The notes beneath the pieces were generated by a model. That model worked only from the letters and a program-made list of their open reading frames with translations, searched no databases and had not been told where the DNA came from. Shown piece by piece: positions 1 to 64,000 of a stretch of DNA of 64,000 bases. The position numbers and the translations under genes are program-made. Every line of letters starts with the position of its first letter. The stretch's first letter is position 1. The DNA is from Asparagopsis taxiformis (lineage: Eukaryota; Rhodophyta; Florideophyceae; Bonnemaisoniales; Bonnemaisoniaceae): contig JALQPE010002730.1 in assembly GCA_030407315.1 (NCBI GenBank), positions 1 to 64,000 of the forward strand. Reading direction: 5' to 3'.

Positions 1-194
1 AGCATGTCGAAACAAGGACCAAAACTTTGCCCTGGCGTATTGAGCCTGAGCCTGAATCGATCCTTCGTGAGATGTGGCTTTGCTTACAGTTGGTGCTTAC
101 AGAAGCCATGACGGCCCCGGCCGGGGCAGCAGCCGGTTCCTGGGGCCGTTGTGGCCAAATTAGACACCTTGATTTGAATTGAAATTTGGGCTAT

Positions 195-230
195 TCTCAA
201 AAACATGCACATGTGAACATGTTTTTGAGA
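195..230 (-). repeat. 36-bp stem-loop, copy 1
   Basis: A 13-bp perfect inverted repeat (TCTCAAAAACATG and its complement) flanks a 10-nt loop. The same hairpin recurs at 1382-1415 (2 bp shorter), 4295-4330, 5338-5373 and 5838-5873. It always sits between a GTGCCGTACGGCA-like palindrome and a GGGCTATTC or GAATAGCCC word. Confidence 0.8.
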
Positions 231-711
231 TGGGGTGGTGGGCCGTACGGCACTTTCGACCGCCCCAATCGATATAATTTTGCAATTTTTTTTCTGACTG
301 AAATTTTAGAATTTCTGGGCTCGCCAGCAATGCATTGAGCTGGACATTCACCGACGTCCATTTCAGGTTGGTCGAGTATTGCACATGGATACAGTTTTTG
401 CAGCTATTTCTCAGCCCAACATTTTAGAATTTCAGGGCTGACCAGCAATGTAACCGAGCCGGACTTCTACTGGACGTCCATTTCAAGTTAGGCTAGTGCT
501 GCACATTTGCTCGCATCGCAGCAACTAAGCAGTGTGACAGCACCGAGATGCCATGCAGACAAGGAGAATCGGCTGCAAACGGCTTCCCTGGTCGGCGGCT
601 GGATGTCTGGATGTGAATGGCTGCAAGCATGGAAATCTTGCTACCGCACAGCGCATACACACTGCAGCAGCACATCACTGACGCATGCGAAAGTTGGGTG
701 CTGCAGTGCGT

Positions 712-890
712 GGTTTTTGTGTGTTTGTGTGTTTGTGTTGTTTTGTGTGTTTTGTGTGTTTGTGTGTTGTGTGTTTGTGTGTTTGTGTGTTTGTGTGTTT
801 TGTGTGTTTTGTGTGTTTTTTTGTGTTTTGTGTCTTTGTGTCTTTGTGTCTTGGTGTTTTTTGTCTTTTGTGTCTTTGTGTCTTTGTGTG
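712..890 (+). repeat. GTGTTT-type microsatellite, expanded
   Basis: About 180 bp of GTGTTTTGTGTGTTTG-like simple repeat grading into TGTGTCTT. The corresponding place in the right arm (about 4825-4855, reverse strand) has only about 30 bp. Long open frames here (Thr-His-Lys or Cys-Val-Phe rich) are artefacts of the repeat. Confidence 0.9.
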
Positions 891-1381
891 TGTATGACGA
901 ACCTTGTGGTATCCCTAGGCGTGCACTGGTACAAAAAGTTTGGACTGCCCCATCGGTCGTACTTTGGCGCATTTACATGCATCGGAGAACGACCAAGGAG
1001 GTAGAGCAGCAATCACTGTTGGCTGAGCGTCCAACTGGAGGGCTTGGGGCAATGGTTCTATAGCAGTCATTTATAGGACGCCCACCGTTGATGACTGAGA
1101 TCCACGGTGGTTTAGTATTCATGGTTTGTCCTGCATTGGCGGACGTCGAAGACGAGTACTTCCAGTGAGCGTCCAAGGTGAACAGCTCAGCAGAGGATTA
1201 TGATGTGGATGTGAAGGCATGGATGAGGCCAGCAGGAACGTTTCTGCAAGATGGGCGTGAGTGGGTAAGTGAGCGGGGAGGGGCCGCTCGGGGCGCTTGG
1301 TAGCTTCTGGGGCCGTTGTGGCCAAATTAGAATCAAGCCTATGTCCGGCAGACGTCCTGAATTGCTTTATTTTTTGGCTAT

Positions 1382-1415
1382 TCTCAAAAACATGCACATG
1401 TGAACATTTTTGAGA
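1382..1415 (-). repeat. Stem-loop, copy 2 (2 bp shorter)
   Basis: Same hairpin as at 195-230, with two bases missing from the second stem half. Confidence 0.75.
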
Positions 1416-1541
1416 TGGGGGTGTGCCGTACGGCACTTTCGACCGCCCAAATCGATGTATTTTTGCATTTTTTTTCTGACTGAAATTTTAGAATTTCTGG
1501 GCTCGCCAGCAATGCAATTGCGCTGGTCATTCACCGGACGT

Positions 1542-4035
1542 CTATATGCGCTCAAGCGATTGCTGTCTGCTTCAAATACCTGATACATTATTGCCCCACA
1601 CGACATAAAGTCCCCCAACATGGCGACGCCCATCAACATAAACATTTTCATGCTCTTACTACATTCTAGTCGCACACATACATCCATCTTCAAACAAAAA
1701 AAATGTCATTTAAACACCACCAGTCCCGCTTCATCGTACGCCAATACCGCCCAGTCGCCCAGCAGACAAGCTAGCCGTGCAGAAAATAAGCACTGCCATC
1801 TACGACGGAAACGACTGGATCTCATCATCGCTCTCAGCATTTCCAACAAGCCCAACATGTTTCCCCTACGTCACCCTGCAAAACGATACCATTGTATACT
1901 TCTGCATTCTCCGTCAATTGCATTCATTCAATCTGCGCAATGAATTCTTCAATCTCGAAACCGGCCGGGTGTTTTCTGCCCATCCTGCAATAAGGGCATT
2001 GGAGAAAGTTCTCTAGCAATGGCCACTAAAGCCTTGATGCAACTACACGGTGCTGATTGCTTCTATCGCTTCCTCAAATCTGTCGACATTTACAACATAC
2101 CATCCATCCGACACATTTCCAAACTAAACTAGACTGTTCATTGACAAACTCGTGTGTAGCCCCATTTAGACCACTCACCACTGGTATCTGCTGAGTCACC
2201 GCGCACTGCCCTGGTGCTCCCTCCTGAATTCGCTTGGGCTGTCTCAATACATTCCGTACTATGCCTATGAAGCAGTCCCGTTATGGATCAGCGTTCTGCG
2301 TGTTCAGCACATCATCCCCACGTTACCAGAGCTGCAATTTCTCAGCGGTACGGGTATCATCAATCCTTAGCACAGATGTGATACAGCAGCCGATGCAGGT
2401 CAATTTCTAGACTCGTAATTTTGCACTCAAGAAGGGAGATCGGTATGGAAATTGTCCAGGCATAACAAACCGCCTGTCCTGCTCTCCTGCAGAGCAAGCT
2501 CCATCGATCCAGTCGATCAGGAACCTGACGACATGTAGTCGGCGTTCGTTCCGGACGCGGAAAGGGCAAATTTTTGTGTGGCGTTTGCAGATTCAGTCGC
2601 AACGGGAAGCGATGAAACTTTCCGCATGGCGTTTGACTGCGGTTTATCTGAGACAGACATCGAGCGATCGGTGTTTCTGTCCAGATGAAGCTGGAGATCA
2701 ATGCCGTATTTGAGCTGATAATTGGAGCAAAGATTTGAAACAAATTTTCTGTGCAAATTTACGACACGACACGGCGGAGGGTGATAACTCAACGTTAGAT
2801 GTTATTGGTTGAGCCAACATTACAAGACCGTACCGACGACACGCGCAATCATTGATTTTTCGCTCATTGCTTAGAGAGCAAAACTGTCCAATGGTCGTAT
2901 CAAGTTAGACCAGCACATATTTCCGCAACATCTTGGTGGAACGAAGTCGGTGCTCACGAAGCCTGAGAGCTGCCTTGAGTCGAGGATTTTGTACGCCGCC
3001 TTATCTGTGGTAGTTTCATACTGCGTTGTTTCACCGTTGGACTTGTGCCACGCACACTTGGATCTCTCTCCATACGTACGTGTAGATAAGATGTGAATTG
3101 AGCTACAATAGCATACCAAACTGGAAACCAGTATCTACATGCTTTGTGAGAATATAATGCCTCTTCCTCGAGAAAAGGCCTCCTTCGGAATACTAGATTT
3201 CATTCAACCATATCCATCCATCTCCCATCGCTTCAGCATGAAATCATCACCATTCCATCCATCACAACGTTCGTCTCTATCCAAACACTACTCTCCACAC
3301 ATCTCCCCGATCTTTCAGTCCGACCGTACCCGGCGGCCGAGAGAAACGTACTGGCCATTGTTAAAAGTATCTACGACGGCAATGAGCGCATATATTAAAT
3401 CATTCTCTATGTGCACACAGACCCTGATTGCCTCTCGTTTGTGGCAGAAATGAAACAAACACAAAGACTGCAACTCGTCCATGCGAGAAGCAAAAGCTAC
3501 AGATTTTTAGCAAGTATCGATAGCTACAAAGAACCACTGCAACGTTTATTCTAGACTTGTATACATTTTCATTAGCACTTACATTACCATACACGAATAG
3601 TATTGCATTAAAGATTTTATGAGAATGACAGGGGTCAGCGGCCGGGTTCCCTCCAGCTCAGCTTGGCTCAGCTCCGGATGCAGATGTGGTGAAGGGAAGA
3701 GAGAAAAGTCAGATATTCTACTACCATGATCTGATTTGATTTGCAATCTGAGAACTTCTTGACTCCCAAAAGGTGTAAACAGTATCCCTGCATATTGGCA
3801 TCGACCAAAAGAACTGCAGCACTAACTCAATTTTCATTGCAGAGATCAGCACAACGTATTCGTCTTGAGTGTCACAAGTTGCAATTAGATGGCGCTGACT
3901 CGAAGCTAGGAGAGTTGGTAGTTGTGCCGAGTCGGCGTCTTCGGTTTGATCGCTCGTGTAAATATCCAAGCAAAATGGCAGGCAAGGAGATACAAAGCCA
4001 CGCAACAATCAAGCTTACCACATTCCCCAGCCAGA
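1542..4035. other. Spacer between the palindrome arms; no gene recognised
   Basis: About 2.5 kb of unique-looking sequence between the two arms. It contains only short open frames on either strand (up to about 130 codons) with no recognisable domain or consistent composition. Its right end, next to the right arm, holds the antisense TIR relic listed separately. I see no RNA gene or clear promoter. Confidence 0.4.
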
Positions 4036-4155
4036 ATCACCATAGAAATCCTTGCAGTCTGCATCACACAGATCATCTTACGCAGTGCGTGCTGCCCAGG
4101 TCGTTATTCGGCCCTATCCAGAAACACTTTCAGGCCTAGTGCAACCAGTAGATCT
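4036..4155 (-). pseudogene. TIR-domain relic of an A/B/C-type NLR
   Basis: Read on the minus strand, this segment matches the TIR region of genes A and C. It gives DLLVALGLKVFLDRAE, then a stop where the others continue LKPGQHAPQKM, then degenerate matches ending near VVIL. It corresponds to positions 13125-13240 of gene A. It is cut off abruptly where the right palindrome arm begins (about 4160). Nothing upstream in the spacer resembles the WD40 or NB-ARC parts. The homology is visible directly. That the repeat insertion truncated an NLR is inference. Confidence 0.75.
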
Positions 4156-4294
4156 GAAATGGAAATGGACGTCCGGTGAATGACCAGCGCAATTGCATTG
4201 CTGGCGAGCCCAGAAATTCTAAAATTTCAGTCAGAAAAAAAATGCAAAAATACATCGATTTGGGCGGTCGAAAGTGCCGTACGGCACACCCCCA

Positions 4295-4330
4295 TCTCAA
4301 AAACATGTTCACATGTGCATGTTTTTGAGA
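4295..4330 (+). repeat. 36-bp stem-loop, copy 3
   Basis: Same hairpin as at 195-230, opposite orientation. Confidence 0.8.
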
Positions 4331-5337
4331 ATAGCCCAAAAAATAAAGCAATTCAGGACGTCCGCCGGACATAGGCTTGATTCTAATTTGGCCACAACGG
4401 CCCCAGAAGCTACCAAGCGCCCCGAGCGGCCCCTCCCCGCTCACTTACCCACTCACGCCCATCTTGCAGAAACGTTCCTGCTGGCCTCATCCATGCCTTC
4501 ACATCCACATCATAATCCTCTGCTGAGCTGTTCACCTTGGACGCTCACTGGAAGTACTCGTCTTCGACGTCCGCCAATGCAGGACAACACCATGAATACT
4601 AAACCCACCGTGGATCTCAGTCATCAACGGTGGGCGTCCTATAAATGACTGCTATAGAACCATTGCCCCAAGCCCTCCAGTTTGGACGCTCAGCCAACAG
4701 CGATTGCTGCTCTACCTCCTTGGTCGTTCTCCGATGCATGTAAATGCGCCAAAGTACGACCGATGGGGCAGTCCAAACTTTTTGAACCAGTGCACGCCTA
4801 GGGATACCACAAGGTTCGTCATACACACACAAACACACAAAACACACAAACAACCACGCACTGCAGCACCCAACTTTCGCATGCGTCAGTGATGTGCTGC
4901 TGCAGTGTGTATGCGCTGTGCGGTAGCAAGATTTCCATGCTTGCAGCCATTCACATCCAGACATCCAGCCGCCGACCAGGGAAGCCGTTTGCAGCCGATT
5001 CCCCCTTGTCTGCATGGCATCTCGGTGCTGTCAACACTTGCTTAGTTGCTGCGATGCGAGCAAATGTGCAGCACTAGCCTAACTTGAAATGGACGTCCAG
5101 TGGAAGTCCGGCTCGGTTACATTGCTGGTCAGCCCTGAAATTCTAAAATGTTGGGCTGAGAAATAGCTGCAAAACTGTATCCATGTGCAATACTCGACCA
5201 ACCTGAAATGGACGTCCGGTGAATGTCCAGCTCAATTGCATTGCTGGCGAGCCCAGAAATTCTAAAATTTCAGTCAGAAAAAAATTGCAAAATTATATCG
5301 ATTTGGGCGGTCGAAAGTGCCGTACGGCACACCCCCA

Positions 5338-5373
5338 TCTCAAAAACATGTTCACATGTGCATGTTTTTGAGA
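5338..5373 (+). repeat. 36-bp stem-loop, copy 4
   Basis: Same hairpin as at 195-230, opposite orientation. Confidence 0.8.
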
Positions 5374-5701
5374 ATAGCCCAAATTTCAATTCAAATCAAG
5401 GTGTCTAATTTGGCCACAACGGCCCCAGGAACCGGCTGCTGCCCCGGCCGGGGCCGTCACTGGCTTCTGTAAGCACCAACTGTAAGCAAAGCCACATCTC
5501 ACGAAGGGTCGATTCCAGGCTTCAAGCCCAAGTTATGCTAGGGAGACATCTTTTTCCCTGTTTCATCATGGTCCCACCTTACATCCTCACGACAAACAAC
5601 ACTCACACATCACGTTACTCATATTCCGTGCACTTTGTATGAGTAGTGAGCCCGCCTGCTTAGTTGCTGCAATGCATGGATGTGGGCAGCACACGACCAA
5701 C

Positions 5702-6070
5702 CTGAAATGGACGTCCTGTGGATGTCCAGCTCGATTGCACTGCTGGCCAGCCCAGAAATTCTAAAATTTCGGGCAGAAAAAAATTGTGAAAAATCATCGA
5801 TTTGGGCGGGTCGATTGTGCCGTACGGCAGACCCCCATCTCAAAAACATGTTCACATGTGCATGTTTTTGAGAATAGCCCAAATTTCAATTCAAATCAAG
5901 GTGTCTAATTTGGCCACAACGGCCCCAGGAACCGGCTGCTGCCCCGACCGGGGTCATCACTGGCTTCTGTAAGCACTAACTGTAAGCCAAAATCGCGTCT
6001 TACGAAGGGTCGATTTCAGGCTCAACACGTCAGGGACAGGTCTTGGTCCTTGTTTCATCATGGTCCCGCC
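5702..6070 (+). repeat. Additional full copy of the palindrome end module
   Basis: Closely matches 5209-5575: GACGTCC start, AAATTCTAAAATTTC, CGTACGGCA palindrome, stem-loop at 5838-5873, AATTTGGCCACAACGGCCCC, GTAAGC, and the final TTGTTTCATCATGGTCCC. It lies about 0.13 kb beyond the right arm in direct orientation. Confidence 0.8.
5838..5873 (+). repeat. 36-bp stem-loop, copy 5
   Basis: Same hairpin as at 195-230, inside the extra module copy. Confidence 0.8.
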
Positions 6071-6090
6071 CTACTCTCTCACGATCAACC

Positions 6091-6165
6091 TGAAATGGAC
6101 GTCCGGTGGATGTCCAGCTCGATTGCATTGCTGGCCAGCCCAGAAATTCTAAAATTTCCGAAAAA
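6091..6165 (+). repeat. Partial copy of the end module
   Basis: Only the first 75 bp of the module (GACGTCCGGTGGATGTCC through AAATTCTAAAATTTC) is present before similarity stops. Confidence 0.75.
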
Positions 6166-6879
6166 TCAATTTGGTGGCCCAGCATCTCCTGTGCAGAAAA
6201 CTCTCGCACTCATTTCTGATATACGTTTTGACGTGTTTTTTACTTTTAAGCATCAGGAAAGGCGTTACGGAAAATTGGGACTACGCCACTTGTGAGCCGC
6301 GTCGTCTGAGATAGCGAGTAGAGTTTGTTGTATAGTATTTATATTGTACTCCAAATGTGCGTTCGAGACCTCGTTTGTAATGTTCTCGTGGTTTTGTGGG
6401 TATCAGTTTTGTGCTCACTTCTGGCAGCCCAATGGTGGAATGTGCCTGAGCGATCAATCATCACCGCTAGGTCACACATTTTGCTGGCAACGTGCGCTTG
6501 GAAGGATGAATGACCGCCGTGGGAGATGGATTTTCAATTAATTCATTTGAAATAATAAAATTATATTAATTGCGAACTTCATGGAATAAGTTTGTGCTTT
6601 ACAGTGGATATTACAGGGATCATTTAAGGGAAGCAAATGGATTGTGATATATATGATTATACCATTCCGATGTTCTCGATCCGGATCTCATCATTCGGGA
6701 GTTCAGAGACCATGGCTTGGGCCATTATTAATCTCAATACCGGCGATGATATGGAGTATGCACAGCAGGACTTAAGCTGACGTTGAAAGCTGTCCAGTCG
6801 ACGCCGCAGGTTAACCTGTGGAATTCCACTTCTCCGCCGTCACTGGCTGAGGTTCTTTGGTCGTGTTTCCTTTGTTTGG
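6166..6879. other. No recognised gene
   Basis: No supported coding region. An AT-rich patch with an AATAATAAAATT word at about 6550 could be a polyadenylation region, but no gene ending there is recognisable. Confidence 0.35.
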
Positions 6880-8300
6880 TGTAGAGGATAGAACGACGGT
6901 GAGTATGCCAGTTTGGAGAGTATGCAGCGAGGGAAGCGTGTGTTTTGAGTCGTACTGTTGTCGTTGATGCGATATTGATTCATTAGAAGCTTCGTGAGTC
7001 ATGGTTTGCATGTTGTGAACCATGGGAGGCAGGTAAGTAAGTGAGTCTCGCGGGTGTGCAATAAGGGATGCATGGTTTTTAGTCTGACTGTTCTGGTTCA
7101 TTTTGATGTTGTATAGGTGGTGCAGGAATAGTGATGAAGTAAGGTAAGTTTCATTGAGCTGAAAGACGGGTTTCGCGATGAAATGGAATGCTGACTACAT
7201 TTTTTCGTTGCACGATTTGTGAATTATTGGTTGTATTGTTTGTATGATGCAACGAGATGAAGAGGTTAAGTGCGTCCTGAGGGTATGAAGCGAGGGAAGT
7301 GTTTGTTTTAAATGTGACTGTCGTCTTTTATGCAATATTTATTTATTGGAGCTTAGTGAGTCATGGTGCATATTTGCTGAAGGGTGGAAAGGAGGTAGGT
7401 GAGCATTTGAGGGGTGCAGTGAGTGGAATGTGGGTTTTGAGTCTGACTGCTGTGGTTGATGTTGATTTTGTGTAGGTGATTCTGGAATGGTGATGACGGA
7501 AGGTAAGTTACATTGAGCGCCTAGTTAAGTTGCGCGAAGATATGGAATGCTGACTACATTTTTTTGTACAATTTTTGACTTATGGTTTCTATTGTGTGCA
7601 GGATACAACGAGGGTAAGTGAGTTCTGAGGGTATGCAGCGAGGGAAGCATGGGTTTTCAGTCCGACTGTTGTTGTTGATTTCGATTTTTTGTAGGTGATG
7701 CAGGAATGGTGATGACGGAAGGTAAGTTGCATTTAGCGCGCAGTCCGGTGGTGCGAAGATGCGGAATGTTGACTTCATTTGTTGGTTGTGAGATTTTCGA
7801 CTTTTGGTATGTATTGTGTGTAGAATGAAACGAGAGTAAGTGAGTTCTGAGGGTATGCATCGAGAGAAGTGTTTGTTTCGAATCTGACTATTGCAGTTAA
7901 TGCGATATTTATTCATTGGAAGCTTATCCAGTCATGGTGCGTATTGTGTCGAGCGAAGGAAAGTGCGGAAGTTTTGAGAGTATGCTGAGAGGGACATGTG
8001 GGTTTTGAGTCCGACTGTTGTGGTTGATTTCGATTTTATGCAGGTGATGCTGGAATGGTGATGACAGAAGGTAAGTTTCATTGAGCGCCAAGACTTGTTT
8101 TGCGAAGATATGGACTGCTGACTTTGATTATTCATTGCAAGGTTTTTGGATCATGGTTTGTATTGTGTGTAGGATGGATGAGAGGTAAGTAAGGGATTTT
8201 CTAAGATATCTGGCGTGGTAAGCGTTGCTTTTGAATCTGACTGTTGGGGTTGATGTTGTGTATGTGATGCAGGAGTGGTGAAGCAGGAATGGCAGGACTC
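6880..8300 (+). repeat. Tandem array of intron-like units with micro-exon-like spacers
   Basis: About eight units with two spacings, roughly 130 and 220 bp, start near 6899, 7033, 7266, 7397, 7614, 7838, 7967 and 8187. Each has GTAAGT-like starts, an internal CTGAC that could be a branch point, and TGTGTAG or TGTGCAG ends. Between putative introns of about 80 and 100 nt lie segments of 27 nt (for example GTGATGCAGGAATGGTGATG plus 7 nt, near 7478, 7695 and 8043) and 12 nt (GATACAACGAGG near 7602, GATGGATGAGAG near 8175). In one phase the best copies would read GYNEGDAGMVMTE repeatedly, but others have stops, for example near 7114 and 7827. It may be a spliced repeat-coding or non-coding gene, or decayed tandem duplications of one exon pair. 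Splicing is inferred from motifs only. Confidence 0.6.
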
Positions 8301-8636
8301 AGGGAGAGTGAAGAAGGGATCTAGGAAGATGGGGAATGAAGCTGTGAGGTGTTTCTGGTATGTGTATATTTTCAGGCATACGATAGAAGTAAGAGTGGGT
8401 TTCAAGTCGTGTAAGATTTTGCTGACCATGTTCGTGTTTCATGTCTTGATGATTTAATGGGCTGGGGTGGTGTCGAGGAAAGCGGGGATGGTATTGGGAA
8501 GGAGCAGATTTTTTGTAATCTAGGTCGTGAGGGTTCTTGAAGTATGTGCGGATGGTGGTGCATGGCGTTCGGATGGTAGGGAGAACGCGATAGTGAGGGA
8601 GATGGGTGATCGACGGTATGCTGACAGGTATTTTGT

Positions 8637-8780
8637 ATTCTGGCTGGATACGTATTCCATATTCTAGCTGGATACATATTCCGTATCCTGGCTTGATACG
8701 TATTTCCTATTCTAACCGGGTATTTATTTCCTATTCTGACCAGATATGTATTTCCTATTCTAGAGAGACGTATTGTATAC
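8637..8780 (+). repeat. 24-bp minisatellite, six units
   Basis: Units of exactly 24 bp like ATTCTGGCTGGATACGTATT plus 4 nt start at 8637, 8661, 8685, 8709, 8733 and 8757. The last is degenerate. There is no spacer between units. Confidence 0.9.
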
Positions 8781-8887
8781 GAGCAGTTTCGTAAATGAGA
8801 GAATAAAATACGGTCCGATATGGGCCCTTAATTTACCATCCGCTGTAATTTCTTCCCTCCGGGTTTTTGCTGATATATTGTATACTG

Positions 8888-9188
8888 GATGTCGGGTCCT
8901 AGTATCCGGCCAAACGTACTAGAAAAACTGGATGTCGGGTCCTAGTACTCCGCCAAACGTACTAGAGAAAGTGGATGTCGGGTCCTAGTATTCCGCCGAA
9001 CGTACTAGAGAAAGTGGATGTCGGGTCCTAGGATCCCGCTGAATGTACTAGAGAAATTGGATGTCGGGTCCTAGTATTCCGCTGAATGTACTAGAGAAAT
9101 TGGATGTCGGGTCCTAGTATTCCGCCGAACGTACTAGAGAAAGTGGATGTCGGGTCCTAGTATTCCGCCGAACGTACTAGAGAAAGTG
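8888..9188 (+). repeat. 43-bp minisatellite, seven units
   Basis: Seven head-to-tail 43-bp units start at 8888, 8931, 8974, 9017, 9060, 9103 and 9146. Each begins GATGTCGGGTCCTAGTA and contains GTACTAGAGAAA. An eighth partial match starts at 9189 (GACGTCCGCATCC) and leads into the next block. There are no variable spacers, so this is not a CRISPR array. Confidence 0.92.
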
Positions 9189-9189
9189 G

Positions 9190-10263
9190 ACGTCCGCATC
9201 CAAAAAATTTTTATTTTTTTTCGGACGCGGACGTTCATTTGTTCTAGTAAATCTCGGGGCCGACTAGGACCCGTACTAGAGAGACTGGACGTCCGCGTCC
9301 ACTTCCGAAAACACAGACGATATCCTTCGGACGACCGTTGTCGACATGCCCGCTGGCAGATTCACGAAAAGGCCGCGGCCTGCGCTCGTATCGCGCTGAA
9401 TTGAAGCACACCCGCGTGGTGGAATTGGACACTGCATCCGTTGCAGGAAAACGCCTAAGCGAGGCATTGACGTACGACGCCAACGGGCGGGCCGCGATGA
9501 TTACGAAAGAGCCGGAGCGCACGCGCGCGCTCCGGCGCCGTGGCGATTCGATCAGCCAACCGGGCCATGTACGTTTCAACGAGATTTTCGGGACAACTGC
9601 CACGTCCGCAGTTGTACCCGAAAAGGCGCCACGGCCCGTGTCTCAGGCGCGTCCTGACGGGCCTCGCGTGGCCGGGACGTCCACGTGTGGGGTGGGGCTG
9701 TGTAGTATACGTGGCAATTCCGAATTGCGAATAATTACGATTTCCGCGGAATTACGAATTTCCGCGGACCCGAGCGATGACAGCAATGCACGAACATTGC
9801 TGGCGCATGCGCGCGCGCAGTCGGCACACGTGTGCAACGAACGTATTGGCAACGGCCAACGGACCAACGGGTCCCTACGTGTGACCCACAAGGTCCTTTC
9901 CCATTCGGGGACGTTACGAGCAGTGTTTACACTGTAAAGCGATGCCATCGTGGCCATATAGGTATTGGCATCGTGCCGGGAGGGAAAGGGGACAAGACAA
10001 CGATCGAGCAACGGCTCTAGTCTACGACTGACTTCTACGTTTGCGTTTACGTTTTGCCTAACGAGGCTTCGTCTCCGTCGAGCTGCGTACTCCCTACCCA
10101 TCGCCGCACGTAAGGCTGATTGCGTGTAGTGCCTCCGGGCTTGGTCGAGAGCGCCTCCGGTGACGTACCACCTCGTGTGCTAACGTAATCCTCGCGTGGA
10201 TTGTTGCGTCGTGACGCTCGTGTCTACTCGCTAACCACTCTACCTTCCTACCTAACAATACAG
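9190..10263. other. CpG-rich block, possibly transposon flank
   Basis: More GC- and CpG-rich than its surroundings, with inverted words GGACGCGGACGT and ACGTCCGCGTCC near 9220-9300 and repeated CTAGTA/TACTAG words linking it to the 43-bp array. Open frames up to 199 codons exist on both strands but match no family I recognise. It lies immediately 3' of the transposase gene and may belong to that element. I could not find terminal inverted repeats that prove this. Confidence 0.35.
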
Positions 10264-11890
10264 TCAAAACACCAGCGGGTGGACTGCTCGTTTCGTTTCG
10301 TTAAGGACAGCGTGTCCGTGGCTCGTACCAGCTACTTCTAGAACTAACGTGGTTCCACAATCCAAAATAGCTATAATGGTTTCAGAGTTCCGAAGAAGAT
10401 TAGAAAGCTTCTCAAGCTTAGAAGAGGTACCAATCGAACTGCTCATTATATTTTGCACCTCTGATATGGTGGCAGAATCAGCTATTCTTTTCTTCACACT
10501 CGTAGAACGTGTAGATGGACCAGTTGTACCACCAACCATTATATCTCGTTCTATACAAGCCTTGAAATCTTCCTCTTGCCGTTTGAATTGCACCGCGAAG
10601 TCCCTCTTGAACGGGAACAAACCTGTAACATTGAATGAATTAGTAACATTTTTCGTTCCAATGTTTCTCCAAGCGTAGACAGCGCATGCAAAATTGAAGT
10701 TAACTTTGGTAGTGTCAACGTGTCCTTGGCGGCAAAATTCGTCTCGTATCTCTCTCATACAGTCATGGAACCGTTTGTTAATTAGTTGATCACAGGGCTG
10801 TAAGAAATGAGAAGTGTTTGCAGCGTTGACAATGCACTCAATATTCCTTTCCACACACAACTCCAGCCACTCAATGCTTTTCCTCGACGCATGGCCGTCC
10901 AAGCACAGCAGAATCTTCTCCTCTTGAGAAACAAATCTGCGTGCGAACGCATCCAGATGCCTAACATAGGTTGCCAACAAATTACCTTCCATAGATCCAT
11001 TTTTTGAAACTTCGATCACTCCATCTCCAGGAAACCAGCCAGGTTTTCGTAAACGGAAGTATGATACCATGCGGTTCATCATTAAAAGAACCTGTAACAG
11101 GTGCCCACCACTCTGAATTGATTCGCTTACCAGCTACAATGAAGAATGGCTGTGCAATTTCCCCAGAAGCTGAAGCTGCGATAACTGCAGTGATATGTTT
11201 TCGAGCGGAGTAGCTAGACTTCACGGCATAACTGCCACCGCTCCTCTTGCCTGATGCTGTGAATCCTCTTTTCAACTTTCCAAAAGTACAGTCCACTGCA
11301 GTCTCATCCATGTTCCAAATTCTTTTTGGATCATCTAGTAAACCATGATGAGAATCGTTTACGTGCTGAACTGCTGCAAAGAATGTCTCCACATGTGAAA
11401 ATGATTCAGCAGCTATTTTAGCCGCCTCCTTGTTCTCGATCTTCTTGTATGCGATTTCATCAAATCGTGCCCTGTAAGCCCGAATGGAATCGTCATGTGG
11501 AATTCCATTCTTCCACCCGTTCCTACCGTCGGCAGAAACTCTGGATAGAATATGTCTAAAAGAGTCGCGATCAACTGTGATACCTCTTTGCGCAGCTAGT
11601 TTCAGACGTTCATTGATTAGAGCACCTTCGGAATCAGATATTACTGGCTTTCTCCCAGGGGTTATAGTGTCACTCAACATTAACTGCAGCTTATCCATAT
11701 TGCCAGATTCAATGAGCATTTTCATTCGATGAATCGTAGCAACTGGAACGGTGGTTTGGCGGTGAATCGAACGGAGGGATTGTCGTTGCCGCAAGAGAGC
11801 AACAGCCATTTGGCGATTACTAGACTGTTCCTGCAATTGTTTCGCTCTTCTTTTCCGTTTGTGAGCCTGTTTCCGCATTGACATAGGCAT
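10264..11890 (-). pseudogene. Pogo/jerky-type DDE transposase, frameshifted
   Basis: Two overlapping minus-strand frames make up one transposase of the DDE_1 (pogo/Tigger/jerky) superfamily. The first (11890 down to about 11060) has a basic N-terminus, a helix-turn-helix-like part (RSIHRQTTVPVATIHRMK) and RIWNMDETAVDC with the first catalytic Asp. The second (about 11060 to 10264) has PGDGVIEVSKNGSM, LLCLDGHASRKS with the second Asp, and SHFLQPCDQLINKRFHDC with the third acidic position. The two frames overlap at 10982-11082 and only the second reads correctly there, so a 1-nt type frameshift lies near 11040-11080. The element is therefore probably inactive unless this is a sequence error. 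Its upstream side ends near 12105, exactly where gene A begins to match its relatives, which suggests that it or a linked rearrangement truncated gene A. No matched terminal repeats were found. Confidence 0.85.
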
Positions 11891-12107
11891 TTTTGAACTC
11901 AGAGTAGTAAATCAGCCTTGCTTCGTTGCACCCACCACGAAGGTAGATGCTGAAGTCCAAGTACTAAAAGCCACAAAGGTGTCGAAATGGTGGGAAAGCT
12001 CGTGGGATCTATCTATGCGCGGATGCATGTCTGTATCGCCCACGATTTATTTGGCGCGAAAATGTTCCAAAATCACCCAATTCTCATATTACCCCTCCAG
12101 GGAGGGT

Positions 12108-13672
12108 ATATGTTTGGGACGCGCGAGATGTGGAGAACGGTGACGATCAAGTTGCTACTTTTCTACCCGACGTGTACACGTTGGCATTGTCTGCTGATGA
12201 GGCGACCATGTTGACACGGAATAAGCGTTCGAAGTGTTTGGAGATACGCGACGTGTGTGACGTGTCCGAGTGTATCGATCGCGTTGTTTCAAGTATCGAC
12301 ATTTCAAATTTTGGATATTCGCCATCAAAACTCGCCGTGTCGAATGATCGAAAATATGTCGCTTTCTCCAAGGGATATTATTCTCATAAAGTGCATATCT
12401 ATGACGCAAGCGAAGGAGTTTGGCTGCGCACACTACCAGATGTGAAACAATCGGCGTTGGCTTCAATCGGCTATCAACGAGGAAACTCGGCATGTGATGG
12501 AGCGTCGGGAGATTCTGGTGATTCAGCACGTGACGAGTCACGTGTAAAAATTGATTCATTGTGGTTTAGCGCAGATGGGTCCACTATCTCTGTTGTCGCA
12601 AATGTTGAGATACGGGGAGAAGATGGTAAGAGGACTTGGATGAAGAGCAAACCCATATGCTGGAATGTGTGTTCAGGAGCAGTCCTGGACGAGGCACAAG
12701 TTGACGGCGAGACGAATCCATCGAACAGCTCTTCCAGCTCGGGAATGAATTGTGGAGAGCAATCTTCTGCTCTCAGCATTGATTCGCATGACAAGGTGAG
12801 GTGTGAGCATGACGGCAAATGTTTCACCATAGCCACCCTGGAGAATAGCGCCGATTATTGGCATTACTCCCACACCAAGTCTCGCTTGTGGTTTGCGAAA
12901 GACGATGGAGGTGTATTTCACATCGATCTCATAACTGACAAAAATCAACTCCAATTGTCGGACAATCGCCCTCCTCTCTCACCCCTCCCACAACTCCATC
13001 TACCCCCATCAGAAGACGCGACCAAACACACAGACCGAGACAAGGATACCGAAGCAGAAGAGGTGTATGATGTCTTCATCAGTCATGCCGGCCCCGACAA
13101 GTGGACCATTGCAAAGCCCCTCTACGATCTACTGGTTGCACTAGGCTTGAAAGTGTTTCTGGACACGGCCGAGCTGAAGCCAGGGCAGCATGCACCGCAG
13201 AAGATGATCCATGCAATGCGGACCGCCAAGATTGCTGTGGTGATTCTGTCGCCAGAGTTTGCAGCGAGGAAAATGGACGATAAAGGAACTGATGTGTTTC
13301 CTGGATCGATATAATGCGGGTGGGGAACGGGGAGTGATTATCATTCCTGTTTTCTATCGGCTGACGCTGGCTGAGTGCAGAGATGAGAATTCGCTGTTCA
13401 GCATGGTGGATAAGAATGGACAAAGCGTGTTCATCACGGAGGGCTTTCTGCAGCGAATGGTGCGGGAGGACGAGTACCAAATCAGAGATGTGGTCAAAGT
13501 TCTGCAGTCGCTGAGGAGCGTGACTGGAATCGAGAATAGCGAGGGGGTGACGAATGGGACAAGCGCAGAGGAGAAGGAGAAACAGGAAGCGTTTGTGAAG
13601 AGGATAGCGAAAGCGATTGTAGAAGGGAAGGAGAGGCTAGAAACCGGACGTGCAGCTGGTCCTAGCGGCTAA
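12108..13672 (+). pseudogene. NLR gene A: 5'-truncated WD40-TIR fragment with frameshift
   Basis: The sequence joins the family in the middle of the WD40 region. VWDARDVENGDDQVA corresponds to about 20701 in gene B. It runs through the rest of the propeller into a C-terminal TIR domain starting near 13062 (VYDVFISHAGPDKW). The TIR keeps its BB-loop region (DTAELKPGQHAPQ), WTIKELM with the putative catalytic glutamate, and IIIPVFYRLT. An extra A in GAGGAAAATGG near 13268, compared with GAGGAAATGG in gene C, shifts the frame inside the TIR. The protein would end at 13314, and the rest lies in another frame to 13672 (tail RAAGPSG). NB-ARC and everything upstream is missing at about 12105. An ATG at 12130 could start a truncated product, but expression is doubtful. 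Confidence 0.85.
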
Positions 13673-16600
13673 ACGCTCTCGAAGGTTGAACTCGATTAAA
13701 TTAGTTTGGTTTAGTGATGGTGATAAAGAAGAAAAGTTGAATAGATTAATGTGTTTCTCGCTGTAGATGACATGGTGCGCTATTCCCGTCATGAGAGAGT
13801 AGTGGAAGAGTGAGTATCAGGGTGGGAATACGGGACGATATGATCAAAGGGCGATGAAGTGCGAGCACGGAGGGGTATTCTATGTCTGCGAGTTGTGCGC
13901 AACGGGAGGGGGAAAGTGCGGTAAGCCTTATGCGTTGAGGAAGTGCATCATTGGGTGCGTCGAATATTACGCGGAGCGAAGCAGGGAGTCCTGCGCATGG
14001 ACTCCTCTTGCTGCGATGGAGGTAGTGATGGGATGTGCATTGACCTGTTGTCAACGGATAGCTATACATGCTGAATAGAAACAGAAAACACCGGCAGATC
14101 TCCGGACAAACAACGTAAGAATGACTGGTGGGACTATAACTTCCGCAGATGGACTGCGACGGAACGCACGGCGCTTGTGTCGCGGCGCTATGCGATTCGC
14201 AGGCACTGCTCGCAAGATGAGTCAGTCAACAGCGAATGACTCGACTGGCGAGGGATAACTTTTTCTCGACCAGCGCGAATGTCGAAGGAAGCGGCGCGAT
14301 CGAGGGCAAAGAGAGGCCAGGTCTGCAGAGAGGTAAGCTGTCGAAAAGGAGCTGTTCGTGTAAAACCAATGAACCACATGTCTGGTGTGACTTAGAGGTT
14401 GTACGAGGATGAAGGTATTTATCGCACAGTTCGAAGGGCGAATCCGCGATCGCTGTATCTGGCAGAACAAATTTAGGCGGCATGGAAAATCAAGTTTGAA
14501 ATATCGCGCAATAGATATGCAAAGGGGAAGATTTTCAGTAGTGAACACAGGAATCGATTGTGCAGCGCATTGCATCGTTACTCGGGAGATTGTTGTCTGT
14601 CACAGCGCCGCACGCAGTCATTCATCGCGGCCGCTATAGTCTTTCCCCGACTCGCACCGCAATCTGCATCGCAACAGCCAGTTAGACTTCACTTTGCGAG
14701 AAGGTGACGAACGAGCATGGCGCCGAATAATCTGGTTTTGCCACCGTAGCGAAGGATGTCAAATGCGCCCATTATGGATCCAACATGTCTCGTTCGTGGT
14801 TTCCATTGCACCAAAAAGGTTTGTAGTATTTGAATTGTACCGGCGACCGCATTCAATTATGCACGAGATGATGAACGCAATGTGGAATGGAGGATTGCCG
14901 TCATGATGTTCCCGCATATAAATGATTTTCGTAGTCTATTCAGCATGACAGTTGGGTTTGATCAAGGTGCGTTTATCAAGGAGGGGCTTTTGGTGCATAT
15001 TGCGCGCAGGGGGACGGGTATGGAATCGCAGATGTACCCAAGGCTGTACAGTAGCCGAGGAATGTGATTGACGTTCGAGACAAGGGCGAAGTTGAGAATG
15101 GAGCCGGCACGGAATAGAAAACACAGCCGGGCGTGATCGTAGAAGCGAAGCAGGGTTTGGATGGGAGAAGTGCTGGTGTCGTAGTGGATGAATATTGGGG
15201 AAGAATATTGTTGAGTAGATAGACAAGTACGATATACGATGACGTGCCTAAACGGAATACCGATGAAATGTGCTAGTCTGAATGTTGCTGCCGGGGATGG
15301 TAAAATGAAAAGCGGTATGTTTTGGTGTGAAAGGGACGAACGACAAGAGGACAAATGTGTGATGGATTAGAACTATAGAGTTGCGCTCTGATCACCCAGA
15401 GTCGGAACTGTTGCGCTGCGAAAATGGCCGATGTCGTCTGTGTACTCGATTTGCTATTGAGGGGAAAATGGGTAGAAACGCTGCATGTCCGTTCGCTGGT
15501 ACCGGAGCTACATCAACTACTGGGCGTGTGTGTCGAAGGGGCACACGGGGGTAATGATGAGCTGAGGAGCGGACGGTTGTTCTGCGCGTCATGGACATCA
15601 TGTGGAACAGACGAGATTTGATTTGTCATGGCGCAGCTGGTATTCATTGCGACGCGGAGATATTCTGCAACCAGAAGTATGCAATACATCAACAAGGACC
15701 AAAGAACAATACGTTGACAATGATGATGCGCAATACCGATGCACTGATGGGGAATCCTCTGTCAAGCACACCGTTATTACGTCGCCACAATATGGTGCGC
15801 GTGACTCAACGCCATGGACTGGAGGCGGCGATATGTCGCAAAGGGCGCGCGCTCGCGGGATAAATTATCGGTGCAGAATGTGGAGGCGCGGAAGTTGTGG
15901 GAGATGAGACAGGCGCACAGCAGTAACCGTCCGTGCAATGATGACGTGCTGCATGTTAAAGGCGGAGCGGCAATAGCGTCTCGATGGGATACGTAGATTC
16001 GGATGCGTCCATGGACTGGAGATGAGAACCCAAATATTTCAAAACATTTCAAAAGTTGACAGCAATGACAAATTGTAATCTGCGATGCTGACGATGGCTA
16101 TTCCTACAATTTCTACTCGGAATAAAAGCTGAGAGTCACGGTGGTGGTTTTGGCGGTTGACAATCGTTTGCGATGCAGAATGCATCCGTAGTTCGTGCGT
16201 ACCAACACCGCAATGTTGATGTGAATGAGCACAATCACAGCTACTGCTTTTGCGATGGTCAGGAAATTAATTCAGGTACCAGCCGCCTCTGCCCGTCTTC
16301 GTAGATTTCCTGTTCCCTCCCACCGCCTCTCTCCAGCCTCGTTCTACTTTCAGAAAACACACCAGCGACGCTGTGTTCTTTCAACCGATTTCTTCGAGTA
16401 CCTCACACGGCAATAGCAGCATGTTAGAATTTTTAATTACCAATTACAATCTGAAAGCAATTGTGGTGCAGCAAATGTATCTTACCGTCATTTCGCTTCC
16501 GTTCAACGCCCACAACTCGATGTGAACCTCGATAATATCATAAATAGAACGCAGTATTATTGCAGATTTTACCAGAACTTTCCGGACAGCTACTGGGGGG

Positions 16601-17813
16601 TAGGAGTGCTGTAGTCCTTCAGACCGAGAGGCGTGCCAGAGCGTGTAGCAGTAGGCCGCCCAGTAGCGGTCCATGCTAGGCTACTGAGGCTCAACGATAG
16701 AGTGGGATGGTGGGAGGGGAACGAAAGCGACGACTAGGCTACAGAATGGACGCGCCTGTGGGTGGCGCTCCGTCAACAACTTGCCTTCTGGCAGCGAAGC
16801 AGTGTGTTTGCCTCCCGCAGGCCGGCTGCTTTGCACTTGCGCATGCGTAATTCGAGGCTGGATTGCCTCCACATAGTTGGCTTCCAGCTACTGCCCGCCG
16901 GCGCGCTCTCTGCTTAGGTAATTCGCGCGTAGTGCCGCCGAGACTGCGCGATAAACACGTGTCGCGTTCCGGCTGCACGACAATCGTTGTCACCCGGTCA
17001 ATTTCGCGTTTGTGCTTCTACTAGCGCTTGTGAAGTAAAAGTACGTTTTGCGTTCCTTGAAATCCTATTTTTATAAATTGTTGAATTGAGACGGTCTGTT
17101 CAACCTCCACTCGTCCGCCTCAATGTGTGGAGACCTCTTGAGGTATCTGCTTCACTCGCGAGTGGCCACAAGTACCCTTAAGGGTACCCTTCCCAACTCG
17201 ACGTGCTCGATAAACCAGACAGCGCGTCCAGTCGCTACAATTTCCGCCATTTGGCGCCGTGATTTCTTCAACTCGAACGACTCTCAATCAGCCCCCTTGA
17301 TCCAGTCACAATACATCTGTGTAAATTCATCCAAGTGTATACGCCCAGCCAGTAGCAATGCACTATTTCGCCTATCCACGCACAATATTTGGACACGTGG
17401 ACAAATCGAAACTTACGATGGATGGTTTTCACTTTGATAACAATGCAGCACCTCTGCTCAATGCTTCTACGGAACACATTACCATCCGTCTCAGAGATAC
17501 CAAGCCAGCTCTCTCACAGCCATTGTGCAAACTGCGCGTCAACGTCAAACGATTTCCACCATCCGACTCCTCCACTCTCGCATTATCGAACCGCTCCCTG
17601 CCACTGTTTCCCACCTTGCCTTTCCATCCGCTCCGCCCATCTGCCGTCTGTGTCCATAGTTGGCAATCTTCTTCGAGTTTTCTCTCCGCCCGCTTGTTAA
17701 ACGTGCAAACCCATCGCTTCCACCCACTCCTCTCCATCTGTTCCATCATCCACCATCCCAATCCACTTTCTGATCCTCTTTCTCCCCTCTTCTCTCCACA
17801 CACTTGTCTAGCC
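13673..17813. other. Intergenic region between genes A and B
   Basis: About 4.1 kb without a recognisable gene. Open frames are short and lack domains. A segment near 14365-14425 (CCACATGT.TGGTGTGACTT.GAGGTTGTACGAG) resembles 58945-58990 in the flank of gene F, so parts are old copies of the NLR-flanking module. A transposon-end-like word is listed at 16585-16622. A TATAAA-type word near 17071 lies about 740 bp before the chosen start of gene B, too far to call its promoter with confidence. Confidence 0.5.
16585..16622 (-). repeat. Transposon-end-like word, copy 1
   Basis: The reverse complement contains GACTACAGCACTCCTACCCC, which also occurs in direct orientation at about 28767-28793. The two copies face opposite ways 12 kb apart. 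They may be ends of small DNA transposons. Confidence 0.5.
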
Positions 17814-20800
17814 ATGAGCAATTCCCGTGCCATATCTAACCGCTCCAACTCCAATCCTGTCGCTGTCTCCAGTACATCGTCACCTCACCAGTATCCTCAA
17901 TCCACCCACTCTGACCGTCCGATACCTCGATCTCCCGCCGAAACTCCTACCGAAACTCCTGCCGAACCTCCCGTCATATCCCCCACACCACCTGCTTCGT
18001 CCGAACCGCCGACTGCACCCCCGCCCCCACATCCGTCTCCATTCCAATCATCTCCTCCAACTACTTGCCTTGTTCCCAACATTGGACCCGTTACAAACCC
18101 TGCTTTCAACGTCCCCTCCGCCGAAGATGCCATACTTGACTTCCTGCCAGACTCAAACTCGCCAGAGAATATGACCTATCGACATCTTTTGTCTGATGAT
18201 GGCACAAAGAAAAGCATTGCTCTCTATGGTATGGGGGGCGTGGGCAAATCCACGATCCTGTGCGCCCTCGGAAGGAAAGACGAAATCAGGTATACATTCA
18301 AAGACGGTGTGTGGTTGTTTCGACTCGATCATGACATCACGATGGCGTCGTTCATTCACCAGCTCGAAAGACTAGTCAAAATTGTACTTCCAGACTTTTT
18401 GGAAGACTTCATGGAGCTAGCTACCTCTGAGGATTCGTACCCCGATATGATCACCGAACTCACAAACCGTCTGGCGCAGAAGCGTTTGCTGCTGCTCTTC
18501 GATGACGTTTGGGATATCAATTCAAGGGTGTACAAGTTGGTGTGTGCCATGTGCGAAACGGTGCAAAGAAGTGTGAGGACTCCAATGAAAGTGTTGTCTT
18601 CCACGCGCTATGGGGACGTTGCAGATGTCCTCACACGGGACAGTTGCATCCAAGTCAATCCACACCCTTCTGAATCTGACCAAAATCTCCGAATCTTTTG
18701 TCTCAAGGTGTGCATGAAACCTTGTGATATCCCATCTCTTTCTTTTGACAATCGAAACGCCCTAGACCATATCCTCAGCACATGTGGAGGACTGCCGCTC
18801 GCACTGAGCGTTGCTGGATCTGCAGTGAAGCAGTTGATGATACCAGGCTCCAATCACTGCGACTACAATGCAATCAGTGCGTTCTGGGGTCGTTTGCAAC
18901 GGAATACCAGACGACTTGCACAGGCAGAAGTCGGAGATGGGCACAGTGGCTTAGCATGTGCACTGGAGACGAGTCTAGAGTTTGTGGAGGAGAAATGGGA
19001 GTCGGAGAAGGAAGCAGACGAGATCGAGGATGAGCTGAGAGCCGGAGAGATGTTTGCATCATTATGCATTATGCAGAAGCAGATGTGTCTGCCGGTGAGT
19101 GCGATCAAGAAGCTATGGGGTGTGAGGGAGGCGGAGGCTGGAGTGAGAATGTTATCACGAAACAGCCTTGTGTCTGAGGTTCGAGACGAGAACAAGATTA
19201 TTGTTGGAGTGGATGTGCACGATTTAGTGCTTGACATGAGTATGGAGATGGCGAAGAGCGGGGGTGGATCCGCAAAGTGGCACGCGAGGCTGCTGGATGG
19301 ATATCGGAGATCATTGAATAGAAGCGGAGGGGCGGAGGATGGTGGTGAGGATGAAGGGGTGGAATGGTGGAATCTAGATAGCAATGACAAGTACATCGTT
19401 GATAATGTAGTACGGCACCTACTCGGTGCTGGAGAGGCTACCGAGGCGCTGGGACTGCTCACCGACTATCGGTGGGTGGAGCGAATGAATGAGGACGAGG
19501 ACCGTGCTCCATTCCAGAAGGTCATTGATGAACTGCAGCTGTTGCAATCGTATATAGTGCAACACAAGAAGACGATGGGGAAGAATGTAGCAAGGGATAT
19601 TGAAGTTATAGTCAAGGCGATGGTACTGTGCATGGTACCGTATTGTATGAAGAATCGGGAGGAATGTCGATTCCAGTTGTTTGGACGATTGCGAGACGTG
19701 AAAAGCGAGAGCGGTATTGTAGAGCGGCTAGTGAGTAGTATCGAACGGTATGGGCGTATACCCTGGGCCCGAGCTGGGCCTGGGGTGTTGCGTAGTCGAA
19801 GAAGTATGCTGCAACGTGTGCTAGACGTTGAGGGATATGGAGATTGCATGTGTATTGTCGCGGGAGGAGAGGAGGTGGTTGTGGGAGGGAGGAATGGGAA
19901 GGTGGGGGTGTACAATGGGTGGGATGGATCGAAGAAGTCGCTCGTCGGACACGAAGAAGAAGAGCGCGTAGTGGATGTGCACTATGTCCGTTCGTCAAGC
20001 AGGATATTTTCGTGCAGTTCAAGAGGAAGGGTAGTAGTATGGGAGGAGTACAAGATGTGCTATTGTGTCCAGGCCGAAGGATTGCAAGAAGATGAGGAGA
20101 TCTTGTGCATGGAGGTATTACCGAAGCGAGGGAGAGTTGTACTTGGAACGAGCAAAGGACGACTGTTGGTGATGGACATAGAAGGCGAGGGCACATGTTC
20201 TCAGAATGCATTCCAAACTGTCGATGCGCATGACAGGTATGTGACATCGCTAACAGCAGGACCGAGTGAAGATTTTGTAGTGTCTGGATCGAGAGACCGA
20301 AGGATTCGGGTATGGGACGCGGAGAATTTCTCCGACATCGCAAATGAGTTGGAAGGGCACGAAGATTCGGTGAACAGCGTAGCGTTAAGTGGTAATGGGC
20401 GACTGCTGGCATCCGGATCGTTGGATGGAACGCTACGACTATTCGATATGGAGAGACGCGAGCAACTATGGTCGTCTTCTACTGCTCATGACGATTGGGT
20501 GAGTTGTGTTTTGTTCAGCGTTGATGCAAGTTTGTTGTATTCTTCAGATGAAGGCTGTACGATACATGTTTGGAAACTGAGCGGTGATGGTCAAAACGTG
20601 TCACTGTTGCGTACGCTCTGCCATTGGACAATGGGAGATATCCGATCGCTGTGCATTGGAGATGAGTCGGAATTGTTCGCGCTGACCGAAAGGCAAGTAC
20701 ATGTTTGGGACGCGCGAGATGTGGAGAACGGTGACGATCAAGTTGCTTCATTTCCACCCGACGTGAACACATTTGCATTCTCTGCAGATGAGGCGACCAT

Positions 20801-21587
20801 GTTGACATGGAATAAGCGTTCGAAGTGTTTGGAGATTCGCGACGTGTGTGACGTGTCCGAGTGTATCGATCGCGTTGTTTCACGTGTCGACATTCCAAAT
20901 TGTGAAGATTGGCCATCAGAATTCACCGTGTCGAATGATCGAAAATATGTCGCTTTCTCTTCGGGTGGGGAATCTTCTGCAGTGCACATCTATGACGTAA
21001 GCAAAGGGGTCTTGCTGCGCACACTATCAGATGTGAAACAATTGGCGTTCGCTTCAATCAGCAATCAACAAGGAAACTCGGCATCAGATAGAAGGTCGGG
21101 GGATTCATTGTGGTTCAGCGCAGATGGGTCCACTATCTCTGTTGTCGCAAATGTTGGGCTATGGGGAGAACATGGTAAGCGGACTTGGGTGAAGAGCAAA
21201 CGCATGTGCTGGAATGTGTGTTCAGGAGCAGTTCTGGACAGGTCACAAGTTGACGGCGAAACGAATGCATCGAACAGCTCTGTCAGCTCGGCAACAAATT
21301 CTGGAGAGCAATTTTCGGCTCCCAGCGTTTATCCGGATGGCGTGGTGAGGTGTGAGCATGACGGTAAATGTTTCGCCTTAGCCACCCCGGAACATGGCGT
21401 CAAATCTTGGTATTACTGCTGCGATACGTCTCGCCTGTGGTATGCCAGTTGGAGTGGAGGTGTATTTCACATTGATCTCATAACTGACAAAAATCAACTC
21501 CAATTGTACGACAATCGCCCACCTCTCCCACCCCTCCCACAACTCCATCTACCCCCATCAGAAGACGCTACCAAGCACAAAGACTGA
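17814..21587 (+). CDS. NLR gene B: NB-ARC-WD40 protein, TIR cut off by stop codons
   Basis: Predicted 1257-residue cytosolic signalling ATPase. Order: a Pro/Ser/Thr-rich N-terminus (about 1-110); NB-ARC with P-loop GMGGVGKST (about 140), Walker B LLLLFDDVWD (about 223), STRYGDVAD, GLPLALSVAG (about 324) and an MHD-like VHDLVLDM (about 468); the hinge KYIVDNVVRHLLGAG; a helical linker; and WD40 repeats from about 670 to 1225 with units ending IRVWD, LRLFD and IHVWK. The start at 17814 is preferred because gene C keeps the same surrounding sequence (CACTTGTCTAGC). An in-frame ATG at 17358 would add 152 residues of composition unlike the family. The stop replaces an Arg codon of gene C (CGA to TGA), and a second stop follows two codons later. 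The NB-ARC half resembles that of gene F. As written it is a propeller NLR without its TIR effector, either a decaying gene or a TIR-less regulator. Confidence 0.85.
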   Translation: MSNSRAISNRSNSNPVAVSSTSSPHQYPQSTHSDRPIPRSPAETPTETPAEPPVISPTPPASSEPPTAPPPPHPSPFQSSPPTTCLVPNIGPVTNPAFNVPSAEDAILDFLPDSNSPENMTYRHLLSDDGTKKSIALYGMGGVGKSTILCALGRKDEIRYTFKDGVWLFRLDHDITMASFIHQLERLVKIVLPDFLEDFMELATSEDSYPDMITELTNRLAQKRLLLLFDDVWDINSRVYKLVCAMCETVQRSVRTPMKVLSSTRYGDVADVLTRDSCIQVNPHPSESDQNLRIFCLKVCMKPCDIPSLSFDNRNALDHILSTCGGLPLALSVAGSAVKQLMIPGSNHCDYNAISAFWGRLQRNTRRLAQAEVGDGHSGLACALETSLEFVEEKWESEKEADEIEDELRAGEMFASLCIMQKQMCLPVSAIKKLWGVREAEAGVRMLSRNSLVSEVRDENKIIVGVDVHDLVLDMSMEMAKSGGGSAKWHARLLDGYRRSLNRSGGAEDGGEDEGVEWWNLDSNDKYIVDNVVRHLLGAGEATEALGLLTDYRWVERMNEDEDRAPFQKVIDELQLLQSYIVQHKKTMGKNVARDIEVIVKAMVLCMVPYCMKNREECRFQLFGRLRDVKSESGIVERLVSSIERYGRIPWARAGPGVLRSRRSMLQRVLDVEGYGDCMCIVAGGEEVVVGGRNGKVGVYNGWDGSKKSLVGHEEEERVVDVHYVRSSSRIFSCSSRGRVVVWEEYKMCYCVQAEGLQEDEEILCMEVLPKRGRVVLGTSKGRLLVMDIEGEGTCSQNAFQTVDAHDRYVTSLTAGPSEDFVVSGSRDRRIRVWDAENFSDIANELEGHEDSVNSVALSGNGRLLASGSLDGTLRLFDMERREQLWSSSTAHDDWVSCVLFSVDASLLYSSDEGCTIHVWKLSGDGQNVSLLRTLCHWTMGDIRSLCIGDESELFALTERQVHVWDARDVENGDDQVASFPPDVNTFAFSADEATMLTWNKRSKCLEIRDVCDVSECIDRVVSRVDIPNCEDWPSEFTVSNDRKYVAFSSGGESSAVHIYDVSKGVLLRTLSDVKQLAFASISNQQGNSASDRRSGDSLWFSADGSTISVVANVGLWGEHGKRTWVKSKRMCWNVCSGAVLDRSQVDGETNASNSSVSSATNSGEQFSAPSVYPDGVVRCEHDGKCFALATPEHGVKSWYYCCDTSRLWYASWSGGVFHIDLITDKNQLQLYDNRPPLPPLPQLHLPPSEDATKHKD

Positions 21588-21908
21588 GACTAGGATACCG
21601 AAGCAGAAGAGGTGTATGATGTCTTCATCAGTCATGCCGACCCCGATAAGTGCACCATCGCAAAGCCCCTCTACGATCTACTGGTTGCACTAGGCTTGAA
21701 AGTGTTGCACTACAGAATGGAGGAGATCATGGATGCTCTACAAGCGGTGACTGTATTGACGGGGATCGAGAATAGGGATGGGGTAACGAATGGGGATAGC
21801 GTTGAAGAGGTCGCTAAGCGGGAGTATGTCGAGAGTATCGGGGGTGCGGTCGAAAAGGCGAATGGGCGATTGGAGAGCGGACGAGCTGCTGGACCAAGCG
21901 GTTCGTAA
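21588..21908 (+). pseudogene. Orphaned, core-deleted TIR tail of gene B
   Basis: In the same frame as gene B beyond its two stops. It reads VYDVFISHADPDKC...LLVALGLKVL, then jumps to HYRMEEIMDALQAVTVLTGIEN and the family tail RAAGPSGS. Compared with gene C, about 310 bp (roughly 104 codons) are missing in frame. The missing part includes the BB loop, the WTMRELM helix with the catalytic Glu, and the IIPVFY strand. Read-through would still give no active TIR enzyme. Confidence 0.85.
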
Positions 21909-24030
21909 GAGTGACAGTTTAGGAGACCGCAGTTTAATAAATACAGTGAGTGATTCATGATGATTGTTAGTTGATTGCACGGTAGGGAACTGCGGTGACC
22001 AGCCAGCACTACTGAATTTTGCAGAACAAGAGATACCCCGTTTGAGCATCGGCCAACGCGAATACATAGTACCATGCAGATGTGTGCAAGACGGGAAGGA
22101 CGATCAGAACGCAAGCGGTCGGCAGGGACAACAATATATTGACGCCGATCGCGCGGCTGTTGGTGAGCACTACACGGAAGGCGGGCCTCCGTGCGCCGCA
22201 GCGGTGAGTGTTTGCAAGGCGACGACGATTTGCTTGATTCGCAGCGTCGCGAAGTGTGTGGTCCCGAGTAACGGAGGGACGCTGGTCGCACGCAAGTGAT
22301 GTGAATGTTGCGACGGCTGAAAGGATGGGATTTCAAGGCAGGAAGAAGATATTTCAACTTGACAACTATAGCTGAGACATAACTTGATATTCGCGCGTCA
22401 TCAAAACGCATCATGCGGCGGGGGCGACAGTGAACGTATGTGAAAACTTGTGCGCCACCCCATGCGTCATTACCCAGCAGATCACTGGCACGGGTTTGTC
22501 TTGTCGAAGATACAAGCGCATTGCAAGATCGCAACTGCGTTCCAGATCGCTGCTCAGGTATTGTTCTGCAACGCGGTTTTTCTATTCGCATTGGCAGGTT
22601 AATTTACCCGAAGGAATACATACTGCTACCCCCAGGTTGAGCCTGCGATAATTTTCAGCCAGCGCTGCAGTGAAAACTGCGTTGTTCTCATCTCCGGTTC
22701 CTTGTTACTTTTGATACCAATATCAAGCTCTGGAGCCAAGGCAGTAGTGTGTGAGATGTCAAAAATTGTAAAAATTATAAAATTCTCATGCGCATGTCGG
22801 TCCCAAAACATCGATCATCGACTCGAAGCGACTGTGTGCACACACAATCGATTGCATCGTTGCGACTCATTCATCCCGACAATCGCGTTCGATACCTGCG
22901 TGCGCGTAGCACAATCTGCTGTCGGTCGCAATGCCGCCAACCAGCTGACCTGCTCTGAAACGCAGTGCATCGCCCCATATCGCACATATCCCGCACGGCG
23001 TCGCGACAGCTTGGTTGTGTCGCTGTATGACTTGAATGGATGCTTTGACAGAAGATGATGTACGCGTTGAAAGGGCATTTCCATACGTCCGTAGCACTGT
23101 GTGCAGGCGTGACGTGCACAATGAGGCATCAGAAGCGGCGTTTGCACTGGCTGAATGGCATGCGTTGGTGCGTTCGTAGGTGACATGTCCATCAATGCAG
23201 ACCACTATGGTTGTGGAACCGTTTTCTGGCTCTGAATGTAGGTACGGGGTAGATACAGTTTATGTTGGCAATCATCCCTCGCGTACGTCGCACATGATCG
23301 AGCGCAGTGAGCGAGCGGGCAGCGCACATCCCATCTTGCAAACATCGCTAGGGATGGGAGGAAGAAAATGCATTGGGTGTGTCTACGGTTCGGGGACGGG
23401 TTGTGAGCAGCAGATATTGAATAGGGAAGGGTGTGATGATGGAGTATGTCGAAGAGTTGCTGGATTGGAAGTGGTGGGAATGTGGGTCTACAGAGAGGAG
23501 CGGTGATGTCGGAGATGAAACGGCCATGTAGTGTGTACGTACTGTCTAGCGATACGTTGATGGAAGGCAGTGCGCAGCGTGGAATGGACAATGTACTTCT
23601 AAACACTGACAAACGCACACAACAATTATGGTCATGTGACGCAGTCGCAACAAATGCACCAAACGCCTTTCCTATTCATCGCACATACCACATGTTGCTG
23701 TGGACGAGACGCCTCGCACCACCGACGCGCCTCGAGGGGTAGATAGATGCGCACAACTGGCACACGTGCCTCCAGTCTCTGCCCATCGCCACAACGTTGC
23801 GGCGCACACATTGTCTACGCCCCACGTTGGCATTGGGTATATCATCGGAAATTAAGTACGGTCGAGTGCAGCGTCGTGTGTGTTTCGATCGACACTTTCC
23901 TGTCATTCCGTAGTGTATGTGTTCCTCAGTGTCTCGTCGATTTAGGATTTCAAGCAACGCAAAAGGTATTTTATCCAACTTACTCCCTTCCATCTATCGG
24001 CCATCCCGTCATATACAACCCCTTGTTCCA
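21909..24030. repeat. NLR-flanking intergenic module, copy 1
   Basis: The first 1.6 kb matches 34651-36290 after gene C almost continuously. Parts also match 44660-46200 and 58060-58990 (for example the GACAAACGCA and TACCACATGTTGCTGTGGACG words). It contains no recognised gene. A roughly 57-codon frame ending at 23058 (DT..RVA.SAV.R.AA..L.CSETQ...RDSLVVS) stays open in all four copies. This could be a small gene or simply recent duplication. Confidence 0.7.
21936..21941 (+). terminator. Polyadenylation signal AATAAA of gene B
   Basis: AATAAA about 28 nt after the TIR-tail stop, inside a stretch (GGAGACCGCAGTTTAATAAA) conserved exactly after gene C. Confidence 0.65.
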
Positions 24031-24032
24031 CA

Positions 24033-25448
24033 TCAAAGTCCCACACGAACAGCTGTCGCTAACACAGCTTCTTCAGCTCTCGTCCCGTACCGAGCTGCGA
24101 ACACTGTATACTCCAGTCCATCAGTCTTCGATGCCACACGCATGCCCTTCTTGTACCGAGGACTGTTCACCTCCATCACTCGTTCCGCACATCCGGCTCT
24201 CTCGCAATAATTCTTCATCATCATTGTAGATCCATTGAAATGAACAATATGTCCCGGAGTAGCACAGCTTCCAAATTTGTCACACAGCACTCTGCTAACT
24301 GCGTGTTGTTCATAGACGAGTTGATGCGTTTGCAGATGAGAAAGTGCTTTGGCGTCAATGCACACTTGTTCAGTTGGATCGGGTGTCGGACTTACAACTA
24401 GTGATGTAGTTGAAGGGCTTGGAGTGGTAGTTGGAGGAATGGTTGTAGGGCTCCCTTCGTTGGGTGGACATTCAACCGGAAGAAATCCAAGTGAAGCTGA
24501 TACACACCGAATAGAATCTTCAGTTTCTGAGCACACATCTGTAGGAAGACAATCAGGTTCATCACATGAACATCTGAAATATTTTGCAAAATCGGGTTCG
24601 CAGAAACAACCGGACTCTCCATCACAATATTTTGTACTTCTATCCTCAGTAAAAGCACAAAAGTGACTTTCAGCACAATCAGAGGACGACATGCATGAGT
24701 CGAAGGTACCTCCAGTTCCATTTCCCGGTGGCGGAGAAGTTGTTTCGGGGGGACAATCCAAGGCAACGACATTAAATGTGGATGAAATACATCGAGAAAA
24801 TCCACGCAAACTTAGAGAACAGAATTCTCCAGGGAGACACTCGGGGTATCTACATGAGCATAGAAAGTCATCGAAACTATTTGGAAAACATTCACAGTTA
24901 AATCGTCCGTCACATGGTACCACATTATTGTTTTCATTTCTGGTGCTACAGAAGTGAGTTTCAGCACATTCGGAGGATGTATTGCATTCCTCAAAAGTAA
25001 GTTTACCAGAACTCTGTCGTTGATGCATTGGAATGTTACCTCCTTCCACTCGCCGACTAAATCGTTCATCTCCATGAATTGGTAATGCACCTGGGACCAT
25101 TTTCTTCAGTTTGGTCCACATTTTCGAACTGACACTGGAGCCGTGTTTCACACGCAATGTTTTCGTAGGAGAAAGTGGTCGTGCATTTGCTTTGAGCTGG
25201 GGATATTTGACACTGACCATACGCGATTGTGGACTATGTGTCAGGGTTCTCGCGACATCTCTGACTAGATATGACGGGTTGTTTTGGCCGAGAACGGGTG
25301 GGTGATGGAGGGATGTTTTGATGTAGAGACGTTTGAGAACTCCATTGTGAGCAGTGTACTTGTTCGGAGTAGCGACAGATGATGCTGGAGAAAGGAGACA
25401 AAGGACGAATGCGAGAGTGGTGGTGAGAAATGGAAAAAGGTTGTGCAT
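24033..25448 (-). CDS. Secreted protein with two cysteine-rich repeats and a conserved C-terminal domain
   Basis: 471 residues from the ATG at 25448, chosen because it opens with a signal peptide (MHNLFPFLTTTLAFVLCLLS, likely cut near residue 25); a frame 57 codons longer would bury it. After a basic region (about 30-140) come two homologous cysteine-rich repeats of about 85-90 residues, starting EECNTSSECAETHFC and DSCMSSSDCAESHFC. Each has CSC..P.CLP and ends DCPP or ECPP. A Thr/Pro-rich linker follows, then a C-terminal domain (CIDAKALSHLQTHQL to FAARYGTRAEEAVLATAVRV) with four more cysteines. The cysteine-rich repeats and linker suggest an extracellular or cell-wall protein that folds with disulphides. 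I do not recognise an enzyme family. It lies within an approximately 3-kb insert that interrupts the NLR-flanking module, and it has no other gene partner. Confidence 0.85.
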   Translation of the reverse strand: MHNLFPFLTTTLAFVLCLLSPASSVATPNKYTAHNGVLKRLYIKTSLHHPPVLGQNNPSYLVRDVARTLTHSPQSRMVSVKYPQLKANARPLSPTKTLRVKHGSSVSSKMWTKLKKMVPGALPIHGDERFSRRVEGGNIPMHQRQSSGKLTFEECNTSSECAETHFCSTRNENNNVVPCDGRFNCECFPNSFDDFLCSCRYPECLPGEFCSLSLRGFSRCISSTFNVVALDCPPETTSPPPGNGTGGTFDSCMSSSDCAESHFCAFTEDRSTKYCDGESGCFCEPDFAKYFRCSCDEPDCLPTDVCSETEDSIRCVSASLGFLPVECPPNEGSPTTIPPTTTPSPSTTSLVVSPTPDPTEQVCIDAKALSHLQTHQLVYEQHAVSRVLCDKFGSCATPGHIVHFNGSTMMMKNYCERAGCAERVMEVNSPRYKKGMRVASKTDGLEYTVFAARYGTRAEEAVLATAVRVGL

Positions 25449-25556
25449 CGTAGTGGGGGAAGAAAACGTAGGGAAGAATTGGAAAGAGTAGAAGGTATCT
25501 GATGGGAAGCTGTGCTTGTGCAGAGAAGATTTGAGTCGATGAGTGGTAACTGGTAG

Positions 25557-25562
25557 CTTATA
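25557..25562 (-). promoter_or_regulatory. Possible TATA box of the secreted-protein gene
   Basis: TATAAG on the minus strand, about 109 nt before the ATG at 25448. Spacing is plausible for a short 5' leader, but it is a single weak motif. Confidence 0.35.
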
Positions 25563-25969
25563 AGCAGTGCTGAACGGATCATCAGACGACGAAATTTCTA
25601 GATATAGATGATGATGCAACTATGTACGAGAAGGATATCCCCAGAATACATGAGAGAACGCATGAAAATGTGTGTGGCTTATAGGTGAAAGAGGTGGCGT
25701 CATAACGAGGCTACAACACTTATTGAAGAATGACAAGATGAAGTGGTGGCAAGCAGCCAAACATATGTCGACCAAATTGGTCGCACCAATGTATGCAGGC
25801 AGATTTGGGAAAGCTGCTGTACACAGCAAGGCGAACAAAGCTGACGGGCACATTATTGCGCGAGGAGTGAACTGTATCGGAGATCTGAGTCTCTTGGTAC
25901 GCCCGTCTACATGCAATGGGACTGATTGGTGACTGTTTGTTTTTATGACATTTCTGTGTTACCAGATAG

Positions 25970-26046
25970 TGCTAGACTGTGAAGAATGTTGTGCCTGCGC
26001 AGACACTAGAGGTGGCATGTCGCCTGGTTATATGAATACCCCAACA
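25970..26046 (-). mobile_element. Solo LTR-like repeat of the small retroelement found in gene C
   Basis: 77 bp nearly identical to 31263-31339, with TG/CA-type ends (TGCTAGAC to CCCCAACA on the plus strand). No matching target-site duplication is seen at its edges (GATAG versus TATGA), so it may be old or formed by recombination. Strand is set by the primer-binding site of the full copy. Confidence 0.75.
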
Positions 26047-27229
26047 TATGACGAGTCGTAATACGTACCCAATTCACTTAATACTTCGGCCGCGTCAGGA
26101 TGCCAAACATACAACTCAATACGTACAGGAATTACACCTCAAAATACTGTAGCTTTTAATAGATTGAACTGCTGTCGGCTTTATAAAGAGACATGGTGGA
26201 CAACAGTTATAACAGACAGCGTTGTCGACGATAGTATCGAAATATTAAATTTAGATAGTTTCTGTAGAAATGCGGATGGGATATATGGGACTTTCCGTTG
26301 CTCAGTGACAGAGTCGTCTCCTCTTTGGCGCGACCAGACCGTGGTCTACACGACTCGACAGAAGTGCGCCCTTACAGAACGGTTGGAGGCGTTCTCTTGC
26401 ATTGGGATTCGGAACAGACCGGGAGTGACGCTTCTTATCAACGCGACAGGGCAGAAACAAGAAGTTGCAGGGTTGATGAAACACTAGTTGTCGCTGGCGA
26501 TACGACGGACAGCAGAAATCAGCTTCCTTGCGACGTATCCTGTTCGGCACAATCTACCAGCACCTGTGTGATGTTGGACACTGATGTGTGAATATGGAAC
26601 CACGGTGTTCGTTACACGACCGATGCCATATACGATACTCGACCGGCCGCATTCTCGTGAGTTTACGCCGATATTGCCCGTACCCACACGTGGTGGAGTT
26701 CCATTGGCAGAGTGGGCGATCTCCGTGAGCCACTTTGGATGCCTCCAGCAATGCACAGGAATGAATCAATTCCCTCGATCCGCAATCGCTCGCCATTATT
26801 TTCGACAGCTGTCCAAATACCGTCTGACAGACGCCGGAGATATACACGACAATCTTGAGACACGGTACGACGTGGCATGACGCTCAGCACTAATCCCACC
26901 GATTCCGTCGAAAAGCTTCGGATCTCCATTACAATTATGCACCCGACCATGGCACCATCATCCCGCCGTCGTCATGCAATCGGCGTACCGATTGTTATAT
27001 GATTGAATCTCATTCGCTCGCCAACCTCCTTCGCCAAACACCGTCCGCCTTCATTGCGTGCCAGCCAGATTCTACACAGCTGCATCACAGCTGTATCGCG
27101 CGCGGATTGAAACTCGAACACACCTATCATGGCGCAAGGCACGTATGAATAAGCTCTCGCCAAATCTCGTTTGACGTAGCGGCACGCAACAACGCCAACC
27201 CCCAATCACATTCCCCGCCTACATGTGCA
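26047..27229. other. No recognised gene
   Basis: Short open frames on both strands (up to about 107 codons) without motifs. I see no repeats tying it to the rest of the window. Confidence 0.4.
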
Positions 27230-27961
27230 ACTCACGATCTCGATCCTCGCACAGACCGCTCTCCACTTGAATCCGCCTCCACCGCCGCGCATCCGCAGTG
27301 CTCTGACAAAGTCCGCGCTATTTTCCATCCATACGCCATGTCAAGTGAACATCTGTGCTCGGCCAACACCCTGATCGCCCCGCCATCGCCGACTGTCCTT
27401 GGCCGGCAGCCCATGCGTCTCGCGTGGGGAGTCTTCTCTACCTCGTTTGTGCCACTTCATGTCTAACTGCTGATTGCTGCACACGTCGAATATATCATTG
27501 CGCCCAGAGTTGGAATGGTTATCGAGTCGAGTGCGCATCGATTTGACCGAGTTGGTTCGACGCTTGCTGTCGCCGTATACTGCGCGTTGCCTTGTGAGTA
27601 TGGAATGTGAACGAGTGTTTGTGAGTGAATGGCGAAACGTTGCGAGAGGCGTCGAATAGACTGCCCCAACTTTGTCAGCCTCTGAGCGAAATCACCAAGT
27701 GCATTCTCCTGCCTCCCTCCGTTCACATCAAAACGGTTGCGTAATATTCTTTCAAGTCGAAATCCGCTCATCATCCTGCTGTATTCATCTTACTGCATTT
27801 CGAAATGAACTATCTGTGTCGTCCATCGCCATCATCACAGCTCGTCCGTTTCGATCATAGCCCGATAAACTCCAACACCATGACTTCTATCTACATGTTT
27901 CGTCACCCAGCTTCAATTCGACATCCCTTTACCATCATTCTACCTCCTACCCTACACCCTC
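27230..27961. repeat. 3' flank module of minus-strand NLR genes, relic copy
   Basis: Matches the sequence downstream of genes D (about 37400-38119), E (about 46300-47005) and F (about 59040-59625), for example CACGTCGAATATATCATTGC and TGTGCCACTTCATGTC. It leads directly into the TIR-tail relic. Confidence 0.75.
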
Positions 27962-28262
27962 TCATCCACGTCCACTACTAGGACCTGCAGCCCACCCACT
28001 ATCCTCACGATTCTTCGCTTCTACCACAGCGCCCCGGGTCCTCCCAGCAAATTGCATTTGCCCCGCTTTCTCCTCTTCACCTTTCCCATTCGTCACTTTC
28101 GCCTCGTTCTCGATACCAGTCACTCCCCTCAGCGACTGTAGAACTTGTAGCACATCACGTACTTCATATTCCCGCTCACCCACCATTCGTTCCAGAAACC
28201 CTTCAGCCACAAACACATTCTCTCCCTTGTCGTTCACAGCAGCGAATTTTCGTTTTTTAGTT
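27962..28262 (-). pseudogene. C-terminal TIR relic of a D/E/F-type NLR
   Basis: The minus strand encodes NDKGENVFVAEGFLERM, LQSLRGVTGIENEAKVTNG and the tail AAGPSS of the D/E/F family. Similarity stops near 28262, just after a match to the SLFGAVNDKG region. The catalytic TIR core and all upstream domains are gone. It sits where a complete minus-strand gene would converge on gene B, as D converges on C. Confidence 0.85.
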
Positions 28263-28766
28263 CTTGTTGTATCGTCGGATCGTCGTCGTCAATCAAGCTA
28301 CACCATCAAGCTCTGCAACCTATACTACACCATGTACTATAATTTCAAGACACGCAAAAGATATTTTAACGTCGAAACGATAGTGCAGACACGATGAGTA
28401 GTTGGCGGGGCCTCTGTCCGTATCGAGTACAGTATGCAACCTAAAATTGGAGGGGCAGTCACTGTAGCGAGGCTGGGATTGATTGAATCACGGCTGCAGC
28501 TGCAATGCCAATTATCGACGGCGACAATAACAGGACAGAGGCAGTCGCCGAGCAGCACCCGATCACTGACGCCAGGTCAAGGAGCAAGCAGACTCGCCTC
28601 CCAGCTCCCACCAACCAAATTACATCGCGCATTTCCCCATACATCCGTCTCCGTTCCCGTTGAAAACCCTCTCTCCATCCCGCTGACCTTGTAGAATTTA
28701 TAGTCACCCTGGGCACCTCTGTGGGGCCATTTGCGACATGTGCAGGCAGGGTTACACCTGAAAGAC

Positions 28767-28793
28767 TACAGCACTCCTACCCCCAGGGTTGGC
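28767..28793 (+). repeat. Transposon-end-like word, copy 2
   Basis: Shares GACTACAGCACTCCTACCCC with the reverse strand of 16585-16622. Confidence 0.5.
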
Positions 28794-28905
28794 CAGGTGA
28801 ATTTCCCGCAAACCTTGCGGTAGAACTGTGTTTTTCAATTCTTTCGCCTCAAAGTGTCAAGTGTTGTTTTGGGCCGAAAACGGTGGTGGTAAGGATGTTG
28901 AATTT

Positions 28906-29021
28906 AAAAAGTCGAACACAGTCAACGAAAGAATTTGATTTTCCCAGAATCGTATTTTGCTGATAATCTTTACAAGAAATTGTAGTTTTTCAATTGTTTC
29001 GGTATCTGTGTTCGACTTTTT
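28906..29021. mobile_element. MITE-like short inverted-repeat element
   Basis: A 16-bp perfect inverted repeat (AAAAAGTCGAACACAG and its complement) encloses 84 bp. Candidate TA-type flanks are present. No other copy lies in the window. Confidence 0.5.
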
Positions 29022-31034
29022 TAGTAACCTACACAAGCGAGCGACTCACCGACGGCCGGCTCTCCCGGACGGCGGGTCAAGGGAATTACAGTAGATAGCT
29101 GCGACACGGACCTTACAGCTTGGTCCATTGATCCGGATCGGTCGCGAAATATCGTCACATTTACACCAACGTGCCGTTCTGCCAGCAATGCGCTATTGCA
29201 GCACTGTTGTATCACATCGCACCGACGTCTCAAGTCGATCATTGTCAACAACACTCTTCATGCAGCCTCTGCGTTCCCAAGTCGCCAACCCGTCTCTATT
29301 CACCCCACGTCTTAGCAACAATTCCTTCTACCAACTGCCACACCATCGCACCAACGTGCCCCGACCCATTCACCGTCCAAGTCTCGACTCCTCGACTCTG
29401 CCATCCGCGCACCGCACACGCACACCGCCCAGCGTTACTGCTTCTGCTCCACTCTTCCCGTCCGTCCTTTCCATCCGCTCCATCCATCCACCATCCCAAT
29501 CCACAACTGACCCTCTTCCTCCCCTCTTCTCTCCACACACTTGTCTAGCTAGAACAAATTGCTTCGGCCGATCTAACCGCTCCAACTCCAATCCTGTCTC
29601 TGTCTCTAGCACATCTTCACGTCAGTAACCTCCTCAATCTATCCCACTCCAACTACCCGATATTTCAATCCCTCGCCGAACCTCCCGTTGCATCCCCTAC
29701 ATCACTTGCTTCCTCTGAATCACTGACCACCTCCTCGTCCTCACATCCGTCTCCACTCCAATCATCTCCCCCACATCACCTACTTCGTCTGAACCGCCGA
29801 CTACCTCGCCACCCCCACATCCGTGTCCACTCCAATCATCTCCCCCACCTACTTGCTCTCTTCCTCACGTTGACAGCGATAAGAACCCCACTTCCAACCT
29901 ATCTCCCACCATCATGCATACCCGTACTCCCCCATCCAACCAATCGCCCTCTACTCTACCCATGCCCTCGTCCTCCGTTCATCCCCATCTCCAGCAGCCG
30001 CACTCCTCTCCCGTACTGTCCCACCAACATCCAGCCCGCATCCCCCAGCCACCCGCCTTTTATGTTCCCCCCAATGCCCGCCAGGTCCTCGACTTCTCCC
30101 GAAACTCGCGCACCCCAGAAAGCCAAGTCAAGACAGCTGTTCTATCCGAAGACCCAAACCAAAACGCCATTGCGGTGGTTGGCATGGGTGGCGTAGGCAA
30201 AACAACCATGCTGCGCGCCCTCGGGAGACATGAAGATGTGTGGGCCAAGTTCCGCGATGGCGTGTGGTTTGTACAACTCGGTCATGACGCCACTGTGCAA
30301 ACGGTGCTAGACGAGCTGGAAGAAGTTGTCGCTAAAACACTCCCAGATTTCGTTTCCGACTTCACCCGACTCGCAGCCAAGCCCAATATGCACCTCAGAT
30401 TGATGAACATGCTGGTCGAGCATCTCGCCTGCAAGCGCTTCCTACTTATGTTTGATGACGTGTGGGACCTCGACGCCAGTGTATACAAGCTGGTGGATGC
30501 GGTCTGCACGGGTGTCCAAAAGATGGAGGGAACAGGTTGCAAGGTGTTATCGTCGACAAGAAATGAGGCGATTGGGCGTGTGCCCACACATGATGTGTCG
30601 ATCGGGGTGAGTGCTGAAGACTGGCGGGGAGATAGATGTGTTGATATTCTGTGCTGCTACGCCGGGATCGACAGAGAGAGCATTGGGACACTTGCAGCTC
30701 GAAATCGTGATGCGCTGGACAGGATAATTGATATGTGTGCTGGACTGCCATTGGCGCTGAGTGTTGCTGGGTGTGGTTTGCAAGATGTGGTGGGGAGAGG
30801 AGCGGGTGGGTGTGGGGAGGATGGAATCGAGCAATACTGGAAGAGCCTGAGGGCGAGGTCTGGACAACTTGGAGTTGGGGAAGGTGGGAGTAGGCATGGT
30901 GGACTGTTAGACTATAAAGAATGTTGTGCCTGCGCAGACACTAGAGTTGGCATGTCGCCTGGTTATATGGATATCCCAACGGAGCGGAGCCGATTGGCCA
31001 GGGAGGAGATGTGGGATATGAATATCCCAACACG

Positions 31035-31045
31035 CCCCCGCTCCC
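31035..31045 (-). other. Polypurine-tract-like sequence of the retroelement
   Basis: GGGAGCGGGGG on the minus strand, two bases before the 3' LTR. Confidence 0.6.
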
Positions 31046-31251
31046 TGGGCAAGCGGTGAAGCGGTAGGAGGCGTAGTAGCCTGAGGCGTTGGAGCCTGTC
31101 TTGAATAGATAAGAGTCTTGTTGTTGACTTGTCGTAGCGGGATTTGTCGTCGCTGTGATGTGATTGGCGGTAGTTGCGTCGCCGTGTTGAATAAATTATG
31201 ATGCAGCGGTGCTTGTGAGAATCGAACTCACGCAGTCCGGTTAGCGATAAC

Positions 31252-31262
31252 GGCCCATAACC
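31252..31262 (-). other. Primer-binding-site-like sequence (half-tRNA type)
   Basis: GGTTATGGGCC directly abuts the 5' LTR on the minus strand. It is complementary to GGCCCATAACC, the CAU anticodon-loop region of initiator tRNA-Met, the kind of internal (half-tRNA) primer used by Drosophila copia and yeast Ty5. Further inside (about 31208-31223) is a T-arm-like GAGTTCGATTCTC. Confidence 0.6.
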
Positions 31263-34200
31263 TGTTAGACTATAAAGAATGTTGTGCCTGCGCAGACACT
31301 AGAGTTGGCATGTCGCCTGGTTATATGAATATCCCAACATGGACTGAAGGTGGCAGTGGAGACGAGTTTATGGTCGCTGGAGAAGAAGTGGAGGGGAGGG
31401 GGATGAGAGTGGGAGAAATGTTTCGGTCGTTTTGCATTGTGCAGAAGCAGCAGATGCTTCCGTTGCGGGCGATTGAGAAACTGTGGGGGGTGAGGGATGG
31501 GCTGTGTGGGGTGAGGATGTTTTCACGGCACAGTCTTGTATCGCTTGTTAAAGATGAGTGCGGACTGGAGATAGGAGTGGTACTGCACGATTTGGTTCAC
31601 GACATGTGTGTTGAGCAGGCTTTGGGGAGCGAGGGCGTAGGATTTTGGCACAAGAGAGTAGTTGATGGATATGGAGCATCGATCCAGGCGAGTGGAAGCA
31701 GTAGAGATGGTGAAAGTAGTGGGATGAATGTGGGAAGTGGTAGTAGAGAAGTTGGATGGTGGAAGGTAGACAGCGATGACAAGTACATCGTTGATAATGT
31801 AGTACGGCACCTACTTGGTGCTGGAAAGGTTACCGAGGCCATGGGACTGCTCACCGACTATCGGTGGGTGGAGCGAACGAATGAAGACAATGACCGTGCT
31901 CCATTCCAGAAGGTTATTGCTGAACTGCGGCTGTTGCAATCGTATATAGTTGAACATGAGAAGACGACGATGGCCATGAAGGTGACAAGGGATATTGAAG
32001 TTATAGTCAAGGCGATGGTACTGTGCATGGTACCGTATTGCATGAAGAATCGGGACGAATGTCGATTCCAGTTGTTTGGACGATTGCGAGATGTGAAAAG
32101 CGAGAGCGGTATTGTAGAGCGGCTATTGAGTAGTATCGAACGGTATGGGCGTGTACCATGGGCCCGTGCAGGGCCTGGAGTGTTGACTGGTGGAGGAGGA
32201 ATGCTGAAACGTGTGCTAGACGTTGAGGAACATGGAGTGTGCATGTGTGTTGTCGCCGGAGAAGAGATGGTTGTGGGGGGAGGAAAGGGAAGGTGGGGGT
32301 ATACAATAGGCGGGATGGATCGAAGAAGATGTCGCTCGTCGGACTAGAAGAAGGGTGGGCAGTGGATGTGTACTATGACCGTTTGTCAAGAAGGATATAT
32401 TCGTGCAGTTCAAGAGGAAGGGTAGTAGTATGGGAGGAGTACAAGATGTGCTATTGTGTCCAGGCCGCAGAATTGCAAGAAGATGAGAAGATCGAGTGCA
32501 TGGAGGTATTACCGAAGCGAAGGAGAGCTGTTCTTGGTACTACCGAAGGACGACTGTTGGTGATGGACATGGAAGACGAGGGCAGAAGTGCTCAGAATGC
32601 ATTCCAAACTGTCGATGCGCATGACAGCTATGTGGCGTCGCTAGCGGCGGGGCCGAGTGAAGATGTTGTAGTGTCTGGATCGTGGGACGGAAGGATTCGG
32701 GTATGGGACGCGGAGAATTTCGCCGACACCGAAAATGAGTTGGAAGGGCACGAAGATTGGGTGAACAGTTTAGCGTTGAGCGGTGATGGGCGACTGCTGG
32801 CATCCGCATCGAATTATGGAAGTGTACGAATATTCGATTTGGAGAGACGCGAGCATCTATGGTCGTCTTCTACTGCTCATTATAGTTCGGTGAAATGTGT
32901 TTTGTTCAGCGAAGATGCAAGTTTGTTGTATTCTGGAGATTGGGACGGTACGATACATGTGTGGAAATTGAGCAGTGATGGTCAAAACGTGTCACTGTTG
33001 CGTACGCTCCGCCATTCGACAATGCGGGATATCAAAACGCTGTGCATTGGAGATGAGTCGGAATTGTTCGTGCTGAACGGAAGGCGAGTACATGTTTGGG
33101 ACGCGCGACATGTGCAGAACGGTGACAATCAAGTTGCTACATTTCTGCCCGACGTGGACATATTTGCGCTCTCTGCAGATGAGGCGATAATGTTGACAAG
33201 GAATTGGCGTTTGAAGTGTTTGGAGATACGTGACGTGTGTGACGTGTCGGAGTGTATCGATCGCGTTTTTTCAAGTATCGACATTTCAAATTATGGAATT
33301 CCGCCATTAGAATTCGCCGTGTCGAATGATCGAAAATATGCCGCTTTCCCGGAGAGTCGGTATTCTCATGTAGTGCATATCTATGACGCAAGCGAAGGAG
33401 TTCCGCTGCGCACACTGTCAGATGTGAAACAATCGGCGTTGGCTTCAATCGGCTATCAACGAGGAAACTCGGCATCAGATGGAGGGTTGGGAGATTCTGG
33501 TGGTTCAGCTAGATACAAGCCACATGTAAAAATTGATTCATTGCGGTTCAGCGCAGATGGGTCCACTATCTCTGTTGTCGCAAATGTTGGGATACGGGGA
33601 GAAGATGGTAAGATGACTTGGATGAAGAGCAAACGCATATGCTGGAATGTGTGTTCAGGAGCAATTCTGGACGAGCTACAAGTTGAAGGCGAGACGAATG
33701 CATCGAACAGCTCTGCCAGCTCGGGAACAAATGGTGGAGAGCAATCTTCGGCTCTCAGCGTCGACCGGGGCGGCGTGGTGAGGTGTGAGCATGACGGTAA
33801 ATGTTTCACCATAGCCACCCTGGAGGATTGGGTCAAATGTTGGCATTATTCCCACAACAAGGCTCGCCTGTGGTACGCGAGTAGGGATGGAGGTGTATTT
33901 CGCATTGATCTCATGACTGACAACAATCAACTCCAATTGTACGACAATCGCCCACCCCTCCCGCAACTGGATCCACCCCCATCAGAAGACGCTACCAAGC
34001 ACACAGACCGAGACAGGGACACTGAAGCAGAAGAGGTGTATGATGTCTTCATCAGTCATGTCGGCCCCGACAAGTGGACCATTGCAAAGCCCCTCTACGA
34101 TCTACTAGTTGCACTAGGCTTGAAAGTGTTTCTGGACACGGCCGAGCTGAAGCCAGGGCAGCACGCACCACAGAAGATGATCCATGCGATGCGGACCGCC

Positions 34201-34650
34201 AAGATTGCCGTGGTGATTCTGTCGCCGGAGTTTGCGGCGAGGAAATGGACGATGAGGGAACTAATGTGTTTCCTGGATCGATATAATGCGGGTGGGGAAC
34301 GGGGAGTGATTATCATTCCTGTTTTCTATCGATTGTCGCTAAATGAGTGCAAGGACCAAAAGTTGCTTGTTGGACTGAAGAACGATGCTGGCGAGAATGC
34401 ACTAGCAGCGGACGGCTTTCTAGAGCGGATTGGGAAAGGACACTACAAAATGGAGGAGATTATGGGCGCTCTACAGGCTGTGACTGTAATGACGGGGATT
34501 GAGAATAGAGGTAGGGTAACGAATGGGGGTAGTGCTGAAGAGGTCGCCGAGCGGAAGGAGTTTGTCGAGAGCATCGGGGATGCCGTTGAAAAGGCGAATA
34601 GGCGATTAGAGAGTGGACGAGCTGCTGGACCCAGCGGTTCGCAAGAGTGA

Positions 34651-37600
34651 GAGTTTAGGAGACCGCAGTTTAATAAATACAGAGTGATTCATGATGACTG
34701 TTAGTTGATTGCACGGCAGGGAACTGCGGTGACCAGCCAGCACTACTAAATTTTGCAGAACACGAGATACCCCGCCAGAGCATCGGCCAACGCGAGTACA
34801 GAATACCATGCAGATGTGTAGAAGATGGCACGTTCGATCTGGACGCAAGCGGTCGGCAGGGACAACAATATATTGACGCCGATCGCGACACTGTTGGTGC
34901 GCAGCACATGGAAGGTGTGCTTCTGCTTCTGTGCGCCGCAGCGGTGAGTGTTTGCAAGGCGACCATGATTTGCTTGATTCGCAGCGTCGCGAAGTGAGTG
35001 GTCTCGAGTAACGGAGGGAGGTTGATCGCACGCAAGTGATGTGAATGTTGCGACGGCTGAAACGACAGGATTTCAAGGCACGAAGAAGATATTTCAACTT
35101 GAGAACGATAGCTGAGGCACGGCTCGATTTCCGCGCGTCAAAACTTCGACATCGCACACGCTTTCCGATACCGTATGCAGCCAAGATTATTAGGACGAAA
35201 CTAGCCAAGTCGGATGCAATCAAAACGCATCGTGCGGCGGGGGCGACAGTGAACGTATGTGAAAAGTTGTGCGCCACCCCATGCGTCATTACCCAGCAGA
35301 TCACTGGCACGCGTTTGTCTTGTCGAAGATACAAGCGCATTGCAAGATCGCAACTGCGTTCCGGATCGCTCCTCAGGTATTGTTCTGCAACCCAGTTTTT
35401 CTATTCGCATTGGCAGGTTAATTTACCCGAAGGAATACATACTGCTATCCCCGGGTTGAGCCTGCGATAATTTTCAGCCAGCCCTGCAGTGAATACTGCG
35501 TCGTTCTCATCTCCGATTCCTTGTTACTTTTGATACTAAATTAATATCAAGCTCTGGAGCCAAGGCAGTATCATGATAGTGTGTGAGATGTCAAAAATTG
35601 TAAAAATTATAAAATTCTCATCCGCATGTCGGTCCCAAAACATCGATCATCGACTCGAAGCGACTGTGTGCACACACAATCGATTGCATTGTTGCGACTC
35701 ATAACTGATTCATCCCGACAATTCGCGTTCGATCGACACCTGCGTGCGCGTAGCACAGTCTGCTGTCGGTCGCAATGGCGCCAACCACCTGACCTGCTCT
35801 GAAACGCAGTTCATAGCCCCATATCGCGCATATCCCGCACGGCGTCGCGACAGCTTGGTTGTATCGCCGTATGACTTGAATGGATGCTTTGACAGAAGAT
35901 GATATGCGCATTGAAAGGCCATTTCCATACGTCCGTAGCGCTGTGTGCAGGCGTGATGTGCACAATGAAGCAACAGAAGCGGTGTTTGCACTGGCTGAAT
36001 GGCATGCGTTGGTGCGTTCGTAGGTGACATGTCCATCAATGCAGACCACTATGGTTGTGGAACCGTTTTCTGGCTCTGAATGTAGGTACGGGGTAGATAC
36101 AGTTTATGTTGGCAATCATCCCTCGCGTACGTCGCACATGAACGAGCGCAGTGAGCGAGGGGCTAGCGCACATCCCATCTTGCAAACATCGCTAGGGATG
36201 GGAGGAAGAAAAATGCATTGGGTGTGTCCACGGTTTGGGGACGGGTTGTGAGCAGCAGATATTGAATAGGGAAGGGTGTGATGATGGAGTAAGCGGATGC
36301 ACCTGATTAGTTGGTTACGTGGTTGTGTTGCACCGCAATGGAGCTGTACCTACATCGAGATGGGTAGAAGGGGTAGGGTGGCGAGGGTAGAAGCGATGGG
36401 GATGGGGTCCAGAGAGTGGGTGAGCGGCGATGAGACGGCCATGTAGTGTGTACGTACTGATGGCCATACGAGCATGCAACTGGGGTGTTGAAGAAGTTTA
36501 GGATGGACTGGAAGCTGTCGTCATTAACAGAGTGCTTGTGCTACGGTAGCTGTCATCATTACACATGGTTATGGATTGCACTTCAGTACCATCATGCGCA
36601 GTACTTGTATGGATACTGGGAAGAAATTGATGCTAGCGTAGTGTGAATGAACTATTCGTTCCCGAGGAACAACGATGCGTATATTAAGATTGCGCTGTTG
36701 GATCTATATAAACTAGCGCATGTGGAACAGACAATACAGCAGCAAGTGTTGCAGTGCAAACGCTGACAAACACATGTATCGGCACAATGACACCGACCGA
36801 CACACATGACCATCATGGTCACGTGACGCAATCGGCATCCGCCCTCACACGCCGTTGCAACAAATGTACCCAGCGCCTTGCTCATCTACTATCCGCACAT
36901 ACCACATGTTGCTGCGGACGCCGCGCGACGGGCGGATGGATGCACACACTTTTCGCCTGTTCACCGGTATCGCACATCCACTAGCAAGAAGTTCAACCAT
37001 CGCTCATAAACACTGCGCGAATCTCCGACCGTCACCACAACATTGCCAGCCGAGGTCCAGTCTGCAGCACGCTCATCGATCGCGCCCAGCGCCGACACGT
37101 GTCACATCAACGAAAGTGCGAATGGCCGATTGAAGCGTCGAGTGTCACGCCGAACAGTTCGACACTCCCTGGCCATCCAGTAGTGTATGTGTTGATCCCA
37201 GTGTCTCAGTTGATGCGCCTGTCGGGTGATCATACAGCATTACACCAATAGCGCCACAGTACCATACAAATTGTACCTCGACTGGACGCAGAACTGGCGG
37301 AGACCGGGATCAGTAGAAGCGCCTCCGGCGATTACACCAATACATTACTCATATTTCCACGCATCTCTACGCCGATTTTCGCTCACAGTCGCTCAAGTAA
37401 CTCACATGCACAACTCGCAATCTTGGTCATCGCGCAGACCACTGTCGATTTCCATCCGCCATGCTCCGACAAAGTCCACGCCATTTCCCATCCATGCCCC
37501 ATCCGGAGTGAACATCAATCCTCCGCCAACATCCCAACCACCCCATCATCGCCAGTTGCCTTTGGCCAGCGGCCCATACATCTTGCGAGGGCGAGTCTTC

Positions 37601-38119
37601 TCTACCTCATGTGTGCCACTTCATGTCTAACTTTTGATTGTTACGCACGTCGAACAAATTGATGCACCCAGAGTAGAAATGGGCATCTTGTCGAGCGCAC
37701 GTCGATTCGACCGAGTTGGTTCGACGCTTGCAGCTGCCATTTTCGAAGCTGTCTGCTGTAGCCCGCGCGTCGCCTTGCGTGTATGGAATGTGAACGAGTG
37801 TGTGTGAATTGCGAAACGTTGCGAGATGCGCTGTATAGACTGCCTCCACTTTGGCAGCCTCCATGCGAATTCACCAAATGCGCTTACCAGCCTCCTTGGG
37901 TCCACATCGAAAAGGTTGCACATTATTCTCGCAAGTCGAAATCCACTTATCATTTCGTCTTGCACATCTCACTGCATTTCGAAATATATTATCTGTGTCG
38001 CCCACCGCCATCATCACAGCTCGTCCGTTTCAATCGCAGCCCAATAAACTCCAACACCACGACTCCTACCTACATCTATAGTCACCCAGTTTCAATCTCA
38101 TCATCTTTTTACCATCATT
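34651..38119. repeat. NLR-flanking module, copy 2 (between the 3' ends of C and D)
   Basis: The left half (34651-36290) is a close copy of 21909-23430. The right half (about 36760-38119) matches the 3' flanks of E and F. The approximately 57-codon conserved frame lies at 35735-35902. A local run with no similarity occurs at about 36300-36700. No other gene is recognised. Confidence 0.7.
34672..34677 (+). terminator. Polyadenylation signal AATAAA of gene C
   Basis: AATAAA about 22 nt after the stop, in the stretch conserved with gene B. Confidence 0.65.
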
Positions 38120-41100
38120 CTACCGCGCACTACTAGGACCAGCAGCCCGTCCACTATTCTGACGATCCTTCGCCTCCACCACGGCGTCCCGGATCTTCTC
38201 AGCAAATTGCATTTGCCCCGCTTTCTCCTCTTCACTCTTTCCGTTCGTCACTTTCGCCTCGTTCTCGATACCAGTCACTCCCCTCAGCGACTGTAGTCCC
38301 TTCAGTACCTTCTTGTTCGTCAGCTCCTCCTGCTTCGACATCCACTTCAAAAACCCTTCAACCACAAACACATTCTCTCCCTTGTCGTTCACTGCACCGA
38401 ACAGCGAATTTTCGTTTCGGCAGTCATCTAGGGTCAATCGGTAGAACACCGGAATAATGATTATCTCTCTCTCCCCACCGGCACGGAACCGCTCCAAAAA
38501 GCACATCAGCTCCTTCAGCGTCCATTTCCGCGCAGCATACTCCGGCGACAGTATCACAACTGCAATCTTCGCTGTTCGCATCGCCTTGATCATCTTTTCG
38601 GGTGCATTCTCCCCGGGCCGCAGCTCTGCCCGGTCTAGAAACACCTTGAAACCGAGAGCGACGAGTAGGTTGTACAACGGCAATGCGATGGTGAACTTGT
38701 CGGTGCCGGCGTGGCTTATGAAGACGTCGTATACTTGATCTGGTTCGGAATCTGTGATTGTGTGCTGTGGTGGGGGTGGAAGTGAATGAGGTTTGAGGAG
38801 TGGAAGAGGGGGTGCGTTGCGTGGCGGGAGATGGGTGTTGTTAGTGATTAGATCGACATAGCACATACCCCTGTACACTGATGAGAATATTAATCGGAAT
38901 GTATCGGCGACGTAATGGGCTCCATACACATGATCCTCGACGGTGGCTATGGTGAAAGATGTTCGGCCGTGTTCGTACGTCACATTTCGTGGAAAACGGA
39001 AGAGATCTCCGTCAAACTGCGCATTGCAGACCAAGCGAGGGGTTGCTGTGCTACTCGTTGCGGTACCATCGGCGTCCAGATGTGTTTGGTCCATGATTTC
39101 TCCTGACGATACATTCCAAGACACAGACTTTGTCTCGACAATCGGTGGATTCCCGTCATATCGGTTCCAGTTCTGGTTCCGATTTGCGGCTGCGAAAGCT
39201 GAAATCACATTACCACCTGAACTGAACGACAGTATTCCAACATCTCGGTATGGATTAACTCCTGCCGTGCTACTCGAAGAATTCGATGCGTCATCCTGCT
39301 CATCGGGTGTCAACGAACACGCCCATTGCTCAAGATGAGACAGTGAATGCAAAACATTTCCGTTCAGCGCGTCAGCGATGTAAACAACACAACTGCGAAC
39401 AAAAGAATAGGCGACGAATTTCTGGTTGTTTGATACGGCCAGAGAATATGGAAAACCAACCTCTGCGTGATTACGCCGGTGGAATTTGAAACTGGAAATG
39501 ACGCGATCGATGCGCTCCGACACGTCACACACGTTGCGTATCTCCATCTGTCTGGGCTGGTGATTCCACGTCAACATTGTTGTCCCATTCTCAGAAACTC
39601 GAAATCTCAACCCGTGCGGAAGAAATGTGTCGTCCGGATTGTCACTGCTGCCCGATGGTCGCGCATCCCAAACTTGTACTCGACCGCCACTCAACAAGAA
39701 CAGTTCCGGGCCGTCTCCCAGACCGATCGATTTGACATCAAAAGTTGGAATGGGGAGAGTGTGCGCCAGTGACACGTCACGACCACCGTTCATCACCCGC
39801 CATACGCTCGTTTCGTAAGTGCCCACAGCATACAGCAGACGCCCATCGGCACTGAACAGTACGTTTTCCTCTTCTTCGAAATAGTTGGGAGGTGATGTCC
39901 TTAGCTCCTCGCCACTCTGCATGTCCCAAAAACGAACGCCTTCATTCTCCGACGCCGAGGCCAGTAGTCTCCCATCAGCGCTCAATGCCACGCTGGGCCC
40001 CCATTCTAGGTCCCCCTTCAACACAGTGCCGCTGTCGTAGAAGCTTTTCGTATCCCATGCACGAATCGTGTTGTACCACGATAAAGATGCAGACACCATC
40101 ATAGTTTCGCTTCCACCGATTGCCAGCGAAGTCACTCCATCAGAATCCGTGGCGACAGTTCGAACTATTCTTCCGCTCGTTGCATCCATCACCAGTAGTC
40201 GCCCTTTACTGGTCCCTAGAACCACTTTCTTCGACGACGGTAACACTTGCATACACCAGATCTTCTCTTCTTCGTCTTCTACTTCTGCATGCATCGATCG
40301 CAACTTGTGCTCCTCTTTCCAGATTGTCACTTGTCCTCTCCGATTGCATGAATACATCAACCCCGAAATGCGGTCGAAAAACACGCCCACGATAGCACTA
40401 TCTTCGTCTCCAGTCAGCGTCCTCTTCACCCTCCCATCTCGACCATCCAACACCCACACCTCCCCCCTCCGCCCTCCCACAATCACTTCTTCCCCTCCCC
40501 CACTCACACACATGCATTCTCCATATCCCTCCACCTCCAGTACACGTCGCAACAAGCTCTTCCCACTCGTCAACACCCCAGGCCCACAACGAGCCCAAGG
40601 CCGCTCCGCATATCTCTCAATACTACACACTATTCGCTCTACTACCCCACTCTCGCTCACAACATCGCGCAATCGTCCAAATAGTTGAAACGTACATTCT
40701 TCTCGGTTCTTCATACAGTACGGTATCATACAAAGCTCCATTACCCTTGTGACAATGTACAAATCGCGGGCTATTCTTCTTCCAATTTCTGTCTTATCTT
40801 CTTCTAAATACCTTCGTACCAGTTCCAGCTCGCCGATGACCTTTTGGAACGGTGCTCGCTCTTTATCCTTATTCATCTTCTCGGTCCATCGATAATCCGT
40901 CAACAACTTCAGCGTCGCACTCACCCGCCCAGCTCCGAGCAGGTGTCGTACCACGTTGTCGCTCATGTACTTCTCTGTCTCCTTCAGTTTCCACCATTCA
41001 TCTTCACTCTCGGTGCTCTCTCCTTCATTCTTTGCACAATCTCCAGCAGCTCCTTGACTTGTCCGTAGTGATCCCCGGTATCCATCCACGAGCCGGCAAT

Positions 41101-42490
41101 GCCAACCTCGTACTCCCTCCTTCCCTCCTGCCATTTCTACACACACATCGTGAACAAGATCATGGAGTCGGATCCCCCTCACTAACCCTCCCTCATCTTC
41201 ATCCAGTGATACCAGACTGTGTCTCCAAAACATCCTCACCCTTGCGAGCGCATCTTCTACGCCCCATATCTTCTCGATCACACACAATGGAATACACGTC
41301 CGCTTTTCCACTACGCAAAACGACCGAAACATCTCCCCCATCGTCATGCTCTTCCCCTTCCACCCTCTCTCCAGCGACTCCAGACTCGTCTGGATAGCTG
41401 CACCCACCCCCACATGCCTACTCCCACTTTCTGGATCACGCAGTTCCGCATTGCTCCGCTTCACGCTCTCCCAGTATTGCACAATCCCATTCGGCCCACT
41501 CACATCTCCGCATCGACCAATCACTTCTTGCATCCCAGACCCTGCAACACTCAGTGCCAGTGGTAGTCCTGCACAGAGGTCAACTATCTTATCTAGTGCA
41601 CCACGGTTGGGTGATGACCACGACGAAAGCCTGGTACAGTCGATCCCAGAATACCCACACAGAATCTCGATGCATGTTTCCCTACGCACATCTCCAGGAC
41701 TCACTGCAATTGACACATCATGCGTCGGTACACGACCTATCGCCTCATTCCGAGTCGACATCAGCACCGTGCAACTTCCTCCATCCATTTCCTGGACACC
41801 TTTGCAGGTAATGTCTACCAACTTGTAGACAATGGAATCGAGATCCCACATGTCGTCAAAGATGAGGAGAAAGCGCTTCGAACCGAGTAGGTCAACCAGT
41901 TTTTCCATCATGTTGACATGAGTGTTGTCCTTTGCGGTGAGTTCAGCGAATTTGGGGAGGAAATCTGGGAATGCGTCGGTCACGATCTGCTCCAGTTGGT
42001 CAAACAGCCTCTGTACTTTGGCGTCGTGACCGAGTTCAATGAACCACACGCCGTCCGGGAACCTTTGCCAAACATCTGCATGTCTACCGAGGGCGCGCAG
42101 GATGGTGGTTTTTCCTGCGCCACCCATGCCGACGAGAGCTATGGCGTTATTGTTTGGGTCATCGGACAGGAGTGCGTGCTTGGCCTTGCTTTCTGGAGTG
42201 AGTGAATCATCAGAGAAGTCGAGAACAATCTGGCGGGAGTTTCGGGGGACGTAGAAGACAGCGGGCTGTGGGGTACGTGATGGTTGGGCGGGAGACAATG
42301 TGGGAGTGGAGTGGGGAAGCGGGTGAGATGGCTGGGACACTGGATGAAGTGAGGAAGATGGTGGGGATTGTGTCAGTGGATGGGACTCGATGGGCGCAGA
42401 ACCAGCTACGGCGGGAGAAGTAGAAGTCGTTTGATGGGCGTGGTCAGATGCAGGGACAGGATGGTCTGGTTGAGAGAAGGAATGACCCAT
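38120..42490 (-). CDS. NLR gene D: intact NB-ARC-WD40-TIR protein
   Basis: 1456 residues, the only undamaged member here. A Pro/Ser-rich N-terminus (1-75) leads to FYVPRNSRQIVLDFS; then NB-ARC with P-loop GMGGAGKTT (about 121), LLIFDDMWD (about 207), STRNEAIGRVPTHDV (about 243), GLPLALSVAG (about 307) and an MHD-like LHDLVHDV (about 442). The hinge RHLLGAG and a helical linker with PYCMKNREECTFQLFGRLRD follow. The WD40 region spans about 650-1210. The C-terminal TIR starts near 1250 (VYDVFISHAGTDKF), with DRAELRPGENAPE, WTLKELM carrying the glutamate (about 1326) equivalent to the catalytic residue of TIR NADases, and IIIPVFYRLT. By family knowledge it would be an Apaf-1-like ATP-driven oligomer that activates TIR NAD cleavage. 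TIR at the C-terminus is the reverse of plant TIR-NLRs. It converges on gene C and is the first of three tandem copies. Confidence 0.93.
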   Translation of the reverse strand: MGHSFSQPDHPVPASDHAHQTTSTSPAVAGSAPIESHPLTQSPPSSSLHPVSQPSHPLPHSTPTLSPAQPSRTPQPAVFYVPRNSRQIVLDFSDDSLTPESKAKHALLSDDPNNNAIALVGMGGAGKTTILRALGRHADVWQRFPDGVWFIELGHDAKVQRLFDQLEQIVTDAFPDFLPKFAELTAKDNTHVNMMEKLVDLLGSKRFLLIFDDMWDLDSIVYKLVDITCKGVQEMDGGSCTVLMSTRNEAIGRVPTHDVSIAVSPGDVRRETCIEILCGYSGIDCTRLSSWSSPNRGALDKIVDLCAGLPLALSVAGSGMQEVIGRCGDVSGPNGIVQYWESVKRSNAELRDPESGSRHVGVGAAIQTSLESLERGWKGKSMTMGEMFRSFCVVEKRTCIPLCVIEKIWGVEDALARVRMFWRHSLVSLDEDEGGLVRGIRLHDLVHDVCVEMAGGKEGVRGWHCRLVDGYRGSLRTSQGAAGDCAKNEGESTESEDEWWKLKETEKYMSDNVVRHLLGAGRVSATLKLLTDYRWTEKMNKDKERAPFQKVIGELELVRRYLEEDKTEIGRRIARDLYIVTRVMELCMIPYCMKNREECTFQLFGRLRDVVSESGVVERIVCSIERYAERPWARCGPGVLTSGKSLLRRVLEVEGYGECMCVSGGGEEVIVGGRRGEVWVLDGRDGRVKRTLTGDEDSAIVGVFFDRISGLMYSCNRRGQVTIWKEEHKLRSMHAEVEDEEEKIWCMQVLPSSKKVVLGTSKGRLLVMDATSGRIVRTVATDSDGVTSLAIGGSETMMVSASLSWYNTIRAWDTKSFYDSGTVLKGDLEWGPSVALSADGRLLASASENEGVRFWDMQSGEELRTSPPNYFEEEENVLFSADGRLLYAVGTYETSVWRVMNGGRDVSLAHTLPIPTFDVKSIGLGDGPELFLLSGGRVQVWDARPSGSSDNPDDTFLPHGLRFRVSENGTTMLTWNHQPRQMEIRNVCDVSERIDRVISSFKFHRRNHAEVGFPYSLAVSNNQKFVAYSFVRSCVVYIADALNGNVLHSLSHLEQWACSLTPDEQDDASNSSSSTAGVNPYRDVGILSFSSGGNVISAFAAANRNQNWNRYDGNPPIVETKSVSWNVSSGEIMDQTHLDADGTATSSTATPRLVCNAQFDGDLFRFPRNVTYEHGRTSFTIATVEDHVYGAHYVADTFRLIFSSVYRGMCYVDLITNNTHLPPRNAPPLPLLKPHSLPPPPQHTITDSEPDQVYDVFISHAGTDKFTIALPLYNLLVALGFKVFLDRAELRPGENAPEKMIKAMRTAKIAVVILSPEYAARKWTLKELMCFLERFRAGGEREIIIIPVFYRLTLDDCRNENSLFGAVNDKGENVFVVEGFLKWMSKQEELTNKKVLKGLQSLRGVTGIENEAKVTNGKSEEEKAGQMQFAEKIRDAVVEAKDRQNSGRAAGPSSAR

Positions 42491-43100
42491 GATACTAGAA
42501 GTGTGCGCGGAGGGAAGACAGAGGAGATTGTTAGTCGGCGAGCTGAATGGTACGGACGGAGAGGCGAGGATGGATGAGGTGAGCGGTGGGTGTATGGACG
42601 GTACGAGGGGGGAAGAGTTGCGAGTCGAGAAGTGGAGGAGTGGTGTGCGCTGTGTGCTGTGATGATCTGAGGTAGGGCGTTACGCGGTGTTGGTGCGAGG
42701 GTGGTATGGAGAGCAAAGTAACAGAACTGAAGAGGATGGATTGATACGAATAGGTGAGGCTACTAGTGGGGAGAAGAATGTCAGTTGGCGAGGTGAATGG
42801 TACGGATGGGGCGGCAACGATCGAGAAGGTGATGGGCGGTGGGCGTATGGACGGTTCGAGCGCGGAAGAATTGTGAGTTCAGAAGTGGAAGAGTGGTGCG
42901 TGGTATGGGATGTGGTGCTGGTGAGATGCGGTGCGGTGTTGGGCTGCGCGGGGTGGATGCGAGTGTCGTGTGCTGCGCGAAGAAACGGAGTTCAGGTAGA
43001 TGGATCGATAGGAACAGTTTATTCGGCAAGTTGCGAGACGGGGAACGGGGTCGCGCCTCGCTGTAATCGAATATACACCTGTACACGAGGGAGGAGGCGT
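42491..43100 (-). promoter_or_regulatory. 5' flank of gene D with two imperfect tandem blocks
   Basis: Two related blocks of about 240 bp (starting near 42532 and 42778) share TGAATGGTACGGA, GTATGGACGGT and GAGTTGCGAGT-like words. The same pair precedes gene E. The region probably holds the promoter and leader, but no TATA box or start signal is evident. Confidence 0.45.
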
Positions 43101-46100
43101 ATTAAAATGAAGGCAGAGCTGCTAGTTTCGTAACATATCTCGGTTCCAACTCGTGCTGAAGGGCAATACGCGTGTCGAGAGTCGTCCACGTGTCTGCACC
43201 CTGTTTGCGGAGATTGAACATTCTATATTTCTATTGGATGTATTCGGGTAGTAAGAAGTCGATGTATCATGCGGAAAGTACACCGGGACTATGGTTCGTG
43301 TACACTGCCTCACGGTGTATGGTACCCAGTGTATCGTATAACACACTTGCGCAAATTTCATCCAGTAGTGTACTCATCTAATTTGAACTGTTGCACTCGG
43401 GTGGATGAAAGGCTTGATTCGACGCAGCACTAATTGGTTTCCACCTCCCGACAACACTGCCAACAAGCGAGATTAGGTCTTCCCGTTCCAAAGTCGCGTT
43501 CCGATGGTTGCAAATGTGACGCTGGTGTTATCGATCATGCCAAATCCGCTCCAATCGCCGCCGAAAAATCACGACATGTTGCGCTCGAAATCTGCGTCTG
43601 CAGGCAATCACGACAGCATCCATCACCCGATCGAGTCGAACTTCCCTTCTACTGCCTAGTAGCAACGGCTCCAGATCCCGCATGTTAACTATATTGTCTC
43701 GTGCTTTTTCCGGAGCCCTGGAATGGGGGCGATTGTTCATCGTGTGACTGCGCGCGCGTATTGACACATTGTTTGCAATTGTGGTAGGCGTTCAGCTCGC
43801 GTGTCCGACACAACCTGTGAGCGGGTAGCCGTGGTAATTGTATGAGATGCTGTGCAGAAGCTAGAACTTTGATCTCTCCGTGCGTCGTCCACGACCTGTG
43901 TTGCCTTCATCTTCTGCGATATTCCAATTCCACTATCGATTCTTTCTGGACTTCAAGTCGCACCCATTTCCACAATCCATATTCTATTCGCTCTTCCTGA
44001 ACTTTCGATGTCAAACTGTTTCGCAACATTATTATTCCGCTAGCATGAATATCCCTCGTAACCCGCAGCTGCTCAATCTAAGCATACCTACTCATACGCA
44101 GATCCACTTCCCCATAATCCTAAATCATCCAAACATATGTTGTAGCACGGCATCATTCGCTAAATGCTCAGTTGCTCTATTCCACTTCCCAAATTTTAAA
44201 TCACCTCGCACTCCATTGACAGACGCCCCTCTCCAATCGCCAGTTCTCTTGCCATCTACCACTTCGTAGTTGATTATTCTTTCTCTATCGCACCGCATTA
44301 CACGCTATAGGATCGAAACATCTTTCCGCACCAATCCATCTGCCACAACTCGCTACTATTTCAGACATAATACGTCGCAGTGGTGTGCATGAGTTGCGCA
44401 GGACAACTCACCCGTATCATCTGGCATTTCGACGGTTTCTCTACCTTCTCCTCCGAGGATTGGACTGATGCTACCCGCCAGCACCCGGAGACGGATTGAT
44501 GACGCGCATTCTCACCACATCTAATCCGCATCGTGCGCCCCAAGTTGCAAGACCCCCATCGGCGATAAATGCATATTTGTGCCATTCACCATTGCCGCTT
44601 TGGGGTTGGAATGTCTACATCGTTGTAATGCTCAACTACAGTCGAAGCGCATTCCAATAGAAATTGTTGAAATTATAAATTCCCATCCGCATTTCGAGCT
44701 CTACACATCGACATGGTAAATGCCGCTTGACCAACTCGAACGTTGCGCACGATCGCAGTCAAACCACAACCGATTCATGCCAACATGTCGCACTCGATAC
44801 CTTGTTGCGCATTGCAAAGTCAACAGTCGATCGCGATGCGGCCAAGCAGCTGATCTGTTCTGAAACGCAATTCATCGCTGCGCATTGCATACATCCCGCA
44901 CAGTGTCGCGACAGCTTAGTTGTATCGCTGTATAGCTTCAATGGATGCTTGAATAGATGGCGATGTGCATAGTGAGAGATCGTTTCCGTCCGTTCATGGT
45001 GTTCTGCGTAGGCGTGACGTGCACAGTGAGGCAGCTGAAGCGGCGTTTGTACAGGATGAATGGCATGAGATAGTGCTTGCAGTTGCGAGGTAGATCCAGT
45101 TTATTTTGGCAACCATCCCTCTTGTACGTTGCACATGAACGAACGCAGTGAGTGGATGGGCAGCGTACATCCCATCTCGCAAACATTGCTAGGGATTGTA
45201 GGAAGAATGCATTGAGCGTGTCCACGGTTTGGGGACGGGTTGTGAGTAGCAGATATTGAACTGAGTATCGGGCGATGATGGAGCACGCCAATGCACCTGA
45301 TCAGTTGGGTAGGCGATTGTGTTCTACCGCAATGGAACATTGGATCAATGGAGTTGAATGGAAGAGGTGGAACAGCGAGGGTGGAAGCGATGGAGATGAG
45401 GTTCTAGAGAGTTGGGGAGGATTGATGTCGGAGATGAAACTGCCAGGTAGCCTGTACGTACTCATGGTAAAGGAAGCATGGAACTGGAGTGTTGTACAGG
45501 TTTAGGACACACTGAAACCCATGACCAATTATAGACTACCCGTGCCACTATAGCTTTCATCATTAAGCACGGTCATGGATAGCACCTCAGTACCATGTTG
45601 CGTAGTACGTGGATGAGGTAGTAGGAAGGATACTTGTGTTAAAACAGTGTTGATTAACTATTCGTTGTCGAGGAACGGCGATGAATGTCTTACAACTGTG
45701 CTGTTGAATCCATACCAACCAGCGCTGAGAACGAAAGAACAAGCGCATGTGGAACTAGTTCGCGAGCGGATGTGTCCAACGATACGTTGATGGAACGTAG
45801 TGCGCAGCGTGGAATGGACGATGCACCTCCAAAATCTGACAAACGCATGTATCGGCACAATGACGCTGACCGACACACATAACAATTCTGGTCATGTGAC
45901 GCAGTCGCACCAAACGCTTTACCTTTTCATTGCACATACCACATGTTGCTGTGGACGCGCCTCGACGGGCAGGTGGATGCGCACAACTGGCGCGTGTGCG
46001 CCCGCATCACAATTCTACTATCAACATGCCCAACTGTCACACACGAGGACTCCCCGAGCCTCCGTCCATCGCCACAACGTTGCGGCGCACACATCAATTG

Positions 46101-47005
46101 CACCCAACACCTCCACGGGTCACATTATCGGAAAGTACGTCCAGTCGAGTGAAGCGTCGTGTGTGTTGTGGAACGATTTGATACTCTCCTGCCATTCCAT
46201 AGTCCATGGAGGGCACTGAATGTCTTGCTGATGTCTCTAAATTTCTGATGCTCATTTTTCTCATTTTCACACTCTCCCACAGCCACGTCAACTCCCAGTC
46301 GCGCTGCCCGCCGACATACACTTTTCTTCATCTCGATCATCGCGCTGACCGCTCTCGACTTTCACCTCCGTTCACCACCGCGCATCTACCATGTTTCGAC
46401 AGAGTCCACCCCATTTCCCATCTAAGCGTCATCCCGAGTGAACATCCATCCTCCGCCGACATCCCAATCACCCCATCACCGCCAGTTGTCTTTCGCCAGC
46501 AGCCCATACATCTCGCTTGGCATTTCTCCACAAACTCGTTTGTGCCACTTCATTTCTAGCTGCTGATTGCTTTACACGTCGATTATATCATTGCGCCCAG
46601 TGTAGTAATGGTTACCGAGTCGAGCGCACATCGGTTTGACTGAGTTGTCTCGACCCTTGCAGCTGCCGTTTTCGAAGATGTCTGCTGTAGCCCGCGCGTT
46701 GCCCAGTGTGTATGAACAGCGAAACGCTGCGAGATGCGCTGTATAGACTGCCTCCACTTTTCCAGCCTCCGTGCGAAATCACGAAATGCACAACGAAAAG
46801 GTTGCGCATTATTTTTGCAAGTCGAAATCCGCTTATCATCCCGTCGTGCACTTCTCACTCCATTTCGAAATATATTGTCTGTGTCGCCCACCGCCATCAT
46901 CACAGCTCGTCCGTTTCAGTTGCAGACCAATAAACTCCAACACCACGACTCCTACCTACACCTTTAGTCACCCAGTTTCAATCTCATCATCTTTTTATCA
47001 CCATT
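43101..47005. repeat. NLR-flanking module, copy 3 (5' of D, 3' of E)
   Basis: Duplicated at about 56480-59625. The 43850-44740 part is nearly identical to 57245-58110. It contains a 129-codon frame (43880-44269) that is also 129 codons at 57276-57665, but both begin with GTG, so coding is doubtful. The 44727-44972 frame is the third copy of the conserved approximately 57-codon stretch. The last 0.7 kb is the common 3' flank of D, E and F. A segment of about 0.7 kb near 45010-45720 is missing from the other copy. Confidence 0.7.
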
Positions 47006-48508
47006 CTACCGTGCACTACTAGGACCTGCAGGCCGCCCACTATCCTGACGATTCTTCGCTTCCACAACAGCGTCTCGGATCTTCTCGGCAAATTGCATTT
47101 GCCCCGCCTTCTCCTCTTCACTTTCTCCATTCGTCACTTTCGCCTCGTTCTCGATACCTGTCACTCCCCTCAGCGACTGTAGAACTTGCAATACATCACG
47201 TAATTCATATTCCCGCTCACTCACCATTCGCTCCAGAAACCCTTCAGCCACAAACACATTCTCTCCCTCGTCGTTCTTGACCCCAAACAGCGATTTTTCG
47301 TCTCGGCACTGTTCCAGTGTCAATCGGTAGAACACCGGAATAATGATTATCTCTCTCTCCCCGCCGCCACGGAATCGCTCCAAGAAGCACATCAGCTCTT
47401 TCAGCGTCCATTTCCGCGCAGCATACTCTGGCGACAGTATCACAACTGCGATCTTCGCTGTTCGCATCGCCTTGATCATCTTTTCGGGTGCATTCTCCCC
47501 GGGCCGCAGCTCTGCCCGGTCCAGAAATACCTTGAAACCGAGAGCGACGAGTAGGTTGTACAACAGCAATGCGATGGTGAACTTGTCGGGGCCGGCGTGG
47601 CTTATGAAGACGTCGTATACTTCGTCGGCTTCGGAATCTGTGATTGTGTCCTGTGATGGGGTTGGATATGGGTGAGGTTGGGGAAGGAGGGGTAAAGCAG
47701 GTGGATTGCGTGGCGGGAGTTTGGTGTTGTCAGTGATTAGATCGATATAACACATACCCCTGTGCCATGTTGAAAAGAGTAATCGAGATGAATTGGCAAC
47801 GTAATGGGCTCCATGCACAACATTCTCCATGGTGGCTATAGTGAAAGCCGATTGGCCGTGTTCGTACTTGACATTTGGTGGAAAACGGAAGAGCGATCGA
47901 TCAAACTGCGGATTGCAGACCAAGCGAGGGGTTGCTGTGCTACCCGTTGCAGTACTATCGGCGTCCAGATGTGTTTCGCCCATGGGTTCTCCTGACGATA
48001 CGTTCCAAGACACAGACTTTTTCTCGACATTTGTATCATTTTCGTCAAGTGGGTTTGGGTTTGCGGCTGCGAAAGCTGAAATCACACTGCCGTCTGAACT
48101 GAACGACAGTGGCCCAACATTCTTGTTCAGTTCTTCAACTCGTGCCCTACTACTTGAGTCTCCGGAATTCGATGCGTTATCCTGTTCATCGCGTGTCAAC
48201 GATAACGCCCATTGCTCAAGATCAGAGAGCGAGTGCAAAACTTTTCCATTCCGCGCGTCAACGATGTGAACAACACAACTACCATCAATAGAATAGGCGA
48301 CGAATCGCTGGTTGTTTGATATGGCCAGTGATTCTGGCGGATACGAACGATCATAAGCGGGTATTTCAAAACTAGAAATGACGCGATCGTTGCGCTGCGA
48401 CACGTCACACACGTTGCGTATCTCCATCCGTTTCGACTTGGAATTGCACGTCACCATTGTTGTCCCATTCTCAGAAACTCCAAATTTCGACACGCCCGGA
48501 AGAAATGC
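47006..48508 (-). pseudogene. NLR gene E, 3' part: last WD40 units and TIR
   Basis: Continuation of gene E beyond the transposon. From FGVSENGTTMV the frame runs through the final WD40 units to an intact TIR (VYDVFISHAGPDKF, about 290 codons after the ATG at 48493). It keeps DRAELRPGENAPE, WTLKELM with the putative catalytic Glu, IIIPVFYRLT, and the tail AGPSSAR. The ATG at 48493 is internal to the ancestral frame and probably not a natural start. All parts needed for an active TIR are present, but it is separated from NB-ARC by 4.4 kb. Nearest relative: gene F, then D. Confidence 0.9.
48500..48508. repeat. Target-site duplication of the MULE, left copy
   Basis: AAGAAATGC, repeated at 52940-52948. 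Gene F carries one uninterrupted copy at the equivalent point (about 61117-61125), which marks the ancestral site. Confidence 0.92.
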
Positions 48509-49295
48509 ACTAGAACTTAAACACCCGGCTTAGAGAAGGAATTGATGGAAGCCTTGTCATATGTTGTGGCGAGGGGTGGTCACGGTTGTCCACATCGTAG
48601 GTAACGCGACTTGGTCGAGATTGGGAAATCCGAATAAATCCAGCTCCGCCCAATTCCGGATTTACCGCCGCCGCCGGTGGGTACTGTAATGATAGCTGTA
48701 ATTAAATGACGACATGCAATGAACTTCACGTGACTGAGCTGCCTCGTACGCACCGGTGCATATTCCCTATCCCCGGAACGACCGGTGTTGCGCCTGCGCC
48801 GCTCCAGTGGCATACCCATGGCAACAAATACCACCAAACAGCTTTGAGTTCCTTCGTTCACTGCGCATCGGCGTGCTCAAAACCACACTGACAGCCCTGC
48901 TTCAACGACCGGCATTGTGCCTGCGCCGCTCCAGCAGCATACCCACCACCGAAAAGCTTTGAGTTACTGCGTTCGCTGCGCACCGAGACGCACAAACACA
49001 ACCACACTGACAGTCCTGCTTCTACATTCATGCAAACTGCTGCAGATACGCTGGAGCTGATCACACTGATGCTCAATTCCGTGAACGCCACTTCACAAAT
49101 ACGCACACGGCTTCCCTGCTCCTACATTCCGAAACGAAAGCTTCCGCACTTTTCTTTGTGCTCTTCAATTGGATAACAAGCACTGCGCAAACGTCCAAAC
49201 TGTCCTCCCTGCTGTTGCCCACGCTGCACACTACCGCCCGCACATTGATAATCGTATTGATCTTTGTTTATGGAACGGCCACATGATCCACACAC
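48509..49295. repeat. MULE left terminal inverted repeat
   Basis: 787 bp; pairs with 52153-52939. Weaker similarity continues to about 49306. Confidence 0.9.
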
Positions 49296-49569
49296 TGACA
49301 TTGCTGGTTATGGATCAAGGAAGATAGAATGTTGTTGGATTCAATACATTTCAGATGTGCTTGAAGCCGTCGGTTCCAGGTACTGGTATTGAATGATAGA
49401 GAAGCGGAATTTAGGTTGATTCATTGGTTTGGAAAGGGTAACAGGCCCTGATATGGAATGAATAGACGAAGGAAACAATTCCGCGATGTGCTGATCCGGT
49501 TATTGTGTCATGCCATGCCATTGCATAGCATGGGTGGATAGCGAACAGAGAGGGAACTTTAATGGTTTA

Positions 49570-52134
49570 TTAGGGAAGATTGAGGACATCCTCGTTTTCC
49601 CATGTCCGTGGTGCACCACGTGCATTAAGATTTCTTGACACTCTATCATGGTACGTTCTGTAGCGCTGCAAAACACGGAAAAGATGGTCAATTTGGCGGC
49701 TTCCAGACTCATTTTCTGATAAATCACGGACGTGTTTGATGCCCCAAGCGAAAAGATCTTGTAACTTTCTAGCTGTATCGGTGGGCTGTAGCTCTTCCGT
49801 ATCGCGTGATCTAGAAACAATTATACCTGGTACAGCATGCGCAGCATGAACAGATGTAGTTGCGGATGTACCAATTTGGGCTGTTTCAATTGAATTTTCT
49901 TCACCCGTATGCAGTGAATTCTGCTTTTCTTCACCTAGAATTGTCGCTCTATACCTGTTCTCAACCCTTTTAAAACTGAGAAACGGAGGAGATCTACTTC
50001 GTACGACATCACGGTAGTTCGGACAGGTCATTCCGGAAGTCAAGTGCTTGCACAGAAAAAATCGGCTATGTAGAAAACCTTCACATGTACATGTCCATCG
50101 CAGTCTGTTAGTAATGTGATTTTTTGTGAGGGGAATCGAACATAGACGATTCCATTCACTGACAAAGTGCCTCCACCATACAGGCTTCTTAATACCCGAA
50201 CAGAGAAGCTCAAAGTCAGCGGAGAATCGGGGGAGAACCACTACGGATAGAATGTAAACTAAAAAGTCACATTTTGGCCGATTGTAGGGTAACAAATATA
50301 CGCGTTTCAACCTTGACCAATGCGCTTCCACCATCATTTTGGTCCGGGCAATTGGGATAACTTGATTGTGTCGCCTTCCCCACAATTTGAAAACGTCATC
50401 CGAATACCAATTGCATAGTAAATATGAAATCATCCCAAAATCATCACTTCCTTCCCACAATCTAGCTATCTCAATTCTTGCGTCTGCAAGACCTGACTGA
50501 ATACGTAACTCAGGTTGAAAAGAAGAATGCATGTTGTAGTGTCTAGTGACTAGTTGCAGTATCCTCATCTCCTTTTCCCTCAGTTCCCTATGGCCATCTC
50601 TACAGATAGCATTGATTTTCCGCCGTATTGCTTGCTTCATGTGCCACAAACATATCGATGGCAGAAGTTCGAAAGCTGTTTTGATAGCACCGATCTGCCC
50701 CAAATCTTTGTCTGTAAAGAAAAATGATGGGCGCAGATCGGGGATTGTAGATCGCACAGCAGCGAGGAATTGAGTGATAGATTGTAGCCTGGTCCGGTTG
50801 CATTCGATACTTCCTGCCTCTAACAAGAGGTAAGCGATCGGGAACCCAACGCCCAGAACTGAACCGATCACTGCAAACAACTCTAATTTTGTAGAGTTAG
50901 TCTTGTATGTTGAATCAATAAACGCCTCGATTATGTTCCATTTCTCGCATATCTCTTTTCCAATCGACGTTACCATCCCAAGTGCGAAAGGAGAAGTTAA
51001 TTGCAAAACCAATTCCAAATTTTCAGCACCAGATACAAACGCTAGAGCAGATTCCTTAGGATCTGCACTGGTACGAAATTGAGAGGCTACTGTCTCGCTC
51101 CAGACATTATATATGTTCATGTATGCGAAGGGAGTGCCAAACATATTTCTAATCCGAACAGATATTTGGAACGGAGACAAACCCAAATTGGTCAGATCCC
51201 TGATGGCTTTCCGGACATTTTCTGTCATTGCAATGACTTTCTGAGGGCTTTCATGGCAAAGCCCATGTGTAACTGTAACTTTTAAGCGCCTCTGCTTTCC
51301 ATAGCATACATTTACAGAGCCCTCACAGCCATACTCTTTCTTAGAAGTCCTTCTCCTCTTTTTGCCTTCCCGGTCACTCGCATACTGACTCTTACGTCTG
51401 TTTTGCAGCTGGCTGCATATCCAACGCGTCGATGTGCATTTCATCTTGTTAGCAATGTAGCTATATCCGTCAGCACCTTTCAAAAGTGCAATTAATCCCG
51501 TCTCCACTTCTCTGCGCTCTTCCTCCGAGCTAAAATCAGCTACCATTCCAAGCACAGAGCGAGATCTCCAGCTGTAGTAAACACACTCTATTGGCCATCG
51601 CAGATTCCTAGCTGCAGCATGATTGTAACTATGCCATGCTGCAATCGCCTCTCCTCCAGTTCTACAATCATCCAAATCCCCACAAAAGTATATTTTTTGG
51701 GGTATTTCATCAACAATACATGTCCTCCTGCATTCATTGCAATGTGCACTGATTGAGAGCTCATTGGTTACAAACTGGATGCTCTGCTTACGTTTCAAGC
51801 ACTTTGAGCATTTACAACAGAACAAGCTTCTTGCTTCCGTCACTGCTACACTTTTGTCAACAACAAAAGCCTTTAATGACCAAAAAACATTCTCATCTAC
51901 AACGTATTCTTCAGAAGAGAATAGCTCTTCGATGCTGGACTCCACCGACTCCAATGGTAATGCATAGGCTTCAGAAAAATAGAAAGCAACATCTTCAACA
52001 GTTGGAAACTCATTACCGAATGCGTCATGATATATTTCTTTTGCGTTGTCAAATGTGTTGGAGAGTATTTCATTGTCTCCCTCGAAATTGCTCTCTTCAA
52101 TTGCCATTTTGCTGTCTATACCTCCTATTACCAA
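49570..52134 (-). CDS. MULE transposase
   Basis: 854 residues. An N-terminal cysteine-rich part (CCKCSKCLKRKQ and CNECRRTC, about 100-140) looks like a zinc-binding DNA-recognition module. A basic segment (KKRRRTSKKEYGC) follows. The MULE-type DDE core has FIDSTYKTN (first Asp, about 405), SFFFTDKDLGQI (second Asp, about 472) and CLWHMKQAIRRK. A SWIM zinc finger (CTCEGFLHSRFFLCKH, about 683-698) follows, as in Mutator transposases. The frame is uninterrupted, so the element may be autonomous. The ATG lies about 20 bp inside the right terminal repeat, so transcription probably starts within the repeat. Confidence 0.92.
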   Translation of the reverse strand: MVIGGIDSKMAIEESNFEGDNEILSNTFDNAKEIYHDAFGNEFPTVEDVAFYFSEAYALPLESVESSIEELFSSEEYVVDENVFWSLKAFVVDKSVAVTEARSLFCCKCSKCLKRKQSIQFVTNELSISAHCNECRRTCIVDEIPQKIYFCGDLDDCRTGGEAIAAWHSYNHAAARNLRWPIECVYYSWRSRSVLGMVADFSSEEERREVETGLIALLKGADGYSYIANKMKCTSTRWICSQLQNRRKSQYASDREGKKRRRTSKKEYGCEGSVNVCYGKQRRLKVTVTHGLCHESPQKVIAMTENVRKAIRDLTNLGLSPFQISVRIRNMFGTPFAYMNIYNVWSETVASQFRTSADPKESALAFVSGAENLELVLQLTSPFALGMVTSIGKEICEKWNIIEAFIDSTYKTNSTKLELFAVIGSVLGVGFPIAYLLLEAGSIECNRTRLQSITQFLAAVRSTIPDLRPSFFFTDKDLGQIGAIKTAFELLPSICLWHMKQAIRRKINAICRDGHRELREKEMRILQLVTRHYNMHSSFQPELRIQSGLADARIEIARLWEGSDDFGMISYLLCNWYSDDVFKLWGRRHNQVIPIARTKMMVEAHWSRLKRVYLLPYNRPKCDFLVYILSVVVLPRFSADFELLCSGIKKPVWWRHFVSEWNRLCSIPLTKNHITNRLRWTCTCEGFLHSRFFLCKHLTSGMTCPNYRDVVRSRSPPFLSFKRVENRYRATILGEEKQNSLHTGEENSIETAQIGTSATTSVHAAHAVPGIIVSRSRDTEELQPTDTARKLQDLFAWGIKHVRDLSENESGSRQIDHLFRVLQRYRTYHDRVSRNLNARGAPRTWENEDVLNLP

Positions 52135-52152
52135 TGTACTGCAGCAATATCG

Positions 52153-52939
52153 GTGTGTGGATCATGTGGCCGTTCCATAAACAAAGATCAATACGATTAT
52201 CAATGTGCGGGCGGTAGTGTGCAGCGTGGGCAACAGCAGGGAGGACAGTTTGGACGTTTGCGCAGTGCTTGTTATCCAATTGAAGAGCACAAAGAAAAGT
52301 GCGGAAGCTTTCGTTTCGGAATGTAGGAGCAGGGAAGCCGTGTGCGTATTTGTGAAGTGGCGTTCACGGAATTGAGCATCAGTGTGATCAGCTCCAGCGT
52401 ATCTGCAGCAGTTTGCATGAATGTAGAAGCAGGACTGTCAGTGTGGTTGTGTTTGTGCGTCTCGGTGCGCAGCGAACGCAGTAACTCAAAGCTTTTCGGT
52501 GGTGGGTATGCTGCTGGAGCGGCGCAGGCACAATGCCGGTCGTTGAAGCAGGGCTGTCAGTGTGGTTTTGAGCACGCCGATGCGCAGTGAACGAAGGAAC
52601 TCAAAGCTGTTTGGTGGTATTTGTTGCCATGGGTATGCCACTGGAGCGGCGCAGGCGCAACACCGGTCGTTCCGGGGATAGGGAATATGCACCGGTGCGT
52701 ACGAGGCAGCTCAGTCACGTGAAGTTCATTGCATGTCGTCATTTAATTACAGCTATCATTACAGTACCCACCGGCGGCGGCGGTAAATCCGGAATTGGGC
52801 GGAGCTGGATTTATTCGGATTTCCCAATCTCGACCAAGTCGCGTTACCTACGATGTGGACAACCGTGACCACCCCTCGCCACAACATATGACAAGGCTTC
52901 CATCAATTCCTTCTCTAAGCCGGGTGTTTAAGTTCTAGT
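52153..52939. repeat. MULE right terminal inverted repeat
   Basis: 787 bp, inverted copy of 48509-49295; likely carries the transposase promoter. Confidence 0.9.
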
Positions 52940-52948
52940 AAGAAATGC
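52940..52948. repeat. Target-site duplication of the MULE, right copy
   Basis: AAGAAATGC, identical to 48500-48508. Confidence 0.92.
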
Positions 52949-52955
52949 ACCGACC

Positions 52956-53141
52956 GAATCGTCGCTGTAGACGACTGGTCGCGAATTCCAGACTTGTATT
53001 TGACGACCACCCAACATGAACAATTCCGGGCCGTCTCCCAGACCGAACGAATCGTCGCTGTAGACGACTTGTCGCGTATCCCAAACTTGTATTCGACTAC
53101 CACTCATTATGAATAGTTCCGGGCCGTCTCGCAGACCGAAC
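52956..53141 (-). repeat. 93-bp in-frame tandem duplication in the WD40 region of E
   Basis: GAATCGTCGCTGTAGACGAC recurs at 52956 and 53049. Each unit encodes about 31 residues (VYSDDSFGLGDGPELF...VW..R). D and F have a single unit. Confidence 0.85.
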
Positions 53142-55939
53142 GAATCGGAAAATGAAGTTGAAATGGGGAGTGTGTGCGCCAGTGACACGTCACGACCACC
53201 GTTCCCCACCCGCCATACCCTTGTTCCTCTGAAGTTCACAGAATACAACAAGCGTTCATCGGCACTGAAGAGCACACAATGCCCAGGATTGAGGTCTTTG
53301 GAAGGTGATGTCCACAGTTGCTCGCCACTCTGCACGTCCCAAAGCCCAATGTTTCCATTGTTCGACGCTGAGGCCAGTAGTCTCCCATCAGCGCTCAACG
53401 CCACGCTGACCACATATTCTTCGTGCAACTCGAACACAGTGCCGCTGTCGTCGAAGCTTGTCGTATCCCATGCACGAATCGTCCCATCCCACAATCCAGA
53501 AACCATCACAGTTTCGCTTCCTCCGATTGCCAGCGATTTCACTCCTTTCCCGTGCACGTCGACAGTTCGAACTACTCTCTCGCTCGTTGCATCAAGGACC
53601 AGTAGTCGCCCTTTATAAGTTCCTAGAACCACTTTCTTCGACGACAGTAATACTTGCATACAAGAGATCTTCTCTTCTTCGTCTTCTACAGCTTGCATCG
53701 ATTGCAACTTCTTCTCGTCTTTCCAGATTATCACTTCTCCTCGTAAATTGCATGAATACATCAACCCTGAAATGCGGTCGAAAAACACAGCGACGATCTC
53801 ACTATCTTCTTTCCCAGCCAGCGTCCTCTTCAACGTCCCATCTTGACTATCCAACACCCATACCTCCCCCCTCCTCCCTCCCACAAACACTTCCTTCCCT
53901 TCCCCACTCACACACATGCATGTTCCACGACTCTCCACATTCAGTTCACGTCGCAATGGGCTCCTCCCACTCTCCAGCACCTCAGGTCCACAACGAACCC
54001 AAGGCCGCTCCGCATATCTCTCAATACTATATACTATTCGCTCTACCAACCGACTCTCGCTCTTGACATCGCGCAGTCGCCCAAATAGTTGAAAAGTACA
54101 TTCTTTTCGATTCTCTACGCAGTACGGCGCCATGCAACGCTCCATTGCCCTCATGACAACGTCCAGATCACGGACTACTCTTCTTCCAACCGATCTCTTC
54201 TCTTCTTCTTCTTCTTCTAAATGCCTTCGAACCAGTTCCAGCTCGCCAATGACCTTCTGGAACGGCGGTCGCTCTTCATCCTTATTCATCTTCTCGGTCC
54301 ATCGATACTCCGTCAACAGTTTCAATGCCGCACTCACCCGCCCAGCTCCGAGCAGGTGTCGCACAATGTTCTCGCTCATGTACTTCTCCTTCTTCAGTTC
54401 CCACCATTTGTCAGCTGCACTCTCATTGTCCTCTGCATGATCTCCAGCTGCCCCTTGACTTGTCCGTAGTGATCCCCGGTACCGATCCACGAGCCGGCTA
54501 TGCCACCCTCGTACCCCCTCCTTCCCCTCCGCCATTTGGACACACACGTCGTGGACAAGATCATGAAGTCGGATCCCCCTCACTAGCCCTCCCTCCTCTT
54601 CGTCCAGTGATACTAGACTGTGTCTCGAAAACATCCTCGCCCTTGCTAGCCCATCGTCTACGCCCCACATCTTCTCGATCACACACAATGGAACACACAT
54701 CTGCTTTTCCATTACGCAAAACGATCGAAACATCTCTCCCACCCCCATGCTCTTCCCCTTCCACCCTCTCTCCAGCGACCCTAAGCTCGTCTGGATAGCT
54801 GCATCCAGCCCCCCATGTCTACGACCACTCTCTGCATCACGAAGTTCTACACTACTCCGCTTCAGACTCTCCCAGTATTGCACAATTGCATTCGGCCCAC
54901 TCGCATCTGTGCATCGACCATTCACTTCTTGCATCCCAGATCCAGCTACACTCAGTGCCAGTGGTAGTCCTGCACATAGGTCAACAATGTTCTCCAGTGC
55001 ATCACGATTGCCCGATGACCACGACACAAGCCTGGTACAGTCGATCCCAGCATACCCGCACAGAATTGCGATGCATGTCTCCCTACGCACATCTCCAGGA
55101 CTCACTCCAATTGACACATCATGCGTAGGTACACGACCTATCGCCTCATTCCTCGTCGACGTCAGCACCTTGCAACTTCCTCCATCCATTTCCTGGACAC
55201 CTTTGCAGGTAATGTCTACCAACTTGTAGACAATGGAATCGAGATCCCACATGTCGTCAAAGATGAGGAGAAAGCGCTTCGAACCGAGCAGGTCAATTAG
55301 CTCCTCCATCATGTTGGAATGAGTGTCGTCATTTGCAGTGAGTTTAGCGAATTTGGGGAGGAAATCTGGGAATGCTTTAGCGACAATCTGCTTCAGCTGG
55401 TTCAACAGCCTCTGCACTTTAGCGTCGTGACCGAGTTCAATGAACCACACGCCGTCTGGGAACCTTTGCCAAACATCTGCACGTCTGCCGAGGGCGCGCA
55501 GGATGGTGGTTTTGCCTGCACCACCCATGCCGACGAGAGCTATGGCGTTATTGTTTGGGTCATCGGACAGGAGTGCGTGCTTGGCCTTGCTTTCTGGAGT
55601 GCGGGAGTCATTGGAGAAGTCTAGGACAATCTGGCGGGAGTTTCGGGGGACGTAGAAGGCAGCGGGCTGTGGGGTACGTGATGGTTGGGCGGGAGACAAT
55701 GCGGGAGTGGAGTGGGGAAGCGGGTGAGATGGGTGGGACACTGGATGAAGTGGGGAAGATGGTGGGGATAGCGACGGTGGAGAGGACTCGATGGGCGCGG
55801 AATCGGATACGGCGGGAGAGTCAGAGGTCGTTTGATGGGCGTGGTCAGATGTAAGGACAGGATGGGGCGGTGGAGTGACAGTGTTGGAGCGGGCGGAGTT
55901 GGGAACAGGGTGGTCTGGTTGAGAGAGGAAATGACCCAT

Positions 55940-56480
55940 GGTACTAGAAGTGTGCGCGGAGGGAAGACAGAGGAGATTGTTAGTCGGCGAGCTGAATGGT
56001 ACGGACGGAGAAGCAAGGATGGAGGTGGTGGACGTATGGACGGTACGGGAGGGGAAGAGTTGCGAGTCGAGAAGTGGAGGAGTGGTGTGCGCTGTGTGCT
56101 GTAATGATCTGAGGTAGGGCGTTACGCGGTGTTGCTGCGAGGATGGTATGGAGAGCGAAGTGACAAAGCGAAAGAGGATGGATCGATTCGGAAAGTTGAA
56201 GTAGCTAGTGGGGAGAAGATTGTTAGTCGGCGAGGCGAATGGTACGTGCAGAGGAAAGGATGGAGGAGTTGGACGATGGGCGTATGGACGGTTGGAGCGC
56301 GGAAGAGTTGCGAGTCGAGAAGTGGTGTGTGCTGTGAGGAGAATGAGGTGCGGCGTTGTGGTGCGCTATGCGGTGTTACTGCAAGTGTTGTGCGGAGAAC
56401 GAAGTATCGGAGCGGAAGCAGATGGATCGATGCCAACAATTAGTCAGCAAGACGTGAGACGGGGAACGGAATAACGCCTT
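55940..56480 (-). promoter_or_regulatory. 5' flank of gene E with two imperfect tandem blocks
   Basis: Copies of the 42491-43100 blocks, starting near 55981 and 56221. Probable promoter region; no core element identified. Confidence 0.4.
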
Positions 56481-59400
56481 GTTGTCATCGAATATGCACA
56501 CGTCTATGAGGGGACGTTCATAGATTATGCGCAAAACTGCGAGTGAAGCGTCTTGGGTACAATTCAAGCTGATGGACCAATAAGACGTGTCAACAGTCGT
56601 CCACGTGTCTGCAACCCGTTTGCGGAGAGAGAACATTCTATGTTTCTATTGGATGTGTCTTTCAGTACATCCTTTCCTTACTGTATGTGCAAACAAGTAC
56701 CGGACCACGGGTCGTGTACACTGCCGCCAATTGCAGAGAGTAGTGTATCATACTGGTTTGAATTGTTACACTCGGGCGCACGAAAAACATGATTTGGCGC
56801 AGTCCACCATACGTTGCCACGTTCCGATAACACTGTCACCAGCCGAGACCGAGACCGAGTCGTTCATCTGTGTGGTCGCGTTTCGATTGTTGCCAACGTG
56901 ACGCTGGTGCTGTCGATCATGCCAAATGCACTTGCATCGCAGCCGAAACATTGTGACATGCTGCGCTCGATGTCTGTGTTTGCATCGCGCGGTCTGTATG
57001 CAGTCCCGACAGTATCCGTCACCTGACCGAGTCGCATATCCATTCTGCAGCCTAGTAGCAACGGCTCCAGATTCTGCACATTAACGGTATCGTCTCGTAC
57101 TTTTTCCGGAGCTCTGGAATAGGGGCGATTGATCATTGTGTGACTGCGCGCGCATGTGGACACATCGTTTGCAGTTGTGGTTTGCGTTCAGCTCGCGTGT
57201 CTGACACAGCCTGTGGGAAAGTAGGCGGGGAGATTGTTTGAGATGCTGTGCAGAAGCTAGAACTTTGATCTCTCCGTGCGTCGTCCACGACCTGTGTTTC
57301 CTTCATCTTCTGCGATATTCCAATTCCACTATCGATTCTTTCCGGACTTCAAGTCGCACCCATTTCCACAATACATATTCTATTCGCTCTTCCTGAACTT
57401 TCGATGTCAAACTGTTTCGCAACATTATTATTCCGCTAGCATGAATATCCCTCGTAACCCGCAGCTGTTCAATCTAAGCCTACCTACTCATACGCACATC
57501 TATTTCCCCGTAATCCTAAATGATCCAAACATATCTTATAGCCCGGCATCATTCGCTAAATGCTCAGTTGCTCTATTCTACTTCCCAAATTTTAAATCGC
57601 CTCGCAATCCATTGACAGACGCCCCTCTCCAATCTCCAGCTCTCTTCTTATGTACGAGTTCGTAGTTGATTATTCTTTCTCTATCGCACCGCATTACACG
57701 CTATAGGATCGAAACATCTTTCCGCACCAATCCATCTGCCACAATTCGCTACTATTTCAGACATAATACGTCGCAGTGGTGTGCATGAGTTGCGCAGGAC
57801 AACTCGCCCGTCATCTGGCATTTCGGCGGTTTCTCTACTTTCTCCTCCGAGGATTGGACTGATGCTACCCGCTAGCGCCCGGAGACGGATTGATGACGCG
57901 CATTCTCACCACATCTAATCCACATCGTGCGCCCCATGTTGCAAGACACCGATCGCCGATAAATGCATATTTGTGCCACTCACCATTGCCGCTTTGGAGT
58001 TGGAATGTCTACATCGTTGTAATGCACAACTACAGTTGAGCGCATTCCAGTAGAAATTGTTGAAATTATAAATTCCCATCCGCATTTCGAGCTCTACACA
58101 TCGACATGGTAAAGACCGCTTGGCCAACTTTGAACGATGCGCACGATCGCAGTCAAACCACAACCGATTCATGCCAACCTGTCGCGCTCGATACCTTGTT
58201 GCTCATTGCAAAGTCAACAGTCGATCGCGATGCGGCCAAATACCTGATCTGTTCTGAAACGCAATTCATCGCTGCGTATTGCGTGTATCCTGCACAGCGC
58301 TACGACAGTTTGGTTGTATCGCCCTGTGGCTCCAATGGATGCTTGAATAGATGACGCTGTACGTAGTGACAGACCATTTCCGTTCGTTCATGGTGTTCTG
58401 TATTGCAACCAGTGCAGCGCTGAGAGAACAAAAGAGCAAGCGAGCAAATCGCATGTGGAACGAGTTCACGAGTGGATGTGTCTAACGATACGCTGATGGA
58501 ACATACGCAGCGTGGAATACACGATGCACCTGCGGAAGTTGACAAACGCATGTATCGGCACAATGACACCGACCGACACACATAACAATTATGGTCATGT
58601 GACGCAGTCGCAACAAATGCACCAAACGCTTTACCTATTTATCACCCATACCACATGTTGCTGTGGACGCCACGCGACGGGCAAATGGATGCGCACAACG
58701 GCCGCAAGTGCACCGGCATCACAATTCTACTATCAACACGCCCAACTGTCACACACCAGCACTTGCCGAGTCCCCGCCCATCGCCACAACGTTGAGGCGC
58801 ACATATCGATTGCGCCCAACACCGCCACGGGTCACATCATCGGAAAGCACGTATGGTCGAGTGAAGCGTCGTGTGTGATGCTGAACGATTCGATACTCTC
58901 CTGCCATTCCGTAGTCGATGAGTGTAGAAAGCATTGTACCATACCACATGTGCGGTGTGACTTGGTGGTTGTACGAGCATTAGCGATTTATCCCTCTCAA
59001 TTTCTGATACTCAATTTTCTTATTTTCTCACGACTCCGCAGCCACTTCAACTCACTGTCGCTCATGTACAACTCGCAGCCTTGGTCGTCGCGCTGACCGA
59101 GTGTTCTCCACCTCATGTGAGCCACTTCATGTCTGACTTTTGATTGCTTCACACATCGAATATATCATTGCACGTCGTGCAGGGATGAGCATCGCGTCGA
59201 GCGCAGATCGGTTTGACCGGGCTGGCTCGACACTTGCAGCTGCCGTTTGCGAAGATGTGTAGTGTAGACTGCGCGTTGCGATGGGTGTATGAAATGTGAA
59301 CGAGTGGGTGTGAATAGCGAAACATTGCGAGATGCGCTGTATAGAGTCGCTCCACTTTGTCAGCCTCCATGCGAATTCACCAAATGCGCTTACCAGCCTC

Positions 59401-59625
59401 CTTGGGTCCACAATGAAAAGGTTGCACATTATTCTTGCAAGTCGAAATCCGCTTATCATCCCGTCGTGCACATCTCACTCCATTTCGAAATATACTATCT
59501 GTGTCGCCCACCGCCATCATCACAGCTCATCCGTTTCAATTCCAGCCCATTGAACTCTAACACCACGACTCCTATCTACATCTGTAGTCACCCAGTTTCA
59601 ATCTCATCATCTTTTTATCATCATT
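56481..59625. repeat. NLR-flanking module, copy 4 (5' of E, 3' of F)
   Basis: Duplicate of 43101-47005 with a gap of about 0.7 kb near 58390. It holds the second 129-codon frame (57276-57665) and the fourth copy of the conserved short frame (58106-58354). No other gene is recognised. Confidence 0.7.
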
Positions 59626-62600
59626 CTACCGTGCACTACTAGGACCTGCAGCCCGCCCACTATTCTGACGATTCTTCGCCTCCACAACAGCGTCTCGGAT
59701 CTTTTCGGCTAATTGCATTTGCGCCGCTTTCTCCTCTTCACTTTCTCCATTCGTCACTTTCGCCTCATTCTCGATACCAGTCACTCCCCTCAGCGACTGT
59801 AGTTCCTGCAGTACCTTCTCGATCGTCAGCTCCTTCTGCTTCGACATCCACTTCAAAAACCCTTCAGCCAGAAACACATTCTTTCCCTTATCGTTCACTG
59901 CATCAAACAGCGAATTCTCGTCTCGACAGTCGTCCAGTGTCAATCGGTAGAACACCGGAATAATGATTATCTCTCTATCGCCGCCAGCACGGAATCGCTC
60001 CATAAAGCACATCAACTCCTTCAGCGTCCATTTCCGCGCAGCATACTCTGGCGACAGTATCACAACTGCAATCTTCGCTGTTCGCATCGCCTTGATCATC
60101 TTCTCGGGTGCATTCTCCCCGGGCCGCAGCTCTGCCCGGTCTAGAAACACCTTGAAATCAAGTGCGACGAGTAGGTTGTACAACAGCAATGCGATGGTGA
60201 ACTTGTCGGGGCCGGCGTGGCTTATGAAGACGTCGTATACTTGATCTGGTTCGGAATCTGTGATTGTGTGCTGTGGTGGGGGTGGATGAGGTTTGAGGAG
60301 TGAAAGAGGAGGTGGGTTGCGTGGCGGGAGTTTGGTGTTGTCAGTGATTAGATCCACATAACACATACCCCTGTCATGTATTGAAATGTGTAATCGGGAA
60401 GCATCAGAGATATAATGGGCTCCATACACATAATCCTCCATGGTGGCTATAGTGAAAGACGATTGGCCGTGTTCGTACTTGACATTTCGTGGAAATCGGA
60501 AGAACCATCCGTCAAACTCCGCATTGCAGACCAAGCGAGGGGATGGTGTGCTACTCGTTGCGGTACTATCGGCGTCCAGATGCGTTTCGTCCATGGGTTC
60601 TCCTGACGATATATTCCAAGACACAGACTTTGTTACGACAGTCGTCGCATTGTCGTCATTTGGGTTTGGGTTTGCGGCTGCGAAAGCTGAAATAACCGTA
60701 CTGTCTGAACTGAACGACAGTATTCCAGCTTCTCGGAAAGGTCGAACTCCTGCCGTGTTATTCAAATGACTGCAACTCGTCAGAATTGATGCGTCATCCT
60801 GTTCATGACGTGTCAACGACAACGCCCATTTATCAAGATCAAAGAGCGAGTGCAAAACATTTCCATTCCGCGCGTCAACGATGTGAACAACACAACTACC
60901 ATCAATAGAATAGGCGACGAATCGCTGGTTGTTTGATATGGCCAGTGAGTCTGGGGGATGCCAACTATCATAAACGGGTATTTCGAAACTGGAAATGACG
61001 CGATCGATGTGATCACACACGTCACACACGTCGCGTATCTCCATCCGTTTCGAACTGCGATTCAACGTCACCATTGTTGTCCCATTCTCGGAAACTCCAA
61101 ATCTCCTGACCTGCTGAAGAAATGCACCGGACGAATCGTCGCTGCAGTCGACTTGTCGCGCATCCCAAACCTCTACTCGATCGCCTCTCAATATGAATAG
61201 TTCTGGGCCGTCTCCCAGATCGAACGAATTGAAAAATAAAGGTGACGAAATAGGGAGAGTGTGCGCCAGTGACACGTCACGACCACCGTTCCCCACCTGC
61301 CATACGTTTGTTCCCTTGAGGCCCACAGAATACAACAAGCGTTCATCGCTACTGAACAGGACACAAACCACAACATTGTGATATTCGTGAGGTGATGTCC
61401 ATAGTGGCTCACCACTCGGCACGTCCCAGAGCTGAACGCTTTTGTAATCCGACGACGACCCTGAGGCCAGTAGTCTCCCATCAGCACTCAATGCCACACT
61501 GGTCACCCATCTCGTGAGCCCCTTGAATACAGCGCCACTGTCGTCGAAGCTTGTCGTATCCCATGCACGAATCGTCCCATCCCACGATCCAGACACCATC
61601 ACAGTTTCGCTTCCTCCGACTGCCAGCGATATCACTCCAGCAGAATGCGCAGCGACAGTTCGAACTACTCCCCCGCTCGTTGTATCAAAAACCAGTAGTC
61701 GTCCGTCAGTAGTTCCTACAATCACTTTCTTCGACGACGGTAACACTTGCATACAACCGATCAAATCTTCTTCGTCTCCTACTTCGGCTTGCATTGATCG
61801 CAACTTCTTCTCCTCTTTCCAGATTGTCACTTGTCCTCTTCCACTGCATGAATATATCAACCCCGAAGTGCGGTCGAAAAACACACCGACGATAGCACCA
61901 TCTTCTTCTCTAGCCAGCGTCCTCTTCACCCTCCCATTTCGACCATCCAACACCCATACCTTCCCCCTTCCCACTATCACTTCTTCCCCTCCCCCACTCA
62001 CACACATGCATCGTCCCTCATCCTCCAGCTCCAGTACACGTCGCAACGAGCTCCTCCCATTCGTCAACACCCCAGGCCCACAACGAGCCCAAGGCCGCTT
62101 CGCATATCTCTCAATACTACATACTATTCGCTCTACCAACCCACTCTCGCTCTCAACATCGCGCAATCGTCCAAATAGTTGAAACGTACATTCTTCTCGG
62201 TTCTTCATGCAATACGGTACCATACAAAGCTCCATTGCTCTTGCAACAACGCCCAAATCATGGACTATTCTTCTTCTAGTTTCCGTCTTCTCTCCTAAAT
62301 GCCTTCGTACCAGTTCCAGCTCGCTCATGACCTTCTGGAACGGCGCTCGCTCTTCGTCCTTATTCATCTTCTCGACCCATCGATAATCCGTCAACAGCTT
62401 CAGTGCTGCACTCACCCGCCCAGCTCCGAGCAGGTGTCGCACCGCGTTCTCCCTCATGTACTTGTCATCTTTCTTCAGCTCCCACCATTCGTTTTCTTTC
62501 ATATCCCTCTCTCCATTGCTTCCATTTGCCGACTCCACGTATGCATCCACTAGCCTCCCATGCCACTTCTCCACTCCACCTTCTCCCTCACTCATCTTCA

Positions 62601-64000
62601 CACTCATATCCAGCACCAAATCGTGCACCCCCACTCCCACAATCCCTTGGCCCTCCTCACAAACTTCGGATACTAGACTGTTTCGTGACAACATCGTCAC
62701 TCCAGCCTGCACATCTCCCACACCCCACATTCGCTCAAGCACACTCACCGGCACAATCATCTGCTTCTGCACAATGCACAGCGATCGAAACATGTCTCTA
62801 GCACTCAGCTCATCTGCCAGTTCTTCTGTGCTCTTTAACGACTCCCACCTCTCCTCCAGAAACTGCACACTTGTCTCCACTGCACTGGTCAGGCCAGGGT
62901 GTCCTCCTCGTTCGGCACCGCCGAGTTGTCGAGGCTTCGTCTTCAATCGCCCCCAGTACACACTGATGGCACTCTCGTCACACCGACCCAGCCTCCGGTC
63001 CATCGCCTGCCTCACTCCAGAGCCAGCAACACTCAGGGCAAGCGCCAATCCAGCACACGTTTCGATAATGCAGTGCAGCGAGTGCTGGTTCTCAGCAGAG
63101 AGCGACGGGACATCGGAGGTATCGATTTTGGCATTGCGGCAGAATATAGCAAGCGCCTTTTCCGCGTCCAATTCCTCGGGATTGAGTGGTACTGTGACGT
63201 CTGCAAGATCATCGGCCATATCACTGCTCCGTGTCGATGTCAGCATTTTCAACAAACCATTGTCATTGCATTGCACCACATTGCACATCACACACACTAA
63301 CTTGTACACACTCGCATTGGTATCCCAGACATCATCAAAGAGCAACAGGACATGTTTGGTCACGAGGTGCTTCATGAGTTGGGTGACCATTGTGCGGTGC
63401 GTGTGCTCGGAAGCGGCCAGTTCAGTGAAAACTTTTGAAAATTCTGGGAGTGTGGATTTGACAAATGCTTGTAGTTGCTGGACAAAGGAGGAGAGCGTAA
63501 CGTCGTGACCAAGTTCAAAGAACCACACACCGTCATGGTATTTGCCATGACCTCGCCGTCATTGCCAAGAGCGCACAGGATGGTGGTCTTGCCTGCGCCG
63601 CCCATGCCGACGAGTGCGATAGAGTTTGTCGATGGATCGTCGGACAGAAGGGCGCGCTTCACAGCACTCTCGGGGGTGGTGGAGGACGGTGACAGGTCGA
63701 GTATGGGTCGCTGGATAGGTGGGACGTAATGGGATCTTTGGACGAGGTGCACCGGTGGAGCAGAGTGTGGGGGTTGAGCAGTAGAGTGTGTTGGGGAAGA
63801 ATGTGGTGACGGTGAGGACGTCGGGAGTGTTAACGAGACGGGCAGTGCGCAGACTGGTGCTGGTGTGGAGGATGAGGCGGGGGAGTCGGTGGTCAGTTGA
63901 GGCGTCGTTTGAGGTGTGGGTTGGTTTGTGTCGCTAGAAACAGGAGCATTGGAAGACGGTGGGGTGGAGGATGTGGGATTAGGAACGGAAGAGTTTGGTT
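59626..64000 (-). pseudogene. NLR gene F: NB-ARC-WD40-TIR, frameshifted at the P-loop, 5' end outside the window
   Basis: A Pro/Ser/Thr-rich N-terminal frame is open from the window edge through SIALVGMGGAGKTTILCALGN (P-loop about 63578-63607). Near 63545 one base appears to be missing: the frame becomes NTMTVCGSLN, while KYHDGVWFFELGHD lies in the next frame. That second frame stays open for 1300 codons (63528-59626): LLLLFDDVWD, GLALALSVAG, an MHD-like VHDLVLDM, RHLLGAG, the WD40 repeats, and an intact TIR (VYDVFISHAGPDKF from about 60240; WTLKELM; IIIPVFYRLT; tail AAGPSSAR). The NB-ARC half is closest to gene B, the rest to D and E. If the single-base difference is a sequencing error, F would be a second complete gene. 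Confidence 0.88.

What the first reader, a model, noticed from the sequence alone, without database searches (positions are those of the whole stretch)
12108..64000. Cluster of NB-ARC-WD40 proteins with a C-terminal TIR domain
At least six copies share the order Pro/Ser-rich region, NB-ARC, helical linker, WD40, TIR. Plant TIR-NLRs carry TIR at the N-terminus with LRRs, and Apaf-1 has CARD-NB-ARC-WD40. Here an Apaf-1-like chassis ends in a plant-like TIR with BB-loop (RPGENAPE), WTLKELM and IIPVFYRLT, including the glutamate position used for NAD cleavage. Clustering, copy decay and shuffling look like an immune-receptor arms race. I cannot say whether the architecture has been published.
Basis: partly seen in the sequence, partly recalled or inferred. 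Interest (0 to 1): 0.78.

Follow-up and report, generated by a model that had tools for sequence, protein, structure and literature searches.

The report
Red-algal receptors with TIR at the end
A red seaweed carries dozens of immune-receptor-like genes built on the plan of the animal cell-death protein Apaf-1 but ending in a plant-type TIR enzyme domain, whereas the named relatives examined carry that domain at the front.

Summary
The window most likely comes from a red alga. Gene D (38120-42490, minus) is one open frame with NB-ARC, helical region, WD40 propellers and C-terminal TIR. Its predicted chassis matches Apaf-1 best in the PDB and its TIR matches plant TIRs best; the putative catalytic Glu is present in 46 of 46 collected TIR segments. 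Genome-wide, the TIR lies downstream in 44 of 44 same-frame NB-ARC/TIR pairs. Red-algal proteins with these modules are in print (Chondrus: PMC7145615, PMC9806590). But the TIR is N-terminal in all 14 Chondrus NB-ARC proteins and the one Gracilaria protein retrieved, and in every bacterial or metagenomic relative with both domains detected. The C-terminal order is a distinct variant whose chassis forms one clade (100/99). Function, a NADase immune receptor possibly on a membrane, is inferred.

The parts
38120..42490 (-). Gene D, coding frame from first ATG (42490) to stop: MG start, P/S-rich segment, NB-ARC, helical region, WD40 propellers, Pro-rich tether, TIR
   Evidence: Pfam; ATG position; model, Apaf-1 best match
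42473..42490 (-). Gene D N-terminal MGHSFS, myristoylation-like start (prediction only)
   Evidence: control
41528..42187 (-). Gene D NB-ARC (Walker A GMGGAGKTT, Walker B LLIFDDMWD, GLPLA, HD of the MHD motif)
40535..41509 (-). Gene D winged-helix and APAF1_C-type helical region (aa 391-715)
   Evidence: mostly helical in model; PF17908 sub-threshold (0.0016) in paralogue C, over cut-off in the Gracilaria relative
38930..40522 (-). Gene D WD40 propellers (aa 720-1250), the most variable folded part of the family
38315..38731 (-). Gene D TIR domain; putative catalytic Glu codon GAG at 38510-38512 (E1390)
12076..13666 (+). Copy A: 3' part only (last WD40 part + TIR), frameshift near 13271
17325..21905 (+). 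Copy B: 1420-aa NB-ARC-helical-WD40 frame ending at 21587; TIR core (D aa ~1353-1455) missing between the TIR start and its tail
29719..34650 (+). Copy C: all domains but in three frames (interruption flanked by a near-identical 77-bp stretch, 30904-30980 and 31262-31338; frameshift near 32284)
47006..56365 (-). Copy E: all domains, split in the WD40 region by a MULE; open on haplotig C2620 (L065)
48509..52939 (-). MULE element in copy E: 798-bp terminal inverted arms 99.75% alike (48509-49306 / 52142-52939), MULE transposase domain in frame 49573-52161, 9-bp target duplication AAGAAATGC (48500-48508 / 52940-52948)
59626..63998 (-). Copy F: all domains, frameshift near 63545, 5' end cut by the window edge; likely counterpart on haplotig C2620 is a 1591-aa frame
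27968..28285 (-). TIR C-terminal remnant (D aa 1414-1519)
4023..4169 (-). Short TIR fragment (D aa 1332-1380)
42771..42920 (-). Short copy of D's 5' flank (D frame aa 5-53, upstream of the first ATG)

Best explanation
The window holds a cluster of a large, fast-evolving family of red-algal STAND-type intracellular immune receptors. Shown by computation: an Apaf-1-like chassis (NB-ARC, winged helix, helical domain, WD40 propellers) fused in one frame to a C-terminal plant-type TIR whose putative catalytic Glu and binding-loop Gly never vary in 46 collected segments; lower dN/dS in TIR and NB-ARC than in the propellers; exchange of TIRs between paralogues; a C-type chassis clade distinct from the N-terminal-TIR relatives. 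Inferred mechanism: the propellers hold the protein closed with ADP; a pathogen or damage cue binds the propellers; nucleotide exchange lets NB-ARC domains form an apoptosome/resistosome-like ring; the TIRs, each on a Pro-rich tether of about 40 residues at the rim, meet and become an active NAD hydrolase, giving signalling nucleotides or NAD loss and defence or cell death. Further inferred: many members are N-myristoylated (some perhaps also palmitoylated), so that the ring would assemble on a membrane, a job open to the N-terminus because the TIR is not there.
Against: No expression, protein or NADase data for this species. dN/dS above 1 is rare (4-6% of WD40 pairs, none elsewhere), so positive selection is not shown. 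The EDS1_EP search found nothing but its control was silent too, so a plant-like downstream arm was not tested. TM-scores to Apaf-1 and Dark are low (0.30-0.45 by query or target length, rmsd 15-24), so the arrangement of domains in the model differs or is unsure. APAF1_C is below Pfam's cut-off in the window's own proteins. Five of 19 readable N-termini, one of them in a fused frame, lack the MG motif, and so do C-type relatives P0051, P0055 and P0062. Eight of 55 long NB-ARC frames have no TIR in the same frame. Four of the seven Pyropia NB-ARC+WD40 genes do not pass the paper's 1.5-fold mark (PMC6928737).
Confidence: 0.74

Rival explanations
1. Apaf-1-like cell-death executors with a fixed, internal trigger (development, stress), not pathogen receptors; copy number is a by-product of transposon-rich arrays.
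For: Chassis is Apaf-1-like; most pairwise dN/dS values are below 1; five of six copies in the window are broken or lack the TIR core.
Against: 114 NB-ARC and 150 TIR matches scored in 141 Mb, haplotigs included and both lists capped, steepest divergence in the propellers and repeated TIR exchange are unlike a conserved executor.
Confidence: 0.15
2. The TIR is a scaffold only (homotypic adaptor, as in animal MyD88-type signalling) and has no NADase activity.
Against: Best matches are plant TIRs, among them NADP+- and NAD-bound RUN1; the Glu and the Trp before it are present in 46 of 46 segments; TIR dN/dS is 0.20.
Confidence: 0.12
3. Several origins: C-terminal TIRs were added more than once to NB-ARC-WD40 proteins rather than moved once from the N-terminus.
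For: The TIR tree rejects a single C-type clade (AU p = 0.011): TIRs of P0049/P0051/P0055 group with Chondrus TIRs and ROCO-TIRs (98/92).
Against: The chassis of the C-type proteins is one clade (100/99), and TIRs demonstrably change chassis in this genome, which would give the same conflict after one move. Long branches are present in the TIR tree.
Confidence: 0.4
4. Assembly or reading artefact: adjacent TIR genes read as fused.
For: Window copies A, C and F carry frameshifts that could be sequence errors.
Against: 44 same-frame instances, at least three of them haplotig duplicates; P0001, from another source (tag lgn), is 96% identical to L053 and fused in the same way over 1426 aa.
Confidence: 0.02

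Closest known systems
Red-algal TIR-NBARC-WD40 proteins (Chondrus crispus; Gracilaria domingensis)
   Same: Same modules; Chondrus TIRs 45-48% and NB-ARC 23-31% identical to D's (14 proteins); lineage-specific expansion (61 NB genes, 58 NB-WD40, 23 of 58 with TIR in Chondrus: PMC7145615, passage read)
   Different: TIR at the N-terminus in 14 of 14 Chondrus NB-ARC proteins retrieved and in the Gracilaria one, C-terminal here; none of these 15 begins with MG; P0033's propellers hold many near-identical WD repeats, D's match the WD40 repeat model only weakly
Apaf-1 / Drosophila Dark
   Same: NB-ARC, winged helix, helical domain and propellers; first six Foldseek matches
   Different: No CARD seen at the N-terminus; ends in a TIR
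Plant TIR-NLRs (ROQ1, RPP1, RUN1, L6)
   Same: TIR fold and Glu motif, NB-ARC with MHD-like HD motif
   Different: TIR N-terminal and LRRs as sensor in plants (recalled); C-terminal TIR and WD40s here
Bacterial and metagenomic TIR-NB-ARC-WD40 proteins (P0006, P0099 and others)
   Same: Same modules, some with APAF1_C by precomputed Pfam (P0006; P0086, P0114)
   Different: TIR N-terminal in every one with TIR and NB-ARC detected; the NB-ARC/helical part is 23-28% identical in the rows below P0062
SARM1 / TIR-1
   Same: C-terminal NADase TIR on an oligomerising body (recalled)

Membership tests
STAND / NB-ARC NLR-like receptors | NB-ARC with Walker A, Walker B, GLPLA, HD of MHD | tested here: met
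   Walker A, B and HD 20 of 20, GLPLA 19 of 20; Pfam NB-ARC 20 of 20
STAND / NB-ARC NLR-like receptors | Repeat sensor after the NB-ARC | tested here: met
   WD40 models 20 of 20
STAND / NB-ARC NLR-like receptors | Ligand-triggered oligomerisation | not testable with these tools
   needs protein
Apaf-1-like (NB-ARC, WHD, APAF1_C, two propellers) | Fold match to Apaf-1 over the chassis | tested here: met
   Foldseek ranks 1-5 Apaf-1, rank 6 Dark; TM-scores only 0.30-0.45
Apaf-1-like (NB-ARC, WHD, APAF1_C, two propellers) | APAF1_C by sequence profile | tested here: inconclusive
   0.0016, under cut-off, in copy C; over cut-off in the Gracilaria relative; not among the 25 of 29 families shown for D or the 25 of 65 shown for the 20 genes
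Apaf-1-like (NB-ARC, WHD, APAF1_C, two propellers) | N-terminal CARD | tested here: not met
   complete Pfam lists for the N-terminal frames of copies C and F hold no CARD; D's list, cut at 25 of 29, shows none
Apaf-1-like (NB-ARC, WHD, APAF1_C, two propellers) | Caspase activation | not testable with these tools
   needs protein
Plant TNL | TIR N-terminal to NB-ARC | tested here: not met
   44 of 44 downstream
Plant TNL | LRR sensor | tested here: not met
   WD40 instead
NADase TIR domains | Glu in the W..(K/R)EL helix and plant-type fold | tested here: met
NADase TIR domains | NAD+ cleavage | not testable with these tools
   needs assay
Chondrus-type red-algal TIR-NBARC-WD40 | TIR at the N-terminus | tested here: not met
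   Chondrus P0033 aligns to this genome only from residue 223 on (61 matches from 34 scored of 1122 candidates)
N-myristoylated proteins | MG start with small residue at position 6 | tested here: inconclusive
   14 of 19 readable starts (13 by first Met), against 3 of 217 unrelated frames; but His or Lys at position 3 in several, which the recalled PROSITE pattern excludes
N-myristoylated proteins | Lipid attached in the cell | not testable with these tools
   needs labelling

The most novel reading that the evidence does not exclude
One red-algal lineage has turned its immune receptor round: the TIR effector left the N-terminus and lives at the C-terminus as an exchangeable cassette, while the N-terminus became a lipid anchor. 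The result would be a membrane-bound, Apaf-1-shaped ring whose NADase domains sit at the rim and are swapped between paralogues by recombination, so that sensor and effector evolve almost independently.
Probability: 0.35. Interest if true: 0.8.

Novelty: new variant of a known kind. Interest (0 to 1): 0.62.

Why it matters
Models of TIR receptors such as the ROQ1 and RPP1 resistosomes (recalled) place the TIR at the N-terminus, next to the NB-ARC ring. A large family of open, conserved frames with the TIR at the far end of the propellers asks whether that placement is needed for TIR activation. It also shows an effector domain exchanged between diverging sensor chassis, and it offers a concrete test: a domain-order swap between the Chondrus type and this type.

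Tried and rejected
Rejected: fusion artefact; identity with Chondrus crispus (the 61 matches of P0033 in this genome are 27-38% identical); N-terminal TIRs also present in this genome (0 of 44 same-frame pairs; no match of P0033 reaches its TIR, though TIRs alone match at 42-52%). These lists are capped, so a few N-type genes cannot be excluded. Not settled: C69:31091-34264, the best relative of P0033 (335 bits), has no TIR in the lists or 100 and could not be fetched.

Led nowhere: EDS1_EP search (own genome silent, control silent too). VIA-align of the chassis filled its list with single propellers, mostly G-beta, and does not bear on Apaf-1. The protein search over D residues 130-1500 scored only the 7986 candidates sharing most words and listed no Chondrus protein; the TIR-only search did. 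Gao et al. 2018 (10.1104/pp.18.00185) is not held, so whether it mentions TIR position is unknown to me. PMC8866957, listed for 'C-terminal TIR', was seen in the listing only.

Searches behind 'not described': (open-licence PMC only; no preprints).

Full report
What is there. The window is contig C2602 of a 141.5-Mb, 3156-contig genome. The genome gives 13 matches to the phycobilisome linker family; with a eukaryote-sized genome and nearest named relatives in Chondrus and Gracilaria, a red alga is the best reading. It is not Chondrus crispus: the 61 matches of the Chondrus protein P0033 are 27-38% identical. The species is not identified.

Gene D (38120-42490 minus) is a single open frame. Pfam gives NB-ARC, propellers and TIR in that order. 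I fetched 20 NB-ARC loci, chosen for open frames of 1261 aa or more. Of these, 18 have all parts in one frame and two (L050, L055) lack the TIR in frame. Those 18 plus D and the haplotig copy of E (L065) make the set of 20 intact genes used below; all 20 match NB-ARC, WD40 and TIR models. In the tables (114 scored of 414 candidates; 150 of 315), 44 of 44 same-frame NB-ARC/TIR pairs have the TIR downstream. At least three of the 44 look like haplotig duplicates by equal score and length (C2602/C2620, C680/C961, C107/C934). Of 55 NB-ARC frames of 1250 aa or more, 44 have a TIR in frame, and adds three (C1968:54776, C367:33796, C2866:30078). Eight remain without, among them copy B of the window.

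What is known. PMC7145615 (passages read) counts 61 NB genes in Chondrus crispus, 58 with WD40 and 23 of 58 with TIR. PMC9806590 (passages read) writes of 'TIR-NBARC-WD40' in Chondrus and says that these TIRs are not orthologous to plant TNP TIRs. PMC8891106 (passages read) reports NB-ARC, WH-like and APAF1_C/WD40 proteins in rhodophytes. PMC6928737 (passages and table read) lists seven Pyropia NB-ARC+WD40 genes, three of them induced in red rot. PMC11378527 (passages read) reports TPR-ROCO-TIR in Chondrus. PMC8307928 and PMC10834447 (passages read) add nothing on TIR position. None of the passages gives a C-terminal TIR on an NB-ARC-WD40 protein. Gao et al. 2018 could not be read.

The end of the protein is the news. 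Of the 120 homologues show both a TIR and an NB-ARC by my profiles: 58 have the TIR N-terminal and 8 C-terminal. The 58 include 14 named Chondrus proteins and the Gracilaria protein P0044; the rest are bacterial, metagenomic or unnamed. The eight C-terminal ones bear only the source tag lgn; one of them, P0001, is 96% identical to L053 of this genome. Two further Chondrus proteins (P0053; P0057, which its source names 'NB-ARC protein') do have a C-terminal TIR. My NB-ARC profile finds nothing in them; Pfam shows a Roc domain (P0053, P0057), so they are ROCO-type. In a tree of NB-ARC plus helical region the C-type proteins form one clade (100/99; 53 rows after 13 near-copies were dropped; 96 by SH-aLRT with all 66 rows). 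The 19 bacterial or metagenomic rows, a selection of mine, form another (100/100). Three Chondrus proteins (P0032, P0038, P0042) were not put into the trees. The TIR tree does not follow: holding the C-type TIRs together is rejected (AU p 0.011; P0062 and 12 bacterial rows were dropped before that test). So either the TIR moved once and was later exchanged, or C-terminal TIRs arose more than once. Since bacterial and other red-algal relatives are N-type, the C-terminal place is most simply derived, though the trees were rooted at the midpoint only.

TIR exchange. L056 and L062, genes on the same contig C2479, differ in the chassis (dS 2.0-2.4; 37-67% of bases alike in 50-codon bins) but share a TIR (dS 0.02; 97-100%), with the change at residue 1300. 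L046 and L048 are the reverse: chassis dS 0.09-0.25, TIR dS 1.83. L060 is a mosaic: closer to D up to about residue 550, closer to L045 after it. Median pairwise identity falls from TIR 0.68 through NB-ARC and helical region 0.53 to 0.46 and 0.38 in the two WD40 parts. Median dN/dS is 0.20 (TIR), 0.35 (NB-ARC), 0.32 (helical), 0.50 and 0.61 (WD40 parts) (pairs with dS 0.02-0.8). Pairs are not independent.

N-terminus. In 14 of 19 intact genes with a readable start, the first Met (in L054 the second) is followed by Gly, with Ser or Ala at position 6 (MGHSFS, MGKCFS, MGNCFA, MGSCCA, MGCCFS, MGNCCA and so on); P0001, P0002 and P0061 have it too. L056, L058 (a fused frame), L060, L061 and L062 do not, and L063 lacks the region; P0051, P0055 and P0062 do not, and P0029, P0049 and P0060 look incomplete. 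In 217 unrelated open frames of the same loci, taken by first Met, the pattern with any of S,T,A,G,C,N at position 6 occurs three times; by that rule the family counts 13 of 19. The control frames are mostly not genes and the family members are related, so no probability is claimed. None of 22 N-type proteins begins with MG; P0059 among them is incomplete. Myristoylation, with palmitoylation where Cys follows, is inference.

Decay in the window. Copy E is split by a MULE (48509-52939) with 798-bp arms 99.75% alike and a 9-bp target duplication. The haplotig piece L065 has the same gene without it, 99.6-99.7% alike on both sides. The likely counterpart of F on the same haplotig contig is a 1591-aa frame, so its frameshift here is a polymorphism or a sequence error. 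B has lost the TIR core but keeps a 1420-aa chassis frame. A and C are broken.

Mechanism. Most likely the propellers sense, the NB-ARC switches and assembles, and tethered TIRs meet and cleave NAD+. Every step after the domain content is inferred from Apaf-1 and TIR-NLR biology (recalled). The C-terminal place means that the TIRs would start at the rim of an Apaf-1-like ring rather than on its hub; between the last propeller strand of the model (about aa 1278) and the TIR (aa 1317) lie about 40 residues rich in Pro.

Changes on re-checking: GLPLA is 19 of 20; the myristoylation row is now 'inconclusive'; TM-scores now include Dark; counts are tied to capped lists.

Noticed in passing
window 48509-52939: Young MULE with 798-bp terminal inverted arms (99.75% alike) and 9-bp target duplication, present in this haplotype and absent from haplotig C2620.
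   Followed up: yes
L066, L067, L068 (Amoebophilaceae MAG); P0052, P0058: With the two peptide patterns, the only loci of the prokaryote genome collection that encode this TIR (36-45% identical) lie in one Amoebophilaceae (Bacteroidota) MAG. P0052 and P0058, named Bacteroidota MAG proteins, have TIR with NB-ARC and TPR, and with P0054 their TIRs lie among red-algal ones. Gene transfer or contamination.
   Followed up: partly
P0053, P0057 (Chondrus crispus): Roc-domain proteins with a C-terminal TIR; P0053's TIR nests among Chondrus NB-ARC-type TIRs, so TIRs seem to have moved between NB-ARC and ROCO proteins. No COR-A match in this genome.
   Followed up: partly
L034:1222-2658; L057:1-1563: Frames in which NB-ARC (L034) or helical region (L057) runs into the TIR without propellers, perhaps deletion products; L035 has the same pair of domains in two frames.
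   Followed up: no
window 24033-25619 (-): 528-aa frame with, by eye, a signal-like N-terminus and a repeated Cys-rich unit; no Pfam match.
   Followed up: no
window 10267-11133 (-): DDE_1 transposase domain (9.8e-11).
   Followed up: no
window 40-6158 and 8886-9194: Inverted repeats (for example 861-1545 against 4165-4853, 98%) and a 43-bp tandem repeat of about 7 copies.
   Followed up: no
window 25970-26047, 30904-30980, 31262-31338: A 77-bp stretch occurring three times (92-99% alike), twice flanking the interruption of copy C.
   Followed up: no
P0033, P0035, P0036, P0047, P0048, P0050 (Chondrus): Basic stretch SRKRRKI before the TIR, resembling a nuclear localisation signal by eye, in contrast to the MG start of C-type proteins.
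   Followed up: no
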